From Oleiharenicola lentus (GTDB taxonomy: Bacteria > Verrucomicrobiota > Verrucomicrobiia > Opitutales > Opitutaceae): a stretch of 64,000 nt of DNA. The stretch is taken from the NCBI RefSeq assembly GCF_004118375.1, contig NZ_SDHX01000001.1:2669693-2733692 (forward strand). Direction: 5' to 3'. Position 1 is the stretch's first letter, and every line of letters begins with the position of its first letter. Below the pieces are notes generated by a model, which was not told where the DNA came from, did no database searches, and saw nothing but the letters and a program-made list of their open reading frames with translations. The position numbers were made by a program, and so were the translations under genes. Positions 1 through 64,000 of the stretch are shown here, piece by piece.

Positions 1-686
1 CTGTCCCCGGGCTGAAAATCCTCGGTGAGCTTCTCGTTGCGAGCATGACAAGGGGCGCAGGTCTGCATCATCTTTGCCCGGTCACCGAGAAAGGGCGGCT
101 TGGGACCGGCCGATAGGGGCCTGTTCTTGTCGCCATGACCCGGCGCAGTCGGGCCGTGACATTGGATGCAGCCCACGCCGTGCTCGATCCACGTCGAGGT
201 GTAGGTGTCGGTGGCTGGGTCATAGCGTCGCTGGTAGCCCGTCATGTGGCAGTGCGCGCACATCGAGTTCCAGTTCATGCCCCGGCCGGTCCAGTGGCCC
301 CACTCGCCGGCACGGCGATTCTCCGCGCCGAATACGTTGAAGAACTCGTGCTTCGCCGGGTCAAAGGCCTGCTCATGCGGCTGCCAGCGACCACCGGGCG
401 CGGGCACCAGTGGCTGCCACGAGGGCTTCTGTCCCAATACGAACTCAGGCCGGACCGAGCCCGGCGTGACGAGTGCGAATAACCGGAGCGCTTCGGCATC
501 TCGCACGGGATCAACCGGCCGATTGGCCTGCGCATGATCGGTCGGCGCCCAGGCGGCGTGAATCTCCGCATGGCACTCGCGGCAAGACTCCGAGGTCTGG
601 GCCACGGCCTGCTCCACCCGGAGACGCTCGACCGGCACGTCAACCCGCCGGCAACCGGTGGAAAGAGTCAGGCCAACCAGCAACAT
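1..686 (-). CDS. Multihaem c-type cytochrome, C-terminus outside the window
   Basis: The reading frame runs off the left edge, leaving about 228 codons. Four haem-binding CxxCH motifs are visible: CRECH (C35-H39), CAHCH (C143-H147), CIQCH (C173-H177) and CAPCH (C210-H214). The first is followed by EIHAAW...HA and the third is preceded by a YDPATDTYTSTW stretch and followed by HGPTAPGH; both contexts are typical of cytochrome c554-like proteins that often continue into TPR repeats. The start at 686 is chosen because AGAGGAGGAG lies five bases upstream. It gives a short hydrophobic leader MLLVGLTLSTGC, possibly a lipoprotein signal, although the -3 residue (Ser) is atypical. An upstream ATG at 740 would add a basic n-region but has no ribosome site. 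The likely role is periplasmic electron transfer; partner and haem total are unknown. Confidence 0.85.
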   Translation of the reverse strand, partial: MLLVGLTLSTGCRRVDVPVERLRVEQAVAQTSESCRECHAEIHAAWAPTDHAQANRPVDPVRDAEALRLFALVTPGSVRPEFVLGQKPSWQPLVPAPGGRWQPHEQAFDPAKHEFFNVFGAENRRAGEWGHWTGRGMNWNSMCAHCHMTGYQRRYDPATDTYTSTWIEHGVGCIQCHGPTAPGHGDKNRPLSAGPKPPFLGDRAKMMQTCAPCHARNEKLTEDFQPGD

Positions 687-1126
687 CCACGCTCCTCCTC
701 TCGTGCAAGAGCGCGACCGCCGTGTGAGAAGTAAGCCCATTGAAAACAATCGGGGAAGTCCACCCAAGCAGCTGACGATTGCCAAGCCCGGGCCGGTGTA
801 TTTTGCGCGGCCCGTAATATGCTCGGCATGCCAAGCCCGAAACGGCGTTGGCCTCGGACGCAGCGCGAGTCGGGCCCATTCGGAGCCGCCCCCAGAGCGG
901 CTGATGACGGTCACACATCAATCGCATTAGCGTACCGCCTCAAATCCATTTAATTCGCCGTGCGATGCCACCCCTTCCCCCTGCTTGTGTCTGGCCTGCT
1001 CCCGCGCGCTGATACCGTGCAGTATCCCTCAGGCCAAAGGCAAGTGAGCACGAATCGCCAATCCAGTCCTGCTTTTCCCTTAGTTTCACAACGTCCCCCA
1101 GCGTTTTGGAACCACCTCCACTACCG
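687..1126. promoter_or_regulatory. Divergent intergenic region between cytochrome and sulfatase genes
   Basis: No credible gene is present in these 440 bases. A minus-strand ATTACGG element sits at 812-818, 126 bases upstream of the cytochrome start and pointing towards it. An inverted repeat GATAC-N6-GTATC lies at 1011-1026, about 100 bases upstream of the sulfatase start. A related GATGACGGTCAC string starts near 903. Promoters for both divergent units should be here, but no convincing sigma-70 -35/-10 pair stands out. Confidence 0.4.
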
Positions 1127-2632
1127 ATGAAATTCACCCACGCGTGCTTGGTACTTCTGTTTGCCCTTGCCCCATTTTTGTCCGCCGCCGACCGGCCCAA
1201 TATTCTGGTCATCGCCGTCGATGATCTGAACCACTGGGTCAACCACCTCGGCCGCAACCCGCAGGTCATTACCCCGAATCTCGACCGTCTTGCCGCCCGA
1301 GGCGTCACGTTCACGAACGCCCACACCGCTTCCTCCGTCTGCAATCCCAGCCGCGCTGCCTTTCTCACCGGCCTACGGCCCTCGACCTCGGGCGTGTATG
1401 GCAATGCCACCGACTGGCGCACGGTGATCGGCGATGGCTACGCACTGCCGGGCTTTCTCCGCCGACAGGGATACTACACTTTCGGCGTAGGCAAACTCTT
1501 CCACACCGCCCGGCATATCCGGCCGGGCGACTGGGATGACTACCCGCAGAATCCGCGCGGCGATGATTCTCTCGCCCAAAATGAAAATTCCTCCGCCCGC
1601 ACCGCACGCAGCGATGCCTCCGTGCCCACTCTGCGCTACACGGCCGGCGATCTTTCCATCGCGGAACTAAGTGGCGGCGACGACAGCGTCGGGGACTACT
1701 GGACCGCCAGTGCCGCGATCTCAGCCCTCGCGGAGCCACGCGACGGACCGTTCTTCATTGCCTGCGGGATATTCCGTCCCCACCTGCCGTGGCATGTTCC
1801 GCAGAAATACTTCGATCTCTACCTCGAGGAAACCATCGAGCTTCCACCCTACCGGCAGGATGACCTCGAGGACGTACCGGGCGGCAAGGCATCCGAGGAG
1901 CACCTGAAGATCCTGGCGGAAGGATCGTGGAAGAAAGCAATCCGCGCCTATCTCGCCTGCATCACCTATGCCGACGTGCAGATCGGGCGCGTGCTCGACG
2001 CCTTGGACAAGAGTCCGCATCGGGACAAAACCATCGTCGTCGTTCTCGGCGACCATGGCTGGCATCTCGGCGAGAAGCAGAAGTGGCGCAAGACCGGCCT
2101 GTGGGAGGAGGCCACGCGCATGCCCTACATCTGGGCCGGACCGGGCATATCGCGCGGCGGCCGCGCCGCGCAGCCGGTGGACACGATGAGCCTATATCCT
2201 ACCCTCGTCGAGTTGGCCGGCCTTGCTCGCCCCGCTCACGTCGAGGGCGCGTCAATCACCCGCTACCTTCACGACCCGGCGTCCGCCTGGGATGGCACCC
2301 CGGCGCTCACGACCTGGCAGTTCAACAACCACAGCGTGCGCACCGACCGCTGGCGATATCTGCGTTGGAACAATGGCAACGAAGAGCTCTACGACCACTC
2401 CGTCGATCCCTACGAATGGCACAACCTGCTCTCCCCGTTGAACGCCGACCGGGCCAAGGATCTCGATCTTGCCCGGATCAAGGCCGAACTCGCCGCCCAC
2501 TTTCCGCAGGTCAATCGCACCCCTGAAGAAGGCTCGCGCGTATTCGGCGGCGAACCCAAAACCGGTGAAGCCGGCGCGGAAGCCCGGCGCGAGCAGCGTC
2601 GCCGCGAGCGCTCCGCCCAATCCGCTCCCTAA
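1127..2632 (+). CDS. Exported sulfatase, iduronate-2-sulfatase-like
   Basis: This 501-residue protein begins with a signal peptide (MKFTHACLVLLFALAPFLSAA). The ATG at 1127 is preferred over a TTG seven codons upstream because it gives the clean leader. Metal-binding D32-D33 lie in the VDDLNHW motif. The type I sulfatase signature CNPSR starts at C72, the residue converted to formylglycine in this family. The distal motif GDHGWHLGEK contains D309 and H310. The strings GIFRPHLPWHVPQKYFDLY and the overall length match iduronate-2-sulfatase-like enzymes. It should hydrolyse a sulfate ester on a glycan outside the cytoplasm; substrate position cannot be read from sequence. The next sulfatase starts five bases after its stop, so the pair is probably co-transcribed. 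Confidence 0.92.
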   Translation: MKFTHACLVLLFALAPFLSAADRPNILVIAVDDLNHWVNHLGRNPQVITPNLDRLAARGVTFTNAHTASSVCNPSRAAFLTGLRPSTSGVYGNATDWRTVIGDGYALPGFLRRQGYYTFGVGKLFHTARHIRPGDWDDYPQNPRGDDSLAQNENSSARTARSDASVPTLRYTAGDLSIAELSGGDDSVGDYWTASAAISALAEPRDGPFFIACGIFRPHLPWHVPQKYFDLYLEETIELPPYRQDDLEDVPGGKASEEHLKILAEGSWKKAIRAYLACITYADVQIGRVLDALDKSPHRDKTIVVVLGDHGWHLGEKQKWRKTGLWEEATRMPYIWAGPGISRGGRAAQPVDTMSLYPTLVELAGLARPAHVEGASITRYLHDPASAWDGTPALTTWQFNNHSVRTDRWRYLRWNNGNEELYDHSVDPYEWHNLLSPLNADRAKDLDLARIKAELAAHFPQVNRTPEEGSRVFGGEPKTGEAGAEARREQRRRERSAQSAP

Positions 2633-2637
2633 CGCTA

Positions 2638-4035
2638 ATGCGCCTGCTCGCACTTCTCATCCTTTCGTTTTTCCCCGCGGCGATGGCACTGTTCGCTGCC
2701 AACCGTCCGCCCAACGTCGTCATCATCATGGCCGACGACATGAACGACTACGGGTTTCTCGGGGCTCATCCCGACGCCCTGACGCCGCGGCTCGACGCCT
2801 TCCGCCGGGAAGCCCTGACCTTTCCCCGGACCTACTGCCCCGCCCCGGCCTGCGTGCCTTCGCGCGCTGCGTTCTTCACGGGACTCAACCCCCATCGCAC
2901 CGGCGCCTATCTCAATGGCAGCGATCCTTGGGACAAACCGGGGTTCGACCGTTATGAGTCCATGCCCGAACTTTTCCGCCGGCGCGGCTATGCAACCTGG
3001 GGCGGCGGCAAGGTGTTTCATGCCAAGATCACCGAGGCTCGCCGCTCGGCCGCCTGGACCGTGGATGCAGGTGCCAACGGCGGGTTCGGCCCGCACGTCC
3101 TGCCCGCCGACCAGATCGACGGCCAGTGGTGGGGCGCCACGTCCTGGACCGGACCCGACTCCGACTTCCCCGACGTGCGCACCCTCACCCAGGCGCGTGA
3201 ATTCCTCGCCCGTCACGAGGATGGCAAACCCTTCTTCATGTTCGTCGGCCTGTGGCGCCCTCATACGCCATTCACCGCCCCGAAACGCTTTTTCGATCTC
3301 TACGATCCCGCCAGGCTCCGCCTGCCACCCGCCGGGTGGCGGCACGGCGACCTCGACGACGTTCCGCCCGAGGGACAACGTCTCGCCGGCGTCTGGGGCC
3401 AGCGCTGGACCACTTCCGGTGTCGATCACCCTGAGGCTTGGCGACGCATCCTGCACGGCTACCTCGCCTGCACGAGCTTTGCCGACTGGGCCATCGGAGA
3501 GGTTCTCGATGGTTTGCGCCAGCGCGCCGATTACGCCAACACCCTCGTCATCGTGACCACCGACAACGGTTATCACCTCGGCGAGAAAGACCACTTCGAG
3601 AAGTCCACGCTGTGGGAGGCGTCGGCCCGCACGCCGCTCGCCGTGCGCCTGCCGGGAGGCCGGCACGCCGGCCAGATCAGCCCCCGTGTGATCGGACTGA
3701 TCGATGTGCTCCCAACCCTGGCGCAGCTTTGTGAACTCCCTGCGCCCGGACATGCCTACGACGGGCGCACTCTTGCTCCGCTGCTGGAGGACCCGTCCTC
3801 AGCCTGGCCCTACCCGGCTTTCACGGCACACCGCGACCGCTCCGCGGCCTGGCGTGACGAGCGCTGGCGCTACATCCGTTATCCCGACGACACCGAGGAA
3901 CTCTACGACCATACCGTGGACCCGCATGAATGGCACAATTTGGCCCCCAGCCCGGTCCACCATGAAGTGTTGCAACGATTCCGCACGCTCTGGCCGGAGA
4001 CCTGGGCGCCGTCCCTCGGAGGACGCGATGGTTGA
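2638..4035 (+). CDS. Exported sulfatase, second of a tandem pair
   Basis: This 465-residue protein has a signal peptide (MRLLALLILSFFPAAMALFAA), metal-binding D33-D34 in the MADDMNDYG motif, and the formylglycine signature CVPSR beginning at C72. The distal motif reads TTDNGYHLGEK, with D309-N310 where the preceding paralogue has Asp-His, an accepted variation in the metal site. GLWRPHTPFTAPKRFFDLY again suggests the iduronate-2-sulfatase-like branch. The two neighbours are diverged paralogues rather than a recent duplication. The gene starts five bases after the previous stop and is followed 11 bases later by an unknown exported protein, making a compact operon. Confidence 0.92.
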   Translation: MRLLALLILSFFPAAMALFAANRPPNVVIIMADDMNDYGFLGAHPDALTPRLDAFRREALTFPRTYCPAPACVPSRAAFFTGLNPHRTGAYLNGSDPWDKPGFDRYESMPELFRRRGYATWGGGKVFHAKITEARRSAAWTVDAGANGGFGPHVLPADQIDGQWWGATSWTGPDSDFPDVRTLTQAREFLARHEDGKPFFMFVGLWRPHTPFTAPKRFFDLYDPARLRLPPAGWRHGDLDDVPPEGQRLAGVWGQRWTTSGVDHPEAWRRILHGYLACTSFADWAIGEVLDGLRQRADYANTLVIVTTDNGYHLGEKDHFEKSTLWEASARTPLAVRLPGGRHAGQISPRVIGLIDVLPTLAQLCELPAPGHAYDGRTLAPLLEDPSSAWPYPAFTAHRDRSAAWRDERWRYIRYPDDTEELYDHTVDPHEWHNLAPSPVHHEVLQRFRTLWPETWAPSLGGRDG

Positions 4036-4046
4036 AAGGTCGGCCC

Positions 4047-4829
4047 ATGAAACGAGTCGCCTGTTGTTTCCTTTTTCTGCCTTGGGTCGTATCGGCTCCA
4101 GCGGCCGGACCCGAGGTTCTGGTCGTGGCGGATATGTTGGCCCCGCCTGAAACCTTGCCGGTCCCGACAGCCGAGCAACCGGTGCCCTTTGTTTTCCTGG
4201 GCGGACTCGAGCAGGACATCGGTGCATCCGTCGGCGGTTTGCCCCCGACGCCGGCCGAAGAAATGCGCCGGCTTCTGGTCGGCGCGCTGGCGCGGGCGCA
4301 CTTTATCGAGACCAAGGTGGGCGGGCCAATGCCGGCGATCGTCATTTTCTACACCTGGGGCACCGCGAATCTCGACACTTTCGAGCAGATTGAGGTCGAT
4401 AGCGAAACGGGCACAGACTCGAACCGACTCGTGGACTTCAACGGCCGCGAGATGGCGCGCCTGGTGGGCATCAACAAGGCCGGCCAGCGCCTTATGTCGT
4501 CGGCAGTTGCGGGAGACTTGAACGACGCATTGCTTTCCGAGCGCTTCTATATCTTTGTCGCCGCCCTCGACGCCAAGGCCCTGCTCCGGCGAGAGAAAAA
4601 GCTCGTCTGGCGCACCCGCATCAGCATCGCCGCCCGCCGCACCACCCTGGCGGAATCCATGGGCGTGATGCTGGCCAGCGCCGCACCTTACTTCGGCCGC
4701 AACGAGGCCCGGCCGGTTTTCGTGGACGACACTCTGCGGCGCAAGGTCGAGGTGAAGATGGGCGACATCCAAGTGATCGAAAGCGACGTCAGCGCGCCAG
4801 ACTCACCCCGCCCGAAAAGCCGGCCCTGA
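4047..4829 (+). CDS. Exported protein of unknown function
   Basis: I do not recognise this 260-residue protein. It has an N-terminal signal peptide (MKRVACCFLFLPWVVSAPAAG). The ATG at 4047 is preferred to a TTG at 4032 because the leader is cleaner and GAAAGG lies upstream. The mature part is rich in charged residues and contains no CxxCH, GH or sulfatase motif. A segment near residues 95-115 (PAIVIFYTWGTANLDTFEQ) followed by a helical, basic region (REKKLVWRTRISIAARR) suggests a small alpha/beta fold. It starts 11 bases after the second sulfatase and is likely in the same transcript, but nothing indicates a catalytic role. Confidence 0.75.
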   Translation: MKRVACCFLFLPWVVSAPAAGPEVLVVADMLAPPETLPVPTAEQPVPFVFLGGLEQDIGASVGGLPPTPAEEMRRLLVGALARAHFIETKVGGPMPAIVIFYTWGTANLDTFEQIEVDSETGTDSNRLVDFNGREMARLVGINKAGQRLMSSAVAGDLNDALLSERFYIFVAALDAKALLRREKKLVWRTRISIAARRTTLAESMGVMLASAAPYFGRNEARPVFVDDTLRRKVEVKMGDIQVIESDVSAPDSPRPKSRP

Positions 4830-4836
4830 GCCGGTG

Positions 4837-4843
4837 CTTACGG
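4837..4843 (+). promoter_or_regulatory. CTTACGG element upstream of the toroid glycosidase
   Basis: The string CTTACGGTCACG lies in the 68-base gap before the gene at 4898, 55 bases from its start and in the same orientation. It is one member of the recurrent TTACGG element set seen in this window; its function is inferred only from position. Confidence 0.3.
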
Positions 4844-4897
4844 TCACGCAGGCGCGGCGTTGTCGCACCTCGGCAATCCGTTTCAGATGCCCGCCGC

Positions 4898-6904
4898 ATG
4901 CCCCGCCCTCCCCGCCTTCGCATCGCCAGTCTGTGGCTGGTTGCATTGCTTTTCGCTACCCGGCTGGCCTCGGCCGATTGGGTCCCTCCCGAGGGCCGTT
5001 GGTCCATCGCCACCGGTTGGGCCGACGGATGGCCGGTAAACTGGCAGCACCTTGCCCCTGTCCGAAGCGAGCAGTCCGGAGAGTGGACCCAGCACCACGG
5101 CGAATTTGTGCTACCGGGAGGCAAACTGGTCGTCCGGGACAGCGAGCGCACGGTGCGCGACGGTCTGGTCGAGGTTCATCGCCGCTGGCAGTGGACCGCA
5201 TCGGAACCGCTGGCCCGCGTTTCGCTCTCCGTCCGCATCAGGACCGGTTTGGCCGGCTCGGCAAAACCGTTTCTGCCCGGCATCAGCTACTACGACAATC
5301 CTGCGGGACAATCCGTGGACCCCGCCCCGATTCCGGTGATCGCGGCCGCCCGTCCCTTGCGTCGGGGCTTTTATGAGGAACATCGTTTTCCCCTGCCTTT
5401 CGCCGCCGCCGAAGGCGACACTGCTTCGGGCCCGACCGTGGTCGCTCTGCACAGCACCCCCAGCCCGGTCCGCTTCGGCTGCCAGCCCGACCAGTGGTGG
5501 TCGCTTGGTGTTGATTACACTGCTGACGGCGTCGAGCTCGCGCTGCATTCCGGTGCAGTAGCCAGCAACGGGCGCACCGGTATTCTTAAGGGTCATCAGC
5601 GTCGCTGGTTCGCCTACCCGGAGGCTTGGTGCACGCTGCCGCCCGGGGCCATCGTGGAAAAGAAATTCCTCGTCGAGACCGCACCAGTGCCCCGCCCCGG
5701 TCACGGCTTCCGCGGGCCCATGCATACCGCGGTCCGCCTCAACGCAGCGCTGAATCCCGACGGATTCCCGCCAGTTCGCGATGTTCTTGAGAGAAAGTTT
5801 GCCGATACCCTGGCCCGCTGGCGTGAAACTCCGCACGCGATAGGCATTCAGGCTTTTCCGGAGCACCGTCGCTGGATTGATCTCGGCTGGGCAGGTCAAT
5901 CCGAAGCATTCGCGTATCCCTTCCTCGTGCTCGGCGATGTCTTCGATTTAAGGGAGGCGAAGCGCTATGTGCAGAGCGGGCTGGATTTCATTGCCAGCGC
6001 ACCCTTCGGGCCGAACGGTTTTCCTGTTCGGTTCAACTTGGACACGGGCGCGTGGCTCGATCGCACCAACCCGCTGTCTCAGGCCCAGGCCATGGAGAAT
6101 ATGCTGCATGCCCTTCGCGTGGCGCGCGGCAAACCGGGGCTTGATGTTTCACGCTGGGAAACCTTTCTCCGCCGCGCGGCTGATCTGCACGCAGCACGTG
6201 TGCTTGCTCCGGCTTGGCGTCCCATCTCGACCAACGAAGGATTCCTCATCGCTCCACTGGTCCATGCCTCAACAATCTTGGCCGAGCCCCGATACCTCGA
6301 CGCGGCACGCAAGGCGGCTGAACACTACATCGACCGTCACCAAGACATGGCCGAACCGTATTGGGGCGGAACGCTCGATGCGCGCTGCGAGGACAAGGAG
6401 GGGGCCTGGGCCGCCTTCCAGGGATTCCTCGCGATGCATGAAGTCACGCGCGAGGCCCGTTACCTGGAAGCCGCGACTCATGCCGCCGATGTGGTGCTGA
6501 GTTACATGTATGTCTGGGACGTCCCACTGCCGCCCGGGCGCTTGGCCGACCATGGATTCAAAACGCGCGGGTGGACGGCGGTGTCGGTGCAGAACATGCA
6601 CCTCGACGTTTATGGCGTGCTCTGCGCGCCTGCCTTCTGGCGCCTGGGCAAGCTCACCGGGCGGGAAGAGTATCAGCGCGTGGCCCGGCTGCTCTATGTC
6701 GCCTGTGGGCAGCTACTCGATCCCCGCGGCGGACAGGGAGAGCAGATTCACCAAACAAACTATGCCCAGCATTATGACTACGACCATCTCACCGGAGTGC
6801 GAGGCGACTACGTCGAGCAGTGGAACGTCTACTGGATCAGCGCCCACTTCCTTGTGGCTGCGGCACAGTTCCGGGAGATGGGTGTGGATGTGACCGCGTG
6901 GTGA
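4898..6904 (+). CDS. Exported protein, putative alpha/alpha-toroid glycosidase
   Basis: This 668-residue protein starts with a signal peptide ending around ATRLASA. The N-terminal 270 residues are beta-rich (WVPPEGRWSIATGWADG onward). From about residue 320 the protein is helical with repeated aromatic and Asp/Glu-rich segments such as RRWIDLGWAGQSEAFAYPF, LSQAQAMENMLHAL and ARYLEAATHAADVVLSYMY, the pattern expected of a six-hairpin glycosidase fold. This organisation is seen in several hydrolase and lyase families with an N-terminal beta-sandwich, but I cannot place it in a named GH or PL family. It ends nine bases from the convergent LacI gene. An 11-base tandem repeat covers its stop codon. 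Confidence 0.75.
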   Translation: MPRPPRLRIASLWLVALLFATRLASADWVPPEGRWSIATGWADGWPVNWQHLAPVRSEQSGEWTQHHGEFVLPGGKLVVRDSERTVRDGLVEVHRRWQWTASEPLARVSLSVRIRTGLAGSAKPFLPGISYYDNPAGQSVDPAPIPVIAAARPLRRGFYEEHRFPLPFAAAEGDTASGPTVVALHSTPSPVRFGCQPDQWWSLGVDYTADGVELALHSGAVASNGRTGILKGHQRRWFAYPEAWCTLPPGAIVEKKFLVETAPVPRPGHGFRGPMHTAVRLNAALNPDGFPPVRDVLERKFADTLARWRETPHAIGIQAFPEHRRWIDLGWAGQSEAFAYPFLVLGDVFDLREAKRYVQSGLDFIASAPFGPNGFPVRFNLDTGAWLDRTNPLSQAQAMENMLHALRVARGKPGLDVSRWETFLRRAADLHAARVLAPAWRPISTNEGFLIAPLVHASTILAEPRYLDAARKAAEHYIDRHQDMAEPYWGGTLDARCEDKEGAWAAFQGFLAMHEVTREARYLEAATHAADVVLSYMYVWDVPLPPGRLADHGFKTRGWTAVSVQNMHLDVYGVLCAPAFWRLGKLTGREEYQRVARLLYVACGQLLDPRGGQGEQIHQTNYAQHYDYDHLTGVRGDYVEQWNVYWISAHFLVAAAQFREMGVDVTAW

Positions 6905-6913
6905 CCGCGTGAC

Positions 6914-7969
6914 TTACCGCTGTTTCCTGACCGTCACACCCGGAACCCAATGAGAACTGCCCAAGGTGGCGCGCGGCGATTCCGGGATTCCGCTCTCATT
7001 GTTGTATAGCATCGAAATGAGCATATCCACGGCCGCCTCGCCGGACAGATCGTTGCGCTGCTCCATGGCGGCCCACTCCTGCGCTGATGGGTTGTGCTCA
7101 AGGTCAACCAACCCGATATCCCGCGGAATCTTATAACCCAGGTCTTCCAGCCAGATTTTGATGTCGCGGTGCAGGGTAAGAATCACGTCTGGCTTGTGTC
7201 TCTCCAGCCACTTTTTGAACCGCTGGAAACAGCTATCGGAACCGTCGGCCTTGTCGAAGGTAGGCACCCGTTGAGCCGTCGGCAGTGCCTGCTGTCCGAA
7301 CCACATACCGGCGGAAAACCTTCCCTCGACCAGATGGTCCACCGTATGGCTGAGAACAAGGGCGGGGCGCTTGTAGCCCAAGGCGAGCACCTGTTTGACC
7401 GCCTCCAGCATCAAGGCATGGTGATCAACGCAGCAGAAGGACAAGGTTGGTTCATGCGTTCGCACGCCGGTCACGACACAGGCGATTTGCGGCCACAGGC
7501 TGTCAAACTGCGGAGGCAGCCGGTTCTGATTGAACAACCCCACAACAATCGCGCCCCGGATGCCGCGGGAACGCAGAATACGAGCCAAGCGCGCACCGTT
7601 GATCTCGGGATCATGCAGCCAAAAGGTGTCGAAGTGATAACCTTGCGATTCACCCCGGCGGCGACAACCGGTCAGCCAGGCGGCAATCGTGGGGTGGCGC
7701 TTCATCGCCAGGGAATCGGGGTGGGCGTTTAACAGCGCGATCGTATACCGAAACTTGGGCACCTTGGTCTTTCGCAATTCGGCCATGAGATGGGACAACA
7801 CAGGATTGCGTTGATAGCCCAGCTTCTCCGCCAACTGCTGCACCCGCCGCCGTGTTTCCACAGAAATACGGCGGTCATTCTTAAGCGCCAGTGAAACCGT
7901 GTTTTTTGAAACTCCCGATTGCTCGGCGAGCATGGTCATGGTCACAGGAACTTTGGGCGGGGTTGTCAT
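6914..7969 (-). CDS. LacI-family transcriptional regulator (copy 1)
   Basis: This 351-residue protein has an N-terminal helix-turn-helix (MTMLAEQSGVSKNTVSLALK, residues about 11-30) and the hinge-helix region that follows in LacI/GalR proteins. The remainder is a periplasmic-binding-protein-like effector domain. It is a clear paralogue of the regulator at 54772-55818: both contain GCRRR, FWLHDP, CVV.GVRTH and LSFCCVDHH in the same order. It is transcribed away from the large TonB receptor at 8255, so it most likely controls that receptor, itself and perhaps nearby enzymes in response to an imported sugar. The ATG at 7969 has no strong ribosome site; Met11 is a possible alternative. Confidence 0.93.
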   Translation of the reverse strand: MTTPPKVPVTMTMLAEQSGVSKNTVSLALKNDRRISVETRRRVQQLAEKLGYQRNPVLSHLMAELRKTKVPKFRYTIALLNAHPDSLAMKRHPTIAAWLTGCRRRGESQGYHFDTFWLHDPEINGARLARILRSRGIRGAIVVGLFNQNRLPPQFDSLWPQIACVVTGVRTHEPTLSFCCVDHHALMLEAVKQVLALGYKRPALVLSHTVDHLVEGRFSAGMWFGQQALPTAQRVPTFDKADGSDSCFQRFKKWLERHKPDVILTLHRDIKIWLEDLGYKIPRDIGLVDLEHNPSAQEWAAMEQRNDLSGEAAVDMLISMLYNNESGIPESPRATLGSSHWVPGVTVRKQR

Positions 7970-7984
7970 CGCGTCGCAGACGGT

Positions 7985-8034
7985 TGGCCAAGCGAATAGG
8001 TTACGGTCCTACTGTCCACCTCATTCGCTGGCCA
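7985..8034. repeat. Long interrupted inverted repeat upstream of LacI copy 1
   Basis: TGGCCAAGCGAAT at 7985-7997 is mirrored by ATTCGCTGGCCA at 8023-8034. The seven inner bases AGCGAAT/ATTCGCT pair perfectly and the outer GGCCA/TGGCC pair after a single bulged base. The 25-base spacer contains GTTACGG. It could be a pair of operator half-sites or a hairpin in the LacI leader transcript. Confidence 0.45.
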
Positions 8035-8064
8035 TGATAGCGGTTCAAGCCATGCGCAACCAGC

Positions 8065-8086
8065 GCGATCGTCTGCACACGATCGC
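8065..8086. promoter_or_regulatory. Perfect palindrome, candidate LacI operator
   Basis: GCGATCGT-CTGCAC-ACGATCGC has perfect eight-base arms around six bases, in the divergent gap between a LacI gene and a TonB receptor gene. Its 22-base size suits a dimeric repressor, although classical LacI-family operators usually have a central CG and shorter spacing, so the binding protein is not certain. Confidence 0.45.
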
Positions 8087-8128
8087 CAAACCGCCATCAA
8101 CCGGCCACAGATCCGGGTTGCGACATGT

Positions 8129-8135
8129 ATTACGG
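8129..8135 (+). promoter_or_regulatory. ATTACGG element upstream of TonB receptor 1
   Basis: TGTATTACGGTCATT is centred about 120 bases upstream of the receptor start and has the same orientation. It belongs to the recurrent ATTACGG set. Confidence 0.3.
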
Positions 8136-8254
8136 TCATTCAGGCCAATGCTTTTTGAAGATGCGCACACAGGTAAAGTCCCGGCGACCCCAAAGCCCAC
8201 GGCACCTCTCGGTGTTGTGCCGCCACGCCCCCAACCCTAGCCCCGAATACTAGC

Positions 8255-11200
8255 ATGCACCTGAAGCATAATCGTCGTCGTGCGTATCCCGTCGCCTTAT
8301 TGGCGGCACTCGCACTGCTGGCTCAGTCGGCCAGCCTGATCGCCCAAACCGCCCCCGCCCCCGCGGCTGGGCAATCTGAAGAAGCCTCCAAGCTAACCCC
8401 GGAAGCCGCCAAGGCTGCTGCCGAGAAGGAGGAATCCGTTCTCGAACTTTCGCCCTTTACGGTGACAGCCACCGAAGAAGAGGGCTGGGTAGCCACCAAG
8501 TCGCTCGCCGGCTCCCGCCTGAAGACTGAACTCAAGGACATCGCCGCCCCTGTCGAAGTGCTGACGATGGAGTTCATGAACGACTTTGCTCTGACCTCTG
8601 CCGCCGATGCTGCCATCTACACGACCAATGTCGAAGGCGCGGGCGACAATCTGGAACTAGGGCCTGGCGCAGGTTTCGGCACCGGTTTCCCTCCGCCCAC
8701 CCGCGTCCGCGGTCTGCGCGACGCGACCAACTCCCGCGAATTCTTCGAGAGTTTCATTCCCTCCGACAATTACAACCTTGACCGCGTAACAATCGCTTCC
8801 GGTCCGAACAACCTGCTGTTCGGTTCCGGCAGTCCGGCCGGCACGATTGACTCGACCCTGAAACGGGCGCAGTTCCGCGACTTCGCCCGCGTTGACCTGC
8901 AGTTCGACTCGAACAAGTCCCAGCGTTACGCCTTCGACGTGAATCAGGATATCATCAAGGATAAGATTGCCCTTCGCGTTTCTCACGTGACCGAAAAGAA
9001 GAATTACGAATACGAACCCGCCGGATATGATCACGAGCGCTATTATGGAGCCCTGATGCTGCGGCCGTTTAAAAAGACCACCATCTCGCTCCACGCTGAA
9101 AAGGTGAAGGTTCAGAATATTCGGCCGCAGCTCCTTCTGCCTTTCGACAAGGTCAGTGCTTGGAGCAAAGCCGGAAGTATCACCAGCTATACGCACGGGG
9201 TGAACAATCCGATCTTTCACAATCCAGCCGCCGGTGCCACCTGGAACAATGCCGTGATAAACAATACCATCTGGGAGCGCCACAACAACAACGTCGTCTT
9301 CGTGCACGGCGCCACGGCAGGCTCGATGGCCGGCAAAGCTTACGACTTCAACAACACCGTTCAGATCAAGTCCCCCAAGGATCTGCCGGGTGTTGATCCG
9401 CTCAACAATGAGGCTGACGGCTACACCTTCCTTGATGGCACTTACATCCCTGTGGACGTTGACATCGCCGGCGCGGCCAAAGGCCAGAAATTCGACGCTG
9501 ACATCTACAATATTTTCATCACCCAGCAAATCGGCGACAACCTCTTCATCGAGGCCGCCGCTTCGAAGGAGTCTGTTGAGGACTGGAATGTTGGTATGGG
9601 TGGCTACATCGGTGCCTACACGGTCCATCTCGACTCCAACAAGTTCATGGCTGACGGCGTCACGGCCAACCCCAACGCGGGCAAAATGTATATCCAGGGC
9701 GACCCGTTCCGCACCCAGACCCTGCGCGAGTCCGAAGACTGGCGCGTCTCTGCCTCCTACGAGTTCGACTTTCTCAAGAAAGACCATTCCTGGTGGCGCA
9801 ATGTCCTGGGCCGCCAGCGCCTCGCCGCTCTCATTTCTTCACGTGAATCTTCTAACCGCCAACAGGAGTTCTTTCCGCGCATCATACCAGTGAACGGTGT
9901 GGATCCCGTCATCACCGGGCATACCTTTACCGCCACCACGGTTAACGGCTGGGCCAACAACTCTTCGCGCATCTTCAACCAGCGCTACTATCTGGATACG
10001 GCCGCCGGTGACTATTCACCCAAATCTTACTATGATTTGTTTGGACCAAGTTATTTGGTCGATGCCAACGGCAAGACTCATGTGGTGGATATGTTGAACA
10101 CAGGTTTGACCGATCCGGAGGGTCGCCGCCTTGGTAATGGTCGCACTAATTCGTTTATCAAATCGAAGTTCGATACCAAGCAACTCTCTTATCAGGGCTT
10201 CTTCTGGAACAATCGTCTAGTCGCAACGCTTGGCTGGCGCGAAGACTCGGCCAATTCCACGGGTGCTGTGACCAAACTCGACCCCTTCCGCCCGAATCCC
10301 ACTGTGCCGGTAAGCGCCCTTGTTGCAGACACCCGTACTGGACTCCTGCCGCTGCTGCAAGATGTCGCCTTTGCGCCGTACAACTCCGCCAACGAACAGT
10401 CCGGAACGACCCGCACCCGCGGCTTCGTGGCCCGCCCCTTGCGCGACTTCGTTCGCCTTCCGCTCAACGCCGACATCTCAGTCGCCTGGAATCGCTCCAA
10501 CACTTTCCAGCCCGACGTCTCCAACCTTGATCCTTTCGGCAACCGCGTGAAGGGCGCTACCGGCGAGGGCGAGGACAAGAGTATTCGCCTTGATCTGATG
10601 GAAGGAAAATTCTCCGTCCGCTATACCGAATTCGAGAACTCGGATGGCCCCGCCCGTGCCGGAAATGTGCCGTTCAACCGCTTCCGATTTGATCTCTCCA
10701 GCATCCTTAACCGTGTGATGACTCTGGCCAACGGCAGTGGCAACACCCCGATCACCGGCTACACGAACAACCAGGGATTCAATACGCTCGGCAGCGGCGA
10801 TCCCTATTGGGTGGCAAGCTTCCGCGTCGCAAGCGGCAAAGAATGGGGCATGGACTGGCAGGTCACGAAAAACTTCCAGCTGCGCTTCAACATGAACACT
10901 CAGGATGTGACCGAAAGCGACATCGGCCTGCCCTGGTGGGAGTGGCTCGACTTGGAAATCCCGAAGTATCAGGCCCTCACCTTCCCGGAGGGTGGTATCA
11001 GCAATCCGCGCGACCTCAACAGCAACGGCGTCATTGACACTTGGAATTGGAACACAGCTTGGATCAGTGACTCCGACCAACGCACCGTCGCCCAGCGATA
11101 TGATGAAGTCGTCATCCGCGGCGCCAACGGTAAGGATATCATTCAATCGCTGGATGGCCGCCCCAACGAGTTCGTCCGTGAGAATCGGTACAACGTCAAC

Positions 11201-11563
11201 TGGATGTATCGCTTCTCCGAAGGACGGCTCAAGGGTCTGAGCGTCGGCGGTGCCTTCCGCCACCGCGCCGCCCCCGTGCTCTCCTTTAACAAAAAGCTGG
11301 TGAACGGTATCGGTGCTCTCGACATCGAGAATCCCTTCTATGGCAAGGAGGAGAACTTGGTGGACCTCAGCTTCAACTACCGTCGCAAGCTCAACGACTC
11401 CTTCTGGGGCGTGAAGGGCTACAACATTGGCTTAAACATCCGGAACGTGCTCGACGATTCCGACCTCTACGACAAACTGATCAACGTCAGCGGCGTCGCG
11501 GTCCGCCGGGCCAAGCCTTTTGAGGGTCGCACTTTCATCCTCAGCATGGGCTTCGATCTGTGA
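8255..11563 (+). CDS. TonB-dependent outer-membrane receptor (copy 1)
   Basis: This 1102-residue protein has a signal peptide ending near SLIAQ, a Glu/Ala-rich linker, then ESVLELSPFTVTATEEE, which probably serves as the Ton-box region, and a plug domain (about residues 75-230; conserved NLDRVTIASGPNNLLFG). The rest is a beta-barrel ending in RTFILSMGFDL. It should import an oligosaccharide across the outer membrane using the Ton motor. At this size it resembles SusC-like receptors, but no SusD partner is nearby. A LacI gene diverges from it, and a strong terminator follows, so it is probably a monocistronic, sugar-regulated unit. Substrate is unknown. Confidence 0.95.
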   Translation: MHLKHNRRRAYPVALLAALALLAQSASLIAQTAPAPAAGQSEEASKLTPEAAKAAAEKEESVLELSPFTVTATEEEGWVATKSLAGSRLKTELKDIAAPVEVLTMEFMNDFALTSAADAAIYTTNVEGAGDNLELGPGAGFGTGFPPPTRVRGLRDATNSREFFESFIPSDNYNLDRVTIASGPNNLLFGSGSPAGTIDSTLKRAQFRDFARVDLQFDSNKSQRYAFDVNQDIIKDKIALRVSHVTEKKNYEYEPAGYDHERYYGALMLRPFKKTTISLHAEKVKVQNIRPQLLLPFDKVSAWSKAGSITSYTHGVNNPIFHNPAAGATWNNAVINNTIWERHNNNVVFVHGATAGSMAGKAYDFNNTVQIKSPKDLPGVDPLNNEADGYTFLDGTYIPVDVDIAGAAKGQKFDADIYNIFITQQIGDNLFIEAAASKESVEDWNVGMGGYIGAYTVHLDSNKFMADGVTANPNAGKMYIQGDPFRTQTLRESEDWRVSASYEFDFLKKDHSWWRNVLGRQRLAALISSRESSNRQQEFFPRIIPVNGVDPVITGHTFTATTVNGWANNSSRIFNQRYYLDTAAGDYSPKSYYDLFGPSYLVDANGKTHVVDMLNTGLTDPEGRRLGNGRTNSFIKSKFDTKQLSYQGFFWNNRLVATLGWREDSANSTGAVTKLDPFRPNPTVPVSALVADTRTGLLPLLQDVAFAPYNSANEQSGTTRTRGFVARPLRDFVRLPLNADISVAWNRSNTFQPDVSNLDPFGNRVKGATGEGEDKSIRLDLMEGKFSVRYTEFENSDGPARAGNVPFNRFRFDLSSILNRVMTLANGSGNTPITGYTNNQGFNTLGSGDPYWVASFRVASGKEWGMDWQVTKNFQLRFNMNTQDVTESDIGLPWWEWLDLEIPKYQALTFPEGGISNPRDLNSNGVIDTWNWNTAWISDSDQRTVAQRYDEVVIRGANGKDIIQSLDGRPNEFVRENRYNVNWMYRFSEGRLKGLSVGGAFRHRAAPVLSFNKKLVNGIGALDIENPFYGKEENLVDLSFNYRRKLNDSFWGVKGYNIGLNIRNVLDDSDLYDKLINVSGVAVRRAKPFEGRTFILSMGFDL

Positions 11564-11594
11564 TCTTCTGTTCCATGGGGTTATGAACAGTCGA

Positions 11595-11622
11595 GGCGCC
11601 CGCGCAAGTGGGCGCCTTTTCC
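11595..11622 (+). terminator. Rho-independent terminator after TonB receptor 1
   Basis: GGCGCCC (11595-11601) and GGGCGCC (11610-11616) form a perfect seven-base GC stem with an eight-base loop, followed directly by TTTTCC. It lies 32 bases after the receptor stop codon. Confidence 0.85.
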
Positions 11623-11639
11623 TTGCCCACTTCTTCCGC

Positions 11640-12260
11640 ATGATCTCCCCTGTTCCACCTTTTCTGTGGTCCCGCACCAAGCCGCCTGTCGCCGGCCTTC
11701 GGTGGATACTATTGGTACTGGTCGTCCTGATTCTCAGGCTTCCGGGCGCAGATACCCCGTCGCGCGATCTCACGGGACACGCCTTTGATCCGCTCGACCA
11801 TGCCCCGGCCGGCACGGTGATTCTGTTGTTCATGGCCACTGATTGTCCGATTTCGAACCGCTACGCTCCGGTGGTGAATGATCTGGTCAAGGTGTTCGCG
11901 TCTCCAACCCTGCGGTTTTTCGCCGTATATCCCGACCCCGCCACCACGCCCGCCGCGATCCGAAAACATCAATGGGACTATGGCTACACGCTCCCAACCC
12001 TGATGGATCCGGAACATACGCTGGTCAGGCGGGCCGGAGCCACTGTAACACCCGAGGTCGCTGTATTCAGCATATCGGCAGAAGCCGGTAAAAGTCCGCG
12101 TTTGGTCTATCGCGGACGTATCGATAACCGCCACGAAGACATTGGACGGTCCCGTCCCAACGCAACCCAGGACGATCTTCGCGAGGTTCTCAAGGCTATC
12201 GTCAACGGCACGCCCCTCGAACTCCACACCACCCGTGCTGTGGGCTGCTACATTGAATGA
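11640..12260 (+). CDS. Membrane-anchored or exported redoxin-like protein
   Basis: This 206-residue protein has a hydrophobic segment at about residues 19-36 and then a thioredoxin-like domain. The active-site region reads FMATDCPISNRYAP: a single Cys (C69) is present where a CxxC pair would be in thioredoxins. A second conserved Cys (C203) occurs in the C-terminal VGCYIE. This arrangement is characteristic of redoxin-domain proteins found beside haem/copper oxidase-like genes in Acidobacteriota, Planctomycetota and Verrucomicrobiota. The start at 11640 follows the receptor terminator; an extension back to 11520 would overlap the receptor. Its stop overlaps the next start (ATGA), implying translational coupling. 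It may handle copper or redox maturation of its partner, which is inference. Confidence 0.85.
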   Translation: MISPVPPFLWSRTKPPVAGLRWILLVLVVLILRLPGADTPSRDLTGHAFDPLDHAPAGTVILLFMATDCPISNRYAPVVNDLVKVFASPTLRFFAVYPDPATTPAAIRKHQWDYGYTLPTLMDPEHTLVRRAGATVTPEVAVFSISAEAGKSPRLVYRGRIDNRHEDIGRSRPNATQDDLREVLKAIVNGTPLELHTTRAVGCYIE

Positions 12261-14515
12261 CTCGTCCTCGGATTATATTCGGCCTCCTGATTGTCGGCCT
12301 GGGTTCGTGCAAGGCCGTTCCGCGCACCGATTACGCGACGGGAATCGCACCCATCCTGAACCAACACTGCGTCGCTTGCCACCGGCCGGAGGGCAGTGCC
12401 CCCTTCAGCCTGCTCGGCTATGAGGCCGCACGCCGCCGTGCCCGTCTTATGGCAGACGTGGCTGCCGACCGTTACATGCCTCCCTGGAAACCTGAGCCAA
12501 ATTACGGACCGGCGCTGGTAGGCTCGCGAGGTCTCTCCGCAACCGAACTCGCCGTCCTGCGCTCCTGGGCCGATACTGGAGCACCCTCCGGCGACCTATC
12601 CCTCACCCCCGAGCCCCCATCCCCGCCGCACGACGGCTGGACTCTGGGCGAGCCCGACCTCGTGCTCCAAGCCACCGAGGCCTATCAACTCGGAGCCGCG
12701 GGCTCCGATGTTTTCCGCAACTTCGTGCTGCCGCTGCCGCTCGATCGCCGTCGTTACGTCCGCACTGTGGAGTTTCTCCCCGAATCGCGAAATGCGATTC
12801 ACCATGCCGTCATCGCATTGGACCCGACACCGGGCTCCCGCGCGCGTGATGCCGCCGATCCCGGACCAGGTTTCGATTCGATGGATCTCGGCCAAGCCAT
12901 CAATCCCAATGGACATATCATCGGTTGGACGCCCGGTCAAATCCCCTACGAGGTGTTTCCGGGCACCGCCTGGGAACTCGCTCCCGGCACTGACCTGATC
13001 CTGCAACTGCATCTCGTTCCAACCGGCCGAAGCGAATTCATCCGACCGCGCATCGGCCTGTATTTCACCGAGGAGTCTCCCAGCGTTACCAGCACGGTGA
13101 TCCAATTGCGCGAATACGACCTGGATATTCCCGCCGGCGCTGTGGCGCACGAAATTGAGGAGACTTTCACCCTTCCCACGTCCGCCCGCGTTTTCGGGCT
13201 CTATCCCCACGCCCACTACCTCGGCAAGGATCTGCGGGTGTTCGCCGAGCTGCCCGACGGTCGCCCTCAGGGGCTTATTCGTATCCCCGATTGGGATTTC
13301 GCCTGGCAGAGCGACTACCGTTTGGTTGAACCGCTGCGCCTCCCGGCCGGATCCCGCATCGTGATGCGCTACAGCTACGACAATTCCGCCAGCAACCCAC
13401 GCAACCCCTCTCGCCCGCCGCAACGCGTAAAAGCCGGTTGGCGCTCTGCCGACGAAATGGGCGAAGTCGCGATCCAGCTCCTGCTCGATCGTCAGTCGGA
13501 CCGCCTGCTTCTTGACGAGGCCCAAGCCCGCTATGATTTGGCCAGTGGCGTTACCACGGCAACCTCATGGTATAATCTGGCGGTCGCACTCGACTATCAG
13601 GACCGCAACGCCGAGGCCGAGGCAGCCTATACCCGTGCTCTCACTCTGGACCCCACGCTGGCGAAGGCGGTCAACAATCTCGGCGTGCTCGCCGAACAGC
13701 GCGGTGATCACACCGCTGCGCTGCGCCACTATCAGGCGGCCCGGGTGGCCGATCCTCAGGCCATCGAAACCCGCCTGAACCTCGCCCGCCTCCTCGCCCG
13801 CCAGGGCGGGATCGCGGAGGCGCGTCCGCTGCTTCAGGACGCCCTGCGTGACCAGCCCAGGAACCTTCGCGTCCGGCTCACGCTGGCTGACCTCCTGGTT
13901 GCCGCTCGCAATGCGGCCACCGCCCGCAGTCTCCTCGACACCACTCCGGTCGATCTTGCCGGTGATGCCCGCGTGCTGCTGCGCCGGGGCAAGCTTTTGG
14001 CCTTGGCTGGAGAGGCGGCCAAGGCCCGTGCGGTCCTCGCACAAGCCGCCGTTGCCCCTGTCTTCGACGATGAGCATATTGACCGACTCACCCGGGAATG
14101 CCACGCGGAAGCCCGCTACAATCTGGCCATCCTCGCCCAAGACACGGGCAGTATCGCCGCGGTCTCCGCAGAACTGGAAACCGCCCTCTCCCTTTGGCCG
14201 GAGCATCCTGACTCCCTCCTGATGTCCTTGGCCGTGGCCGGGGCCCGGGGCGATCATCCCAACCAGCGCCAACTGCTGGACCGTTTGCTCGAGCTTCCCA
14301 CGGAACGTCAATTTCCCCACTCAACCCTGCTGGAATTCCTGCCCGGTGCGTCAGGGGCCGTCCTTCTGGCTGATGCCTTGGATCGAAAAGGGGAACACGC
14401 GGCGGCCCGGGCCACGATCTTGACTGCCCTCGCCTCCGCCCGCACCCAAGCCCAGGTCTCCGCGGTGCAGGAACTCGAGGCCTGGCTGAAAAATCATATG
14501 CCCCGCCCCCGCTGA
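12257..14515 (+). CDS. Lipoprotein: cytochrome c, copper monooxygenase-like and TPR domains
   Basis: This 752-residue protein has a lipoprotein signal (LGSC, C18), a haem c motif CVACH (C38-H42), then a domain like copper type II ascorbate-dependent monooxygenases. All six ligands expected from peptidylglycine hydroxylase-type enzymes can be placed: H182-H183 and H252 for one copper, H318, H320 and M370 for the other. From about residue 430 to 670 there are TPR-like repeats (YNLAVALDYQDRNAEAEAAY and following). It is translationally coupled to the redoxin. Such proteins are common in Verrucomicrobiota but I know no assigned substrate. Here the position directly after a glycan receptor suggests oxidative attack on a glycan or aglycone, which is speculative. 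Confidence 0.85.
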   Translation: MTRPRIIFGLLIVGLGSCKAVPRTDYATGIAPILNQHCVACHRPEGSAPFSLLGYEAARRRARLMADVAADRYMPPWKPEPNYGPALVGSRGLSATELAVLRSWADTGAPSGDLSLTPEPPSPPHDGWTLGEPDLVLQATEAYQLGAAGSDVFRNFVLPLPLDRRRYVRTVEFLPESRNAIHHAVIALDPTPGSRARDAADPGPGFDSMDLGQAINPNGHIIGWTPGQIPYEVFPGTAWELAPGTDLILQLHLVPTGRSEFIRPRIGLYFTEESPSVTSTVIQLREYDLDIPAGAVAHEIEETFTLPTSARVFGLYPHAHYLGKDLRVFAELPDGRPQGLIRIPDWDFAWQSDYRLVEPLRLPAGSRIVMRYSYDNSASNPRNPSRPPQRVKAGWRSADEMGEVAIQLLLDRQSDRLLLDEAQARYDLASGVTTATSWYNLAVALDYQDRNAEAEAAYTRALTLDPTLAKAVNNLGVLAEQRGDHTAALRHYQAARVADPQAIETRLNLARLLARQGGIAEARPLLQDALRDQPRNLRVRLTLADLLVAARNAATARSLLDTTPVDLAGDARVLLRRGKLLALAGEAAKARAVLAQAAVAPVFDDEHIDRLTRECHAEARYNLAILAQDTGSIAAVSAELETALSLWPEHPDSLLMSLAVAGARGDHPNQRQLLDRLLELPTERQFPHSTLLEFLPGASGAVLLADALDRKGEHAAARATILTALASARTQAQVSAVQELEAWLKNHMPRPR

Positions 14516-14533
14516 ATTCCACTCGTCCTCTGT

Positions 14534-14540
14534 ATTACGA
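14534..14540 (+). promoter_or_regulatory. ATTACGA element upstream of the acid-sugar module
   Basis: TGTATTACGATAAAATTT lies 94 bases upstream of the dehydratase start, in the same direction. It is a one-base variant of the ATTACGG element, and its AT-rich downstream flank could include a -10 region. Confidence 0.3.
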
Positions 14541-14561
14541 TAAAATTTGTGTCCGGTCGCC

Positions 14562-14582
14562 TCAGGCGGCCGGGCCGCCTGA
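14562..14582. promoter_or_regulatory. Perfect 21-base palindrome upstream of the dehydratase gene
   Basis: TCAGGCGGCC and GGCCGCCTGA flank a single G. The arms pair perfectly over ten bases. It lies 52 bases before the start of the enolase-superfamily gene and is not followed by a T-tract, so an operator or an RNA hairpin controlling the 14634-20768 module is more likely than a terminator. Confidence 0.45.
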
Positions 14583-14633
14583 CATCAACCCACGGCCCCC
14601 CGTCTGCTTTCCGCCGTCCCCCTTTTTCCGCTT

Positions 14634-15806
14634 ATGAAGATCACCGCTGTCACTCCGCTAGTCCTGGGTACCGCTTGGCGCGAACTCCTCTTTGTCAAGG
14701 TAGAGACCGACGATGGCCTCACCGGTTGGGGCGAGGTTCGCCCGCTCAACAAGACTGAGGCTGTCATCGGCTACCTGCGCGAGGCCGCACCGCGCTACGC
14801 CATCGGCCGCGACCCTTTTGAAACCGAACGCCTCGTTTACGAGATGATGATGGGCGACTTCGGTCGCCCGGGAGAAGTAGCCATGTCGGCGCTCGCCTGC
14901 CTTGAGATCGCTTGCTGGGACATCAAGGGCAAGGCGCTCAATCAGCCGGTCTATCGTCTGCTTGGTGGCGCAGTGCGCGACCGCATCAAGCTTTACGCCA
15001 ATGGTTGGTATCGGGTCGAACGCACGCCGGCCGCGTTTGCCCAAGCTGCCCGTGCCGCCGTCGCCAAGGGCTACCGCGCGCTCAAGTTCGATCCCTTCGG
15101 AAACTCGTTCTTTGATTTTTCCTCCGCCGAAAAGCGCCTGTCCATCCGCTTGGTCGAGGCGGTGCGCGACGCCGTCGGCCCCGACATAGACCTGCTCGTC
15201 GAGATGCACGGCCGCTTCACCCCGATCGGGGCCATCGAGATGGCCCGCGATCTCGCCCCGCTCAAGCCCGCCTGGTTCGAAGAACCCGTCCCGCCCGAGA
15301 ACCTGAAGGCCCTCAAGAAGGTCATGGACGCCATCGCGCCGCTCGGCATCCCCGTCGCCACCGGGGAGCGGATCCACACTCCCTGCGACGTGCGCGAGTT
15401 GTTCGAACTCCAGGCTGCCGACATTCTACAGACCGACATCACCCACTTCGGCGGCCTCGCCAACGCCAAGAAAATCGCGGCCCAGGCCGAGTATGCCTAC
15501 ATGCGCATCGCCCCGCACAACGTCGGCGGCCCCGTCTCCACCGCTGCCGCCCTGCATTTCAACGCCTGCACCCCCAACGCGATGATCCAGGAAAACTTCA
15601 ACGACTTCGACGAGTCCTACGTGATGCAGGCCGCCCCGGGCGTGCCGGCCCTGGCACCCGACGGCGACGGCTGCGTCGCCCTTCCCGCCGGTCCCGGGCT
15701 CGGCGTGCAGGTCGACGAGGCGCTCCTCGCCGCGCATCCCACGAAGCGCGTTCATTTCAACCTGTTCAAAAACGACTGGCACAAGCGCGACACCAAAAAA
15801 TCATGA
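14634..15806 (+). CDS. Enolase-superfamily acid-sugar dehydratase (mandelate racemase subgroup)
   Basis: This 390-residue cytoplasmic protein has an N-terminal capping domain (LLFVKVETDDGLTGWGE) and a TIM barrel. Metal ligands are E190 (VEMHGRF), E216 (FEEP) and E245 (TGERI). The catalytic set includes K151 in LKFDPFG and a His-Asp dyad, D268 (QTDITHFGG) and H295 (APHNVGGP). These are the hallmarks of galactonate/arabonate-type sugar acid dehydratases, which turn an aldonate into a 2-keto-3-deoxy acid. The exact sugar cannot be assigned. It overlaps the next gene by four bases (ATGA), and that partner belongs to the same non-phosphorylative type of pathway. Confidence 0.9.
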   Translation: MKITAVTPLVLGTAWRELLFVKVETDDGLTGWGEVRPLNKTEAVIGYLREAAPRYAIGRDPFETERLVYEMMMGDFGRPGEVAMSALACLEIACWDIKGKALNQPVYRLLGGAVRDRIKLYANGWYRVERTPAAFAQAARAAVAKGYRALKFDPFGNSFFDFSSAEKRLSIRLVEAVRDAVGPDIDLLVEMHGRFTPIGAIEMARDLAPLKPAWFEEPVPPENLKALKKVMDAIAPLGIPVATGERIHTPCDVRELFELQAADILQTDITHFGGLANAKKIAAQAEYAYMRIAPHNVGGPVSTAAALHFNACTPNAMIQENFNDFDESYVMQAAPGVPALAPDGDGCVALPAGPGLGVQVDEALLAAHPTKRVHFNLFKNDWHKRDTKKS

Positions 15807-16795
15807 TTCGCCTCATCCAATTCCTCGATCCAGCCGGCTCCCGGCGGGTTGGCCTCGTCGAGGGCGACACTGTGCGCGAATTGCCCGAGTGGTCCACCAC
15901 CTACGCCCTCGCCCAGGCCGCGCTTGCGCGAGGTTTGAGCCTGAGCGCCCTGATCGGTCTCTCCGGACGCGGAATCCCTCACGATTTTGACCAGCTGCTC
16001 GCGGAGCAACGGGTGCTGCTTCCGTTCAATCATCCCGATCCCGCTCACTGTTCTGTCACCGGCACCGGGCTCACCCACCTCGGCAGCGCCCAGACCCGCG
16101 ATGCCATGCACGCAAAGATCGCCGGCGCCGAGTCCACGCTCACCGACTCGATGCGGATCTTCCGCTGGGGCGTCGAGGGTGGCAAACCCGCCGACGGTTC
16201 GCCGCCGGTGCAACCCGAGTGGTTCTACAAGGGCGACGGCTCCTGGCTTGTGCCGCCCGGCGGACCCCTCGTGCGACCGGCGTTCGCCGAAGACGGCGGC
16301 GAAGAGGCCGAGATTGTCGGCCTCTACCTCATTGACGTTGATGGCACGCCCTGCCGCGTCGGGTACGCTCTCGGCAACGAATTTTCCGACCACGTGATGG
16401 AACGGAAGAACTACCTCTACCTCGCGCACTCCAAGCTGCGCACCTCCTCTTTCGGTCCCGAACTGTTGATCGGAGAACTGCCCGCTTCGATCACCGGCAA
16501 CGCCCGCCTGCTCCGTAGCGGTGTCGAGGTCTGGTCCGGCGCTTTCCACACCGGCGAGGACAACATGAGCTACCGACTGGCCGGCCTCGAGCACCACCAT
16601 TTCAAATATGCCGGCTTCCGCCGACCCGGTGACGTGCATTGCCATTTCTTTGGCACCTCGCTCCTGAGCTTCGCGGCCGGCGTGCAGGCCCAGGACGGCG
16701 ACGTGTTCGAGATCGCCGCCGCCCCTTTCACGCGGCCGCTCCGCAATCCCCTCCGCCACGACTCCACTCGCACTCCGGCCGTCCGGGTCCTTTGA
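15803..16795 (+). CDS. AraD1/GguC-like fumarylacetoacetase-fold protein
   Basis: This 330-residue cytoplasmic protein begins MIRLIQFLDPAGSRRVGLVE, as in the AraD1 (GguC) branch of the fumarylacetoacetate hydrolase superfamily. Acidic metal-site candidates occur in GGEEAEIVGLY, and GYALGNEFSDHVMERKNYLYLAHSK and PGDVHCHFFGTSLLS are family-like. Family members are associated with breakdown of 2-keto-3-deoxy pentonate or hexonate intermediates. Coupling to the preceding dehydratase by a four-base overlap supports consecutive steps. No aldehyde dehydrogenase for the final step is in the window. Confidence 0.85.
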   Translation: MIRLIQFLDPAGSRRVGLVEGDTVRELPEWSTTYALAQAALARGLSLSALIGLSGRGIPHDFDQLLAEQRVLLPFNHPDPAHCSVTGTGLTHLGSAQTRDAMHAKIAGAESTLTDSMRIFRWGVEGGKPADGSPPVQPEWFYKGDGSWLVPPGGPLVRPAFAEDGGEEAEIVGLYLIDVDGTPCRVGYALGNEFSDHVMERKNYLYLAHSKLRTSSFGPELLIGELPASITGNARLLRSGVEVWSGAFHTGEDNMSYRLAGLEHHHFKYAGFRRPGDVHCHFFGTSLLSFAAGVQAQDGDVFEIAAAPFTRPLRNPLRHDSTRTPAVRVL

Positions 16796-16797
16796 CC

Positions 16798-18240
16798 ATG
16801 CGCACTTTCTGCCTTCTGGCCCTCGCAGTTACCCTCCCGCTTTCCGCCGCTGCCTCCGAGCGCCAGCCGCACATCGTCATGATCGCACTCGACGATCTCA
16901 ACAATTGGATCGGCGCGCTCGGTGGACCTGCCCACACCCCCAATATCGACCGCCTCGCCGCTTCCGGCCGGCTTTTCACCAATGCCTACTGCGTCACTCC
17001 CGCTTGCAATCCCTCGCGAGTGGCGCTCCTGACCGGCTTGCGTCCGGAAACGACCGGCCAATACGAGAACGAAGGCAATTTTCGCCGTAAACGACAGGGG
17101 AACGACCAGCTCCTCACCCTGCCCCAGCGCCTGCAGCAACTTGGCTATCACACGGTCTCCGCCGGCAAGATCTTCCACCAGGGCCGCGGGACCGGCCCGA
17201 AACCCAACGACTTGTCCGATCCTGTTTCCTGGAATGAACAATATGTCGGCGGCACGGGCACCGGTGGCGCCCAAGCCTACCTCGATGAGAAAGGCTGGGC
17301 CAAATGGCTTCATGGTGACGACCACGGCATCAGCAATCCCTACGGGCTCCGATCCCCTCTCTGGGGACCAATCGATGAACGCAAGGAGGACACCGCCGAC
17401 TGGAAGATGGCCGGTTTTTGCGCCGAGGTGATCGCCCGGAAACACGACCAACCTTACTTCCTCGCCGCCGGCATTTTCCGCCCCCATGCGCCGTTGCTCG
17501 CACCCAAGGAATTCTTCGACCTCTATCCGTTGGACAAGGTGCTTGTGCCCTACGTGCCGCCCGATGAGTTCGCTGATATCCCCGGCATCGCCCGCGAAAA
17601 CTGGTCCACCCCGCTGGTCCGCGCCATGCAGCAGGAGGGTGAGTGGCAACGCGCTGTCCAGGCCTACCTCGCCTGCATCAGCTACGCGGATGCCTGCGTC
17701 GGCCGCATCCTCGATGCCATCGATCGCAGCCCCGACCGCGACAACACCATCGTCATTCTCTGGGGCGACCACGGCTGGCAACTCGGCCACAAGGACCGCT
17801 GGGAGAAGTTCTCCCTCTGGAAGCAGGGCACCCATTCCCCGCTCATCATCCGCGCCCGCGGCTTCACCCCCGGCCCCTCCGCCCGCGCCGTCTCCTTTCT
17901 CGATGTGACCCCGACGGTGTTGGAACTAGCCGGCACCTCCGTTCCCGCGGAACTCGAGGGCACCAGCCTCACGCCCCAGCTGCGCGATCCCGCCGCCAAG
18001 AGGGAAAAACCAGCCGTGGTCACCTATCTGCCCGGCAACAACTCCGTCGTCTTCGAGGACTGGAACTACATCCGCTATGCAGACGGCAGCGAGGAACTCT
18101 ACAACCACACGGTGGATCCCGCCGAATACACCAACCTCATGGGCAAGCCCGTCGCCGAGAAAATCACAGCTCTGCTCCGTCCGCACCTGCCAGTGACGCC
18201 TCCCGCCGACCTCACCCGCAACGTCCGCACCAACGACTGA
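16798..18240 (+). CDS. Exported sulfatase, iduronate-2-sulfatase-like (third copy)
   Basis: The start at 16798, two bases after the AraD1-like stop, gives a 480-residue protein with signal peptide MRTFCLLALAVTLPLSAAAS; a longer frame back to 16639 would lie inside the previous gene. D32-D33 (ALDDLNNW) are metal ligands and CNPSR begins at C70. GIFRPHAPLLAPKEFFDLY and WGDHGWQLGHKDRWEKFSL match the same sulfatase branch as the pair at the left of the window. Placement between cytoplasmic sugar-acid enzymes and exported glycan hydrolases in one packed transcript suggests desulfation and catabolism are co-induced. Confidence 0.93.
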   Translation: MRTFCLLALAVTLPLSAAASERQPHIVMIALDDLNNWIGALGGPAHTPNIDRLAASGRLFTNAYCVTPACNPSRVALLTGLRPETTGQYENEGNFRRKRQGNDQLLTLPQRLQQLGYHTVSAGKIFHQGRGTGPKPNDLSDPVSWNEQYVGGTGTGGAQAYLDEKGWAKWLHGDDHGISNPYGLRSPLWGPIDERKEDTADWKMAGFCAEVIARKHDQPYFLAAGIFRPHAPLLAPKEFFDLYPLDKVLVPYVPPDEFADIPGIARENWSTPLVRAMQQEGEWQRAVQAYLACISYADACVGRILDAIDRSPDRDNTIVILWGDHGWQLGHKDRWEKFSLWKQGTHSPLIIRARGFTPGPSARAVSFLDVTPTVLELAGTSVPAELEGTSLTPQLRDPAAKREKPAVVTYLPGNNSVVFEDWNYIRYADGSEELYNHTVDPAEYTNLMGKPVAEKITALLRPHLPVTPPADLTRNVRTND

Positions 18241-18249
18241 CCTCAGCCC

Positions 18250-19626
18250 ATGCGCCTGGCGCTGCTCGCTTCCACCTTCGCCCTCGCCTTGCCCCCGGTC
18301 GCGTTCGCGACTGTCTGGACCTACCCGGCCCCCGCCGAGGAATTCCGCTCCCCTGCCTACACGGTGCGCGTCACCCAGGACGGCCGCACCCAGGAATCCT
18401 TCGTCTATCACCATGCCCATCAGGACGAGCACCTGCGCGACCGGGGCACGGACTTCAACCACTGGACAACCTTCTCCTTCGCCGGCCCAATCACCGTCGA
18501 GGTCGCCCGCCTGTCCGGCCCCGCGGACGGCGGCGAAATTCTTCCCCTGGCACGCGGCCTCATGCCGTCCGTCTCGGGCCACACCCTCACCTTCACTCTC
18601 GATCGTCCGGAAAAACTCTACATCAGGTTTCCCGGCGCGGACGAGGATCCGCTGTTCATCTTTGCGGATCCGCCGGAGGAAGGCATCCCCGACCGCGCCG
18701 ACCCGCAGGTCATCTGGTTCGAGGCCGGCAAGGTGCACGACATCGGGGAGAAGTTCACCATCAAGTCCGGCCAGACCGTCTATATTCCCGGCGGTGCCTA
18801 CGTGAAAGGCTCTATCACCGCCGAGAATGCATCCGACATCACCGTGCGCGGACGCGGCATTCTCTCCGGCCTTGGCTATGCCCGCCGTCCCGGCACGGCC
18901 GGCATACCCTTCAACACCGTCATGTTCAACGGCAGTGGCGACCGTCAGCTCATCGAGGGCATCACCGTCACCAACCCCACCCACTTCTGCCTGCTCTCCC
19001 GCGGCCGGCTCACCACCCGCCACGTCAAGCTCTTCGGCTGGTGGCACCAGACCGACGGCTGGGGCGGCGGCGACGGATCCATCATCGAGGACAGTTTCCT
19101 CAAAGTGAACGACGACTCCGTTAAACTCTATGGCCGCGATCAGATCGCGCGCCGTCTCGTCATCTGGCAGCAGGTCAACGGCGCACCCTTTCAACTCGGC
19201 TGGGGTGGCGCCGGACAGCGCGCGACCAACTGCCTGGTCGAGGACATCGACCTCATCGCCAACGAGGCGGCCGACAAGACCGCACGCGAAACCAACCAGG
19301 CCTTCCTCAACCTGCGGCGGCAGTCGTCCGACAGTGTGATCGATGGCGTCACGCTCCGCCGCATCCGCATCGACACCGACGTGCCCATGCTCCTTGGTTT
19401 CATCGAGACCAAGGGCCGCGTCCGCAATATCCTGCTCGACGAAGTCACCGTCCGTGGCGTCCAGCGCGGGAAGAACTTTCTCCGCACCGAGGGCGACGGC
19501 CGCATCGAGGGCATCACGCTGCGCCAGGTTTCCATCAACGGGCGAATTCTCACCGCAGCCGACGAAGGCCTCTGGTCCACCACCGGTGACGTCACCGCCA
19601 TCCGCTTCGATCCCGCGGCCCCATGA
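18250..19626 (+). CDS. Exported beta-helix glycoside hydrolase, GH49-like
   Basis: This 458-residue protein has a signal peptide ending PPVAFA, an N-terminal beta-sandwich (about residues 20-165) and a right-handed beta-helix introduced by VYIPGGAYVKGSI and RGRGILSG. Candidate catalytic acids are D269 (HQTDGWGG) and D288-D289 (VNDDSVKLYG). The 19- and 20-residue spacing is the same as I recall for the three catalytic Asp of GH49 dextranase, and WQQVNGAPFQLGWGG also resembles that family. GH28 polygalacturonase-like enzymes are the alternative. A second protein with the same Asp spacing is encoded at 45102. It starts nine bases after the sulfatase and overlaps the lactonase by four. Confidence 0.8.
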   Translation: MRLALLASTFALALPPVAFATVWTYPAPAEEFRSPAYTVRVTQDGRTQESFVYHHAHQDEHLRDRGTDFNHWTTFSFAGPITVEVARLSGPADGGEILPLARGLMPSVSGHTLTFTLDRPEKLYIRFPGADEDPLFIFADPPEEGIPDRADPQVIWFEAGKVHDIGEKFTIKSGQTVYIPGGAYVKGSITAENASDITVRGRGILSGLGYARRPGTAGIPFNTVMFNGSGDRQLIEGITVTNPTHFCLLSRGRLTTRHVKLFGWWHQTDGWGGGDGSIIEDSFLKVNDDSVKLYGRDQIARRLVIWQQVNGAPFQLGWGGAGQRATNCLVEDIDLIANEAADKTARETNQAFLNLRRQSSDSVIDGVTLRRIRIDTDVPMLLGFIETKGRVRNILLDEVTVRGVQRGKNFLRTEGDGRIEGITLRQVSINGRILTAADEGLWSTTGDVTAIRFDPAAP

Positions 19627-20768
19627 AAGGATCCTTCCTCCCGGCCCTTCTCTCTTCGACCCTCACCCTGGCCCCGGCCGCCGCACCCATGCATCTCTAT
19701 CTCGGCACATCCACGAGCGAGGGCGGCCCCGGCATTCTCACCGCCACATTCGATGCCGACACTGGCACCGTCGGCGAACTCCGCCTAGCGGCCACCGTGG
19801 TTCAACCCGGCTTCTTCGCCCTGCATCCGACGCGCCCCATCCTCTACTCGACGATCCAAACCGGCGCCCCGGGCGACGCCGCCGGGGCCGTGGTTGCATT
19901 CACAATTGATCCGGCCACGGGAAAACTTGCCGAACTCGGCCGCCGCGCCACCGGCACGGCCTTTCCTGTCCATCTCTCGCTGACGCCCGACACCCGATAC
20001 CTGCTCACCTGCAGCTATGGCGGCGCCGCCGCCGCGGCGCTTCCCCTCACCCCTGACGGCGGACCCGGGGCGCCCGGCCCCGTCGAGCGTTTTTCCGGGT
20101 CCAGCGTGCATCCCGAGCGTCAGCAACGCGCCTTCCCCCATTCCATCAACGCCGATCCCACCGGCCGCCATGTCTTTGTGTGCGACCTCGGTGCCGACAC
20201 GATCGTTCGCTTCACGCTCAGCGACGCGGGAAGCCTGCAGCGGCTTGATCCGCCGGTCCGCGCCACCGCTCCCGGCGCCGGTCCGCGTCATCTCCGCTTT
20301 TCCGCCGACGGCCGCCACGCCTATGTGGTCAACGAACTGGCCAACACCCTCTCGGTCTACGCCCACGATCCCGCGCGCGCCGCCCTCGATGAGATCCAGA
20401 CCGTCCCTCTGCTGCCCGCGGATTTCAAGGGGCCACACACCGCCGCGGAGGTCCGCCTCCACCCCAACGGACGCTTTCTCTACGCCTCCAACCGCGGCCA
20501 CGAGGAACCTAGGCTGGATAGCATCACGGTGTTTGCCGTGGACCCGGCCGACGGCCGGCTGACCTTGATCGAGCGGGTGCCCACCGGTCACCACCCGCGA
20601 CACTTCACGCTCGACCCCACCGGGCGTTGGTTGCTCGTCGCTGCCCGCGAGTCGGACCGGCTGGAGCTGTTCTCATTGGATCCGGCCACCGGCCGCCTCC
20701 AACCCCACGGCGACACCATTCCTGTGCGCCGCCCCCTGAACCTCGTTTTCTTCACTCTTGACCGATAA
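19623..20768 (+). CDS. Lactonase, seven-bladed beta-propeller family
   Basis: This 381-residue protein has repeated propeller blades with phrases such as FALHPTRPILYSTIQ, INADPTGRHVFVCDLGADT, RHLRFSADGRHAYVVNE, VRLHPNGRFLYASNRG and HFTLDPTGRWLLVAARE, typical of the 6-phosphogluconolactonase-like (YbhE/PF10282) family. A probable signal peptide (MKGSFLPALLSSTLTLAPAAAP) suggests it acts outside the cytoplasm, unlike classical Pgl. It would hydrolyse an aldonolactone to the acid used by the dehydratase encoded five genes upstream. The start overlaps the preceding stop (ATGA). It closes the packed 14634-20768 module. Confidence 0.88.
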   Translation: MKGSFLPALLSSTLTLAPAAAPMHLYLGTSTSEGGPGILTATFDADTGTVGELRLAATVVQPGFFALHPTRPILYSTIQTGAPGDAAGAVVAFTIDPATGKLAELGRRATGTAFPVHLSLTPDTRYLLTCSYGGAAAAALPLTPDGGPGAPGPVERFSGSSVHPERQQRAFPHSINADPTGRHVFVCDLGADTIVRFTLSDAGSLQRLDPPVRATAPGAGPRHLRFSADGRHAYVVNELANTLSVYAHDPARAALDEIQTVPLLPADFKGPHTAAEVRLHPNGRFLYASNRGHEEPRLDSITVFAVDPADGRLTLIERVPTGHHPRHFTLDPTGRWLLVAARESDRLELFSLDPATGRLQPHGDTIPVRRPLNLVFFTLDR

Positions 20769-20784
20769 AGTTCCTTCGCCTGCT

Positions 20785-20970
20785 TCCGCTGCCGCTTCGC
20801 CTTGGTCCGCTTATGCGGAAGCTGCGACCCGACCGAACCTCCTGCCCATCGTGACCGACGACTGCACCTTCACCGACACCACCGTCTGCGGAGGCCGGCT
20901 CGCGCGCCGAACCCCGATCGCCTTGTCGCCGACCCCGAACTCGACCAGTTGGGGCTCGCCTTCACGTCGC
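20785..20970 (+). pseudogene. Decayed N-terminal fragment of a sulfatase
   Basis: In one frame the DNA encodes RPNLLPIVTDDCTFTDTTV followed by CGG; after a frame change between about 20896 and 20906 the next frame encodes APNPDRLVADPELDQLGLAFT. Together these follow the N-terminal layout of arylsulfatases of the type RPN-(I/L)-x-x-x-VTDDCT-x-x-D-...-GG-...-TPN-x-DRL-...-GL-x-FT. The metal-binding Asp pair remains, but no CxPSR signature follows and the match ends abruptly near 20970. It is a relic of a sixth sulfatase gene lost by frameshift and deletion downstream of the lactonase. Confidence 0.65.
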
Positions 20971-21019
20971 CCAAGACCGGTGCTGACCAGATGAGTCTGT
21001 GTGAAAATTCCTCGTCTGC

Positions 21020-22222
21020 TCAAGGTTCGCCGAGGACTAGCCGCAGAGTCCCATCGAGCACCGCCCGGACGGGCTCCCCGTTGCGCAGTGCCGGGTAATA
21101 ACGCACTTCGGCCAGCAACTCTGCATACGCTTCCTGTGGATCGCCGGCTTCGAGGCTCAATCGCCCGTTGGCGTCGACAACAAACCGCCGTTTCCGATCC
21201 CATTCCCCGGCGGACAAACCAGCAAGCTGCACCGGACGGGGATCGCGCCACATGATGGCCGGCTTGTGGGTGCCATCGGGAAACTTTAGCCGCCGTTGCA
21301 CGAGCAGATAGGTGAACGCTTTCTCCTCGTCGATCTCCATTCGACGATCCGAAAGGCTGGATGGCATTTCCTCTCCACCAGTGTAGAAGTGAATCCGAGT
21401 CGCCTTGAGCAAGTAACCCGGAGGGAGTCCGCCTCGCCGGATGGTTACCCGGCGAGGCGTTGATCCCAAGTCGCCCAGGCTTTTCACCACGACCTGCTGT
21501 TGCGTCTCCTCCGCGTCGGCGGCCTGATATTCCACAAACAGCACGACATACACGTCGCTGACCGACACCGGTGACGAGACGCTGAAATCTAGCTTGATTG
21601 CATCGTATTTTTCTTCGGCCAGAGCCTTCTCGTATTCCTGCTCCGCTATGCTGAGATCGGCGGGGCCCGCTGAGGCCGCCCCGCTGCGCACGTTTGCCAG
21701 CAGGGACGAGGCGCTCGCACTTGCCGCCATGGCCGATTGCCCGGTGCCCCGCAACGCCGACGAGGCGAAGCCGATCTCGTCGTCCTGATTGGCGAGGGCT
21801 CCGGACTCCTCCATCTGCTGCATTTGCTGCTGCACCGCCTGCGCGCTTAGCAGCATGTCCTGCACCTCCGCCCAGCGGGTGCGAGGGTCCGCCTTCGGGC
21901 TGTAGCAGCGGAGTGCGACTGTATTTTCGACTTTCAACTCCTCCACCCCGAATTGCAGTTCACGCTGCTGGCGCACCGTCCTGATCGAATCCAGTTTCCA
22001 GGTCGCGAGCCCGTCATCGGTCCGCACCCTCACTTGGTTCTCGTCGGCCCCGACCAGCGCTGCGAATCGGTTTCCATCCCGGCTCAGCTCCAAGGTTGAA
22101 CCGAGAAACAGCAGGCGAGGCGGTGGCGGGGGCTGCGCCGGCAGACGGCCGGCCAGCAGCAGGGCAAAGCAGGCCACACCCGTCAGACGTAGGAATCTAG
22201 TGTTTCGAGGCGGTGTTTTCAT
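21020..22222 (-). CDS. Exported protein of unknown function, last gene of the Ton cluster
   Basis: The start at 22222 gives 400 residues with signal peptide MKTPPRNTRFLRLTGVACFA and a short proline run (QPPPPPR). I recognise no family. The mature region includes a beta-rich part (LLFLGSTLELSRDGNRFAAL), a Gln/Glu-rich helical segment (AQAVQQQMQQMEES), and further strands with YVVLFVEYQA and YLLVQRRLKFPDG. It overlaps the TPR gene upstream by 26 bases and so is translated with the Ton system. An accessory role in the Ton machinery or in binding the receptor is possible but unsupported by motifs. The longer frame back to 22651 is rejected because it lies inside the TPR gene. Confidence 0.8.
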   Translation of the reverse strand: MKTPPRNTRFLRLTGVACFALLLAGRLPAQPPPPPRLLFLGSTLELSRDGNRFAALVGADENQVRVRTDDGLATWKLDSIRTVRQQRELQFGVEELKVENTVALRCYSPKADPRTRWAEVQDMLLSAQAVQQQMQQMEESGALANQDDEIGFASSALRGTGQSAMAASASASSLLANVRSGAASAGPADLSIAEQEYEKALAEEKYDAIKLDFSVSSPVSVSDVYVVLFVEYQAADAEETQQQVVVKSLGDLGSTPRRVTIRRGGLPPGYLLKATRIHFYTGGEEMPSSLSDRRMEIDEEKAFTYLLVQRRLKFPDGTHKPAIMWRDPRPVQLAGLSAGEWDRKRRFVVDANGRLSLEAGDPQEAYAELLAEVRYYPALRNGEPVRAVLDGTLRLVLGEP

Positions 22223-23555
22223 GAGACTCCAACAGAAGGGTGACGCGGTCCAATTGGGCCTGCAGCACCGGTGAAGGCTGCAGCGCCAGGGCTGCGCGCA
22301 AGTGCCCGGCGCAGGCGGCGAAATCGTGTTGGTCGAGCGCGAGATTGGCCTGTTCGATGGTAGCTTCGAGCTGCACGGTCTCGATTCGCATGGCCCGCTC
22401 CAGAGCGAGTGCGGCCAAGCCGGGGCGTCCGGCCCGCCGCTGCAAACGGCCCAGCTGCAGCAATGCCTCGCCGTCAAGGGGATGCCGCTGGACGAGTTTA
22501 TCCCAAGCAACCACCGCCTCGTTTCGGCGACCGGTAGCCTCCAGCCACATTGCGCGCACCCGCGCGACGACATCCGCACGGCCTTCCCCGGGGTTGCGCT
22601 CCAGTTCCTCCAAGAGTCCCCCGGCTTCATCAAGCCGGCCGGCCGCGACAAGACTCCGGGCGAAAGCCAGCGAGTGCTCCGCGCCCAGCGCCGGATGTGT
22701 CCGTCTCAGTTCCGCATAGTTCTCCAGCGCCTCGCTCCGGAGCCCGGCGGCCGCCTGCGCGCGGGCCAGCTGCAACCGAACGTCGCCTCCGGCTCCTTCG
22801 AGTCGGGCCGCGGTTTCCAACGTAGCCAGCGCCTCGATGGCCCGGCCCTGATGCTGTTGGACGCTGGCCAGCAGTAGCCAGGGCTGCACCACCGCCGGTT
22901 GCAGGCGGATCATCTCTTCCAGCAACAACTCGGCCTTGCGCCATTCGCCGGCCTCGAGCGCCACCCGCATCAGGCCCGCGGCCCAGTCCACATTGCTCCG
23001 GTCAAGCAGATAGGCCTGCTCGTAGGCCGCCTCCGCCAATCGGCCGCGGCCCGTGGACTCCAGGCAGTAGCCCAGCCAGCCGTAGGTGCGTGCCGCCCGG
23101 TCGCCCAAGGCTAGGGCGCGGGCAAAACAGGGCTCAGCCTCGCGAAAGTGACCCCGGGTGTAGTGCAGTATCCCCAGGTTGAGCCAAGCGCGGACAAACT
23201 CCGGGAACCGCTCGGTGGCGGATCGCAGCCGCTTGGCGGCGTCTTCATAACGCTGTCGCTCGAGGTAAAGGCTGCCCAAAACGAACTCAAAGGCCGGGCT
23301 CTCCGGCTTGTCGTCAGCCACGAGCGATTCGAGCAATTGCAGGGCAAACTCCGGCTGCAATGGAATCATCTGCACGACCTGCGTGTAAAGCGCGTGCTCG
23401 TCGGCGGTCATTTCGGGTTCACGGTTGCGCAGAAGATTGTAACTGCTGTTGATGACCGTCGTCCCGACCGCGGGCTTGGCCTTCTGCGCCAGCGGACCCG
23501 CGCACAGCGAGCCAAGGATCCCCAGACACGCGAAACACTGCAGCAGGTGGCGCAT
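22197..23555 (-). CDS. Exported TPR protein of the Ton cluster
   Basis: This 452-residue protein has a signal peptide (MRHLLQCFACLGILGSLCAG) and repeated TPR helices over most of its length: RAWLNLGILHYTRGHFREAE, YGWLGYCLESTGRGRLAEA, PWLLLASVQQHQGRAIEA and QLGRLQRRAGRPGLAALALE. TPR proteins close the TtpC-type Ton operons of marine gammaproteobacteria, where they are thought to assist receptor energisation. The start at 23555 lies two bases after the TonB stop. It probably acts in the periplasm as a protein-binding scaffold. Confidence 0.85.
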   Translation of the reverse strand: MRHLLQCFACLGILGSLCAGPLAQKAKPAVGTTVINSSYNLLRNREPEMTADEHALYTQVVQMIPLQPEFALQLLESLVADDKPESPAFEFVLGSLYLERQRYEDAAKRLRSATERFPEFVRAWLNLGILHYTRGHFREAEPCFARALALGDRAARTYGWLGYCLESTGRGRLAEAAYEQAYLLDRSNVDWAAGLMRVALEAGEWRKAELLLEEMIRLQPAVVQPWLLLASVQQHQGRAIEALATLETAARLEGAGGDVRLQLARAQAAAGLRSEALENYAELRRTHPALGAEHSLAFARSLVAAGRLDEAGGLLEELERNPGEGRADVVARVRAMWLEATGRRNEAVVAWDKLVQRHPLDGEALLQLGRLQRRAGRPGLAALALERAMRIETVQLEATIEQANLALDQHDFAACAGHLRAALALQPSPVLQAQLDRVTLLLESHENTASKH

Positions 23556-23557
23556 GA

Positions 23558-24289
23558 TCACAGGGCGTAAGGATTGGCTACTCCTGGACGCTGGAGCACA
23601 ATCGGCTGCTGCACCCAACAATCCACCGCACGTCCCTGCTTGACGGCCGGCTGGAAATTCCAGCGGCGAACGGCATCGATCACCACGGGATCGATCCGGC
23701 GATGCACGCCCTGCACCAGTTGGAGCTTGCTCACCTTGCCCTTGGCCGTGACCACAAAGAGCAGAACGACGGCCGACCGGCGGTCGCGTGGGAGGAGTGA
23801 GTAGTCCACTTGGGGAATCCGCGGATCGAGCGCCACCGGGACTCGCTCCACCTCGCCGGCAGTGAAGGTGCGCTCCCACTGCAAGCCGCCTGGTTGCACC
23901 TCGGGCATGAAAGCCTCCCGGGCGAAGTGCAGATCCACACGGGATTCGGGCCGGGGCGCCGCCAATCTGATATCCTGCAGCGACACGAAGGCTGGCGCTT
24001 CCGGCGCGGGCGCACGGACCGGTGCGATTTCCCTCGGCACCGTCGCTCCCCCTGCCGGCGGTTCAGGGATGGGCGGCACGGGCGGTGGCGGCGGTGGCGG
24101 CATCGCCATCTCAACGGCCCAGGGAATCGCGGGATCGGGCACCGGATCCACATCCCGCTGGTTCAACCAGGCAAACCCCAGCAGAATCAAGCCGCTGCCG
24201 CCCACTCCACCTGCAACCGCGAGCAGCCGGTGGCCGCGCGCCAGGTTGTCCGGCGATCCCAGTTCCACCGCGTCAGAAACCGGCTTCAT
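23558..24289 (-). CDS. tonB: TonB energy transducer
   Basis: This 243-residue protein has a cytoplasmic N-terminus, one membrane segment (LLAVAGGVGGSGLILLGFAW, about residues 22-41), a proline-rich periplasmic spacer (MPPPPPPPVPPIPEPP) and a TonB C-terminal domain with DRRSAVVLLFVVTAKGKVSK and DAVRRWNFQPAVKQGR. It carries energy from the ExbB/ExbD motor to outer-membrane receptors. It overlaps exbD by four bases. The C-terminal FQPA..G...V signature is well conserved. Confidence 0.93.
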   Translation of the reverse strand: MKPVSDAVELGSPDNLARGHRLLAVAGGVGGSGLILLGFAWLNQRDVDPVPDPAIPWAVEMAMPPPPPPPVPPIPEPPAGGATVPREIAPVRAPAPEAPAFVSLQDIRLAAPRPESRVDLHFAREAFMPEVQPGGLQWERTFTAGEVERVPVALDPRIPQVDYSLLPRDRRSAVVLLFVVTAKGKVSKLQLVQGVHRRIDPVVIDAVRRWNFQPAVKQGRAVDCWVQQPIVLQRPGVANPYAL

Positions 24290-24702
24290 GGCGATCCTTC
24301 CTCCACGGTCGCAAATCGCACGCGGGTCAGGCCTGCCTCCCGCGCCGCAGCGTAAACCGTTGCAAAGCTCCCGTGCGTCGCGGCCCGGTCGGCACGGATA
24401 ACCAGCAGCTGTTCAGGCCGGACAGCAGCCCGGCGAAGCACCGTCGCAAGTTGCGCCGCACTGACTGGCTGCCCGTCGTAGTAGATATGGTTGTCCGATG
24501 TTACAGCGACCAAGAGCGCATCGCTCTCGGGGCGGGTGACCCCGCGCACATCCGGCTTCTCAACGTCGATACCGGGTTCCTGAACAAACACACTCGAGAC
24601 CACAAAGAAGATCAGGAGGATGAACATGCAGTCGAGCATCGGCGTCAGGTCGATCGCCGGTGCCGTGGAGGTGGCAGCCTGATGTTGGCGGAGGATTCTC
24701 AT
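24286..24702 (-). CDS. exbD: Biopolymer transport protein ExbD
   Basis: This 138-residue protein begins with a short cytoplasmic part, then DLTPMLDCMFILLIFF, the ExbD/TolR transmembrane helix with the proton-path aspartate D24. The periplasmic domain ends DRAATHGSFATVYAAAREAG, the typical ExbD C-terminal helix. It starts by a four-base overlap with exbB and overlaps tonB by four bases, so all three subunits are translated together. Confidence 0.95.
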   Translation of the reverse strand: MRILRQHQAATSTAPAIDLTPMLDCMFILLIFFVVSSVFVQEPGIDVEKPDVRGVTRPESDALLVAVTSDNHIYYDGQPVSAAQLATVLRRAAVRPEQLLVIRADRAATHGSFATVYAAAREAGLTRVRFATVEEGSP

Positions 24703-25190
24703 ACAGCCCGGAGCGAGCGCTCCTCAATTTCTACGGCTTCGCGCATCCGGCGTCGCATCTGGCGCTCAGCCCCTTGCAGGAGGATGAGGCCCGTGATCGC
24801 CACACCGAGTCCCAATTCTGTCGTGTAGAGCGCTAGGGCGAGCCCGTCGGCCATGTCGGCCACCGTGCGCCGGCCGCCCTCCGCCGCGATCACGGAGAAA
24901 AGTTCGGTCATGCCGAGAACCGTGCCGAACAATCCCAACAAGGGAGCAACCGCGATGCCCAGGCGAGTCAGTTCCTGACGCCGCGAGAACGCCGCAGCGG
25001 CCTCGGCCCGCCACTGGCGCAACGCCCCGGCGAGCCCGGCTTGCGGCACGACGGCATTCAGCCGGAGGCGCAACCCGCGCACCCAAAATAGCGTCAGGAG
25101 GCCCTGCGCATACAACCAGGCGGCGAGCAGCAGCAGCGCAACCGCCACGACGCCTCCCTGCCGGACAAACTGGATCACGCTCGCGCTCAT
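24699..25190 (-). CDS. exbB: ExbB-like MotA/TolQ proton channel subunit
   Basis: The start at 25190 gives 163 residues. A first membrane segment (GGVVAVALLLLAAWLYAQGL) is followed by the MotA/TolQ/ExbB core with LGIAVAPLLGLFGTVLGMTE and ALYTTELGLGVAITGLILLQ, the two helices that line the channel. It is close to the short ExbB2 proteins of TtpC-type Ton systems. It overlaps the TtpC-like gene by four bases and exbD by four. Confidence 0.93.
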   Translation of the reverse strand: MSASVIQFVRQGGVVAVALLLLAAWLYAQGLLTLFWVRGLRLRLNAVVPQAGLAGALRQWRAEAAAAFSRRQELTRLGIAVAPLLGLFGTVLGMTELFSVIAAEGGRRTVADMADGLALALYTTELGLGVAITGLILLQGAERQMRRRMREAVEIEERSLRAV

Positions 25191-26548
25191 GCTGGAAACT
25201 CTGGTGAGGAATAGCGCTGGGCGCGCACCTCCGCCTGGGCCACGAACCGGGTGGCATAGCCTTCGACCAAGGCGAGATTCCGGCGAGATAGGTGGCTGAG
25301 CCAACCGTGGGCCATGAGCACAGGGATGGCGACCACCAGGCCGAGTTCGGTGGTCACGAGCGCCTCAGAGATGCCACCGGCCAGCCGACCGGCCTGGCCG
25401 GTTCCGAAAACCGAGATCAAATCGAATGTCCGCACCATGCCCGTAACAGTGCCAAGCAAACCCAGCAGCGGCGCCATGCCCGCCGCCATCGCCAGGAAAC
25501 CGAGTTTCGATTCATGCAGCTGCCGCTGTCGCAGGATGAAGGCGAAAAGATGCTCCTCCAGCACCTCCCGGCCGGAGTCCAGCCGGGCCATTCCCTCGGC
25601 CACCAATTCACGAGTCGCCGGTCGGAGCCCGCTGGCCCGCCGGGTGATTACTTCAGTCGGAGCGGCCGCCACCGCCGCAATCAGCGGTTCAAACCGCGAC
25701 GGTTCGTCCATTCTAAGCCCCCGAAGTTGCCCAGCCTTGAGGATGGTGAATACCAGTGCGCCCGCACCCAATGCGAGGATGGACAGGCCGACGACCCCAC
25801 CCTTTGCGACATGGGCAACCAGACTTCCGCGGGTCTGCTGCAATGATAATGCGCGCCCTCCGCTGGCATCCACCGGCCAGGCTCCCGCGCCCGCCAGCGT
25901 CTCCGCCGCCTCCTTCGCATCCCAGCCAGTGACCGCCACGCCCGCAGGGATGGGTGCCCCGGCCCGCTGCTGCAGGACTCCGGCCTGCCTGCCATCTGTG
26001 GTGACAAAGTATACCTGTCCGCCCAAGGCCCGGTAACGCACTCGTGCCAGCGAACCGTCATGCGGGAGGTAGGCTTCGGTCTCGGCGACCTCTCCGTCGA
26101 GCAGGGTTTGAAGGCGTGTCACTCCATTCCGCAGAGCGGCGACAATATCGGGCGTATCACTGACCGGCACGACGGCGCCTTCTCCGGGCCGAAGCGAAGA
26201 GACCAATTCCTTGGATAAAAGGTCTGACTGCACTTCGGCGTAGGCCTTTTGCTGACGCAATGCCTTGAGCTCAGCGTCCGCCGCTTCACGCCTATTGTCG
26301 AATTGGGCGGCGGATAATTCCCGCTCCCTGATCGACTCTTCGCGGGCCGCGATCAAACGCTCCAGCCGCTGCACCTCCGCGGCAAGCGGCCCCCGTTCCC
26401 GATCGATCTGCGCATGTAGGGCGGACAATTCCGCAACGGCCGCAGCCAGCCGGGCCTCGTAGTCAATGCGGGCTGCCGTTGGCTCATCGGCTGCGTGCGC
26501 AGCGGCCAGACCAAGGGCTCCCCCCAGAATAATCGCCCGAAGCCTCAT
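25187..26548 (-). CDS. ttpC: TtpC-like protein: periplasmic coiled coil fused to ExbB/TolQ domain
   Basis: This 453-residue protein has a signal peptide (MRLRAIILGGALGLAAAHA), a long helical periplasmic segment (residues about 25-125, likely coiled coil), a small beta domain, a membrane helix (GVVGLSILALGAGALVFTIL, near 250) and a C-terminal MotA/TolQ/ExbB domain with LAMAAGMAPLLGLLGTVTGM and ALVTTELGLVVAIPVLMAHG. This layout defines TtpC, the additional ExbB-like subunit of Vibrio TonB2 systems. The start at 26548 overlaps the preceding gene by four bases. The gene symbol is assigned by architecture and gene order, not by experiment. Confidence 0.88.
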   Translation of the reverse strand: MRLRAIILGGALGLAAAHAADEPTAARIDYEARLAAAVAELSALHAQIDRERGPLAAEVQRLERLIAAREESIRERELSAAQFDNRREAADAELKALRQQKAYAEVQSDLLSKELVSSLRPGEGAVVPVSDTPDIVAALRNGVTRLQTLLDGEVAETEAYLPHDGSLARVRYRALGGQVYFVTTDGRQAGVLQQRAGAPIPAGVAVTGWDAKEAAETLAGAGAWPVDASGGRALSLQQTRGSLVAHVAKGGVVGLSILALGAGALVFTILKAGQLRGLRMDEPSRFEPLIAAVAAAPTEVITRRASGLRPATRELVAEGMARLDSGREVLEEHLFAFILRQRQLHESKLGFLAMAAGMAPLLGLLGTVTGMVRTFDLISVFGTGQAGRLAGGISEALVTTELGLVVAIPVLMAHGWLSHLSRRNLALVEGYATRFVAQAEVRAQRYSSPEFPA

Positions 26549-27360
26549 GGCGTCGCCCCCTCCCCGCGCGGCCCCGGCACACGCACGAATTCCGGATCCC
26601 GCTCGCCGCGCTGCACTGCGATCAAACGATCCACGGCGTCGGCCGCTCCCGGCAAGAGCTGCCACTCCCAAGCCGCTCGTCCGGGTGCGCCAACAAAGGC
26701 GCGCCGCTTCGGACGGTCGAGCGCGTAGGCCCGGCTGAGGCCAAGATACACCACTTCCACCAGACAGGGGGCCGATTCACCCGCGAGGAGCAGCTTCTCC
26801 TCTCCTCCCACGATTTCCCGGTTGAACTGCAGGGCCCGGGCCAGGACGTTCACAGCAAACTGCAGTCGCTCGGCGGCAGGGCGTTGTTGCTCGCCGAGAC
26901 TCGTGAAGGCCTGAGTGAGGGACTCCCCAAGGCGCGGCGGCAGCCTCGGACTCAACCGCTGCAATTCCCCGACCGCGGCGAGGAGCGCCGTTTCTTCCGC
27001 CGCAAGCGCTTTCTGGAGACCAACGGCACTCTCTCTCAACTCCGCCAGCCCGCTTTCCGCGCGTGCTTGTTGCACCTCGAGCAGTTGCGTGCGGTTCTCG
27101 AGCTGCGCCGCCCGGGCCTCGAGGACCGGGGCCCACGAAAGCAACCAAGTCTTTTCTCGGGCCCACTCCGCCTCGGCCGCCACCATTTCGCTCCTGACCC
27201 TCACCCATGCCGCCGCCGCGGGCCGGACGGAGTCCAGACCGGTGTGGCCAGCCGGACTAGATTCCGCCGCTGAAATCGTCGTGACCAATCCCCAACCGAC
27301 ACTCCAAATCCAAAGGCGCTCGGCTGCCAACAGCAGCCTGTTTCCCCATCGATATTCCAT
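26545..27360 (-). CDS. DUF3450-like exported coiled-coil protein, first gene of the Ton operon
   Basis: This 271-residue protein starts at 27360 (MEYRWGNRLLLAAERLWIWS) with a hydrophobic leader ending ISAAES. The body is helical and rich in Ala/Glu/Leu (EARAAQLENRTQLLEVQQAR), then PRLPPRLGESLTQAFTSLGE and YLGLSRAYALDRPKRRAFVG, the arrangement of DUF3450 proteins that head TtpC-type Ton operons. Residues near the end (RLIAVQRGERDPEFVRVPGP) are also family-like. Longer starts (27507) are possible but give no signal. A minus-strand ATTACGG element lies 106 bases upstream. Confidence 0.82.
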   Translation of the reverse strand: MEYRWGNRLLLAAERLWIWSVGWGLVTTISAAESSPAGHTGLDSVRPAAAAWVRVRSEMVAAEAEWAREKTWLLSWAPVLEARAAQLENRTQLLEVQQARAESGLAELRESAVGLQKALAAEETALLAAVGELQRLSPRLPPRLGESLTQAFTSLGEQQRPAAERLQFAVNVLARALQFNREIVGGEEKLLLAGESAPCLVEVVYLGLSRAYALDRPKRRAFVGAPGRAAWEWQLLPGAADAVDRLIAVQRGERDPEFVRVPGPRGEGATP

Positions 27361-27667
27361 GAGGTAACGATGGATACGAGATTGATCGCCGGCGGGGATA
27401 CAGCGCCTCATCTGTAAAGCATAAACCCGGCTCGGCGCGCTACATTCAATCGCGACATTGCCGCACCGTAATACACTGCGCAGATCGGCCACGCGCCGCG
27501 TGGTCACTCTCGCCCTCCGTCAAGGCCCGCCTCCCCGCCGCCAGCTCGGCTGCATTACGGCAATACGTCAGTCGTTTCGCCAGTTCGGCTGGCGTGGATT
27601 GCCGTAAATCGTGCAACCCCTTCGGCCTCGGCCCGCCTGCCGTTTGTTCACCGCAGCGCAATTCCAA
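27361..27667. promoter_or_regulatory. Divergent control region between the Ton operon and the large hydrolase block
   Basis: This 307-base gap holds no gene. It contains ATTACGG elements facing each way: minus strand at 27466-27472 towards the Ton operon, and plus strand at 27554-27560 towards the GH43 gene. A nested inverted repeat (27555-27607) is listed separately. Both divergent transcripts probably start here. Confidence 0.5.
27555..27607. repeat. Nested inverted repeat with ATTACGG arms
   Basis: TTACGGCAAT at 27555-27564 pairs perfectly with ATTGCCGTAA at 27598-27607. Inside lies a second hairpin, CGCCAG-TTCGG-CTGGCG at 27579-27595. The outer arms are 43 bases apart centre to centre, about four helical turns, which would suit a dimeric or tetrameric regulator; alternatively the whole unit folds in the leader RNA of the GH43 gene. 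Confidence 0.5.
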
Positions 27668-29314
27668 GTGAAACTAATATCGATCACCTGCCTCTGCTTC
27701 GTCCTGACCTCGACCATCGACGCCTCCGTGACCCCGCCCCATGAGGCTCCGGCTACGTTTAACAACCCAATCCTGCCCGGCTTCCATCCAGACCCTTCGG
27801 TTTGCCGTGTGGGAGACACCTACTATCTGGTTACGTCCTCATTCGAATGGTTTCCCGGCGTGCCAGTCTATCGCTCCAAGGACCTGGTCAACTGGGAGCA
27901 AATCGGCCACGTGCTGGACCGACCCTCGCAGCTCGCGATGAAAGACGGAATGAAAGCCTCCCAAGGAATTTGGGCGCCCACCATCCGGTATCACGATGGG
28001 CTTTTCTACATGATCACCACCGCCCAGAACTCCGGCGGGAATTTCTACGTCACGGCCAGCGATCCGGCCGGCCCGTGGTCCGATCCCATCTGGCTGAAGG
28101 ACGCTCCGGGTATAGATCCTTCACTCTTCTGGGATGATGACGGCACCTGCTGGTATACCGGTGCCGGCTGGATCGAAGGCGGGCAACGCTGGCCCAACGA
28201 AAACCGCATCTATCTCCAGCAACTTGATACCGGGAAAGGCCGGCTCGTCGGCCCCCGCCTTAATCTCACCAGCGGTCACGCGGCCAACGCCCGCTGGACC
28301 GAGGGGCCCCACCTGTTCAAGCGCAACGGAAAATATGTTCTGCTCGTGGCCGAGGGCGGAACCGGACACCACCACGCCGTCACCATTCACCACGCCGACA
28401 AGATCACCGGGCCCTACGTGCCCGATCACGGCAATCCCGTCCTCACTCACCGCCACCTCGGCCTCGATGCACCTATCAGCACCACCGGCCACGCCGATCT
28501 CGTCGAAACCCAAAACGGCGAATGGTGGTCCGTCATGCTCGGCGTCCGCACCCGTCACCGCAACAACCTCCTCGGCCGCGAAACGTTTCTTACGCCCGTC
28601 GCATGGCAAGATCAGACCCTCGTCTACAATCCCGGCATCGGCCGCGTCCTCGAAAGTGACCGCCGCCCCGCCCTGGTGTGGTCCCCCGTGCCCTCCCCGA
28701 CCCCGCGAGACGAATTCGCCACGCCCAAACTTGGACTTCAGTGGAACTTTCTTCGCACCCCGTTCGAAACCTGGTGGAGCCTCGAAAAACAACCTGGCTC
28801 GCTCTCGCTCCAACTTCGCCCGCAATCGGTGACCAAGCCGGAGAACCCTTCGCTCGTGGCCCGTCGCATCCAGCACTTTCGTTTCCGTGCCGCAACCCGC
28901 CTGACCCTTTCCCCGGCCGCCCCATCAGAAACCGCGGGATTGGTCGCCATGCAGAACGACCGGTTCCATTACCGCCTGCTGCTCTGCCAGCACGATGGCC
29001 AAAACGTGATCTCCTTGCGGAAAATGGAGGCTGGGGTTGAGACCGAAGTCGCCTCGCATCCGTGGCCCTCACCCGAGGTAGTCCTTGCCCTTGAGGGCAA
29101 CATGCTCGCCTACACTTTCCTTGTCGGCTCCAGCCTAGAAGACCTTCGCCCCATTGGTCCCACGCAGGATGCCCGCGTTTGCGGCACCTCCCGCGCAGGC
29201 GGCTTCATCGGACCTTTTGTCGGCATGTATGCCAGCAGCGAAGGCCAGCCATCGACCAACACTGCGACGTTTGACTGGTTCGAATACCTGCCCGGTCCCG
29301 AGGCTTCTCCGTAA
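27668..29314 (+). CDS. Exported GH43 beta-xylosidase/arabinofuranosidase-like enzyme
   Basis: A GTG start at 27668 gives 548 residues and a canonical signal peptide (MKLISITCLCFVLTSTIDAS); a GTG at 27611 adds 19 residues without a better leader. The five-bladed propeller shows the GH43 catalytic triad: D42 (GFHPDPS, base), D150 (GIDPSLF, pKa modulator) and E212 (TEGPHLF, acid). The C-terminal 200 residues form a concanavalin-like beta-sandwich, as in GH43 enzymes with the C2 domain (subfamily 12-like). It would release xylose or arabinose. It heads a run of co-directional genes to 50068 and diverges from the Ton operon. Confidence 0.92.
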   Translation: MKLISITCLCFVLTSTIDASVTPPHEAPATFNNPILPGFHPDPSVCRVGDTYYLVTSSFEWFPGVPVYRSKDLVNWEQIGHVLDRPSQLAMKDGMKASQGIWAPTIRYHDGLFYMITTAQNSGGNFYVTASDPAGPWSDPIWLKDAPGIDPSLFWDDDGTCWYTGAGWIEGGQRWPNENRIYLQQLDTGKGRLVGPRLNLTSGHAANARWTEGPHLFKRNGKYVLLVAEGGTGHHHAVTIHHADKITGPYVPDHGNPVLTHRHLGLDAPISTTGHADLVETQNGEWWSVMLGVRTRHRNNLLGRETFLTPVAWQDQTLVYNPGIGRVLESDRRPALVWSPVPSPTPRDEFATPKLGLQWNFLRTPFETWWSLEKQPGSLSLQLRPQSVTKPENPSLVARRIQHFRFRAATRLTLSPAAPSETAGLVAMQNDRFHYRLLLCQHDGQNVISLRKMEAGVETEVASHPWPSPEVVLALEGNMLAYTFLVGSSLEDLRPIGPTQDARVCGTSRAGGFIGPFVGMYASSEGQPSTNTATFDWFEYLPGPEASP

Positions 29315-29334
29315 ACCAGCCAGTTATCCACACC

Positions 29335-30792
29335 ATGATGCTGCCCAAACTAACGTTGCCCGCGCTCCTGGTCTCCACGGCCCTCTGGACACAATCTTAC
29401 TCCAAGCCCAACGTTAACCCCGCCCCCTACCCCCTCGGCAATCCGGTCATCCGGCATCTATACACCGCCGATGCCGCCCCCAAGGTCATGCCTGATGGCC
29501 GGGTCTGGATGGTCACGTCGGTGGACCACGAGGACGGCGGCGGCTACGCCACCATGCATGCCGTGCGCGCTTTTTCCTCGGCCGACATGGTCCACTGGAC
29601 CGACCACGGAGAAATCCTCGGCCTGGCCGACTTGAACGAAACCCCTGGCGAGGACTGGGCCATCTGGGCACCCGATATCATCTACCGCCACGGCACCTAC
29701 TATCTTTATTTTCCCATGCGCAACCTGCGGGCCGACGGCACGATCGACCGCTATGTTGCCGTGGCCGAAAGCGACCGGATGGACCGCCGTTTCACCGTCA
29801 CCAACCCCCGCATGCGCGGTGTGCCCACCGCAGGTCTCGATCCTGCCGTCTTCGTGGACGACGATGGCACCGCCTACCTTTACTGGAATCAGAACTTCAT
29901 GGGCGTTCTCCGCAGCGACATGCGCGACGTCGAGGGCGCCGCCTTCAAGCTGGACGTTGGCGCGAAGAACTTCATGGAGGCCGCCTGGATGCACAAACGC
30001 AACGGGCGCTATTACTTCAGCTACCACACCAAATACGGCAACAAGCTCAACCCCGCCCATCCCGACGATCCAGCCCGCGCCAAATCCCACCTCGACTGGA
30101 GCTGGGGCGACTCGCCGCGCGGTCCACTGCAACATGGCGGCATTCTCAACCACGAACTCGGCGCGGGCGTGACGGGAGGCCCCGCACTTCCAGGCCGCAA
30201 CTACGTGCCATGGCGCCTCACGCAATCAAACCATGGCGGCATTGTAGAGTATCACGGTCAGGACTACCTGTTTTACCACACTTCCGCCCTCTCATCCTGG
30301 CGCCAGGATTCCTTCCAAGGCCCAGGAACCTGGACTCAGCGTTCGGTCTGCATCGATTACCTGCACTACGCGCCTGACGGCGCAGTTATGCCCGTCCAAC
30401 AAACCATCGGGGGCGTGAAACCGGTGAGAGTCAACCAGCCCTACGAAATTAAACTCGCATCCCCGACCGCACTGACCGGCAACCATGCCCAGCTCGGGAA
30501 GATCCCGCTCGGGACCGGCTATTACTACTTTGATGCCACCCTCCGGGCGCCAGCCGGCTTTTCCGGCAAACTCGAGATCCGCCTCGATCGCGTTGATGGT
30601 CCCCTCGTCGGCACCTGCCTGATCTCACCCGAGCTTCTGGCGAAGCGCTCGGGGCTCATCGACACGTTCATCCGCGACGCCAAACAGACCCGCGATGTCT
30701 TTCTGGTGCTGAGACCGGCGCCCGGCTTCAGCAGCGAAGGCGTTGCGCTCATCTCCCCGCGATTTTTCGCCGGCGCGCCGCTGCCGCGCTGA
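29335..30792 (+). CDS. Exported GH43 glycosidase with CBM6-like domain
   Basis: This 485-residue protein has a signal peptide and a GH43 propeller whose triad is D46 (YTADAAPK), D169 (GLDPAVF) and E215 (NFMEAAWMHKRNG). The C-terminal 130 residues (from about KIPLGTGYYYFDATLRAP) resemble a family 6 carbohydrate-binding module. Such enzymes usually remove arabinose, xylose or galactose side chains. It begins 20 bases after the preceding GH43 gene and differs from it in subfamily, so they likely act on different linkages. Two adjacent ATGs (29335, 29338) are possible starts. Confidence 0.9.
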   Translation: MMLPKLTLPALLVSTALWTQSYSKPNVNPAPYPLGNPVIRHLYTADAAPKVMPDGRVWMVTSVDHEDGGGYATMHAVRAFSSADMVHWTDHGEILGLADLNETPGEDWAIWAPDIIYRHGTYYLYFPMRNLRADGTIDRYVAVAESDRMDRRFTVTNPRMRGVPTAGLDPAVFVDDDGTAYLYWNQNFMGVLRSDMRDVEGAAFKLDVGAKNFMEAAWMHKRNGRYYFSYHTKYGNKLNPAHPDDPARAKSHLDWSWGDSPRGPLQHGGILNHELGAGVTGGPALPGRNYVPWRLTQSNHGGIVEYHGQDYLFYHTSALSSWRQDSFQGPGTWTQRSVCIDYLHYAPDGAVMPVQQTIGGVKPVRVNQPYEIKLASPTALTGNHAQLGKIPLGTGYYYFDATLRAPAGFSGKLEIRLDRVDGPLVGTCLISPELLAKRSGLIDTFIRDAKQTRDVFLVLRPAPGFSSEGVALISPRFFAGAPLPR

Positions 30793-30864
30793 TTCTCACA
30801 AGCGCACGAATTGCTCCGCATCATTCGCACCCAACCTCACGGATTCTTCGCCCCACAATCGGTC

Positions 30865-31434
30865 ATGAGAAACATCATCCCTCTGCTCCTCGCCTCCTTG
30901 CTGGCCGCATGCGCCGTCCGCGCCGACGAAAAATGGATCACCCTGTTCGACGGCACCGGCCTCGACGGCTGGGACCAACTCGGCAATGCAAACTGGAACA
31001 TCGCAGACGGGATCGTCCAAGCCACCGCGGGCAAGGGATTCCTCGTGACCAAGGAATCCTTCGTCGACTTTGAACTTCTCGTGGAGTTCTGGGTCGATGA
31101 ACCGGCCAACAGCGGCGTGTTCCTTCGTTGCGAGGACCGCCGGGTCGTTACCGACGCCAACGCCTACGAGGTGAACATATTCGACCGGCGCCCGGAGCCC
31201 CGCTACGGCACCGGCGCCATTGTCGGGGTCGCTGCCGTTGATCCCATGCCCAAGGCCGGCGGCCGCTGGAACACTTACGAGATCAGCGCGCGCGGCAATG
31301 TGCTCACGGTGACACTCAACGGCGTGCGCACCGTCGATGCCGTCCACGACACCAAACACGCTGCCGGCCCCATCGCGCTCCAATACGGATCCGGCCTCGT
31401 CAAATTCCGCCGCGTGCTCCTGCGCCGGCTTTGA
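30865..31434 (+). CDS. DUF1080 (3-keto-disaccharide hydrolase family) exported protein
   Basis: This 189-residue protein has a leader MRNIIPLLLASLLAACAVRA, which fits either a lipoprotein (LAAC) or a Sec signal cleaved after VRA. The mature domain starts EKWITLFDGTGLDGWDQ, the DUF1080 hallmark, and continues with DFELLVEFWVDEPANSGVFL and AYEVNIFD, a concanavalin-like jelly roll. DUF1080 proteins include 3-keto-glucoside hydrolases and glycan-binding proteins, so the biochemical role is open. A second DUF1080 protein is encoded at 61990. Confidence 0.88.
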   Translation: MRNIIPLLLASLLAACAVRADEKWITLFDGTGLDGWDQLGNANWNIADGIVQATAGKGFLVTKESFVDFELLVEFWVDEPANSGVFLRCEDRRVVTDANAYEVNIFDRRPEPRYGTGAIVGVAAVDPMPKAGGRWNTYEISARGNVLTVTLNGVRTVDAVHDTKHAAGPIALQYGSGLVKFRRVLLRRL

Positions 31435-31459
31435 ATCTTCCGCCGCTCCGGGCCGGCTG

Positions 31460-31466
31460 ATTACGG
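31460..31466 (+). promoter_or_regulatory. ATTACGG element upstream of the GH27 gene
   Basis: CTGATTACGGTCAAACC lies in the 92-base gap before the GH27 gene, 61 bases from its start and co-directional. It may mark an internal promoter within the long hydrolase block. Confidence 0.3.
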
Positions 31467-31526
31467 TCAAACCCTGAGGTCTTCGCCGCCGCGGATTTGT
31501 CAGTCACGCTGGGGACAGCTTTCCCC

Positions 31527-33008
31527 ATGTCTTGTCCCCACGTTCCTGTTATCCGGGCTCTTCTCGTCGCCCTTTGCGGGTTTTCACTAGGCGCCAGTCT
31601 TCCGCCGGCCAACCCCGCCCCCTTCGCGCCCCGCCCCTTCGCGAATTGGTCATCCACGCCGCCGCGCGGCTGGAACAGCTACGACGCCTATCACGCCGCC
31701 ATCACCGAAAAACAATTCAAGGCCGCCGTCGACGTCCTCGCCCAAAAACTCCTCCCCCACGGCTACGACTACGCCGTCCTCGACTACATGTGGTTCCACC
31801 CGGGACCTGCCGGATGGGACCCCGACAACCGCTGGCACACCTGGCAACCCAAGCAACAACGCGACTCCGCCACCGGCCTGCTCCTGCCTCAGCTCACCGT
31901 CGACGCACACGGCATCCCCCTGCCCGCGCTCAACCGCTTCCCCTCCGCCGCCCACGGCGTCGGCCTCAAAGCCCTCGCCGACTATACCCACGCCAAGGGA
32001 CTTAAGTTCGGCCTCCACATCATGCGCGGCATCCCCACGCAGGCCGTCGAAGCCAATCTTCCTGTGCGCGGCACGCCCTATCGCATGCAGGACATCGCTG
32101 AACCCGGCGACACCAGCTCCTTTCAAGGCGGCATCTTCACCGGCGTGAACGTCGATCACCCCGGCGCGCAAATCTACTACGAACAACTCTTCCAAATGTT
32201 CGCCGACTGGGGCGTCGATTTCATCAAAGCCGACGACATGCTCCGCCCCGCCTACCACGAGCGAGAAATCAGCATGATGCGGCGCGCCATCGACAAGACC
32301 GGACGGGCCATGGTCTTCAGCCTCTCTTATGGCGAAGTGTCGCCCAGCCGGGCCGCCCACCTCGTGGCCAACGCCAACATGTGGCGCGTATCCGCCGACT
32401 TTTGGGATCGCTGGGCGGACCTCCGCCGCAACTTCGACCTGCTCGACGCCTGGTCCCCCTTCATCGGCCGCGGCACCTGGCCCGACGCCGACATGATCCC
32501 GATCGGCAAACTCATGCTCACCGGCTGGGAATTCGCCGGCGCCGAAAATCTCAACCGCACCAAAGGCCGCAACGAACGCCACGACAACTTCACGCCCGCC
32601 GAACGCCAGACTCTCATGACCCTCTGGTGCATCGCCCGCAGCCCGCTGATGTGGGGCGGGGATCCGCTCACCTCCGATGAAGCAACCTACGCGTTGCTGA
32701 CCAACCCGGAAGTGCTTGCCGTCAACACCCACGGCGTCAGCCCGCGCCAAGTGGTCGGCAACAACCACAAGGATGACTCGCTCCGGGTCTGGGTCTCAGA
32801 CGTGCCCGACGCGGACGCCCGCTACGTCGCCCTCTTCAACCTGCGCGATGCGGATGCTGCGGTGACCTTTGATCTGATCGCCGAGGAAATGCGCGGCCCG
32901 TGGCGGGTTCGCAACCTGTGGACCCGTGCCGACGAAAATCCGGTCGAGGACCGGCTGACCCGCTTGCTGCCACCCCACGGCTCCGCCCTGTTCAAGCTCT
33001 CTCGCTGA
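31527..33008 (+). CDS. Exported GH27 alpha-galactosidase-like enzyme
   Basis: The start at 31527 gives 493 residues with leader MSCPHVPVIRALLVALCGFS. The TIM barrel opens with TPPRGWNSYDAY, the GH27 signature. The nucleophile is D236 in DFIKADDM and the acid/base is D291 in WRVSADFWD. MTLWCIARSPLMWGGDPL and a small C-terminal beta domain complete the family architecture. It should remove terminal alpha-galactose, or beta-arabinopyranose as some GH27 members do. It shares the hydrolase block with GH43 and sulfatase genes. Confidence 0.93.
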   Translation: MSCPHVPVIRALLVALCGFSLGASLPPANPAPFAPRPFANWSSTPPRGWNSYDAYHAAITEKQFKAAVDVLAQKLLPHGYDYAVLDYMWFHPGPAGWDPDNRWHTWQPKQQRDSATGLLLPQLTVDAHGIPLPALNRFPSAAHGVGLKALADYTHAKGLKFGLHIMRGIPTQAVEANLPVRGTPYRMQDIAEPGDTSSFQGGIFTGVNVDHPGAQIYYEQLFQMFADWGVDFIKADDMLRPAYHEREISMMRRAIDKTGRAMVFSLSYGEVSPSRAAHLVANANMWRVSADFWDRWADLRRNFDLLDAWSPFIGRGTWPDADMIPIGKLMLTGWEFAGAENLNRTKGRNERHDNFTPAERQTLMTLWCIARSPLMWGGDPLTSDEATYALLTNPEVLAVNTHGVSPRQVVGNNHKDDSLRVWVSDVPDADARYVALFNLRDADAAVTFDLIAEEMRGPWRVRNLWTRADENPVEDRLTRLLPPHGSALFKLSR

Positions 33009-33030
33009 AAGGCACCAACCGCCCCTTACC

Positions 33031-35217
33031 ATGCCATTTGTTCGCATCCTGGTCTTCGCCCTCATCTCGCTAACCGTCAGCGCTGCGACCCTTCGTTTTG
33101 ACCCCAATCTGCCTCAGGCCGCCTTTGCGGCCGCCGAAATCCAGTCCGCGCTCGCCCGCGCCAACCAGCCCTCCCACCCCATTGTTCTCCAAATCGACGG
33201 ATCCCTCGACGCCCAGTCCTACGCCATCGAGCATACCGGCGAAACCCTGACCGTTCGCGGCGGCGATGCCCGCGGCTTGCTCTACGGCGGCCTCGAGCTC
33301 GCCGAACAACTTCGCCTCGCCTCCGGCGACGCCACCCGCGTGCAACCGGCCAACGGTCGACCCCATGTCGCCCGCCGCGGCCTGAAGTTCAACATCCCCC
33401 TGGATATCCGCAACCCGTCCTATCAGGACGCCGGTGACGCCGCCCAAGCCAACATCGCGGAGATGTGGAATTTCGAGTTCTGGCGCGAGTTCCTCGATAG
33501 CATGGCTCGCCACCGCTACAACACCCTCACGCTCTGGAACCCTCATCCGTTCCCCTCGATGGTGAAGCTCGCCGATTATCCCGACGCGGCTCTCCGAGAT
33601 GTTTGCGGCACCGCACTTCCCCTCGACACCGAACGGGCCGACGAACCTGTCGCGAAATTCATCGCCGGCTGCGGCATCTCCCAACCCGTGCTCGACCACC
33701 TGATCGTCCTCAAGCCGATGACGATTGATGAAAAAATAGATTTCTGGCGCCGCGTCATGCGCCACGCGAAGGACCGAGGTATCGACGTCTACTTCGTCAC
33801 CTGGAACATCTGGATGAACAGCCTCGCTCCTGCCGGCTGGTATCGCTCGCAGGAAAACCTCCAGGGCGACGCCGGCCTCTACGGCATCAATAACGACCAG
33901 ACCAACCCCCGGACGATCGCCTACCTTCGCGCATGCGTGCGTGAATTCATCCTTACCTACCCCGACCTCGCCGGGATCGGTTTCACCCCCGGTGAAAACA
34001 TGCAGGACCGCGATGATGAGTTCGACCGGGAGAAGTGGCTCTGGGCCACCTACGGCGAAGGCATCCTTGACGCGAAAAAGCTCCAGCCCGAACGCTCCGT
34101 CGAGGTCATCCACCGTGTATGGCAGGCCGGCATGCCGAAAATCATCAATGACTTCGTCCGCCGCTATCCCGGTCCCATCAACCTCAGCTACAAATACACC
34201 CGCGCCCGCATCCACTCCACCCCCGCCCCGCACTGGGCCGCACAGGAAATCATCCCCGACCTCAAAAAATACGGTGTGAAATCCTGGTGGAATCTCCGCA
34301 ACGACGACCTCTTCCACTTCCGCTGGGCCGACCCCGCCTACGTCTCCGCCTTCATGAAAGCCCTACCCGGCCCCGATCTCACCGCCGGTTATTACCTGGG
34401 TTCCGACAGCTACGTCTGGGGCCGTGAATTCATCAGCACCCGCCCCAACCACCCGCGCGACCTCGAGATCCGGAAACACTGGTTCAATTTCCTCCTCTGG
34501 GGCCGCCTCGGCTACGACCCCGACCTGCCGCCGGCCCGCCTCACGGCCATCCTCCAGCATCACTTCCCCGACGCCGACGCCCCGCGCCTGCTCGCCGCCT
34601 GGACCGCCGCCTCCCGCACCGTTGCACTCGTCAACCAATTCCACTGGCGTGACTGGGATTACATGTGGGCCGTCGAGGGCTGCCTCGACCTCCGCAAAGG
34701 CTTCCATACCGTCGACGATTTCATCGCCACCAAGACGATGCCCGGCTCCGGTCTGCTCACGATTCCGGAATATCTCGCGACACGCGTCGCTGATCCCCGA
34801 AAGGACAAGATCGCGCCGCCCGCCGTGGCGAACCAGTTAGAATCCGACGCCGCCTCCGGCCTCGACTATGTGCGTTCGGTGCGCGCCGCCCGTCGTCCGA
34901 TTGCCAAGGAACTCAGTGAACTTCTCTACGACATCGAGTCCTTCGCCCATCTCGCCAATTACTACGCCGCGAAAATCCGTGGCGCCACGCACCTGCATGC
35001 GTTTCGCACGACCGGGGTTCCGGGCGAACAAGCCGCTGCCGTCAACGCCCTCGAAAGCGCGCTCGCCCACTGGAAAGCCTACGCCGCCTCCGCCACCGCC
35101 AACTATCGCCCGCAGTTCCTCGCCAAAACCCGCACCATCGACTGGGTCCGACTCACCGACGACGCCCGCCGCGACGTCGACATCGCCCGCCAAAGCACCG
35201 CGGCCAAACCTCAGTGA
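33031..35217 (+). CDS. Exported GH67-like/unclassified glycosidase
   Basis: This 728-residue protein has a signal peptide (MPFVRILVFALISLTVSA) and an N-terminal alpha/beta domain (TLTVRGGDARGLLYGGLELA) like those of GH67, GH115 and GH20 enzymes. A TIM-barrel-like centre contains HVARRGLKFNIPLDIRNPSY, RYNTLTLWNPHPFPSM, VYFVTWNIWMNSL and IGFTPGENMQDRDDE; the Glu in GENM is a candidate catalytic acid. The last 200 residues are helical. It is most similar in layout to alpha-glucuronidase-like proteins, but I cannot place it in a characterised family. It lies 22 bases after the GH27 gene. Confidence 0.78.
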   Translation: MPFVRILVFALISLTVSAATLRFDPNLPQAAFAAAEIQSALARANQPSHPIVLQIDGSLDAQSYAIEHTGETLTVRGGDARGLLYGGLELAEQLRLASGDATRVQPANGRPHVARRGLKFNIPLDIRNPSYQDAGDAAQANIAEMWNFEFWREFLDSMARHRYNTLTLWNPHPFPSMVKLADYPDAALRDVCGTALPLDTERADEPVAKFIAGCGISQPVLDHLIVLKPMTIDEKIDFWRRVMRHAKDRGIDVYFVTWNIWMNSLAPAGWYRSQENLQGDAGLYGINNDQTNPRTIAYLRACVREFILTYPDLAGIGFTPGENMQDRDDEFDREKWLWATYGEGILDAKKLQPERSVEVIHRVWQAGMPKIINDFVRRYPGPINLSYKYTRARIHSTPAPHWAAQEIIPDLKKYGVKSWWNLRNDDLFHFRWADPAYVSAFMKALPGPDLTAGYYLGSDSYVWGREFISTRPNHPRDLEIRKHWFNFLLWGRLGYDPDLPPARLTAILQHHFPDADAPRLLAAWTAASRTVALVNQFHWRDWDYMWAVEGCLDLRKGFHTVDDFIATKTMPGSGLLTIPEYLATRVADPRKDKIAPPAVANQLESDAASGLDYVRSVRAARRPIAKELSELLYDIESFAHLANYYAAKIRGATHLHAFRTTGVPGEQAAAVNALESALAHWKAYAASATANYRPQFLAKTRTIDWVRLTDDARRDVDIARQSTAAKPQ

Positions 35218-35312
35218 TCACCTGCTTGGTCGTCCGAGATGCCGGACCGGCCATTACCCGCCTCACCGACGCCCCCACGTAATTTCCCGCCCAAATTATC
35301 CTCATCCTCTTC

Positions 35313-37208
35313 ATGAAACCCCTCCTGCTCCTGTTGTCCTCCTGCCTTTTGCTGGCGTCCGCCCCGACGGTCGCCACCGCCACCCCTGTGAGCGGGGAGC
35401 TAAAAACCTGGCACAAGGTCACCCTCGATTTTGCCGGACCTGAAACCAGCGAAACTGACGCCTACAACCCCTTCACACACTACCGCCTCAACGTCACGTT
35501 TACCCATGCCGCCAGCGGCCGCACCTTCCTGGTTCCCGGCTACTTCGCCGCCGATGGCAACGCGGGCGAGACTTCCGCCGTGAGTGGCTCCGTCTGGCGC
35601 GCCCACTTCGCCCCCGATGCCCCCGGCGAGTGGACTTGGTCTGCCCAGTTCCGCAAGGGTCGCTTCGTCGCCGCCAGCACCATGCTGCTCGCCGGCGAAC
35701 CCGCCGGTTTCATGGACGGCAAGTCCGGCACCTTCACCATCGCCCCGTCCAACAAGACCGGGCGCGACTTCCGCGCCCACGGACGTCTCCAGCACGACGG
35801 CGGCCATTATCTCCGCTTTGCCGGATCCGGCGTCTACTTCCTCAAGCAAGGCCCAGACGCCCCGGAGAATTTCCTCTCCTACGCCGACTTCGATGGCACC
35901 TTCCATCAGGACGGCAAGAAGGACAACCTCGTCAAAACCTGGGCGGCCCACCTGCGCGACTGGCAAAACGGCGACCCCATGTGGCAAGGCGGCAAGGGCA
36001 AAGCCATGATCGGCGCCCTCAACTACATCGCGAGCAAGGGTCTCAACTCCGTCTCGATGCTCACCATGAACATCGAGGGCGACGACCAGAACGTCTTCCC
36101 CTTCACCGACTATCACACCCACGACCGCTACGATGTTTCCAAACTCGACCAGTGGGAGATCGTGTTCACCCACGCCCAACGCCTCGGCCTTTTCCTCCAT
36201 TTCAAACTCACCGAGATGGAAAGCCAGGGACTCCTCGACCACGGTTCCGTCGGCCTGAAGACCATGGTCTACTACCGCGAAATGCTCGCCCGTTTCGGCC
36301 ACCACCTCGCTCTCAACTGGAACCTCGGCGAAGAAAACGGCGAATGGGTCACCAACCATCCCACCACCCCCATGAACCCCGACCAACGCCGCGCCATGGT
36401 CTCCTGGTTCCGCCGCAACGACCCCTACCAACACCCCATCGTCATCCACAACGGCCTCCCCTTTACCGATCTGCTCGGCCCAGACGTCGGCCTCACCGGC
36501 CTTTCCATCCAGATCGACTCCCACTCCTGCAACGAGGTGGTTCAACACTGGCGCCGCCTCTCCGTCGCCGCCGGCCGCCCCTGGATCATCGCCAACGACG
36601 AACAAGGCCCGGCCAACTTCGCGCTGCCGCCCGACGACATTGATCCCGCCCACGACCTCTCCCGCCAAGGCTCCCTCTGGGGCGCCCTCCTCGCCGGAGC
36701 TTGGGGCAACGAATGGTATTTCGGATACAAAAATCCGCACTCCGACCTCACCTGTCAGGACTGGCGCACCCGCGACAAATTCTGGGACCAGGCCCGGCAC
36801 GCCTTGGACTTCTTCGGGAAGAACAAAATTCCCTTCTGGCGCATGAACCCTGCCAACGAGCTAATCTCTCATCGCAACGGCTACTGCCTCGCACTCCCCG
36901 GCGACACCTACGTCATCTTCCTCAAATCCGGCGGCACCAAAACCATCCTAAACCTCGGCAGCGCCGGCGGCCTCTACACCGGGCTCGGCAAAGAGCGCTT
37001 CCTCGGCACCTACGAGATCCGCTGGTTCGACCCCCGCAACGGCGGCGATCCCCGCTCCGGCTCGATCACCACCATCACCAACACCGGCAATACCGGCGAA
37101 GATGGCGACGGCGACAACAACGCCCGCCAATTCCTTGGCCAGCCGCCCTCCGACCCGGACCGCGACTGGGTCATCCTCGTGCGCAAACAACACCAAGCCC
37201 CCCAGTGA
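35313..37208 (+). CDS. Exported DUF5060 glycosidase-like protein
   Basis: This 631-residue protein has a signal peptide ending VATATP, an N-terminal DUF5060 Ig-like domain (about residues 30-125, WHKVTLDFAGPETSETDAYN), a TIM barrel and a C-terminal beta domain like the putative collagen-binding domain of collagenase-like proteins (from about YCLALPGDTYVIFLKSGGT). HLALNWNLGEENGEW and RPWIIANDEQG place two carboxylates at strand ends in the manner of retaining glycosidases. The combination is common in Verrucomicrobiota and Planctomycetota; substrate is unknown. Its stop overlaps the next start (GTGA). Confidence 0.85.
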   Translation: MKPLLLLLSSCLLLASAPTVATATPVSGELKTWHKVTLDFAGPETSETDAYNPFTHYRLNVTFTHAASGRTFLVPGYFAADGNAGETSAVSGSVWRAHFAPDAPGEWTWSAQFRKGRFVAASTMLLAGEPAGFMDGKSGTFTIAPSNKTGRDFRAHGRLQHDGGHYLRFAGSGVYFLKQGPDAPENFLSYADFDGTFHQDGKKDNLVKTWAAHLRDWQNGDPMWQGGKGKAMIGALNYIASKGLNSVSMLTMNIEGDDQNVFPFTDYHTHDRYDVSKLDQWEIVFTHAQRLGLFLHFKLTEMESQGLLDHGSVGLKTMVYYREMLARFGHHLALNWNLGEENGEWVTNHPTTPMNPDQRRAMVSWFRRNDPYQHPIVIHNGLPFTDLLGPDVGLTGLSIQIDSHSCNEVVQHWRRLSVAAGRPWIIANDEQGPANFALPPDDIDPAHDLSRQGSLWGALLAGAWGNEWYFGYKNPHSDLTCQDWRTRDKFWDQARHALDFFGKNKIPFWRMNPANELISHRNGYCLALPGDTYVIFLKSGGTKTILNLGSAGGLYTGLGKERFLGTYEIRWFDPRNGGDPRSGSITTITNTGNTGEDGDGDNNARQFLGQPPSDPDRDWVILVRKQHQAPQ

Positions 37209-39745
37209 AAGCCGGCAGCGGGTATCCTTCGTCTTCCCGCGTCCGTCTGCGGCCGTCGCATGTTTTCGCTGCGCTCGCGGCGACGCTCGTCGCCGGGGGG
37301 GAGGCCAGTGCCACGGACCGTGATCCGGATTTCAGCCGCGAAATCCTCCCGATTCTTTCCGACAATTGCTTTCACTGCCACGGCCCCGACGCCAGCCATC
37401 GCAAGGCCAAATTGCGGTTGGACGAGGAGCCGGACGCGAAGGCCCCGCGCCAAGGATACTTCATCATCAAGCCCGGTGACAGCGCCGAGAGCGAGCTCAT
37501 CAACCGCATCAACTCGTCGTTCGACGACGAGTTGATGCCGCCGGCTGATTCGAACAAGCGCCTCTCCCCCCACCAAAAGGACCTGCTGACACGCTGGGTC
37601 GCGAGCGGCGCCCGATGGGGTCGCCATTGGTCATTCACCCCCCTCACTCGTCCGGAAGTGTCCTCGGACGGCCGGTCATCGACCGCGGGGCATCCCGTTG
37701 ATGCATTCGTGCGCCAGCACCTCGCGGCTGTCCGGCTTGCTCCGGCGGCGGAGGCAAGCCGCTCGGCCCTCATCCGTCGGGTTACCTTGGATCTCACCGG
37801 CCTGCCACCCACTCCGGCCGAGGTGGCGGAGTTCCTCGCTGATCGCGAGGCCGGCGCCTTTGAGCGCGTCGTCGACCGACTGCTCGCCTCGCCGGCTTAC
37901 GGCGAACGCATGGCCTGGGACTGGCTCGAACTCGCCCGCTACGCAGACACCAATGGCTACCGCGGCGATCTGACGCGCACCATGTGGCCCTGGCGGGATT
38001 GGGTCGTCAAAGCGTTCAACGAAAACCTCGCCTACGACCGGTTTACCCTCTGGCAGCTCGCGGGGGATCTGCTTCCGCATGCCACCACCGAGCAGATCTT
38101 GGCCACCGCATTCCTGCGCAACCATGCCATCAATGGCGAAGCCGGCCGCATCGCGGAGGAAAACCGCATCGACTACGTTCTCGACATGACTGAGACGACG
38201 AGCACGGCCTGGCTCGGGCTGACCCTTGGTTGCGCCCGCTGTCACGACCACAAGTTCGATCCCGTCACCCAACGCGACTACTATGCGTTCTCCGCGTTCT
38301 TCAACCGCACACCGGTCGACGGCTCCGGAGGCGACCCGCAAACCAAGCCGGTCCTCGATCTCTCAACGACCGCGCAGCGCGCCGAGCTGGCCGCCTGCGA
38401 AGACCGGCTCGCACCGCTGCAAGCGGCGGTGGACGAGTTGGAGCTGGCCGTATTTCCTCGTCCGCCCGGCGAGCCTGCCTCCAAATCCCCCGCCGCCCTC
38501 GGCTTCAACGGAGAGATCCTGGGCGCGCTCGACAAGGCCGCCCACACCCGCTCCGCCGAGAAGCTCCTCGCCCTCGCCGAGGCCATCGAAGGCGCCCAGC
38601 CCGCCTACGCCGCCGCAGTGAGACGGCTGCACGCCGCCGTCGCCGCCCGGGATAAGCTCCTGGGTGCCATGGTCCGGGTGATGATCATGGCCGATGCCCC
38701 CAAGCCGCGCCCCGCCCACGTGCTCGATCGCGGCCTTTACAACCGTCCCCTCGCCGAGGTGGCGCCCGGCGTGCCTGTTTTTTTGCCCGGACTTTCGTCC
38801 GGGGCACCCGCCAACCGGCTCGACCTGGCCCGCTGGCTGTTCTCCGCGGAGAACCCACTGACGGCCCGGGTCACCGTGAATCGCATCTGGCAGATGTTCT
38901 TCGGCGTCGGGCTCGTGAAGACAGTCGAGGATTTCGGGGTTCAGAGCGAAGTCCCGTTGCATGCCGATCTGCTGGACTGGCTCGCCGCCGACTTCCGCGA
39001 CTCCGGCTGGGACATGAAACACCTCGTGCGCACCATCGTCACCAGCGCGACCTACCGGCAGGATAACCGGCTCACGCCGGAGCTGTTGGATCGGGACCCG
39101 GAAAACCGTCATCTCGCCCGCGGCCCCCGGTTTCGCCTGCCTTCATGGATGATCCGCGACCAGGCGCTGGCTGCAAGCGGCTTGCTGGTGCGCACGATGG
39201 GGGGTCCCGGCGTTTTCCCTTACCAGCCACCCGGCATCTGGGAGGAATCATCCTTCGGAAAACTACACTATCAGGCCGACACGGGGGAATCCCTCTACCG
39301 TCGCAGTCTCTACACCTTTTGGCGGCGGAGCGTCGGGCCCACCGTGTTTTTCGACACCCCCGCGCGCTTCGTCTGCTCTGTGAAGCCCACGCGCACCAAC
39401 ATTCCTCTGCACGCCCTCGCCACGCTGAACGATCCGACCTATGTCGAGGCGGCCCGTGTCCTAGCCGGGCACGCGCTGGCCGCCGGGACTTTGCCGGGAG
39501 ACCGCCTGCACTTTGTCTTCCAACGACTGCTGTCTCGTTCACCGAGCGCCGCCGAGGCCAGCATTCTGCTCGCCGGACTGGCCCGCCACGAGGCCGCCTT
39601 CGCCGCCAGTCCGGAAGATGCGCGGGCGCTCCTCAACGTCGGCGACTGGCGTGCGGCTCTTTCAACCGACCCCGCCGAGCACGCCGCCTGGGCCATGCTC
39701 TGCCTGGCTGTGCTCAATCTGGATGAAACCCTCACAAAGAGCTGA
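37205..39745 (+). CDS. DUF1549/DUF1553 cytochrome (PSD1-type) exported protein
   Basis: A GTG start at 37205, overlapping the previous stop by four bases, gives 846 residues with a basic leader and hydrophobic segment (VFAALAATLVAGGEASA). A planctomycete cytochrome C domain carries CFHCH (C55-H59). DUF1549 follows (LIRRVTLDLTGLPPTPAEVA) with a second motif CARCH (C343-H347) in LGCARCHDHKFDP, then DUF1553 (LFSAENPLTARVTVNRIWQM). These proteins nearly always precede DUF1501 genes, as here. Function is unknown; haem binding and export suggest redox or structural work at the cell surface. An apparent extension to 36701 lies inside the upstream gene and is rejected. Confidence 0.9.
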   Translation: MKAGSGYPSSSRVRLRPSHVFAALAATLVAGGEASATDRDPDFSREILPILSDNCFHCHGPDASHRKAKLRLDEEPDAKAPRQGYFIIKPGDSAESELINRINSSFDDELMPPADSNKRLSPHQKDLLTRWVASGARWGRHWSFTPLTRPEVSSDGRSSTAGHPVDAFVRQHLAAVRLAPAAEASRSALIRRVTLDLTGLPPTPAEVAEFLADREAGAFERVVDRLLASPAYGERMAWDWLELARYADTNGYRGDLTRTMWPWRDWVVKAFNENLAYDRFTLWQLAGDLLPHATTEQILATAFLRNHAINGEAGRIAEENRIDYVLDMTETTSTAWLGLTLGCARCHDHKFDPVTQRDYYAFSAFFNRTPVDGSGGDPQTKPVLDLSTTAQRAELAACEDRLAPLQAAVDELELAVFPRPPGEPASKSPAALGFNGEILGALDKAAHTRSAEKLLALAEAIEGAQPAYAAAVRRLHAAVAARDKLLGAMVRVMIMADAPKPRPAHVLDRGLYNRPLAEVAPGVPVFLPGLSSGAPANRLDLARWLFSAENPLTARVTVNRIWQMFFGVGLVKTVEDFGVQSEVPLHADLLDWLAADFRDSGWDMKHLVRTIVTSATYRQDNRLTPELLDRDPENRHLARGPRFRLPSWMIRDQALAASGLLVRTMGGPGVFPYQPPGIWEESSFGKLHYQADTGESLYRRSLYTFWRRSVGPTVFFDTPARFVCSVKPTRTNIPLHALATLNDPTYVEAARVLAGHALAAGTLPGDRLHFVFQRLLSRSPSAAEASILLAGLARHEAAFAASPEDARALLNVGDWRAALSTDPAEHAAWAMLCLAVLNLDETLTKS

Positions 39746-39748
39746 TCT

Positions 39749-41218
39749 ATGAACCCGATCCACGCCCGCCAGCAGCACCTCTCCCGGCGCCAGTTTATCA
39801 GCCACAGCGCCGCCGGGCTCGGCACTGCCGCGCTCGCTTACCTTCTGGCGCGCAACGGGCTCTCCGCTGCTACGGCCGCCCCATCCCAACGCTTCGGAGG
39901 ACTTCCCGGACTGCCCAACTTCGCCCCGAAGGCCAAGCGCGTGATCCACCTGTTCATGAGCGGCGGCCCCACCCACGTCGATCTATTCGACTGGAAACCG
40001 CGTTTGCAGCAGATGCACGGCGAGGTTGTCCCGCCGTCTTACGTCGGGGACAAGATCTTCAGTACCATGACAGGCGAAGCGAACGGCAAGGTGATGCTGG
40101 CCCCCATCGAACCTTTCCGTCAGCACGGCCAAAGCGGAGCCTGGGTCAGCAACTTTCTCCCCCACACGGCAAAGATCGTCGACGAGCTGTGTTTCATCAA
40201 GTCGCTCCGCACGGATTCGGTAAACCACGCCCCCGCCGTCACGTTCATGCTGACCGGCGCCCAGTTGCCCGGCCGGCCCACCTTGGGCGCCTGGCTGAGC
40301 TACGGCCTGGGTTCCGAAACCGAGGAACTGCCGGCCTTCGTCGTGCTGACTTCGGTAAACCATGCCACCACCTGCGGTCAGACCTTCAACGAATTTTATT
40401 GGGGCAACGGGTTTCTTCCCTCCCGTTTCCAAGGGGTGAAATTCCGCGGCGGCCGGGAGCCGGTGCTCTACCTGGAGAACGCCCCCGGCATCAGCCCGCG
40501 GATGAAGCGCGAGGTCCTGAATGCGATCGCCCAGATCAATTCGCAACAGCACCACCTGCTCGGCGACCCGGAAATCACGACCAGGATCGCCCAATACGAG
40601 ATGGCGGCACGCATGCAGATGAGCGTGCCGGAGCTGGCTGATTTTTCGGCGGAACCGCCGGAGGTGCTGGCCAGCTACGGCCCCGAGGTTAACCGGCCCG
40701 GAAGCTTTGCCCACAACTGCGTGATGGCGCGCCGCCTCATCGAGCGTGGCTCACGCTACATCCAGCTGATGCACGCGGGCTGGGACCAGCACAATTCGGT
40801 AACGACCGAACTCTATGACCAGTGTCGCGACACGGACCAACCTTCCGCCGCCCTCGTCAGCGACCTCAAGCGCCTGGGACTACTGGACGACACCCTGGTC
40901 ATCTGGGGCGGCGAGTTTGGTCGCACGCCTTTCATCCAGGGCAATCTCGGTGAACGCCACCGCTGGGGGCGCGACCACCACCCCTACGCCTTCACCAGCT
41001 GGCTCGCCGGCGGAGGAGTTAAGCCGGGCTTTTGCTACGGCGAGACCGACGATCTGGGCTTCAATGTCATCAAGGACCCCGTTCACGTCCACGATTTCCA
41101 AGCCACCATCCTGCATCTGCTGGGGCTCGACCACACCCGGCTCACGTTCCGGTTCCAAGGGCGGGATTTCCGTCTCACCGATGTCCACGGCAATGTGGTC
41201 CATGACATTATCGCCTGA
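39749..41218 (+). CDS. DUF1501 protein with twin-arginine signal
   Basis: This 489-residue protein begins with SRRQFISHSAAGLGTAALAY, a twin-arginine-type signal. The body matches the DUF1501 fold, which belongs to the alkaline-phosphatase/sulfatase superfamily: KRVIHLFMSGGPTHVDLFD, HGQSGAWVSNFLPHTA, LIERGSRYIQLMHAGWDQHN and VIWGGEFGRTPF are diagnostic. It lacks the CxPSR signature of true sulfatases. It starts three bases after the PSD1-type cytochrome stop; the pair is a standard unit in Planctomycetota and Verrucomicrobiota. Tat export implies a folded, probably metal-bound protein. Confidence 0.92.
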   Translation: MNPIHARQQHLSRRQFISHSAAGLGTAALAYLLARNGLSAATAAPSQRFGGLPGLPNFAPKAKRVIHLFMSGGPTHVDLFDWKPRLQQMHGEVVPPSYVGDKIFSTMTGEANGKVMLAPIEPFRQHGQSGAWVSNFLPHTAKIVDELCFIKSLRTDSVNHAPAVTFMLTGAQLPGRPTLGAWLSYGLGSETEELPAFVVLTSVNHATTCGQTFNEFYWGNGFLPSRFQGVKFRGGREPVLYLENAPGISPRMKREVLNAIAQINSQQHHLLGDPEITTRIAQYEMAARMQMSVPELADFSAEPPEVLASYGPEVNRPGSFAHNCVMARRLIERGSRYIQLMHAGWDQHNSVTTELYDQCRDTDQPSAALVSDLKRLGLLDDTLVIWGGEFGRTPFIQGNLGERHRWGRDHHPYAFTSWLAGGGVKPGFCYGETDDLGFNVIKDPVHVHDFQATILHLLGLDHTRLTFRFQGRDFRLTDVHGNVVHDIIA

Positions 41219-41230
41219 TCCATCACCTTC

Positions 41231-42421
41231 ATGAAGCCACCCCGTCTACCCCTCCTCCGCCTCGCCGCCCTGGCCTGTGCCCTCTTCGGCGACAACGCCC
41301 ACGCCGCCCAAGGAACGCCCGCCACCGTCGCCTTCACGGTAGCCGCACCGGAGACGGTGATGTCTTCCGCCCGTATGAAGGATCTCGGTATCCGTGAATT
41401 CGACACCGGCATCTACCGGATCGCCGAACGCGAGCAGAGCAAGTGGTTCAGCACCTGTTCCAAGGTACCCGAGGGGCAGACACTAGCCGTTGGCACGCTA
41501 GACGAACCCTTCGCGCTCGTCGCCGAACGCGGCGTGGAGTTTGTCGGTTTGCCCAACCGCCGCCTCGACCGCGACCAGCCGGGCAACTTCGGCTGGTTCG
41601 CTGGCATTCATGATCTCGGCAACGGGCAGGTGCTGGCTTTCATCCACACCGAGGAAAGTGTCGTCGCCCGCGGCGACCAAGGACGGCGCGGCGTCTATTT
41701 CCGCTTCGGCCTCGCCTTGTCAGGCGACGGCGGCCGCCACTGGAAGTGGCTCGGCTACATTATGGAACCCAACGCCTCGTTCCGCGACTGGTACACCGGC
41801 GCCAAAGGCAATCTCAACGTTGGCTATGCCAACGTGATAGTCCACGACGGCTGGTTCCGCCTCTACTACCGCGACAACCGCGTGGTCGGCGACCGCCTCG
41901 AAGACGGCGTGGCCGTCATGCGCGCCCGGGTGGACGACGTTGTCCGCAGCGCGCAGGCAGGACGCGTCGGCGTCTGGCACAAGTACCACGAGGGCGATTG
42001 GCGCGAGCCCGGTCTCGGCGGACGCTTCACCCCGCTCAATATCCCCACGCGCGGCTTGATGCACGGCGACGCCGCCTACAACACCTTCCTGGGCCGCTTC
42101 ATCATCGTCACCCGCGGAAGCAAATGGGAGGACGTGCGCCAGAGCGAACTCCAACTGACCACTTCCGTCGACGGTCTCGTGTGGAGCGACTGGCAGATCC
42201 TGTTCCAGGATCCGCATCTCAACGACTATCCCACGATCGTCTCCACGGGCGACGACAACGAGATCACCGGACAGGAATTCTACGTCTATTTTCTCAAGCA
42301 CCACGACCGCGTGATGCCCGGGAAATTCGGCGAAGTGCGCTTCGACCGTATCAAGGTCCGTCTTGACGACCGCGAACGCTCCGCCGCGGGCACCGCTGTC
42401 CCGACGCCAGCCACCCCATGA
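41231..42421 (+). CDS. Exported beta-propeller protein of unknown function
   Basis: This 396-residue protein has a signal peptide ending DNAHA. The mature part has propeller-like repeats with FGWFAGIHDLGNGQVLAFIH and LALSGDGGRHWKWLG, the latter resembling a sialidase Asp-box. DGWFRLYYRDNR and GEVRFDRIKVRLDD complete the pattern of GH43/GH117/sialidase-type folds. No full catalytic triad can be assigned, so it could be a glycosidase or a binding protein. It begins 12 bases after the DUF1501 gene. Confidence 0.75.
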   Translation: MKPPRLPLLRLAALACALFGDNAHAAQGTPATVAFTVAAPETVMSSARMKDLGIREFDTGIYRIAEREQSKWFSTCSKVPEGQTLAVGTLDEPFALVAERGVEFVGLPNRRLDRDQPGNFGWFAGIHDLGNGQVLAFIHTEESVVARGDQGRRGVYFRFGLALSGDGGRHWKWLGYIMEPNASFRDWYTGAKGNLNVGYANVIVHDGWFRLYYRDNRVVGDRLEDGVAVMRARVDDVVRSAQAGRVGVWHKYHEGDWREPGLGGRFTPLNIPTRGLMHGDAAYNTFLGRFIIVTRGSKWEDVRQSELQLTTSVDGLVWSDWQILFQDPHLNDYPTIVSTGDDNEITGQEFYVYFLKHHDRVMPGKFGEVRFDRIKVRLDDRERSAAGTAVPTPATP

Positions 42422-42473
42422 AACGCGTCCCTCCGCCCCGCATCTTCACGCAAACTCCTATTATTCCCCGTCC

Positions 42474-43535
42474 ATGAAAAACACCCTCCTCCCCCTGACA
42501 GCTCTGCTACTCGTCACCGCACCTTACGCGCCCGCCAAAAGCATCAAGGAATTGAAATATCCTCACTTGATGCCGCCCTTCATCACAGCGGTGACGACTT
42601 TCGGCGAACGTCCCGACTGGTCGCACGACGGCAAACGCATCGTCTTCCTCGAGAAAACCTGTGGCGACGTCTTCGAGGTCGATCTCGCCACCCGCGAAAT
42701 CACCCCGCTCACGCATCACTACCCGCACGCCGGTTACACCCGCGCACTCTACCTCGCCAACGGTGACATTCTCCTCTCCGGTGCCCGCTTCTTTGACCCC
42801 GCCAATCCCGGCCCCTCGCGGCAGGAAGTGGGCGCCGAGCTCTGGGTGCTGCGCCCCGGCTCCGGCAAACCACCCGTGGCGCTCGGCGCGCATTGCAAGG
42901 AAGGCCCCGCCGTCTCCCGCACCCAGATGAAAATCTTCTGGGCCGTGAACAAAGGCCTCGACCTCGCCGACATCGCTTACGACGCCAACGGCATCCCCTC
43001 GCTCGTCAACCGACGCACCGTCCTCAAGGAAGTCGACCTGCCCCGCCCCGAGAGCCTCATGGAAGCCCAAAACTTCCGCCCCGGCGCCGAGCACGAACTG
43101 ATTTTCAACATCTACACCAAACGCGACAACTACCTTTCCGAAACCTACGGCCTCGACCTCAACACCGGCAAGCTCACCGACTACACCAAACTCCCCGACC
43201 GTTACAGCGAACCCGAGGGCATTTTCCCCGATGGCCGCTACACGCTCGTTGAGAGCAGCCGCCACCGCCATAACGTGCCCGGCAAGAAAAATTACGACGG
43301 TATCGACCACTACATCGTCGCCCTCGACGGCACCGGCGCCACCCAACGCCTCACGTTCTTCAATGATGACCCCGTCTTCAAATGCACGCAGGGCGTCATC
43401 TCCGACGACGGCAAATACATGACCTTCCAGCTCTCCAAGACCACCGACGAAACCGGTTACGGCTACGGCGTCATGGTCATGGAAATCGCACCCTACATGG
43501 CCAGCCTCGGCCTCAAGATGCCCGGTGCCCGCTGA
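42474..43535 (+). CDS. Exported PD40/TolB-like beta-propeller protein
   Basis: The start at 42474 gives 353 residues with leader MKNTLLPLTALLLVTAPYAP. Repeats such as GERPDWSHDGKRIVFLEKTC, YTRALYLANGDILLSGARFF and CTQGVISDDGKYMTFQLSKT are typical of WD40-like PD40/TolB propellers. No catalytic motif was seen. It may bind glycan or act as a lyase-like propeller; the family is unassigned. It lies in the hydrolase block, seven bases before the DUF1593 gene. Confidence 0.75.
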   Translation: MKNTLLPLTALLLVTAPYAPAKSIKELKYPHLMPPFITAVTTFGERPDWSHDGKRIVFLEKTCGDVFEVDLATREITPLTHHYPHAGYTRALYLANGDILLSGARFFDPANPGPSRQEVGAELWVLRPGSGKPPVALGAHCKEGPAVSRTQMKIFWAVNKGLDLADIAYDANGIPSLVNRRTVLKEVDLPRPESLMEAQNFRPGAEHELIFNIYTKRDNYLSETYGLDLNTGKLTDYTKLPDRYSEPEGIFPDGRYTLVESSRHRHNVPGKKNYDGIDHYIVALDGTGATQRLTFFNDDPVFKCTQGVISDDGKYMTFQLSKTTDETGYGYGVMVMEIAPYMASLGLKMPGAR

Positions 43536-43542
43536 TGTCCTC

Positions 43543-45069
43543 GTGAAACGGCGCCTTCGCCTTTTGCTGCCCCTCGCGGCAATCTTCGCTGCGACCGTCA
43601 CTTTCGCCGCCACCTCCGCCGGCGAAGAAACCGCCACCCTGCGCTTCGTCGAAATACCCCGCAGCCGCATCGTCGTCCTCACCGACATGGGCAACGAGGC
43701 CGACGACTCGCAGACCATGGTGCGCCTGCTCGTTCACGCCAACCAGTTCGACGTCGAAGGCCTCATCGCTGTGTCGTCGTGCCATCAATACGCCGGCAAA
43801 AACGACTCCGACCTGGTCCGCAACGACGTCCAGCCGACGATGATTACCGAGCGCATCCACGCCTACGGGCGCGTGCGCGATAATCTCCTGCTCCACGCTG
43901 ACGGCTGGCCGACTGTTGAACACCTCCTCAGCCGCACCGGCAGCGGTCCCCGCGAATACGGCATGCTCGGTGTCGGCGACGGCCGCAGCACTGACGGCTC
44001 GGAATTGATCGTGCGTGCCCTGACCAACGGCGACCCGAGGCCTCTCTACCTTTGCATCAACGCCGGAGCCAACTGCCTCGCGCAGGCGCTGTGGGATCTC
44101 CGCGCCCGGCTCAACGCTGCTGCCTTCGACGCCGCGCTCGCCAAGCTCCGCATCTACGACGACGCCGGCCAGGACGACGCCGGTGCATGGATCGCGCGCA
44201 GTTTCCCCCATGTGCGCTACCTCCGCAGCCAGTTGCAGGTTTTTAATCTCATGAACAACGACGGCCCCGTGACTTGGAATCCGTCCGCCGCCTACCCCGG
44301 CAAAGGCCAGCACGACTGGGCCCGCGAACACGTTCAGACCAACCACGGCCCGCTCGGCGCCCTCTACCCGCGCCGCGAAAAATGGCAGCAGCCGGAAATC
44401 GATCACACTCTCGAAGGCGGCGGCACGAGCACGTGGCTCGGCCACGCCAACCCCGGTCTCTACGTCCCCGAAGAACCGACGTGGGGCGGCTGGGGCGGCC
44501 GCTTCGCCACTCAAAAACGGCTCAACGTCCGCGCCGACCAACTCAAGTGGGCGGATCTCGTCGCTACCGAGGAAAAATTCATGCCCTTCGCCATGGTCCC
44601 CGAAGCCGCCGACTGCTGGACCGACCCTCAAACCGGCATCCACTACCACGGCATCGGCGTCCCCATCTTCCGCTGGCGCCGCGCCTACCAGAACGAATTC
44701 CAGGCCCGCATGGACTGGTGCGTGCAACCCTACGCCCAGGCCAACCATCCTCCCGTCGCCGCGCTCAATGGTGACCGCAGCGAACGCATCGCCCGCGTCG
44801 ACGCCCTCCCGGGCCAGACTCTCCGCTTCGACGCCTCCGCCTCCTCCGACCCCGATGGCGACACTCTCACATTCCGTTGGTATTTCTACCCCGAAGCCGG
44901 CACCCACCTCGGACCGTTGCCGATCATCGAAAGCAACGGACCGCTTGCCCGCTTCACCGTGACGACTCCGCCCCATCGCGGACAGCTGCACCTCATCCTC
45001 GAAGTTCAGGACAAAAACTCCGGCGTTCCGCTTACTGCCTATCGCCGCGTCGTGATCGACTGTGACTGA
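43543..45069 (+). CDS. DUF1593 nucleoside-hydrolase-like exported protein
   Basis: A GTG at 43543 gives 508 residues and a strong signal peptide (MKRRLRLLLPLAAIFAATVT); a GTG at 43525 would overlap the previous gene and weaken it. The N-terminal domain shows RIVVLTDMGNEADDSQTMVR, the nucleoside-hydrolase-like calcium-site motif of DUF1593 proteins, and PLYLCINAGANCLAQAL. The C-terminal about 100 residues form an Ig-like domain (DASASSDPDGDTLTFRWYFY). This layout matches the cellulose-binding protein Sde182 family. It may hydrolyse an N- or O-glycoside or only bind polysaccharide. Confidence 0.85.
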   Translation: MKRRLRLLLPLAAIFAATVTFAATSAGEETATLRFVEIPRSRIVVLTDMGNEADDSQTMVRLLVHANQFDVEGLIAVSSCHQYAGKNDSDLVRNDVQPTMITERIHAYGRVRDNLLLHADGWPTVEHLLSRTGSGPREYGMLGVGDGRSTDGSELIVRALTNGDPRPLYLCINAGANCLAQALWDLRARLNAAAFDAALAKLRIYDDAGQDDAGAWIARSFPHVRYLRSQLQVFNLMNNDGPVTWNPSAAYPGKGQHDWAREHVQTNHGPLGALYPRREKWQQPEIDHTLEGGGTSTWLGHANPGLYVPEEPTWGGWGGRFATQKRLNVRADQLKWADLVATEEKFMPFAMVPEAADCWTDPQTGIHYHGIGVPIFRWRRAYQNEFQARMDWCVQPYAQANHPPVAALNGDRSERIARVDALPGQTLRFDASASSDPDGDTLTFRWYFYPEAGTHLGPLPIIESNGPLARFTVTTPPHRGQLHLILEVQDKNSGVPLTAYRRVVIDCD

Positions 45070-45101
45070 GCTCGCCCCCTCCAAAAGCTTTTCTTCATGC
45101 G

Positions 45102-47165
45102 ATGAAGCATTTTTCCTCACTGTTCCTCGCTCTTAGCACGCTGCTGGCCCCCGCCTCAGCCCAGCTCATCAGCTACGACTGGCCCGACGCGACCGGACAG
45201 GCGAAGCTCTCCGATAGATACGACGTCTACGTCCGCCTCGGCAACGGCCCCGAGCAAAAGGTTGAGGTTCTCATGTCCGAGGCAATCTATGCCGGCGATT
45301 TCCGCGCCACCGAATTGCAGGGCCGCACGTTCTCCTTCGTCAACGTCAGCTACAACCCCGCCGCCGGCTCCGTTCTCACTTTCCGCGTCGTCAAGAAATT
45401 CGGCACCGACGCCACATCCATCACGCTCTCGCCGCGCAGCTACGGCTACACTCCCACGTCCACCTCCGGCACGGAAACAACCTTCACCGTCAACGCCGCC
45501 AACCGCTACCTCTCGGTCAATTTCATCGCCGCCGACAACCAGACCTCACCGAACCTGTGGATCAAACACATGCTCGGCATCTTCGTCGATCCGACCGAGA
45601 CCGGCCAGCCCGGCCGCACCGACGCCGGTGTCGTTGTTTACGGCCCCACCGTCAGCCCCGCCAGCCTCGCCGCCGCCTCCACCATCTTCTTCCCGGCCGG
45701 CTATCATAACCTGAAAAACTACGCCGGCGGCACCGGTCTCATCAGCAGCGACGGCGTCCTCGCCCTGCAAAACGGCCAAGCGCTTTACCTCGAAGGCGGC
45801 GCCTTCGTCGAAGGTATCCTCACTCGCCAAGCTCAGAGCAACTCCAACCAAAAAATCTTCGGCCGCGGACTCCTCACCGGCCGTCAATACACTTGGCACG
45901 GCACCCCGGGCTTCTCCGGCACCGACTACGGTCAGCTCGTCCTTATCGGCAACAACAACGCCACCGTCGAGGGCGTCACCATGATGGAGTCCCCCGAGCA
46001 CGGCATCGTCGGCAACCGCGCCACGATCAAGAACCTGAAATTCCTCGGCTGGCATTCCAACAACGACGCAGTCCGCGTCGGTTCCGGCTCCGAGATCAGT
46101 CACAGTTTCCTGCGCGCCGTCGACGACCACTTCTACAACTTCGACATCTGGGTCCACGACTGCGTGCTCTGGGCCGGCCACAACGGCGCCATCCTCACCT
46201 ACGGTTGGGGTGGAGATGGCGGTAACACCTACAACTCCGGTTCCTCGCTGCTCGAAAACATCGACATTATCCACCCCGAGTGGATCGGCCTCGGCAACAA
46301 CAACGGACTCGTCGCCGCCCAGATCGGCCTCGACTACCGCCCCTTCGGCTACGGCGGCAACACGCTGACCATTCTGCAAAACATCCGCATCGAGGGCACC
46401 ATCCCCGGCTTGGTGAACTTGAAACCGCGTTCCAGCAGCAACGGTGTGCCCGGCGCCCAGCAAGTGCCGTTGGCGAACGTCGGCTATCTCGGGGATCTTT
46501 TGCTCAGTAACATCACGGTCGACGCCCAATTCGGCAAAGGCCGGATCCGCGGCCAGACCAACGCCGCCTCCAACGGTACCGCCACCTTCCGAGTGAAAAA
46601 CGTAGAGTTAAACAACGTCACCATCGGTGGCACCACGATCACCGACGCCAACAAGGCCACCTACCTCGACATCGAAACCACCACCACCACAGACATCCGC
46701 TTCGGTACCGCCGCCACCCTTCCCTCTGCCCCCGGCGGCTTGGCGGTCGGCACCGCCACAGCATCGAGCATCACACTCTCCTGGACCGACAACGCCAGCA
46801 ATGAGACCGCCTACCGCGTCCAACGCAGCCCGGCCTCGGCCGGCCCATGGACCGATCTCACCGACCTCGCCGCCAACGCCACCGGCACCACCGTCACCGG
46901 ACTCAACGACAGCACGACATATTACTTCCGCGTCGCCGCACTGAACACATTCGGCCTGTCTGATTACGCCGGTCCCGTGAGCGGCTCGACAACCGCGACC
47001 ACGCCGACACTACCGCCACCGTCGCCCCCCACGACTGGCGGTGGTGGTGGCGGAGGAGGAGGCGCCCCCAGCGTCTGGTTCCTCTCCACCCTGAGCCTGT
47101 TGGCACTGCGGCGCGTTTCCCAGTCCCGCCGGACCACTAGCCTCATCCCACCCGGCACAACCTGA
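45102..47165 (+). CDS. Exported GH49-like beta-helix enzyme with Fn3 domain and C-terminal anchor
   Basis: This 687-residue protein has a signal peptide (ending PASA), an N-terminal beta-sandwich and a beta-helix introduced by LYLEGGAFVEGILTRQ and GRGLLTGRQY. D322 (SNNDAVRVG) and D341-D342 (AVDDHFYNFD) repeat the D-18-DD spacing seen in the protein at 18250 and expected of GH49 enzymes. After the catalytic part comes a fibronectin type III domain (about residues 540-630), a Thr/Pro linker, a run of nine glycines, then GAPSVWFLSTLSLLALRR: a hydrophobic stretch with terminal arginines, resembling a C-terminal sorting signal. It may be surface-anchored, cutting the backbone before uptake. Confidence 0.8.
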   Translation: MKHFSSLFLALSTLLAPASAQLISYDWPDATGQAKLSDRYDVYVRLGNGPEQKVEVLMSEAIYAGDFRATELQGRTFSFVNVSYNPAAGSVLTFRVVKKFGTDATSITLSPRSYGYTPTSTSGTETTFTVNAANRYLSVNFIAADNQTSPNLWIKHMLGIFVDPTETGQPGRTDAGVVVYGPTVSPASLAAASTIFFPAGYHNLKNYAGGTGLISSDGVLALQNGQALYLEGGAFVEGILTRQAQSNSNQKIFGRGLLTGRQYTWHGTPGFSGTDYGQLVLIGNNNATVEGVTMMESPEHGIVGNRATIKNLKFLGWHSNNDAVRVGSGSEISHSFLRAVDDHFYNFDIWVHDCVLWAGHNGAILTYGWGGDGGNTYNSGSSLLENIDIIHPEWIGLGNNNGLVAAQIGLDYRPFGYGGNTLTILQNIRIEGTIPGLVNLKPRSSSNGVPGAQQVPLANVGYLGDLLLSNITVDAQFGKGRIRGQTNAASNGTATFRVKNVELNNVTIGGTTITDANKATYLDIETTTTTDIRFGTAATLPSAPGGLAVGTATASSITLSWTDNASNETAYRVQRSPASAGPWTDLTDLAANATGTTVTGLNDSTTYYFRVAALNTFGLSDYAGPVSGSTTATTPTLPPPSPPTTGGGGGGGGGAPSVWFLSTLSLLALRRVSQSRRTTSLIPPGTT

Positions 47166-47188
47166 TCCCCCGTCGTCGTCCTCCTGTT

Positions 47189-48616
47189 ATGAACCCACGC
47201 CTCGTCTTCATGCCCGTCCTGACTCTCCTCGGACTCCTGATCTTCGCGGCGGTTTCCGCGATTGGCGCCACCGAGCGCCCGCCCAACATCGTAATCATCT
47301 TCACCGACGACCAAGGCTACGCCGACCTTGGCTGCTACGGCTCCGAAAGCATCCGCACCCCCCGCCTCGACCGCATGGCCGCCGAGGGTGTCCGCTTCAC
47401 CAACTTCCACGTTGCCGCCTCCGTCTGCTCCGCCTCGCGCGCGAGTCTGTTGACGGGCCGCTACTCTTCGCGCCACGGCGTGCGCGGCGTCTTCGTCCCC
47501 GGCAACAACGGCCTGTCGCCCGGTGAACTCACCCTCGCCGAATTTCTCCGCCCCCGCGGTTACGCCACCGCCTGCATCGGCAAATGGCACCTCGGCGATG
47601 CCCCGCAATTCCTACCCACCGCCCAGGGCTTCGACACCTATTTGGGCATCCCCTACAGCAATGACATGTATGTCGGCCCCTCCCAAGCGTGGGCCGACAA
47701 CGCCACCTTTCGCGATGGCTGGACCCGCGAGCGCGCCCTCGAAGCACAATCCTTCGTGAAAAATAATGTCGCCAACCGCGCCGCCATCGAAGCCAAGGGC
47801 CTCCGCGACCTCGTCCCACTCATGGAGGGACAACAGATCGTCGAATTCCCCGCCGACCAAGCATCGCTCACCCGTCGCTACTTCGACCGCGCCCTCGACT
47901 TCATCGACCGCGCCTCCGCCGACAAAAAACCCTTCTTCGTCTACCTCACGCCCGCCATGCCGCACGTCCCGCTCTTTGCCTCGTCAGAGTTTCTCGGCCA
48001 AAGCCCGCGCGGCCTCTACGGCGACACCGTCGAGGAAATCGATTACCACGTCGGCCGCCTCCTCGATCACCTCGCCGCCCGCGGGCTCGACGAGAACACC
48101 CTCGTCCTCTTCGCCTCCGACAACGGCCCCTGGCTCGGCAAAGGCGACGCCACCGGCAGCGCGGGCACTTTCCGCGATGGCAAATTCTCTACCTACGAAG
48201 GCGGCCTCCGCGTCCCCGCCATCATCCGCTGGCCCACCCGCATCCCCGCCGGCCAGACCAGCGACGCCCTCGTCTCGACCATTGATCTCTTCCCCACCCT
48301 CGCCCGTTTCACCCGCACGCCCCTCCCCGACCGCGCGCTCGACGGCCATGACCTCTCGGCCCATCTGCTCACCCCCTCAGCTCCCTTCGCCTCGCAGCCC
48401 TATTTCTGCATGAACGATGGCCAGCCCGTCGGCGTCATCTCCGGCCCATGGAAACTCCTCCCTCATGGCGGCAAGCGAAACCTTTCCCCCGAAACCCCTC
48501 CCGAACTTTATAACCTCACTGATGATCCTGGCGAAAAAACCAACCTCGCTTCAGCCCACCCCGAAAAAATCCGCGAGCTTAAAGCTCTCCTCCATATTTT
48601 CTCTAACTCCCTCTAA
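47189..48616 (+). CDS. Exported arylsulfatase with CSASR signature
   Basis: This 475-residue protein has a signal peptide ending SAIGA, metal ligands D40-D41 (FTDDQGYADLGCYG) and the formylglycine site CSASR beginning at C80, followed by ASLLTGR. Alanine replaces the usual proline of CxPSR, a variant found in active arylsulfatases. ACIGKWHLG and LVLFASDNGPW are typical arylsulfatase A/GALNS-like motifs, distinct from the three iduronate-type enzymes in this window. It starts 23 bases after the beta-helix enzyme and three bases before the next sulfatase. Confidence 0.92.
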   Translation: MNPRLVFMPVLTLLGLLIFAAVSAIGATERPPNIVIIFTDDQGYADLGCYGSESIRTPRLDRMAAEGVRFTNFHVAASVCSASRASLLTGRYSSRHGVRGVFVPGNNGLSPGELTLAEFLRPRGYATACIGKWHLGDAPQFLPTAQGFDTYLGIPYSNDMYVGPSQAWADNATFRDGWTRERALEAQSFVKNNVANRAAIEAKGLRDLVPLMEGQQIVEFPADQASLTRRYFDRALDFIDRASADKKPFFVYLTPAMPHVPLFASSEFLGQSPRGLYGDTVEEIDYHVGRLLDHLAARGLDENTLVLFASDNGPWLGKGDATGSAGTFRDGKFSTYEGGLRVPAIIRWPTRIPAGQTSDALVSTIDLFPTLARFTRTPLPDRALDGHDLSAHLLTPSAPFASQPYFCMNDGQPVGVISGPWKLLPHGGKRNLSPETPPELYNLTDDPGEKTNLASAHPEKIRELKALLHIFSNSL

Positions 48617-48619
48617 TTT

Positions 48620-50068
48620 ATGAATCACCCCTGCTCGCGCCCGCTCGCCGCCTCCCTTTGCTCGCTCCTTCTCTGCCTCGGCGTTTTTTCCCCTCTTCGT
48701 GCAGCCGCATCACCCGCCGCCGCGGGCCGCCCCAACATCATCTACATCCTCGCCGACGACCTCGGCCTCGGCGACCTTGGCTCTTACGGCCAAAAAAAAC
48801 TGAAGACACCACACCTCGACCGGCTCGCCACCGAGGGGATGCGTTTCACCCAACACTACTCCGGCTCCACCGTCTGCGGCCCCTCGCGCTCCAGCCTCCT
48901 CGAGGGTCTCCACACCGGCCGCACCTCCGTGCGCGGCAACGGCAAGGGCCAGCAGCTCGACCCTGCGCGTGTCACGCTCCCCGAAGCCCTCAAAGCCGCC
49001 GGCTACACCACCGCCATCATCGGGAAATGGGGCGTGGGCGAACCTCTCCCCGTCGACGATCCCCTACGCCACGGCTTCGACCACGCCTACGGCTACGTGA
49101 ACATGTTTCACGCCCACAATTTTTTCCCCGAGTTTCTCTACCGCAACGGGGTGAAGGAAACGCTCCCCGCCAACGTCCTCGACCCCGCCCACCCCTTCCC
49201 TCACCTGCCCGAGGGCACCGGTGTCGCCAAGGTCAAAGGCACCTACGCGCCCCACCTCATCGAGCAGGACGCAATGAACTTCATCGTCACGCACCGCGAC
49301 CGCCCCTTCTTCCTCTACCTCGCTCTCAACCTCCCGCACAACAACGGCGAAAAAGCCAGGGCCACCGGCGACGGCACTGAAGTCTTCGACCTCGGTGAAT
49401 TTGCCGACCGCGACTGGCCGTCTGTCGAGCGTAGCTATGCCCGAATGGTGCAGTATGTTGATCTCACCGTCGGCCAGATCATGGCCCGACTGCGCGAGCT
49501 CGGCCTCGACGAAAACACCCTCGTCATCTTCGACAGCGACAACGGCGCTTACGGCGGCGGCGGCCACAACGTGGAGTTCTTCGACTCCAACGGCCCTTTC
49601 CGCGGCTTTAAACGAGACCTCTACGAAGGCGGCATCCGCGCCCCCATGATCGCCCGCTGGCCCGGCCGCATCCAACCCGGCACCGTGAGCGAACATATCA
49701 ACGCTGCTTGGGATCTCTTTCCCACCTTTGCCGAAATCGCCGGTGCCCCCGTCCCCGCCGACCTCGACGGCATTTCCTTCCTGCCCACCCTGCTCGGAAA
49801 ACCCGGACAGAGAAGGCACGACCACCTCTACTGGGAATTCTACGAAGGCGTCGGCTCGCAGGCTGTCCGTGCGGGTGATTGGAAAGCCGTGCGGCTCAAC
49901 CTCGCCAACGAAAAACCCGAAAAACTCGAGCTCTACAACCTAGCCTCCGATTCCTCTGAAACGCGCGACCTCGCCACCGAGGAGCCTGAGATTGCCGCCC
50001 GCCTGCGCGCCCTCATGACCAGCTCACATCGCCCCCACGCTGTCGTCCGCTTCAACAAGTCGCCCTGA
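48620..50068 (+). CDS. Exported arylsulfatase
   Basis: This 482-residue protein has a signal peptide (ending PLRAAAS), metal ligands D46-D47 (LADDLGLGDLGSYG) and the formylglycine signature CGPSR at C86. IIGKWGVGEPLPVDDPLRHG and LVIFDSDNGAYGGGGHNVEF match arylsulfatase A-like enzymes; the tail ends ARLRALMTSSHRP. It is the last gene of the co-directional block and converges on the DUF1552 gene. It probably targets a different sulfate position from its neighbour, to judge by low similarity around the active site. Confidence 0.93.
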   Translation: MNHPCSRPLAASLCSLLLCLGVFSPLRAAASPAAAGRPNIIYILADDLGLGDLGSYGQKKLKTPHLDRLATEGMRFTQHYSGSTVCGPSRSSLLEGLHTGRTSVRGNGKGQQLDPARVTLPEALKAAGYTTAIIGKWGVGEPLPVDDPLRHGFDHAYGYVNMFHAHNFFPEFLYRNGVKETLPANVLDPAHPFPHLPEGTGVAKVKGTYAPHLIEQDAMNFIVTHRDRPFFLYLALNLPHNNGEKARATGDGTEVFDLGEFADRDWPSVERSYARMVQYVDLTVGQIMARLRELGLDENTLVIFDSDNGAYGGGGHNVEFFDSNGPFRGFKRDLYEGGIRAPMIARWPGRIQPGTVSEHINAAWDLFPTFAEIAGAPVPADLDGISFLPTLLGKPGQRRHDHLYWEFYEGVGSQAVRAGDWKAVRLNLANEKPEKLELYNLASDSSETRDLATEEPEIAARLRALMTSSHRPHAVVRFNKSP

Positions 50069-50203
50069 GCCGCTCGTGGCTTGGGAACATCCTGCCCCTC
50101 CTCTCTCCTTCCCCGGTTCACGGCCCCTAGCGCTGCAATCGCATACTGATCGACGTCCTCGAGCGATAGCCCGGCCATGTGCGGCGATGATCGGAACCGC
50201 GCC

Positions 50204-51562
50204 TCAAACTCCCGCCAGCCGCTCGTCAGCGTCACCGAAGTGGTCGAGCTTCACGTCCATGCGGTCCATCAGGCTCAGGTAGAGACTGCATAGTTTACGA
50301 TTGTCGTCGCCCGCCCCGGTGTAGTCGAGCACCCGGCCGGTCTTGAGCGTCCGGCCCAAACCGCCGACGGTCACGAGCGGCACCTTGGAGTTGTCGTGCC
50401 GCGACCCCGACCACATGTTGGAAAGGAACATGAGGCATGTGTTGTCCAACACCGTGCCGTCCCCCTCGGGCATCTCGTCCAGCCGCTTGGACAGGTAGGC
50501 GAGTTGGCTCACATGAAACCGGGTCATGCGCTCGTAGTGGTCCGAGGTGTCGCTGTGCGATGTCTTGTGATGCGGGTCGGGGGCGTTTAGCCAGGGATAA
50601 TACAACCCCGACAAATCCCGCGCGAGCAGCAGCGAGGCCACGCGGGTCTTGTCCGTCTGGAATCCAAGGGCGATGATGTCGCACATCAGCCGCGTGTGCT
50701 CGCGCAGGCCTTCCGGGAGCCCGTTCTCGGGCCGCTGCATCGAGAAGAGGGGCCGGCCGGTGTGCTTGGCACGATCTGCGGCCTTGTCCATGCCGGAGCG
50801 CATGCGTTCGATGCCGCGTTCCACCTCGCGCACGCTGGTGAGGTATTCGTCTAGCTTGCCCTTGTCCGCCGCGCTGATGCGGCGGCTCAGTTCCTTGGCC
50901 CGGTCGGCGATACGGTCCAGCACGCTGAGGTTGCGCAGGCTTCCACGGTTCTCGAACAGGCTGTCGAAGGCCAGGGCGGGATACAGCTCGTTGGGCACCG
51001 GGGAATCCGCGTTGCGCCAGGAGATGTGCGAGCTGTAGGCGTTGGAGAAATTGGTCTCGTGGTAACCCGTCATCGGCTGCTCACAGGCGAGCACCATGCT
51101 GGGCTGGACGGTCTCCTGCCCGATGTGGTTGGCCAGAACCTGGTCCATGCTGATGCCACCCTGGATGATCGAGCCCTTGGCGATGGGCGTGCCGGAGAGC
51201 AGGTTGCCGGTCTGCGCCGGATGGATGCCTTGTCCCGTGGCCTGACGGTTGAAGAGCCCTTCGATCACGTTGATCTTGTGCTTGAGCGGCTCCAGCGGCT
51301 CCAGCGACCGTCCGAGTTCGAGGCCGACGGGCGTCTCCTTCGCCCACCAGTGCGGCGGACAGATGCCGTTGCCCATGAACATCACCCCAAAACGCTTGGG
51401 CGCCACGGCCGCCGCGCCCGCCGTCTCGCCGGCAGTGGTGACGAGCGGTCCGGCGAGTGATTCGAGCCAGGGCAGCGCCATGGTCACCCCCACGCCCTTG
51501 AGGAACGTGCGGCGGCTAAGGGTGTGGCGGGGGGAAGCGGAACGATGGCTCATGGGGTTCAT
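50204..51562 (-). CDS. DUF1552 protein with twin-arginine signal
   Basis: This 452-residue protein has a twin-arginine signal (LSRRTFLKGVGVTMALPWLE) and the DUF1552 body: RFGVMFMGNGICPPHWW, INVIEGLFNR, HPAQTGNLLSG, YLTSVREVERGIERM and CLMFLSNMWSGSRHDNSKVP. DUF1552 is a relative of DUF1501 and regularly follows DUF1592-type dihaem proteins, as it does here with a 13-base gap. Its function is not established; the phosphatase-superfamily relationship and Tat export suggest a metal enzyme or scaffold in the periplasm. Met4 is an alternative start. Confidence 0.92.
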   Translation of the reverse strand: MNPMSHRSASPRHTLSRRTFLKGVGVTMALPWLESLAGPLVTTAGETAGAAAVAPKRFGVMFMGNGICPPHWWAKETPVGLELGRSLEPLEPLKHKINVIEGLFNRQATGQGIHPAQTGNLLSGTPIAKGSIIQGGISMDQVLANHIGQETVQPSMVLACEQPMTGYHETNFSNAYSSHISWRNADSPVPNELYPALAFDSLFENRGSLRNLSVLDRIADRAKELSRRISAADKGKLDEYLTSVREVERGIERMRSGMDKAADRAKHTGRPLFSMQRPENGLPEGLREHTRLMCDIIALGFQTDKTRVASLLLARDLSGLYYPWLNAPDPHHKTSHSDTSDHYERMTRFHVSQLAYLSKRLDEMPEGDGTVLDNTCLMFLSNMWSGSRHDNSKVPLVTVGGLGRTLKTGRVLDYTGAGDDNRKLCSLYLSLMDRMDVKLDHFGDADERLAGV

Positions 51563-51575
51563 GACGCGAGGGGGT

Positions 51576-54500
51576 TCATGGTTCGCGGGGGGTGCCGCGC
51601 TTGTGCAAAAACTGGTGACTCGTGACGATGCTCTCGATGACCGCGCTGAAGCGGTGATCGTTGGCCGCCAACCTGGCCTGCATGTCCTCGACCAGCAGAT
51701 CGTCCGACAGGATCGGGCTGCGGTTCAGGGCGTAGGCCAGGAGCTTCCGGCAAAAGTTCGCCACAAAGTCGTCCTGCCGGTGCGCGCGGATGTGCTCGCG
51801 CACGCCCGCCAGCCCCTCGCCATGGCCGCCGTCGGGAAACTCCGCCCGCGTATCCACCGGCCGGCCGGCCATGTCTTTAGTCCGTCGCTCGCCGATGGGG
51901 CCAAAACCTTCGAAGACCAGCCCGAAAGAATCGATCCGGGCGTGGCAGGAATAGCAGCTCGGGTCCTCCCGGTGACGCGCCAGCATCTCCCGCAAGGGCA
52001 GATCACTCTCCGCCTCGCTGCTGGGCAGCACCGGCACATCGGCCGGCGGCGGTGGCACGCGTTCTCCGAGCAGGTTCTTCACCACCCAGTTCCCTCGCTT
52101 AACCGGGCTCGTGCGCAACCCGGGCGCGTGCAGTGTCAGGAAGGCCGCCATCGGCAGCAGTCCTCCCCTCTCCTGCCGGTAGGCCTCGGGCGCGTGACTC
52201 CACCCGTCCGCACCGGCCGGCCCGGGCGTAATCCCATAATGGGCCGCCAGCACTGAGTTCACGAACGTGTCCCCCGCATGCAGGAAATCCAGGATCGACC
52301 GGTCGCGCTGGAACACATCGAGCATGAACCGCACCGGCTCCTCATACATCGCCTGCCGCAACTCGGGCGTGAACGTCGTGAAGTGCGCCAGGTCCACCGT
52401 CGCGATCTCCTCGAAGCGGCGGAATTCTAGCCAGTTTCCGCCAAACTCCACCGCCAGCGCCCGGGCGCGCGGATCGCGCAGCATCCGCCGGGCCTCGGCG
52501 GCGATGACCTCTGGCCGCCTGAGTTCCCCCGCGGCGGCCCGCGCGAGCAACGCCTCGTCCGGCATGCTCGACCACAGGAAATAGCTCAGCCGGCTGGCCA
52601 GGGCATGATCGGAATACGGTTCGATCCCCGGTCCCTCCGCCAGCAGGTCGAGGCGGTAATTCATATCCGGCGCCACCAGCACGGCCGTGACACACTCCCG
52701 GATCGCCTCCTCATGGGTTAGCCCTTCCTGCCGGGTCGTCCGGTAAAAGGCCAGCGTGACCTCCCGCTCGGCAGGCGACAGGGGACGTCGGTAGGCCCGC
52801 TCCGTGAATTTCAGCAGGGCATCCAGGTGCGCGAGCTCAGCCGCGATGCGGGCCGCCTCCACCGCCCGGATCGTGGCGTTGGTGACGTTGAAAAAGTTAC
52901 TGATCGCCGCGCTGACCAGTTCGCTTTTTCCCTCCGTCAGGTCGATAAGCCGCGCCTGCATTCGCCGGATCTCGGTCTCCGAAACGGTGTCGGTGGCCGC
53001 GGCCGGCGGTTCAATGTCCTTCACGTCCGCATCGGGATTCGCCGCGGTCATGCTCTTGTTGCCGGCGTTCTGCCGCAACGTGCGCAGCGTCGCGTTGGCG
53101 ACAAACTCGCTATCCCACCACAGGGCGTCGAGCTCCGCCTGGCCCGCCTCGTCGAGGATCAGTTCATAAAGCGGTTGGTCATCCCGGAAATAACCGAGGC
53201 GGCTGTGCACGCCCGAACTCAGGTAGCGCCCCGTGTCCTTCTTGGTTTCGAAATAATTGCGACCCCGCTCGGCCTTGTAGAACAGGTCGGGAAACACGCT
53301 GCTGAACCGGGCGAACGCCGCCTCGTAACGCGCGCGCTGCCCGGCCGGCACGTGCAGGTCGGGATCACCGGGCAGGTTCTCGATCAGGGGCGTCTTGCCG
53401 GGACCAAAGGGATTCTTGGTGCCCGGCTCGACCACCGGCTCGCTGTACGGCCGGGCCTCGCCCTCCACCTGCAGTTGGGCGCGGTCATAGGACCGCCGGT
53501 GCGTGGCATACTGCACGTTCTTCCAGATCAGAAGCGGATAGCTGTCCGCCGCGATCTTGCCGGCCTCAAGGTTGAGAAACCGATGTTCAATCTTGCTGCG
53601 CACGCGCACGACGTAGTCCCGCATCGCCTCGCAACCCACCCGAACCGCCTCCGGGCCGGCCATGCCGGGCGCGGGCAGTTGCCGCCAACGCTCCCGCAAA
53701 CCGGCCAGCGGTCCAACTTCATCCAGTTCCTCTTCCATCAGCGCGTGAACGGTGGAGAGATACTTCGCGCTCACCCCCTGCTCCCGCGCCACGTCGGCCA
53801 GCGTCGCCGCCGGCTTTCCGAACGCGGCCCGGTGCCGGAAATGCCAGGCGGCGGAAAAATAGGCGGCCAGATCCGTGTTCTGGCGGCGGTAGAAATCAAT
53901 GATCCGATGAACCCAGAACTTGTCGCGGTCCGTGTCGGCGAGCATCGGAAAGGGCGCGAAGGCAAAGCCGTCGGGCTGCAGATACAGGTGGCTCGCCACA
54001 TCGCGCGCGGCCGCCAGATACTTCCGCAGCAGGGTTGGTGACATGATCAGGGTCTCGCCCGAGTTGTCGAAACCCGCCGTGTTCGCCGGGTCGATCGGGA
54101 ACTCCTTCGTCGGCCGGAGATCGACTGCCGTGAGGTCACGCACCGTGTAGTCATACTCCCGGTTGCTCAGTCGCCGCGGCAGCACGATCCCCGGGTCGCC
54201 GGCGCTTTTCGCGGCCTCCGCCTGGAAGGCATCCTTGATCCACGCGAGCACCGCCGCCCGCTCCACCAGCGTGGGCAGCCGCTCCGCATCGTCCGGCGGC
54301 ATGTCGCCGTCCTCCAGCATCTCCCGCACCAACCGCCAATGCCCGTGGTCCGCCAGGGCCAATGCCCCGGTGGTGTAGGGCTTGAGGTCGAAATCCGCCT
54401 TGGCCTTGGCGCCGGCGTGACAGTCGAGGCAGTAGGTTTCGACGAAGGGTCGCACCTCTTGGAGAAAGCGCTGCTCCATGACCCGGGCCTCTCCCCCGTT

Positions 54501-54635
54501 GTCGGGCATCGCCATCATGCTTCCCCAGACACTCATCCAAACCAGCGCGTGGATCGGACCGTGACAGTGCCGGTGCCAATGCCAATACCGCACGCGGCTG
54601 GTGGCACAGGGAAGCGGGGTGTCCTCGGGGTGCAC
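51576..54635 (-). CDS. DUF1592-type dihaem protein (DUF1587/1592/1595/1588/1585)
   Basis: Up to 1019 residues from a GTG at 54635; a GTG at 54593 would give a leader nearer a normal signal peptide (MRYWHWHRHCHGPIHALVWM), so the start is uncertain. The order is an N-terminal cytochrome domain with CLDCH (C69-H73), DUF1587 (LSNREYDYTVRDLTAVDLRP), a long middle region, DUF1595/1592 (FTERAYRRPLSPAEREVTL, RLSYFLWSSMPDEALL), and DUF1588/1585 with CYSCH (C894-H898). At this length it exceeds the more common 750-850 residues because of an extended region at about 280-520. It precedes DUF1552 in one transcript downstream of a LacI gene. Confidence 0.88.
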   Translation of the reverse strand: MHPEDTPLPCATSRVRYWHWHRHCHGPIHALVWMSVWGSMMAMPDNGGEARVMEQRFLQEVRPFVETYCLDCHAGAKAKADFDLKPYTTGALALADHGHWRLVREMLEDGDMPPDDAERLPTLVERAAVLAWIKDAFQAEAAKSAGDPGIVLPRRLSNREYDYTVRDLTAVDLRPTKEFPIDPANTAGFDNSGETLIMSPTLLRKYLAAARDVASHLYLQPDGFAFAPFPMLADTDRDKFWVHRIIDFYRRQNTDLAAYFSAAWHFRHRAAFGKPAATLADVAREQGVSAKYLSTVHALMEEELDEVGPLAGLRERWRQLPAPGMAGPEAVRVGCEAMRDYVVRVRSKIEHRFLNLEAGKIAADSYPLLIWKNVQYATHRRSYDRAQLQVEGEARPYSEPVVEPGTKNPFGPGKTPLIENLPGDPDLHVPAGQRARYEAAFARFSSVFPDLFYKAERGRNYFETKKDTGRYLSSGVHSRLGYFRDDQPLYELILDEAGQAELDALWWDSEFVANATLRTLRQNAGNKSMTAANPDADVKDIEPPAAATDTVSETEIRRMQARLIDLTEGKSELVSAAISNFFNVTNATIRAVEAARIAAELAHLDALLKFTERAYRRPLSPAEREVTLAFYRTTRQEGLTHEEAIRECVTAVLVAPDMNYRLDLLAEGPGIEPYSDHALASRLSYFLWSSMPDEALLARAAAGELRRPEVIAAEARRMLRDPRARALAVEFGGNWLEFRRFEEIATVDLAHFTTFTPELRQAMYEEPVRFMLDVFQRDRSILDFLHAGDTFVNSVLAAHYGITPGPAGADGWSHAPEAYRQERGGLLPMAAFLTLHAPGLRTSPVKRGNWVVKNLLGERVPPPPADVPVLPSSEAESDLPLREMLARHREDPSCYSCHARIDSFGLVFEGFGPIGERRTKDMAGRPVDTRAEFPDGGHGEGLAGVREHIRAHRQDDFVANFCRKLLAYALNRSPILSDDLLVEDMQARLAANDHRFSAVIESIVTSHQFLHKRGTPREP

Positions 54636-54771
54636 GGCTTCGAACGAATCCGCTCCCCGGACTCCGACAACCGCCGCCGTGTTTTATCGTCACTCATGCC
54701 GCCGCATTCCAGCCCTCCCCGGACCCGACATGAAAATAAACCGCGCCGCGACGCCTCTCGCCTCCGAAAAT

Positions 54772-55818
54772 TCAGGTCGCCATCTTGCGAACGGAGTCGC
54801 CATGCACCCAGTGGGCTGCCACCAGGGTCGCGCAGGGAATTTCGGGCGGCCCAATTTCGCGGTTGTGGATCATGCCAATCACCCGGTCCACGGCGGCCTC
54901 CCCGGCCAGATCGTTGCGTTGATCCATGCCCGCCCATCCTTCATCGGACGCGAGTCGCTCCAGCATGACCACCCCCACGTCGGCCGGAACCCTGGTCCCG
55001 CAGGCCCCCAGCCACTTTTTGACCTGCTTGTAGTAAGTCAGCAGAACATCCGGACGGAACTGCTGAAACCATGCCTGAAATTCCCGTGGATCCTTTTGAG
55101 CGGCCTCCCCGCGCATGAACGCCGGCACGCGGGCCTCCATCGGCAGGCCGCTCTGAGCCAGCCACATCGCACTGCTCAGCCGCCCGTCCACCAGTCGGTC
55201 GATCCGCTGATCGATCACCAGAGCTGGACGCTTGTAGCCCAGTTCCATGGTCTTCTGCACGGCCTCCACCACCAGCTCGTGGTGATCAACGCAGCAAAAG
55301 GAGAGCGTTGGACGGTGGGTCCGAACGCCCGCCACCACACACGCGAATCCCGCCCAGATTTCTGCATGGCTCTCCGGGAGAACGTTGCTGTTGAAACCTC
55401 CTAGGATAATCCCGCCCTGTATCCCGCGAGCGCGCAGAATTTGTCCCAAGCGTCGGGGCTGAAAACCGGGGTCATGCAGCCAAAACTCGTCCGTGCCATA
55501 TCCCATCACCTCGGCCCGCCGCCGGCAGCCCTGGACCCAGGTCGGAATCGTATCGTTGGCCGTGAAGGCATCGCGGTTTCCATGGGCATTGAAGAGAGCC
55601 AGAGTGTGTCGGCGTGGCATTCGATGATCTCGCCGCAGCTCGCTCAGCAAATGCGCCACCACCGGGTTCTGCGCATACCCCAATTTCTGGGCGGCCCGCT
55701 GCACCCGATCGCGGGTCTTAACCGGTATCTGCCGGCTGCCCCGAAGCGCGAGCGAGACTGTCGCCTTGCACACCCCCGCCTGCCGGGCGACATCGTTCAT
55801 GCTCGGCCGCCGGACCAT
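54772..55818 (-). CDS. LacI-family transcriptional regulator (copy 2)
   Basis: The start at 55818 gives 348 residues. It is chosen because AGAAGGA lies five bases upstream, the DNA-binding domain follows at once (MVRRPSMNDVARQAGVCKAT), and a frame extended to 55896 would cover a perfect operator-like palindrome. The effector domain contains GCRRR, FWLHDP, GVRTH and LSFCCVDHH as in the regulator at 6914, showing a common ancestor. It diverges from TonB receptor 2 at 56030 and precedes the DUF1592/DUF1552 genes by 136 bases, so it may control both directions. Confidence 0.92.
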   Translation of the reverse strand: MVRRPSMNDVARQAGVCKATVSLALRGSRQIPVKTRDRVQRAAQKLGYAQNPVVAHLLSELRRDHRMPRRHTLALFNAHGNRDAFTANDTIPTWVQGCRRRAEVMGYGTDEFWLHDPGFQPRRLGQILRARGIQGGIILGGFNSNVLPESHAEIWAGFACVVAGVRTHRPTLSFCCVDHHELVVEAVQKTMELGYKRPALVIDQRIDRLVDGRLSSAMWLAQSGLPMEARVPAFMRGEAAQKDPREFQAWFQQFRPDVLLTYYKQVKKWLGACGTRVPADVGVVMLERLASDEGWAGMDQRNDLAGEAAVDRVIGMIHNREIGPPEIPCATLVAAHWVHGDSVRKMAT

Positions 55819-55871
55819 CTTTTCCTTCTGCAATCGTTTGGGGTGCATGAACCGATGGGAGTGAGCCCTGC

Positions 55872-55890
55872 TTACTAAACTGTTTAGTAA
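55872..55890. promoter_or_regulatory. Perfect palindromic operator upstream of LacI copy 2
   Basis: TTACTAAAC-T-GTTTAGTAA is a 19-base palindrome with perfect nine-base arms and a single central base. It is 54 bases upstream of the chosen LacI start and 140 bases upstream of the receptor start. Size, AT-rich arms and position suit a LacI-family autoregulatory operator, although a central CG is usual. Confidence 0.7.
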
Positions 55891-56029
55891 CGGCAAGCTT
55901 CATCGCGTGGGTCGCCGCACGTAGCCTCTTGGCGTCACTAAGGCATCCACGCCTACCCCTGAACCTACCCGCCCGTCTCTTGCTGGAGCCCGCCTTCCGC
56001 TTTCAGCACGCCCCTTCGTTTCCTGCCCC

Positions 56030-59000
56030 ATGAAAACCCAAGCATCCTATCTGATTAGTCTATGCGTCGCCGTGTTGCTCACGGCGTCTGTTGTTGGCCA
56101 AACCTCCCCGACCACCGGCCCCGCTGCGCCCTCCGTCTCCGAAAAAGAGGACGTTCTCGTGCTTTCCCCTTTTGAGGTCACAGGCGAAAACAATAATGGA
56201 TACGCAGCCAGCAACACACTGGCCGGAACCCGTCTGCGCACCGACCTCAAGGACGTGGCGGCCTCAATCCAAGTCGTCACCAAGGAGTTCATGCAGGACA
56301 TCGGCGCCAACACTCTCGACGACCTGCTCGTGTACACGGTCGGAACTGAGGCCGCCGGCATCGGCGGCAACTACAGCGACTCCAGCGCCAACGCCGACAC
56401 CGTCAGTGCTTTCGGCTCCATTCGCTCACCGCAGGGTTCAAACCGCGTGCGCGGTCTTGGCTCCGCCGACCAGACCCGCGACTATTTTATCACCAGCTTG
56501 CCCACCGACGGCTACAACATCGATCGCGTCGAGGTCAACCGCGGCCCCAACTCCATGCTTTTCGGCTTGGGCAGCCCGGCCGGCATCATCAACACGGGTC
56601 TGATCAAGGCGCTGACCAACAACACCAAGACTAAATTGGAGGCCCAGTTCGACCAGAACGGCTCTAGCCGCGCCACCCTCGACCACAACCAGGTCCTCAT
56701 TAAGGACAAGCTGGCGTTGCGTGTCGCGGCCCTTTACGGCGACAAGCGGTATCAGCAAGAGCCGGCTTACGTCCGCGACGCCCGCTTCTATGGCACGGTC
56801 ACTTGGAAACCCTGGAACAGCGGCACCCTCAAGCTCAGCGCGGAATCGGCCAAGCAGCACTCTAACAAGGTGCAGACCCAGCCGCCCCACGACCAGTTCA
56901 CCTGGTGGTTCGCGCTGGGCAAACCCGTCTATGATCCGACCACCGGCATCGGCAGCTACCTCGGCACCCCGCCGACCGATCCCAATCTTCGCGCGATCAA
57001 TACCAACGGTTCCGCCAACGGCAACCTGCTCTCCACCTGGAGCGGCACGCCCAACCTGATCATGGAGAATCCGAACGTGACCAAGTTCGGTGTGACTGGT
57101 CTCGATCCCGCCATCTGGGCGATCGAGGGCAACAACAACCGGGTAAGGCTAAACCCCGCCGGCACCGCCTTTGCCAACGATGCCATGCGCCGGCTGCAGG
57201 CGGGCAAGAACTACCTCCAGCGCATCAACCTGACGGCCAGTCCCGCGCTCAATAATTTCTGGCGTGATTTCCGCTTAACCGACCCGGCGATTTTCAATTT
57301 CTACGACGAGATGCTCGAGGGGCCCAACAAGCGCGAATGGTCCTTCTGGAAAAGCTACAACCTGAGTTTTGAGCAGCGCCTCGGCGGAAATGCCGGCATT
57401 GAGATTGCCTTCGACAAGCAGTCTTTGGACAGCGGCTATGTCAACCCCTTCGACTTCCGATCCCACGCCATCAATATCGATATCAACACCAAGCTGCCCA
57501 ATGGCCTGCCCAACCCCAATCTTGGCCGTCCTATGGTCACCGGGGCTAGCTTCCAGTCTTCTGGCTACACCGATCGCGAAGCCTTCCGCGCCACCGCCTA
57601 CTACAACCTCAACCTGCAAAAAATACTGAAGCCAGGCTGGCTCGGCACGCTCTTGGGCCGTCATGTGTTTACCGGTGCTTACACCGGACAGAAGCGCTTC
57701 AGCAGTGGTTACGGCGGACGCGCCTACTACGCCGGCTACGATTGGTGGCAGGCCGACAGCCTGAACGATCCCCGGACCATCGACGTCGGCAGCAACCGCA
57801 CCATCCAGCGCCTGACCTACGTCGGCCCCAGTTTGGTCGGAGCCTCCAGTCCCGTGAATGCCGGAGTGCAAAGCATCCGGGTGCATAACGGACTCGATGG
57901 CATCCAAAATCTCACCACCCTCTTTTATCAAACGCCACCCACCTCTCCGGTGGCTCTCGCCCCTTGGCAAACCCGCACCTTCAGCGTGATCCAAGGAACG
58001 AAATACGATCTCAGCAACAACGCCACCTTTACCAGTCGTAACGGTGAAGACATCAAGTCCACGGTCTTTGTCGCCAACAGCTACTGGTGGGACAACACCC
58101 TCGTCAGCACCCTCGGCTGGCGCAACGACGCGTTCAAGACCTTCGACGCCGGCGCCCCGCCGATCGATCCAGCGAGCGGCCTTCGCATTCTGACCGATGC
58201 CGCCTGGCCTAACCGGCTCAGGATCGACAGTTCGGCCTCTTCCTTTAATTATGGCGCGGTCCTTCACGAACCTCCCTTCTTGCGCGGCAAGCTGCCTTGG
58301 GGCGCCAACCTTTCGCTGACTTACAACAAGTCGGACAACTTCAAGGTCAGCGGCCAGCGCGTCGACCTCTTCAACCAGAGCATCTCGCCCCCCACCGGTA
58401 CGACGAAGGAATACGGCATCATCCTCACGCTGCTGGATGGCAGGCTCGATCTTCGGGCGACCAAATACGAAACGAGTTCCGCTCTTTCCACCAATACCGC
58501 GTTCCGTGAGCTCACGAATCAACTTGTCCGCCGGCTCGACGACCAAATCGAGTTGAATTCCAACGCCGCTTACCAAGCCGTCGCACCGGCCGCTGCCCTC
58601 AGTGCCTGGACACAATGGCAGCAGGGGGCGGATGCCAAGCAACTCATGGAGACCTTCACGTTTTCCTTCGCCCCCGGTCCCAACGGCACGACGATCGTCA
58701 ATCACGACGACCGCATCGACATCGTGGCCCAGACCTCGGACACCGTTGCCACCGGCACCGAGTATGATCTCACCTACAATCCGACGAAAAACTGGCGGAT
58801 TGCTCTCAATGCGGCGCGGCAGCAGGCGGTGCTCAGTAACACGGCCTCCAGCTATCAGAAGATGATCACTATTCTTGATCCTGTCTGGGGTGGCTCAGCC
58901 GCGGCACTGCCTGACTCGGTGACGAGCACCTCCACGCTCGGCAATCAATGGGGCACGATTAAGGCCAATGTGCAGAAGCAGATCCTGCTCGACGGCTCTT

Positions 59001-59389
59001 CCAACCCCGAAGTCCGGAAATGGCGTTTCAACCTGGTGAACAACTACACCTTCAGCAGTGGACGCTTGAGCGGTTTGAACATTGGCGGTGCTATCCGCTG
59101 GCAGGACAAAGTCGCGATCGGCTACCCGGTCACGATCCTCGCCGATGGGTCCGCCCAATACGATGTCACCAGCCCCTACTTCGGGCCGGCCGAGACCAAC
59201 TACGACGCATGGGTCGGCTACCGGCGAAAGATTGGTCAAAACATGACCTGGCGGATTCAGCTCAATGTCCGCAGCATCGGCGTCGGCAACGAACTCATCC
59301 CGATCAGCGCCCAGATCGATGGCACCTATGATTCCGTGCGCATCGCCGAGCCCCAGACTTGGTCCATCACCAACACTCTGGAGTTCTGA
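56030..59389 (+). CDS. TonB-dependent outer-membrane receptor (copy 2)
   Basis: This 1119-residue protein has a signal peptide (ending SVVGQ), the EDVLVLSPFEVTGENN Ton-box region, a plug domain with NTLAGTRLRTDLKDVAAS and NIDRVEVNRGPNSMLFG, and a barrel ending in a terminal Phe (TWSITNTLEF), the usual outer-membrane barrel signal. It is a paralogue of the receptor at 8255. The control region upstream carries a LacI-type palindrome and downstream lies a terminator, so it is probably a separately regulated transporter for the same or a related glycan. Confidence 0.95.
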   Translation: MKTQASYLISLCVAVLLTASVVGQTSPTTGPAAPSVSEKEDVLVLSPFEVTGENNNGYAASNTLAGTRLRTDLKDVAASIQVVTKEFMQDIGANTLDDLLVYTVGTEAAGIGGNYSDSSANADTVSAFGSIRSPQGSNRVRGLGSADQTRDYFITSLPTDGYNIDRVEVNRGPNSMLFGLGSPAGIINTGLIKALTNNTKTKLEAQFDQNGSSRATLDHNQVLIKDKLALRVAALYGDKRYQQEPAYVRDARFYGTVTWKPWNSGTLKLSAESAKQHSNKVQTQPPHDQFTWWFALGKPVYDPTTGIGSYLGTPPTDPNLRAINTNGSANGNLLSTWSGTPNLIMENPNVTKFGVTGLDPAIWAIEGNNNRVRLNPAGTAFANDAMRRLQAGKNYLQRINLTASPALNNFWRDFRLTDPAIFNFYDEMLEGPNKREWSFWKSYNLSFEQRLGGNAGIEIAFDKQSLDSGYVNPFDFRSHAINIDINTKLPNGLPNPNLGRPMVTGASFQSSGYTDREAFRATAYYNLNLQKILKPGWLGTLLGRHVFTGAYTGQKRFSSGYGGRAYYAGYDWWQADSLNDPRTIDVGSNRTIQRLTYVGPSLVGASSPVNAGVQSIRVHNGLDGIQNLTTLFYQTPPTSPVALAPWQTRTFSVIQGTKYDLSNNATFTSRNGEDIKSTVFVANSYWWDNTLVSTLGWRNDAFKTFDAGAPPIDPASGLRILTDAAWPNRLRIDSSASSFNYGAVLHEPPFLRGKLPWGANLSLTYNKSDNFKVSGQRVDLFNQSISPPTGTTKEYGIILTLLDGRLDLRATKYETSSALSTNTAFRELTNQLVRRLDDQIELNSNAAYQAVAPAAALSAWTQWQQGADAKQLMETFTFSFAPGPNGTTIVNHDDRIDIVAQTSDTVATGTEYDLTYNPTKNWRIALNAARQQAVLSNTASSYQKMITILDPVWGGSAAALPDSVTSTSTLGNQWGTIKANVQKQILLDGSSNPEVRKWRFNLVNNYTFSSGRLSGLNIGGAIRWQDKVAIGYPVTILADGSAQYDVTSPYFGPAETNYDAWVGYRRKIGQNMTWRIQLNVRSIGVGNELIPISAQIDGTYDSVRIAEPQTWSITNTLEF

Positions 59390-59730
59390 AACTGCGCTTA
59401 GAAATTCAGCGCGAATAAATGGATTGTTCGTGCGGCTCGCGGCCCCGGCATCAAGCGCCGGGGCTGCAATCAACGGTTGATATCATTCCACACCTGAATG
59501 GTTCGACGCGGCGCCGTTCTTGTTGGAACGGGTGTGCCCGAGGCCCGACTCTCCGGTGGTTCCGGTCGGTCGGGCCTTTTGCTGGGTGTCTCCCACGATC
59601 ATTCGGCTGGCTTGCAGTCTGCTACAGACGGCGGTTGCAGGGGGGATCGCAGCAGGAGCGGGGCACGCATTACGGCAATACGGCGGCCTGTTTGCCGCGG
59701 CACACCTCGCAGCATGTCGTGGCCTTACCG
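59390..59730. promoter_or_regulatory. Intergenic region after TonB receptor 2
   Basis: No gene is credible in these 341 bases. GCCCCGGC (59442-59449) and GCCGGGGC (59457-59464) form a strong hairpin without a T-tract. A terminator (listed separately) follows at 59542, and ATTACGG stands at 59669-59675, 56 bases before the GH43 start. The string GCATTACGGCAATACG here is identical to that at 27552-27567 upstream of another GH43 gene. Confidence 0.5.
59542..59582 (+). terminator. Rho-independent terminator after TonB receptor 2
   Basis: GGCCCGAC (59542-59549) and GTCGGGCC (59569-59576) pair perfectly; the loop includes a second CCGG/CCGG pairing, and TTTT follows at 59577-59580. It lies about 150 bases after the receptor stop. 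Confidence 0.75.
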
Positions 59731-60876
59731 ATGCCGGCTTTCCCCCGAGTCCTGCTACCGTTTGTGCTTGTCGCGGGCCCATTGCTTTCGGCCCCACATG
59801 ATCCCGCTTCGCTTCGCGCCGCCATCGACGCTAACGACCGCGCCATCCACGTCCTTGATGTGTGGATGCGCGATCCCTATGTCACCACCGGACCCGACGG
59901 TGCCTACTACCTCACCGGCACCACCGCGAACCAGGGCGATCCTCGCTGGCCGGTAGACCGCTACAACAGCGGCCTCGACAGGCCGGATATCACCGGCACC
60001 ACCGTTCCCGCAATTGTCGGCACCACCGTCCGCCTCTGGAAAAGCGACGACTTGCTCCACTGGGACGAATTGCCCTCGCCCTTCGCGCTCACGGACGGCT
60101 ACTGGCCAAAAGTTGAGTCGGCGGCCTTCGCCACCGTGCCGGCCAAGGACTGGCGCCTCTGGGCCCCTGAGGTCCACTTCCTCCAAGGCAAGTGGATGAT
60201 CGTCCACACCAGTCCCACACCCATTAACCAAGGAGCCAACCTCGCCATCGCCGCCGGCCCCGGTTTCGCGGGTCCCTTCGCCCATCCGCTGAAAGACAAA
60301 ATGCGCGGACGCCACGACCCGTCCCTCTTTCAGGATTACGACGGCACCATCTACCTACTCTGGGGCAACACTTGGATCGCACCCCTACTGCCCGACTTCT
60401 CCGACTTCGCGCGCGCACCCGTGCGCATCGATCCTTCCGACCGCCGGATCGGTCACGAAGGAGCCACCCTGCGCAAGATCGGCAACAAATACGTTCACTT
60501 CGGCACCGCCTGGTCCACCGACCAGCTGCGTAAAGGCACCTACAATCTCTACTACTGCACCGCCGACCACCCCTTGGGCCCCTACGGTCCGCGCCAATTT
60601 GCGGGCCGCTTCCTCGGTCACGGCACGCCGTTCCAAGACAAACAGGGCCGCTGGTGGTGCACCGCCTTCTACAACGCAAATGTGCCACCCGTGTCCGACG
60701 ACAACATCGAGACACGCGATCTGGCGGATAACGCCCAGACCATCAACGAGCAGGGGGTTACGCTCGTGCCGCTTGAGGTCCGACTCCTCGAAGACGGCGA
60801 ACCATTAATTCGCGCCAAGGATCCCCGCTACCGCAATCCCGGACCCGACGAAGCTCAGTCATTTCCCCAACACTAG
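59731..60876 (+). CDS. Exported GH43-like glycosidase, first of a tandem pair
   Basis: The start at 59731 gives 381 residues with leader MPAFPRVLLPFVLVAGPLLS. The propeller has the GH43-type triad D48 (WMRDPYVTTGPDG), D196 (GRHDPSLF) and E243 (GHEGATLRKIGNKY). DKQGRWWCTAFYNANVPP is shared with the next protein, which is about 40-50% identical by eye. The exact subfamily is not clear. It is the first gene after the receptor terminator and carries its own ATTACGG element 56 bases upstream. The longer frame back to 59419 is rejected because it crosses the terminator. Confidence 0.88.
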   Translation: MPAFPRVLLPFVLVAGPLLSAPHDPASLRAAIDANDRAIHVLDVWMRDPYVTTGPDGAYYLTGTTANQGDPRWPVDRYNSGLDRPDITGTTVPAIVGTTVRLWKSDDLLHWDELPSPFALTDGYWPKVESAAFATVPAKDWRLWAPEVHFLQGKWMIVHTSPTPINQGANLAIAAGPGFAGPFAHPLKDKMRGRHDPSLFQDYDGTIYLLWGNTWIAPLLPDFSDFARAPVRIDPSDRRIGHEGATLRKIGNKYVHFGTAWSTDQLRKGTYNLYYCTADHPLGPYGPRQFAGRFLGHGTPFQDKQGRWWCTAFYNANVPPVSDDNIETRDLADNAQTINEQGVTLVPLEVRLLEDGEPLIRAKDPRYRNPGPDEAQSFPQH

Positions 60877-60920
60877 GATGGACCACTCCCCGGGTCGTCA
60901 AAAATCCCCCTCGTAAATCC

Positions 60921-61985
60921 ATGAATTCGTTCGCTCGCCAACTAGCTCTCGTCACCTTTCTGCTCACTCTGTTCGCACCCATCCGGGCTGCCGCCAGTCT
61001 GGATCCAACCGCTCTCCGTGAGGCTCTCGAGAGCCACGACCGCGCCGTCCACATCCACGATAATTGGATCCGCGACCCTTTCATCACCCTTCAGCCCGAC
61101 GGTTGGTATTACCTCACAGGCACCACGCTCGAAGCCGGCATGGATGGCATCGTCGGCATCTATCTCTGGCGGAGTCTTGACCTCGCCAACTGGGAGCCCC
61201 TGCCCCGCCTGTGGCGATTCGAAGACTCGTCGTGGATCAATCTTTCCCAACCCGTCAAACACCGTGCTGGAAAGCTGCTCGTGTGGGCGCCCGAACTGCA
61301 TCGGGTCGGTGATCGCTGGGCCGTCGTCCACACCACCAACAACGGCTTCGCCAACCTCCTGCGCACCGCCGGTCCCGAACTGAACACACCGCTGGACGAG
61401 CCGATGGGCGCAAGCTTCGGCGGTCGCCACGATCCCTCGATCTTCGTGCATGAGGATGGCACGCCCTGGCTTGTCTGGGGCGTCCTTTCCCTGCAGCCCC
61501 TCAAGCCCGACCTCAGCGGCTACGCCGGCCCACAGATCAATCTGGCACCCAGCGATCGCAGGATGGGCCATGAGGGTTCCTACATCATAAAAATCGGAAC
61601 CAAATATGTCTGGTTTGGCACCGCCTGGTCCACCGACCAGATGCGCAAAGGCACCTACAACCTCTACTACGCCACCGCCGATAAACTCACCGGACCCTAC
61701 GGCCCGCGCCGTTTCGCCGGCCGCTTCCTCGGCCATGGCACGCCGTTCCAAGACAAACAGGGCCGCTGGTGGTGCACCGCCTTCTACAACGCCAATGTGC
61801 CCCCGATCGCCGATGAGCAGGCCCACGCGGAGTTCTCCGACAACGCCTACACCCTTAACCGCCAAGGCACCACGCTAGTCCCGCTTGACGTCACCATCGC
61901 CCCAGACGGCGAAGTGAGCGTTCGCGCCAAGGATCCCCGCTACGCCTCCCCCGGTCCGGAAGAGGTCCAAAAATTCCAACCCTGA
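60921..61985 (+). CDS. Exported GH43-like glycosidase, second of a tandem pair
   Basis: This 354-residue protein has leader MNSFARQLALVTFLLTLFAP and the triad D52 (WIRDPFITLQPDG), D171 (GRHDPSIF) and E218 (GHEGSYIIKIGTKY). It is a tandem paralogue of the upstream gene; a 56-base stretch (61737-61792) is identical to 60622-60677 while flanking parts have diverged. It is shorter in the N-terminal half, lacking an insertion around residues 70-100 of its neighbour, which may change the active-site entrance. It lies 44 bases after its partner and four bases before the DUF1080 gene. Confidence 0.88.
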   Translation: MNSFARQLALVTFLLTLFAPIRAAASLDPTALREALESHDRAVHIHDNWIRDPFITLQPDGWYYLTGTTLEAGMDGIVGIYLWRSLDLANWEPLPRLWRFEDSSWINLSQPVKHRAGKLLVWAPELHRVGDRWAVVHTTNNGFANLLRTAGPELNTPLDEPMGASFGGRHDPSIFVHEDGTPWLVWGVLSLQPLKPDLSGYAGPQINLAPSDRRMGHEGSYIIKIGTKYVWFGTAWSTDQMRKGTYNLYYATADKLTGPYGPRRFAGRFLGHGTPFQDKQGRWWCTAFYNANVPPIADEQAHAEFSDNAYTLNRQGTTLVPLDVTIAPDGEVSVRAKDPRYASPGPEEVQKFQP

Positions 61986-61989
61986 CCCC

Positions 61990-62865
61990 ATGCACCGCTC
62001 CCTCCCCACCTGCCTGCTCCTGCTCTCCTCCGTCCTGACTGCTTTGCTCCGGGCGGCTGACGCCCCCGCCTGGCAACAGCTGCTCGATGCCCAACTCTCC
62101 CGGTGGGAGGTCTGGATCGGCGTCCCCCACTCCAGCGTCACCGGCCTGCCGTCGGATACGCCGCAGTCGGACAACGTCACCAAGGGCACACCCCTCGGCC
62201 TCAACCACGATCCCAAGAAAGTCTTCTCCGTCATCGAGCAGGACGGTCAGCTCGTCCTGAAGATCACCGGAGAAATCTACGGCGGTCTCACCACCCTCGC
62301 CAGTTACGGCGACTATCACTTCTCCTGCCAGGTCCGCTGGGGTGAAAAGAAATGGCCGCCCCGCGAAAATCTCCGCCGCGACTCCGGCCTGCTCTACCAC
62401 TGCACCGGCCCGCACGGCGCTTTCTGGAACGTCTGGAAACGGTGCGTCGAGTTTCAGGTTCAGGAAAAGGACTTCGGCGATCTCTTCATGCTCGCGGGCA
62501 CCGGCGGCGACGTCCGCTACCGCGACCTTGAAGTGAAGGCCCAATACGACCCCAAGGGCATCTGGGATCCCACCCAGCCCCTCCGTCCCCTCGGCCGTGT
62601 CCAACGCTCGGCTGACCACGAGAGCCCCCACGGCGAATGGAGCACGCTCGAGATCTACACCGTCGGCCACCGCGCCATCCACCTCGTCAACGGCCACGTC
62701 GTCATGGCGATCGAAAATATCCGCGTGAACCAGTCAGGTTCGCTCTCCTCCGGCCAGATCCAGATCCAGTCCGAGGGCGCCGAGGTTTACTACCGCGACA
62801 TCAAGCTCCGCCCCATCACCCGGTTTCCCGATAATCTGGCCCGAGCCGCTGGTTTTTCACCCTGA
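61990..62865 (+). CDS. DUF1080-like exported protein (second copy)
   Basis: This 291-residue protein has a signal peptide (ending LLRAADA). The mature region shows a DUF1080/3-keto-disaccharide-hydrolase-like jelly roll: YGGLTTLASYGDYHFSCQVR, LRRDSGLLYHCTGPHGAFWN, CVEFQVQEKDFGDLFML and EWSTLEIYTVGHRAIHLVNG, ending GQIQIQSEGAEVYYRDIKLR. It is larger than the 189-residue copy at 30865. It starts four bases after the GH43 stop, so is co-translated with these glycosidases. Confidence 0.87.
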   Translation: MHRSLPTCLLLLSSVLTALLRAADAPAWQQLLDAQLSRWEVWIGVPHSSVTGLPSDTPQSDNVTKGTPLGLNHDPKKVFSVIEQDGQLVLKITGEIYGGLTTLASYGDYHFSCQVRWGEKKWPPRENLRRDSGLLYHCTGPHGAFWNVWKRCVEFQVQEKDFGDLFMLAGTGGDVRYRDLEVKAQYDPKGIWDPTQPLRPLGRVQRSADHESPHGEWSTLEIYTVGHRAIHLVNGHVVMAIENIRVNQSGSLSSGQIQIQSEGAEVYYRDIKLRPITRFPDNLARAAGFSP

Positions 62866-62910
62866 GGCACACGCGCCTCGCTTGAAATCAGCCCCAAGCA
62901 ACGCCTTCTC

Positions 62911-63951
62911 ATGAAATCCTCCTTCGTCCTGCTCGCCTCTGGACTCCTCCTGGCCGCCGCCACGACATTCGGCGACGTGCCCAAACCTGTTGTCTGGATC
63001 TACACCGACATGTCCGACAAAACCATCCCGGGCAAAAACCACATGGGCACCGTCAACGACCCGGACGACATCTCCGCCATGGCCGGCTACCTCCTGCTGG
63101 CGAACGAATTCGACACCCGCGCCATCATCGTCGCGAGCACCCATCGTCCCGAGCACGCCACCACGCCCGACCAGGCGGCGTGGGCCGATCGCTTCATCGG
63201 CGACGCCTATCGCGCCGAGGTCGCCAATCTCAACGCCAACCTCGGCGGCGGGTTTCCCGCCGACATCACCTTCACCCAATCCTCCATCAAGGAATCCGCC
63301 GAGCGCTACGACCCTGCCAGGACCTACGCTTCGCTCAACGCCTATCCCACCGTGCGCGCCCTCTTCGACGTGGCGGCGCGCGAACCCGCTGGCGGCCTGA
63401 TCAACGTCCTCATCTGGGGCTCGACCACCGAGCCCGCCATCCTCGTCAACCACTGCCTCGCCACCGGTCGCGCCGACGTGCTGAAAAAACTCCGCTTCAT
63501 CGCCCATTGGACCAATTCCCCCCTGCACCAGGGCACGCCGGAAAATCCCGAGCACGTCGCCAACTGCCGCGAGGACGCCGCCGCCTGCGCCTTCCTGAAG
63601 CAAACCGCCGCCGCCGGCCGGATCGACTACCGCGAATGCGGCGCCATCGGGCAGCACGGCATCGTCGGCGGCGCGCCGCGCGGCGCGGAATACTACGAGG
63701 CCTTCAAGGTCAGCCGCCTCGGCCGGATTTTCGCCGAGGGCAAGTTTGTCAACGGCAGCGTCGATCATTCCGACTCCGCGACCTACTGGGTCCTGCTCGG
63801 GACCATGGGAGTCACCCTCGCCGACATTCCCGCCGACGGCACCAACACCGCCGCCCGCGAGCAGGCCAACGAGGACAAGTTCCGCGCCCAGGCCCGCGCC
63901 CTCCACGAGGAACTACTCCGCCGCGCCCGCGCCGCTGACGGCCGGCGCTGA
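62911..63951 (+). CDS. DUF1593-like nucleoside-hydrolase-fold exported protein
   Basis: This 346-residue protein has a signal peptide (ending ATTFGD). WIYTDMSDKTIPGKNHMGTV followed by NDPDDISAMAGYLLLANEFD resembles the metal-site region of nucleoside-hydrolase-like/DUF1593 proteins, and GLINVLIWGSTTEPAILVNH corresponds to the second motif. It lacks the C-terminal Ig-like domain of the protein at 43543. It lies 45 bases after the DUF1080 gene. The role is unknown, but the repeated pairing with DUF1080 and GH43 genes suggests glycan use. Confidence 0.82.
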   Translation: MKSSFVLLASGLLLAAATTFGDVPKPVVWIYTDMSDKTIPGKNHMGTVNDPDDISAMAGYLLLANEFDTRAIIVASTHRPEHATTPDQAAWADRFIGDAYRAEVANLNANLGGGFPADITFTQSSIKESAERYDPARTYASLNAYPTVRALFDVAAREPAGGLINVLIWGSTTEPAILVNHCLATGRADVLKKLRFIAHWTNSPLHQGTPENPEHVANCREDAAACAFLKQTAAAGRIDYRECGAIGQHGIVGGAPRGAEYYEAFKVSRLGRIFAEGKFVNGSVDHSDSATYWVLLGTMGVTLADIPADGTNTAAREQANEDKFRAQARALHEELLRRARAADGRR

Positions 63952-63989
63952 TCGTCGCTTCAGGCAACTCCGCCCCTCCCCCAATACCC

Positions 63990-64000
63990 ATGAAACTCCG
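63990..64000 (+). CDS. Possible start of another gene, truncated by the window edge
   Basis: An ATG at 63990 followed by AAACTCCG (MKL...) has the codon pattern of the many signal peptides in this window and lies 38 bases after the preceding stop. Only the first codons are visible, so this is a suggestion. Confidence 0.35.

Follow-up and report, generated by a model that had tools for sequence, protein, structure and literature searches.

SusD is a protein of glycan import in gut bacteria, and the PULs of Bacteroidota are built on SusC and SusD. How, then, would sulfated glycans be taken up at a locus of Oleiharenicola lentus that groups sulfatases, glycosidases and TonB-dependent receptors (TBDRs) without a SusD-like gene, and does the Ton motor encoded among these genes belong to them? 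We analysed a stretch of 64,000 nucleotides (the window). In the reading that we favour, with a probability of roughly 0.7, it would be part of a sulfated-glycan island resembling the known CUT loci ('carbohydrate utilization containing TBDR'), with a second, divergent TonB2-type motor and a seventh protein whose C-terminal end is TonB-like.

Gene content of the window

ORFs were picked by a GC3-based script, with some genes missed or mis-started; the starts picked at 16639, 27611 and 59419 are probably too early. The features are the following.

1106..4035 (1106-2632, 2638-4035), +, two sulfatases (PF00884 1.8e-43, 1.1e-46; CNPSR / CVPSR)
6914..7969, -, LacI-family regulator 1 (PF00356 2e-12; 50% identical homologue on G375:C14)
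8255..11563, +, TBDR1, TonB-dependent receptor 1, 1102 aa (Plug PF07715 3.8e-05; 56% identical homologue on G375:C14)
11520..12260, +, AhpC/TSA (redoxin-like) protein, start probably later (PF00578 2.6e-06)
12257..14515, +, CXXCH and TPR protein with lipobox-like N-terminus (TPR families; CXXCH at residue 38)
14634..16795, +, enolase-superfamily (mandelate racemase / dehydratase type) and GguC/AraD1-family proteins (PF13378 1.5e-61; NF040903 1.7e-147)
16639..18240, +, sulfatase 3, start probably after 16795 (PF00884 2.5e-41)
18250..19626, +, GH49-like protein 1 (PDB dextranase 6nzs 1.2e-12, isopullulanase 6.1e-11)
19623..20768, +, lactonase, 7-bladed propeller (PF10282 1.5e-99)
21020..22222, -, seventh motor gene X, 400 aa, TonB C-terminal-like end (conserved after ttpD; hhalign)
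22197..23555, -, ttpD-like TPR protein (TPR families)
23558..24289, -, tonB (PF03544 3.5e-10)
24286..24702, -, exbD (PF02472 4.8e-27)
24699..25190, -, exbB (PF01618 7.2e-18)
25187..26548, -, ttpC-like (long ExbB) (PF01618 1.7e-26)
26545..27360, -, ttpB-like (DUF3450) (PF11932 1.4e-15)
27554..27608, no strand, inverted WTTACGGCAA site pair, candidate operator between ttpB and GH43a
27611..30792 (27611-29314, 29335-30792), +, two GH43 proteins (PF04616 1.7e-93, 4.8e-29)
30811..31434, +, 3-keto-disaccharide hydrolase family (DUF1080) protein (PF06439 5.2e-40)
31497..33008, +, GH27 (PF16499 1.1e-21, PF17801 2e-12)
33031..35217, +, alpha-galacturonidase-like protein (NF049878 8.5e-28; PDB BPa0997 5.9e-16; 64% identical on G375:C14)
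35313..37208, +, DUF5060 protein (PF16586 3.6e-21)
36701..41218, +, PSCyt1-PSCyt2-PSD1 protein and DUF1501 protein (Pfam)
43525..45069, +, Sde182-type NH-like protein (PF07632 4.6e-74; 82% identical on G375:C14)
45102..47165, +, GH49-like protein 2 with fn3 domain (PDB dextranase 2.9e-10; PF00041)
47189..50068 (47189-48616, 48620-50068), +, sulfatases 4 and 5 (PF00884 7.8e-65, 1.2e-55)
50204..54635, -, HXXSHH (DUF1552) and PSD2/3/4/5-PSCyt3 proteins (Pfam)
54772..55896, -, LacI-family regulator 2 (PF00356 9.8e-14)
56030..59389, +, TBDR2, TonB-dependent receptor 2, 1119 aa (Plug 1.1e-09; PDB relatives are siderophore/metallophore receptors)
59419..61985 (59419-60876, 60921-61985), +, two GH43 proteins (PF04616 2.6e-18, 3.1e-20)
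61990..63951, +, DUF1080 protein and second Sde182-type protein (PF06439 8.8e-22, PF07632 1.7e-08)

An earlier, sequence-only reading had listed 14 exported carbohydrate-active proteins. Profile and PDB matches recover the same set (five sulfatases, four GH43, one GH27, two GH49-like, one DUF5060 and one 'GH67-like' protein), and export of each is predicted from N-termini judged by eye. Four of the five sulfatases carry the C-x-P-S-R motif and the fifth has C-S-A-S-R. The 'GH67-like' protein is present, but alpha-galacturonidase-like is the better label, given its matches to BPa0997 and to NF049878, the latter scoring 97 bits where the cut-off is 1300. Two divergent LacI/TBDR pairs (6914-/8255+ and 54772-/56030+; Pfam) and a complete Ton operon were likewise found as had been described. 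The edges of the window are arbitrary: sulfatases and receptors extend past both of them, and the motor has 10 sulfatase matches around it over about 104 kb. Several substrate blocks are probably combined in the window. As to the PSCyt and DUF1501 proteins, the titles and abstract openings of the literature found give no function.

SusD homologues and receptor types

No SusD-family match was found by profile search among the scanned window ORFs, or genome-wide with the four profiles that the sequence-only reading had named (PF07980, PF14322, PF12741 and PF12771). With two profiles, none of 288 genomes of the phylum Verrucomicrobiota gave a match, a Bacteroides genome serving as positive control. 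The receptors had been described as SusC-like in size; a likeness to SusC beyond size is not supported. Pfam gives Plug only, and SusC/RagA is absent from their NCBIfam matches up to an E-value of 1, which are models of receptors for siderophores, heme and metals. The genome contains 48 Plug-type matches. TBDR1 is followed by redox-type genes, and its cargo may therefore not be a glycan.

The lipoprotein-like CXXCH-TPR gene next to TBDR1 (12257-14515) might be imagined as a functional stand-in for SusD, since its product is a helical-repeat protein adjoining a receptor. In addition, a TBDR lies at most three genes from its homologue at six of the nine relatives' loci inspected, one more being unresolved and two having none that close. 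However, the protein carries a haem-binding motif, is encoded next to a redoxin-like protein and matches no SusD profile, and its homologue is missing from the related G375 island described below despite the TBDR1 homologue there; we consider such a role highly improbable. Its single-sequence structure model (pLDDT 44) is too poor to judge the fold.

Relationship to known SusD-free loci

The grouping of receptors, motor and enzymes had been proposed as a different, verrucomicrobial solution. This novelty is not supported: SusD-free loci with receptors, enzymes and regulators are known as CUT loci in Proteobacteria (Blanvillain 2007, PMC1790865), verrucomicrobial TBDR-CUT loci are in print according to the excerpt of He 2017 (PMC5615132), and that of Orellana 2021 (PMC8857213) states for Verrucomicrobiota MAGs 'no genes for SusCD machinery'. 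What is supported is that a genome of the Verrucomicrobiota carries a TonB-dependent carbohydrate island that is free of SusD.

Like the CUT loci of Xanthomonas and aquatic bacteria (PMC1790865), the window combines TBDRs (Plug at 8255 and 56030), degradative enzymes and sugar-type regulators (two LacI proteins with predicted sugar-type ligands), has no SusD, and its receptors are unlike SusC. In contrast to them, it is much larger, rich in sulfatases and equipped with two receptors. The published definition also includes an inner-membrane sugar transporter; Pfam found no such family among the scanned window ORFs, so that in the terms of PMC1790865 the window would qualify as no more than a 'partial CUT locus'. 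The verrucomicrobial TBDR-CUT and SusCD-free PUL-like units in the excerpts of PMC5615132 and PMC8857213 belong to the same phylum and, like the window, combine GHs with TBDRs or other transporters, have sulfatases close to PSCyt genes and lack SusCD; a Ton motor within the cluster is not described in those excerpts. With Bacteroidota SusCD PULs, the common trait is an outer-membrane receptor grouped with enzymes; unlike these, the window has no SusD profile match and its receptors match no SusC/RagA model.

The Ton operon and its second copy

The window motor comprises seven genes without internal stops, with overlaps within the operon, on the minus strand (21020-27360). Its first six, ttpB-ttpC-exbB-exbD-tonB-ttpD, represent all six families in the order of the TonB2-type systems described in excerpts for Vibrio vulnificus (PMC6957404) and Teredinibacter (PMC10734418), from which it differs by the seventh gene after ttpD. 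A second motor operon is found on another contig of the same genome (C2:1.219 Mb), in a syntenic position with neighbours common to a same-genus genome, G274. The two TtpC proteins are 38% identical. In a FastTree phylogeny (midpoint root, given without support values), the C2 TtpC is nested in the family clade and the window TtpC branches beside it. These sequence comparisons identify the window motor as the second TonB2-type operon of the genome, divergent and most likely acquired by, or relocated into, the island. Six more ExbB-type places occur in the genome besides the two operons.

In the same phylum, Verruconatronum alginivorum has a Ton cluster of TonB, two ExbB and ExbD, listed by its authors under alginate-oligomer outer-membrane transport (PMC13274419, excerpt). 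It shares the two-ExbB composition, but in that excerpt it is not placed in an enzyme island, its lyase genes form no canonical PUL, and no seventh gene is mentioned.

Association of the motor with the island

In the model that follows from the sequence-only reading, receptors, motor and enzymes would be a dedicated, co-regulated unit, the motor serving only this glycan. The motor does have enzyme blocks on either side, and ttpB and GH43a are transcribed divergently from a common promoter region. Of the five WTTACGGYMA sites present in the window, two fall into this region, and the window accounts for 5 of the 21 genome-wide matches to the 11-mer form of the motif. This candidate operator is common to TBDR1, GH43a/ttpB, GH27 and GH43c, and the motor could be co-regulated with the island; however, the motif was chosen post hoc, after the sites were seen, and the paired sites are closer to the GH43a start than to that of ttpB. 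A search for palindromes with 7-bp arms and at most one mismatch revealed nothing common to the promoter regions.

Comparison with relatives also argues against a dedicated unit. Contig C14 of genome G375, from another genus, carries a homologous enzyme-receptor island, with identities of 82% (Sde182-type), 67% (SULF1), 64% (alpha-galacturonidase-like), 63% (SULF4), 60% (SULF5), 59% (DUF1080), 56% (TBDR1) and 50% (LacI). On 56,000 of the 57,213 bases of this contig, none of six motor queries had a match. We compared 33 relatives' motor regions, excluding the genome's own second motor (L074) and including four that contig ends cut to less than 19,700 bases, with 20 control regions. Sulfatases were found in 3/33 versus 2/20, and receptors (Plug profile and Pfam) in 5/33 versus 4/20, one of the five being a 158-residue fragment at the end of L082. 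Matches to the window GH seeds, which favour the dedicated unit, occurred in 3/33 versus 0/20. Among 100 of the 103 proteins of at least 240 aa flanking the motors of 13 relatives' loci, a set that includes X homologues and some unlabelled motor genes, the sulfatase, Plug and GH families are outside the 25 commonest and therefore have at most two members each; the control set was every second protein of at least 330 aa (75/150), a different size cut-off. ORFs of 540-1400 aa that encode neither motor proteins nor sulfatases number 36 in the 19 regions of the second motor group and 55 in the 20 controls. Individual regions do have island-type neighbours, namely DUF1080-type genes upstream of ttpB in L054 and L055 and a receptor directly after ttpD in L085. 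The idea that such motors generally adjoin receptors or sulfatases was rejected, there being no excess over control regions. Neither a motor of its own as a conserved trait of the island nor a single inherited unit of motor, receptors and enzymes is sustained by these data, and a motor restricted to this glycan appears unlikely.

Alternatively, the window motor might mainly serve iron or cobalamin receptors elsewhere, its position being due to chance. The other Plug-type proteins of the genome are possible clients. According to the excerpts, TonB2 of V. vulnificus functions in siderophore uptake (PMC6957404), and tonB2 of Teredinibacter serves both iron and cellulose-derived carbohydrate (PMC10734418). 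Yet the C2 operon and the six additional ExbB-type places could serve such receptors instead, and the motor stands amid the sulfatase genes of the island, which makes this explanation doubtful.

Proposed working of the island

In the favoured reading, that of a CUT-like island with a divergent motor, exported sulfatases and glycosidases would trim the polymer, and the fragments would cross the outer membrane through the two large receptors. Sugar acids would be finished by the products of the lactonase, enolase-superfamily and AraD1-type genes. The LacI regulators would control the island, as in SusD-free CUT loci of Proteobacteria. The Ton operon would energise outer-membrane receptors in general, not necessarily those of the island alone. 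The excerpt of PMC8857213 names the uptake of sulfated algal glycans by Verrucomicrobiota without SusCD as a matter for further study; this genome offers candidates in its two LacI-linked receptors, an enzyme-receptor core present in a second genus and an extra motor gene.

The seventh motor gene

Gene X, after ttpD, is conserved with the clade of the window motor, relatives having one to three copies. It seems to be undescribed so far, the SusD-free layout itself being already in print. Its C-terminus aligns with the C-terminal domain of the operon's TonB family (hhalign 92.1%, E 6.4e-7, controls run); against the PDB, the X profile gives a weak match to TonB (E 0.2). Pfam TonB_C matches one of 18 X members at 0.19, and unrelated families likewise match one of 18 (ABHD18 at 0.00027); the window copy matches no Pfam family. 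A structure model from two sequences (pLDDT 38) is too poor for judging the fold.

We tentatively propose that the family has a seven-gene TonB2-type motor, in which an exported X with a second TonB-type C-terminal domain might work alongside TonB as a subunit for receptor contact, hand-over or selection, and that a divergent copy might have been placed in the sulfated-glycan island under co-regulation with its SusD-free glycan receptors. If X binds receptors via its TonB-like end, six genes would not fully describe the TonB2 system in this family. By eye, the N-terminus of X resembles a signal sequence and is followed by a short PPPPP run.

Gene content of the locus

The window spans C1:2,669,693-2,733,692 of a genome of 4.71 Mb in two contigs. 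Forty-six ORFs picked in the window were scanned with Pfam, and these scans together with PDB matches confirmed the gene inventory of the sequence-only reading. The enzymes comprise five sulfatases, four GH43 proteins, one GH27 protein and one DUF5060 protein, and two proteins without a Pfam glycosidase match resemble GH49 dextranase or isopullulanase. The protein previously labelled GH67-like is present, but its better matches are an alpha-galacturonidase model and, in the PDB, BPa0997. Two LacI genes are each divergent from a gene for a Plug-domain, TonB-dependent receptor (TBDR), and consecutive motor genes code for DUF3450, two MotA/ExbB, ExbD, TonB and TPR proteins.

6914-7969, LacI1
8255-11563, TBDR1
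21020-27360, minus strand, Ton motor operon
21020-22222, minus strand, seventh gene of the operon (X), after ttpD
54772-55896, LacI2
56030-59389, TBDR2

The window also encodes two DUF1080 (3-keto-disaccharide hydrolase) and two Sde182-type proteins, an enolase-superfamily protein, a GguC/AraD1 protein and a lactonase, as well as two PSCyt/PSD genes of planctomycete type, one paired with a DUF1501 gene and the other with an HXXSHH gene. The DUF1080 genes (30811, 61990) and the PSCyt/DUF1501 genes (36701-41218, 50204-54635) share one glycan island. As members of DUF1080 have been linked to 3-keto-glycoside hydrolysis in the excerpted text of PMC9007349, a periplasmic oxidation step is conceivable in this island. 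One sulfatase (47189-48616) has C-S-A-S-R at the expected formylglycine site instead of C-x-P-x-R. A second sulfatase island of the same genome (contig C1, 2074701-2108074) has nine PF00884 matches in ~33 kb and one receptor.

Absence of SusD and type of receptors

The sequence-only reading listed four SusD profiles (PF07980, PF14322, PF12741 and PF12771); none of them matched anywhere in the genome, and a Bacteroides control was positive in each search; the reported lack of a visible SusD gene is thus borne out for the window and the whole genome. PF07980 and PF14322 were each found in 0 of 288 genomes of the phylum, this one included; the lack of SusD therefore characterises the phylum as sampled rather than this locus. 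The description of the receptors as SusC-like holds for their size but not further, as Pfam detects only Plug. They weakly match NCBIfam models of siderophore, heme and metal receptors, and in the PDB TBDR2 matches receptors for siderophores or metallophores. A CXXCH-TPR protein is encoded at 12257-14515, with a TonB receptor at most three genes from its homologue in six of nine inspected loci (from the set L176-L184); its role is possibly redox or metal related.

Loci of this layout have been described, as far as the excerpts of the following papers go. Carbohydrate utilization loci containing TBDR (CUT loci) were defined as a TBDR with degradative enzymes, an inner-membrane transporter and a sugar regulator, and a SusD-like protein was not detected in Xanthomonas (PMC1790865). 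The window likewise has TBDRs, enzymes and regulators and no SusD; in contrast to a CUT locus, the scans of its ORFs gave no family of inner-membrane transporters, which makes it, strictly speaking, a partial CUT locus. TBDR-CUT loci of two freshwater Verrucomicrobia MAGs have been reported, as have sulfatases near PSCyt genes (PMC5615132). In Verrucomicrobiota MAGs, SusCD genes were not found and PUL-like units were described, with a call for work on outer-membrane transporters (PMC8857213). A TonB/two-ExbB/ExbD cluster of a Verrucomicrobiota isolate was filed under alginate-oligomer transport (PMC13274419). The proposal of a different, verrucomicrobial solution is therefore not supported: the SusD-free layout is already in the literature, and the novelty is a small extra element in the motor operon.

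The motor operon and its second copy

The motor has the same families in the same order as TonB2-type operons (ttpB-ttpC-exbB-exbD-tonB-ttpD). According to the excerpted reports, TonB2 transport in Vibrio vulnificus requires ttpB and ttpD (PMC6957404), and tonB2 of Teredinibacter is used for iron as well as cellulose (PMC10734418). With re-picked starts, the ttpB/ttpC, ttpC/exbB, exbB/exbD and exbD/tonB pairs overlap by four bases, a gap of two bases separates tonB from ttpD, and ttpD overlaps the seventh gene by 26 bases.

MotA/ExbB proteins are encoded at ten places in the genome, four of which form two TtpC-ExbB pairs, in the window and on the second contig (C2, 1.219 Mb). The neighbours of the C2 motor (locus L074) are shared with locus L066 of a same-genus genome, G274, the only one of four other same-genus genomes with a TtpC-type match (1.3e-59); the best matches in the remaining three (7.4e-12, 4.9e-12 and 5.4e-14) lie in the single-ExbB range. 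In a FastTree phylogeny of 34 TtpC proteins, shown without support values and without the closest match overall (G312, 41%), the C2 copy falls inside the clade of the family's motors and the window copy beside it on a long branch. The window motor is thus a divergent extra copy. Some genera of the family, with G301, G374, G223 and G355 among their genomes, have many TtpC-type proteins per genome, with up to 13 matches including ExbB-like proteins.

A seventh gene in the motor operon

The small new element of the operon is X, which has no Pfam family match. A single phmmer query retrieved homologues in 11 of the 60 loci L054-L113, and each of these 11 is a motor locus; one further locus (L019) also matched, and none of the 20 control regions did. 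A profile built from these homologues added L065 strongly and L061 at 5e-16; L055, L068 and L069 matched only near 1e-5, and L059 ends inside ttpD. In ten loci, and likewise in L019, X is the next gene after ttpD and has its orientation. Extra copies occur in L057, which has three, and in L060, L064, L066 and L074, the C2 motor. Apart from two weak matches, the motors of the other TtpC clade yielded none.

The C-terminus of X aligned with the TonB family of the operon by hhalign (92.1%, E 6.4e-7, 89 columns), compared with control values of 0.3% for the DUF3450 family and 1.4% for the ExbD family. A profile search of the PDB gave three matches, the best two being TonB C-terminal domains (E 0.2). 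Pfam TonB_C was found in one of 18 members at 0.19, as were eight unrelated families, one at 0.00027. These comparisons make a TonB-type C-terminal domain probable, short of proof. A seventh motor gene was not found described in the literature covered (titles and abstract openings; passages of PMC6957404, PMC10734418, PMC13274419 and PMC12204202).

Association of the motor with the glycan island

A homologous island is present in another genus of the family (G375, contig C14), with identities of 82% for the Sde182-type protein, 67% for SULF1, 64% for the alpha-galacturonidase-like protein, 63% for SULF4 (cut by the contig end), 60% for SULF5, 59% for DUF1080, 56% for the receptor, 52% for a propeller protein and 50% for LacI. 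Over 56,000 of its 57,213 bases, 24 of 41 window queries, including all six motor genes, were unmatched at 1e-5 (X was outside the query set). Sulfatases were found in 3 of 33 relatives' motor regions vs 2 of 20 control regions, and receptor-like ORFs in 5 of 33 vs 4 of 20. The claim that the locus has its own Ton motor is thus unproven, and the arrangement is not conserved.

In Pfam scans of large ORFs, Plug was present in 4 of 36 from the second motor group vs 3 of 55 from controls. In the flanks of the first motor group (100 proteins), peptidases and regulators were the commonest families; in the control protein set, 4 of 75 were sulfatases. Pointing the other way, GH queries from the window matched three of the 33 motor regions (L063, L082 and L087) vs none of the 20 controls. 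DUF1080-type genes lie 5' of ttpB in L054 and L055, sulfatases next to the motor or close to it in L068, L092 and L093, and a small TonB receptor gene immediately after ttpD in L085 (G301). Judging from these neighbourhoods, glycan genes do occur beside motors, though not as a rule in this family.

Candidate operator

The window has five copies of the motif WTTACGGYMA, with 0.28 expected from shuffling; the motif's statistics are flattering, because it was picked post hoc once two sites had been seen.

Candidate operator sites (WTTACGGYMA) in the window
8129, 5' of TBDR1
27554 and 27599, between ttpB and GH43a
31460, 5' of GH27
59669, possibly 5' of GH43c (59419): upstream of its GH43 domain, if the gene has a late start

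An 11-mer form matches at 21 genomic places (five for the reversed-pattern control), five of them in the window (Poisson 3.6e-6, equally favoured by that choice). The 10-mer was found once in 243 kb of other loci of this genome and three times in 400 kb of controls. It is a candidate LacI operator, and one regulator common to the island genes and the motor is conceivable. In the G375 island the 10-mer occurs four times in 56 kb, and two of these sites are 5' of the TBDR1 homologue (by a few hundred bases) and of a LacI homologue (by ~100 bases).
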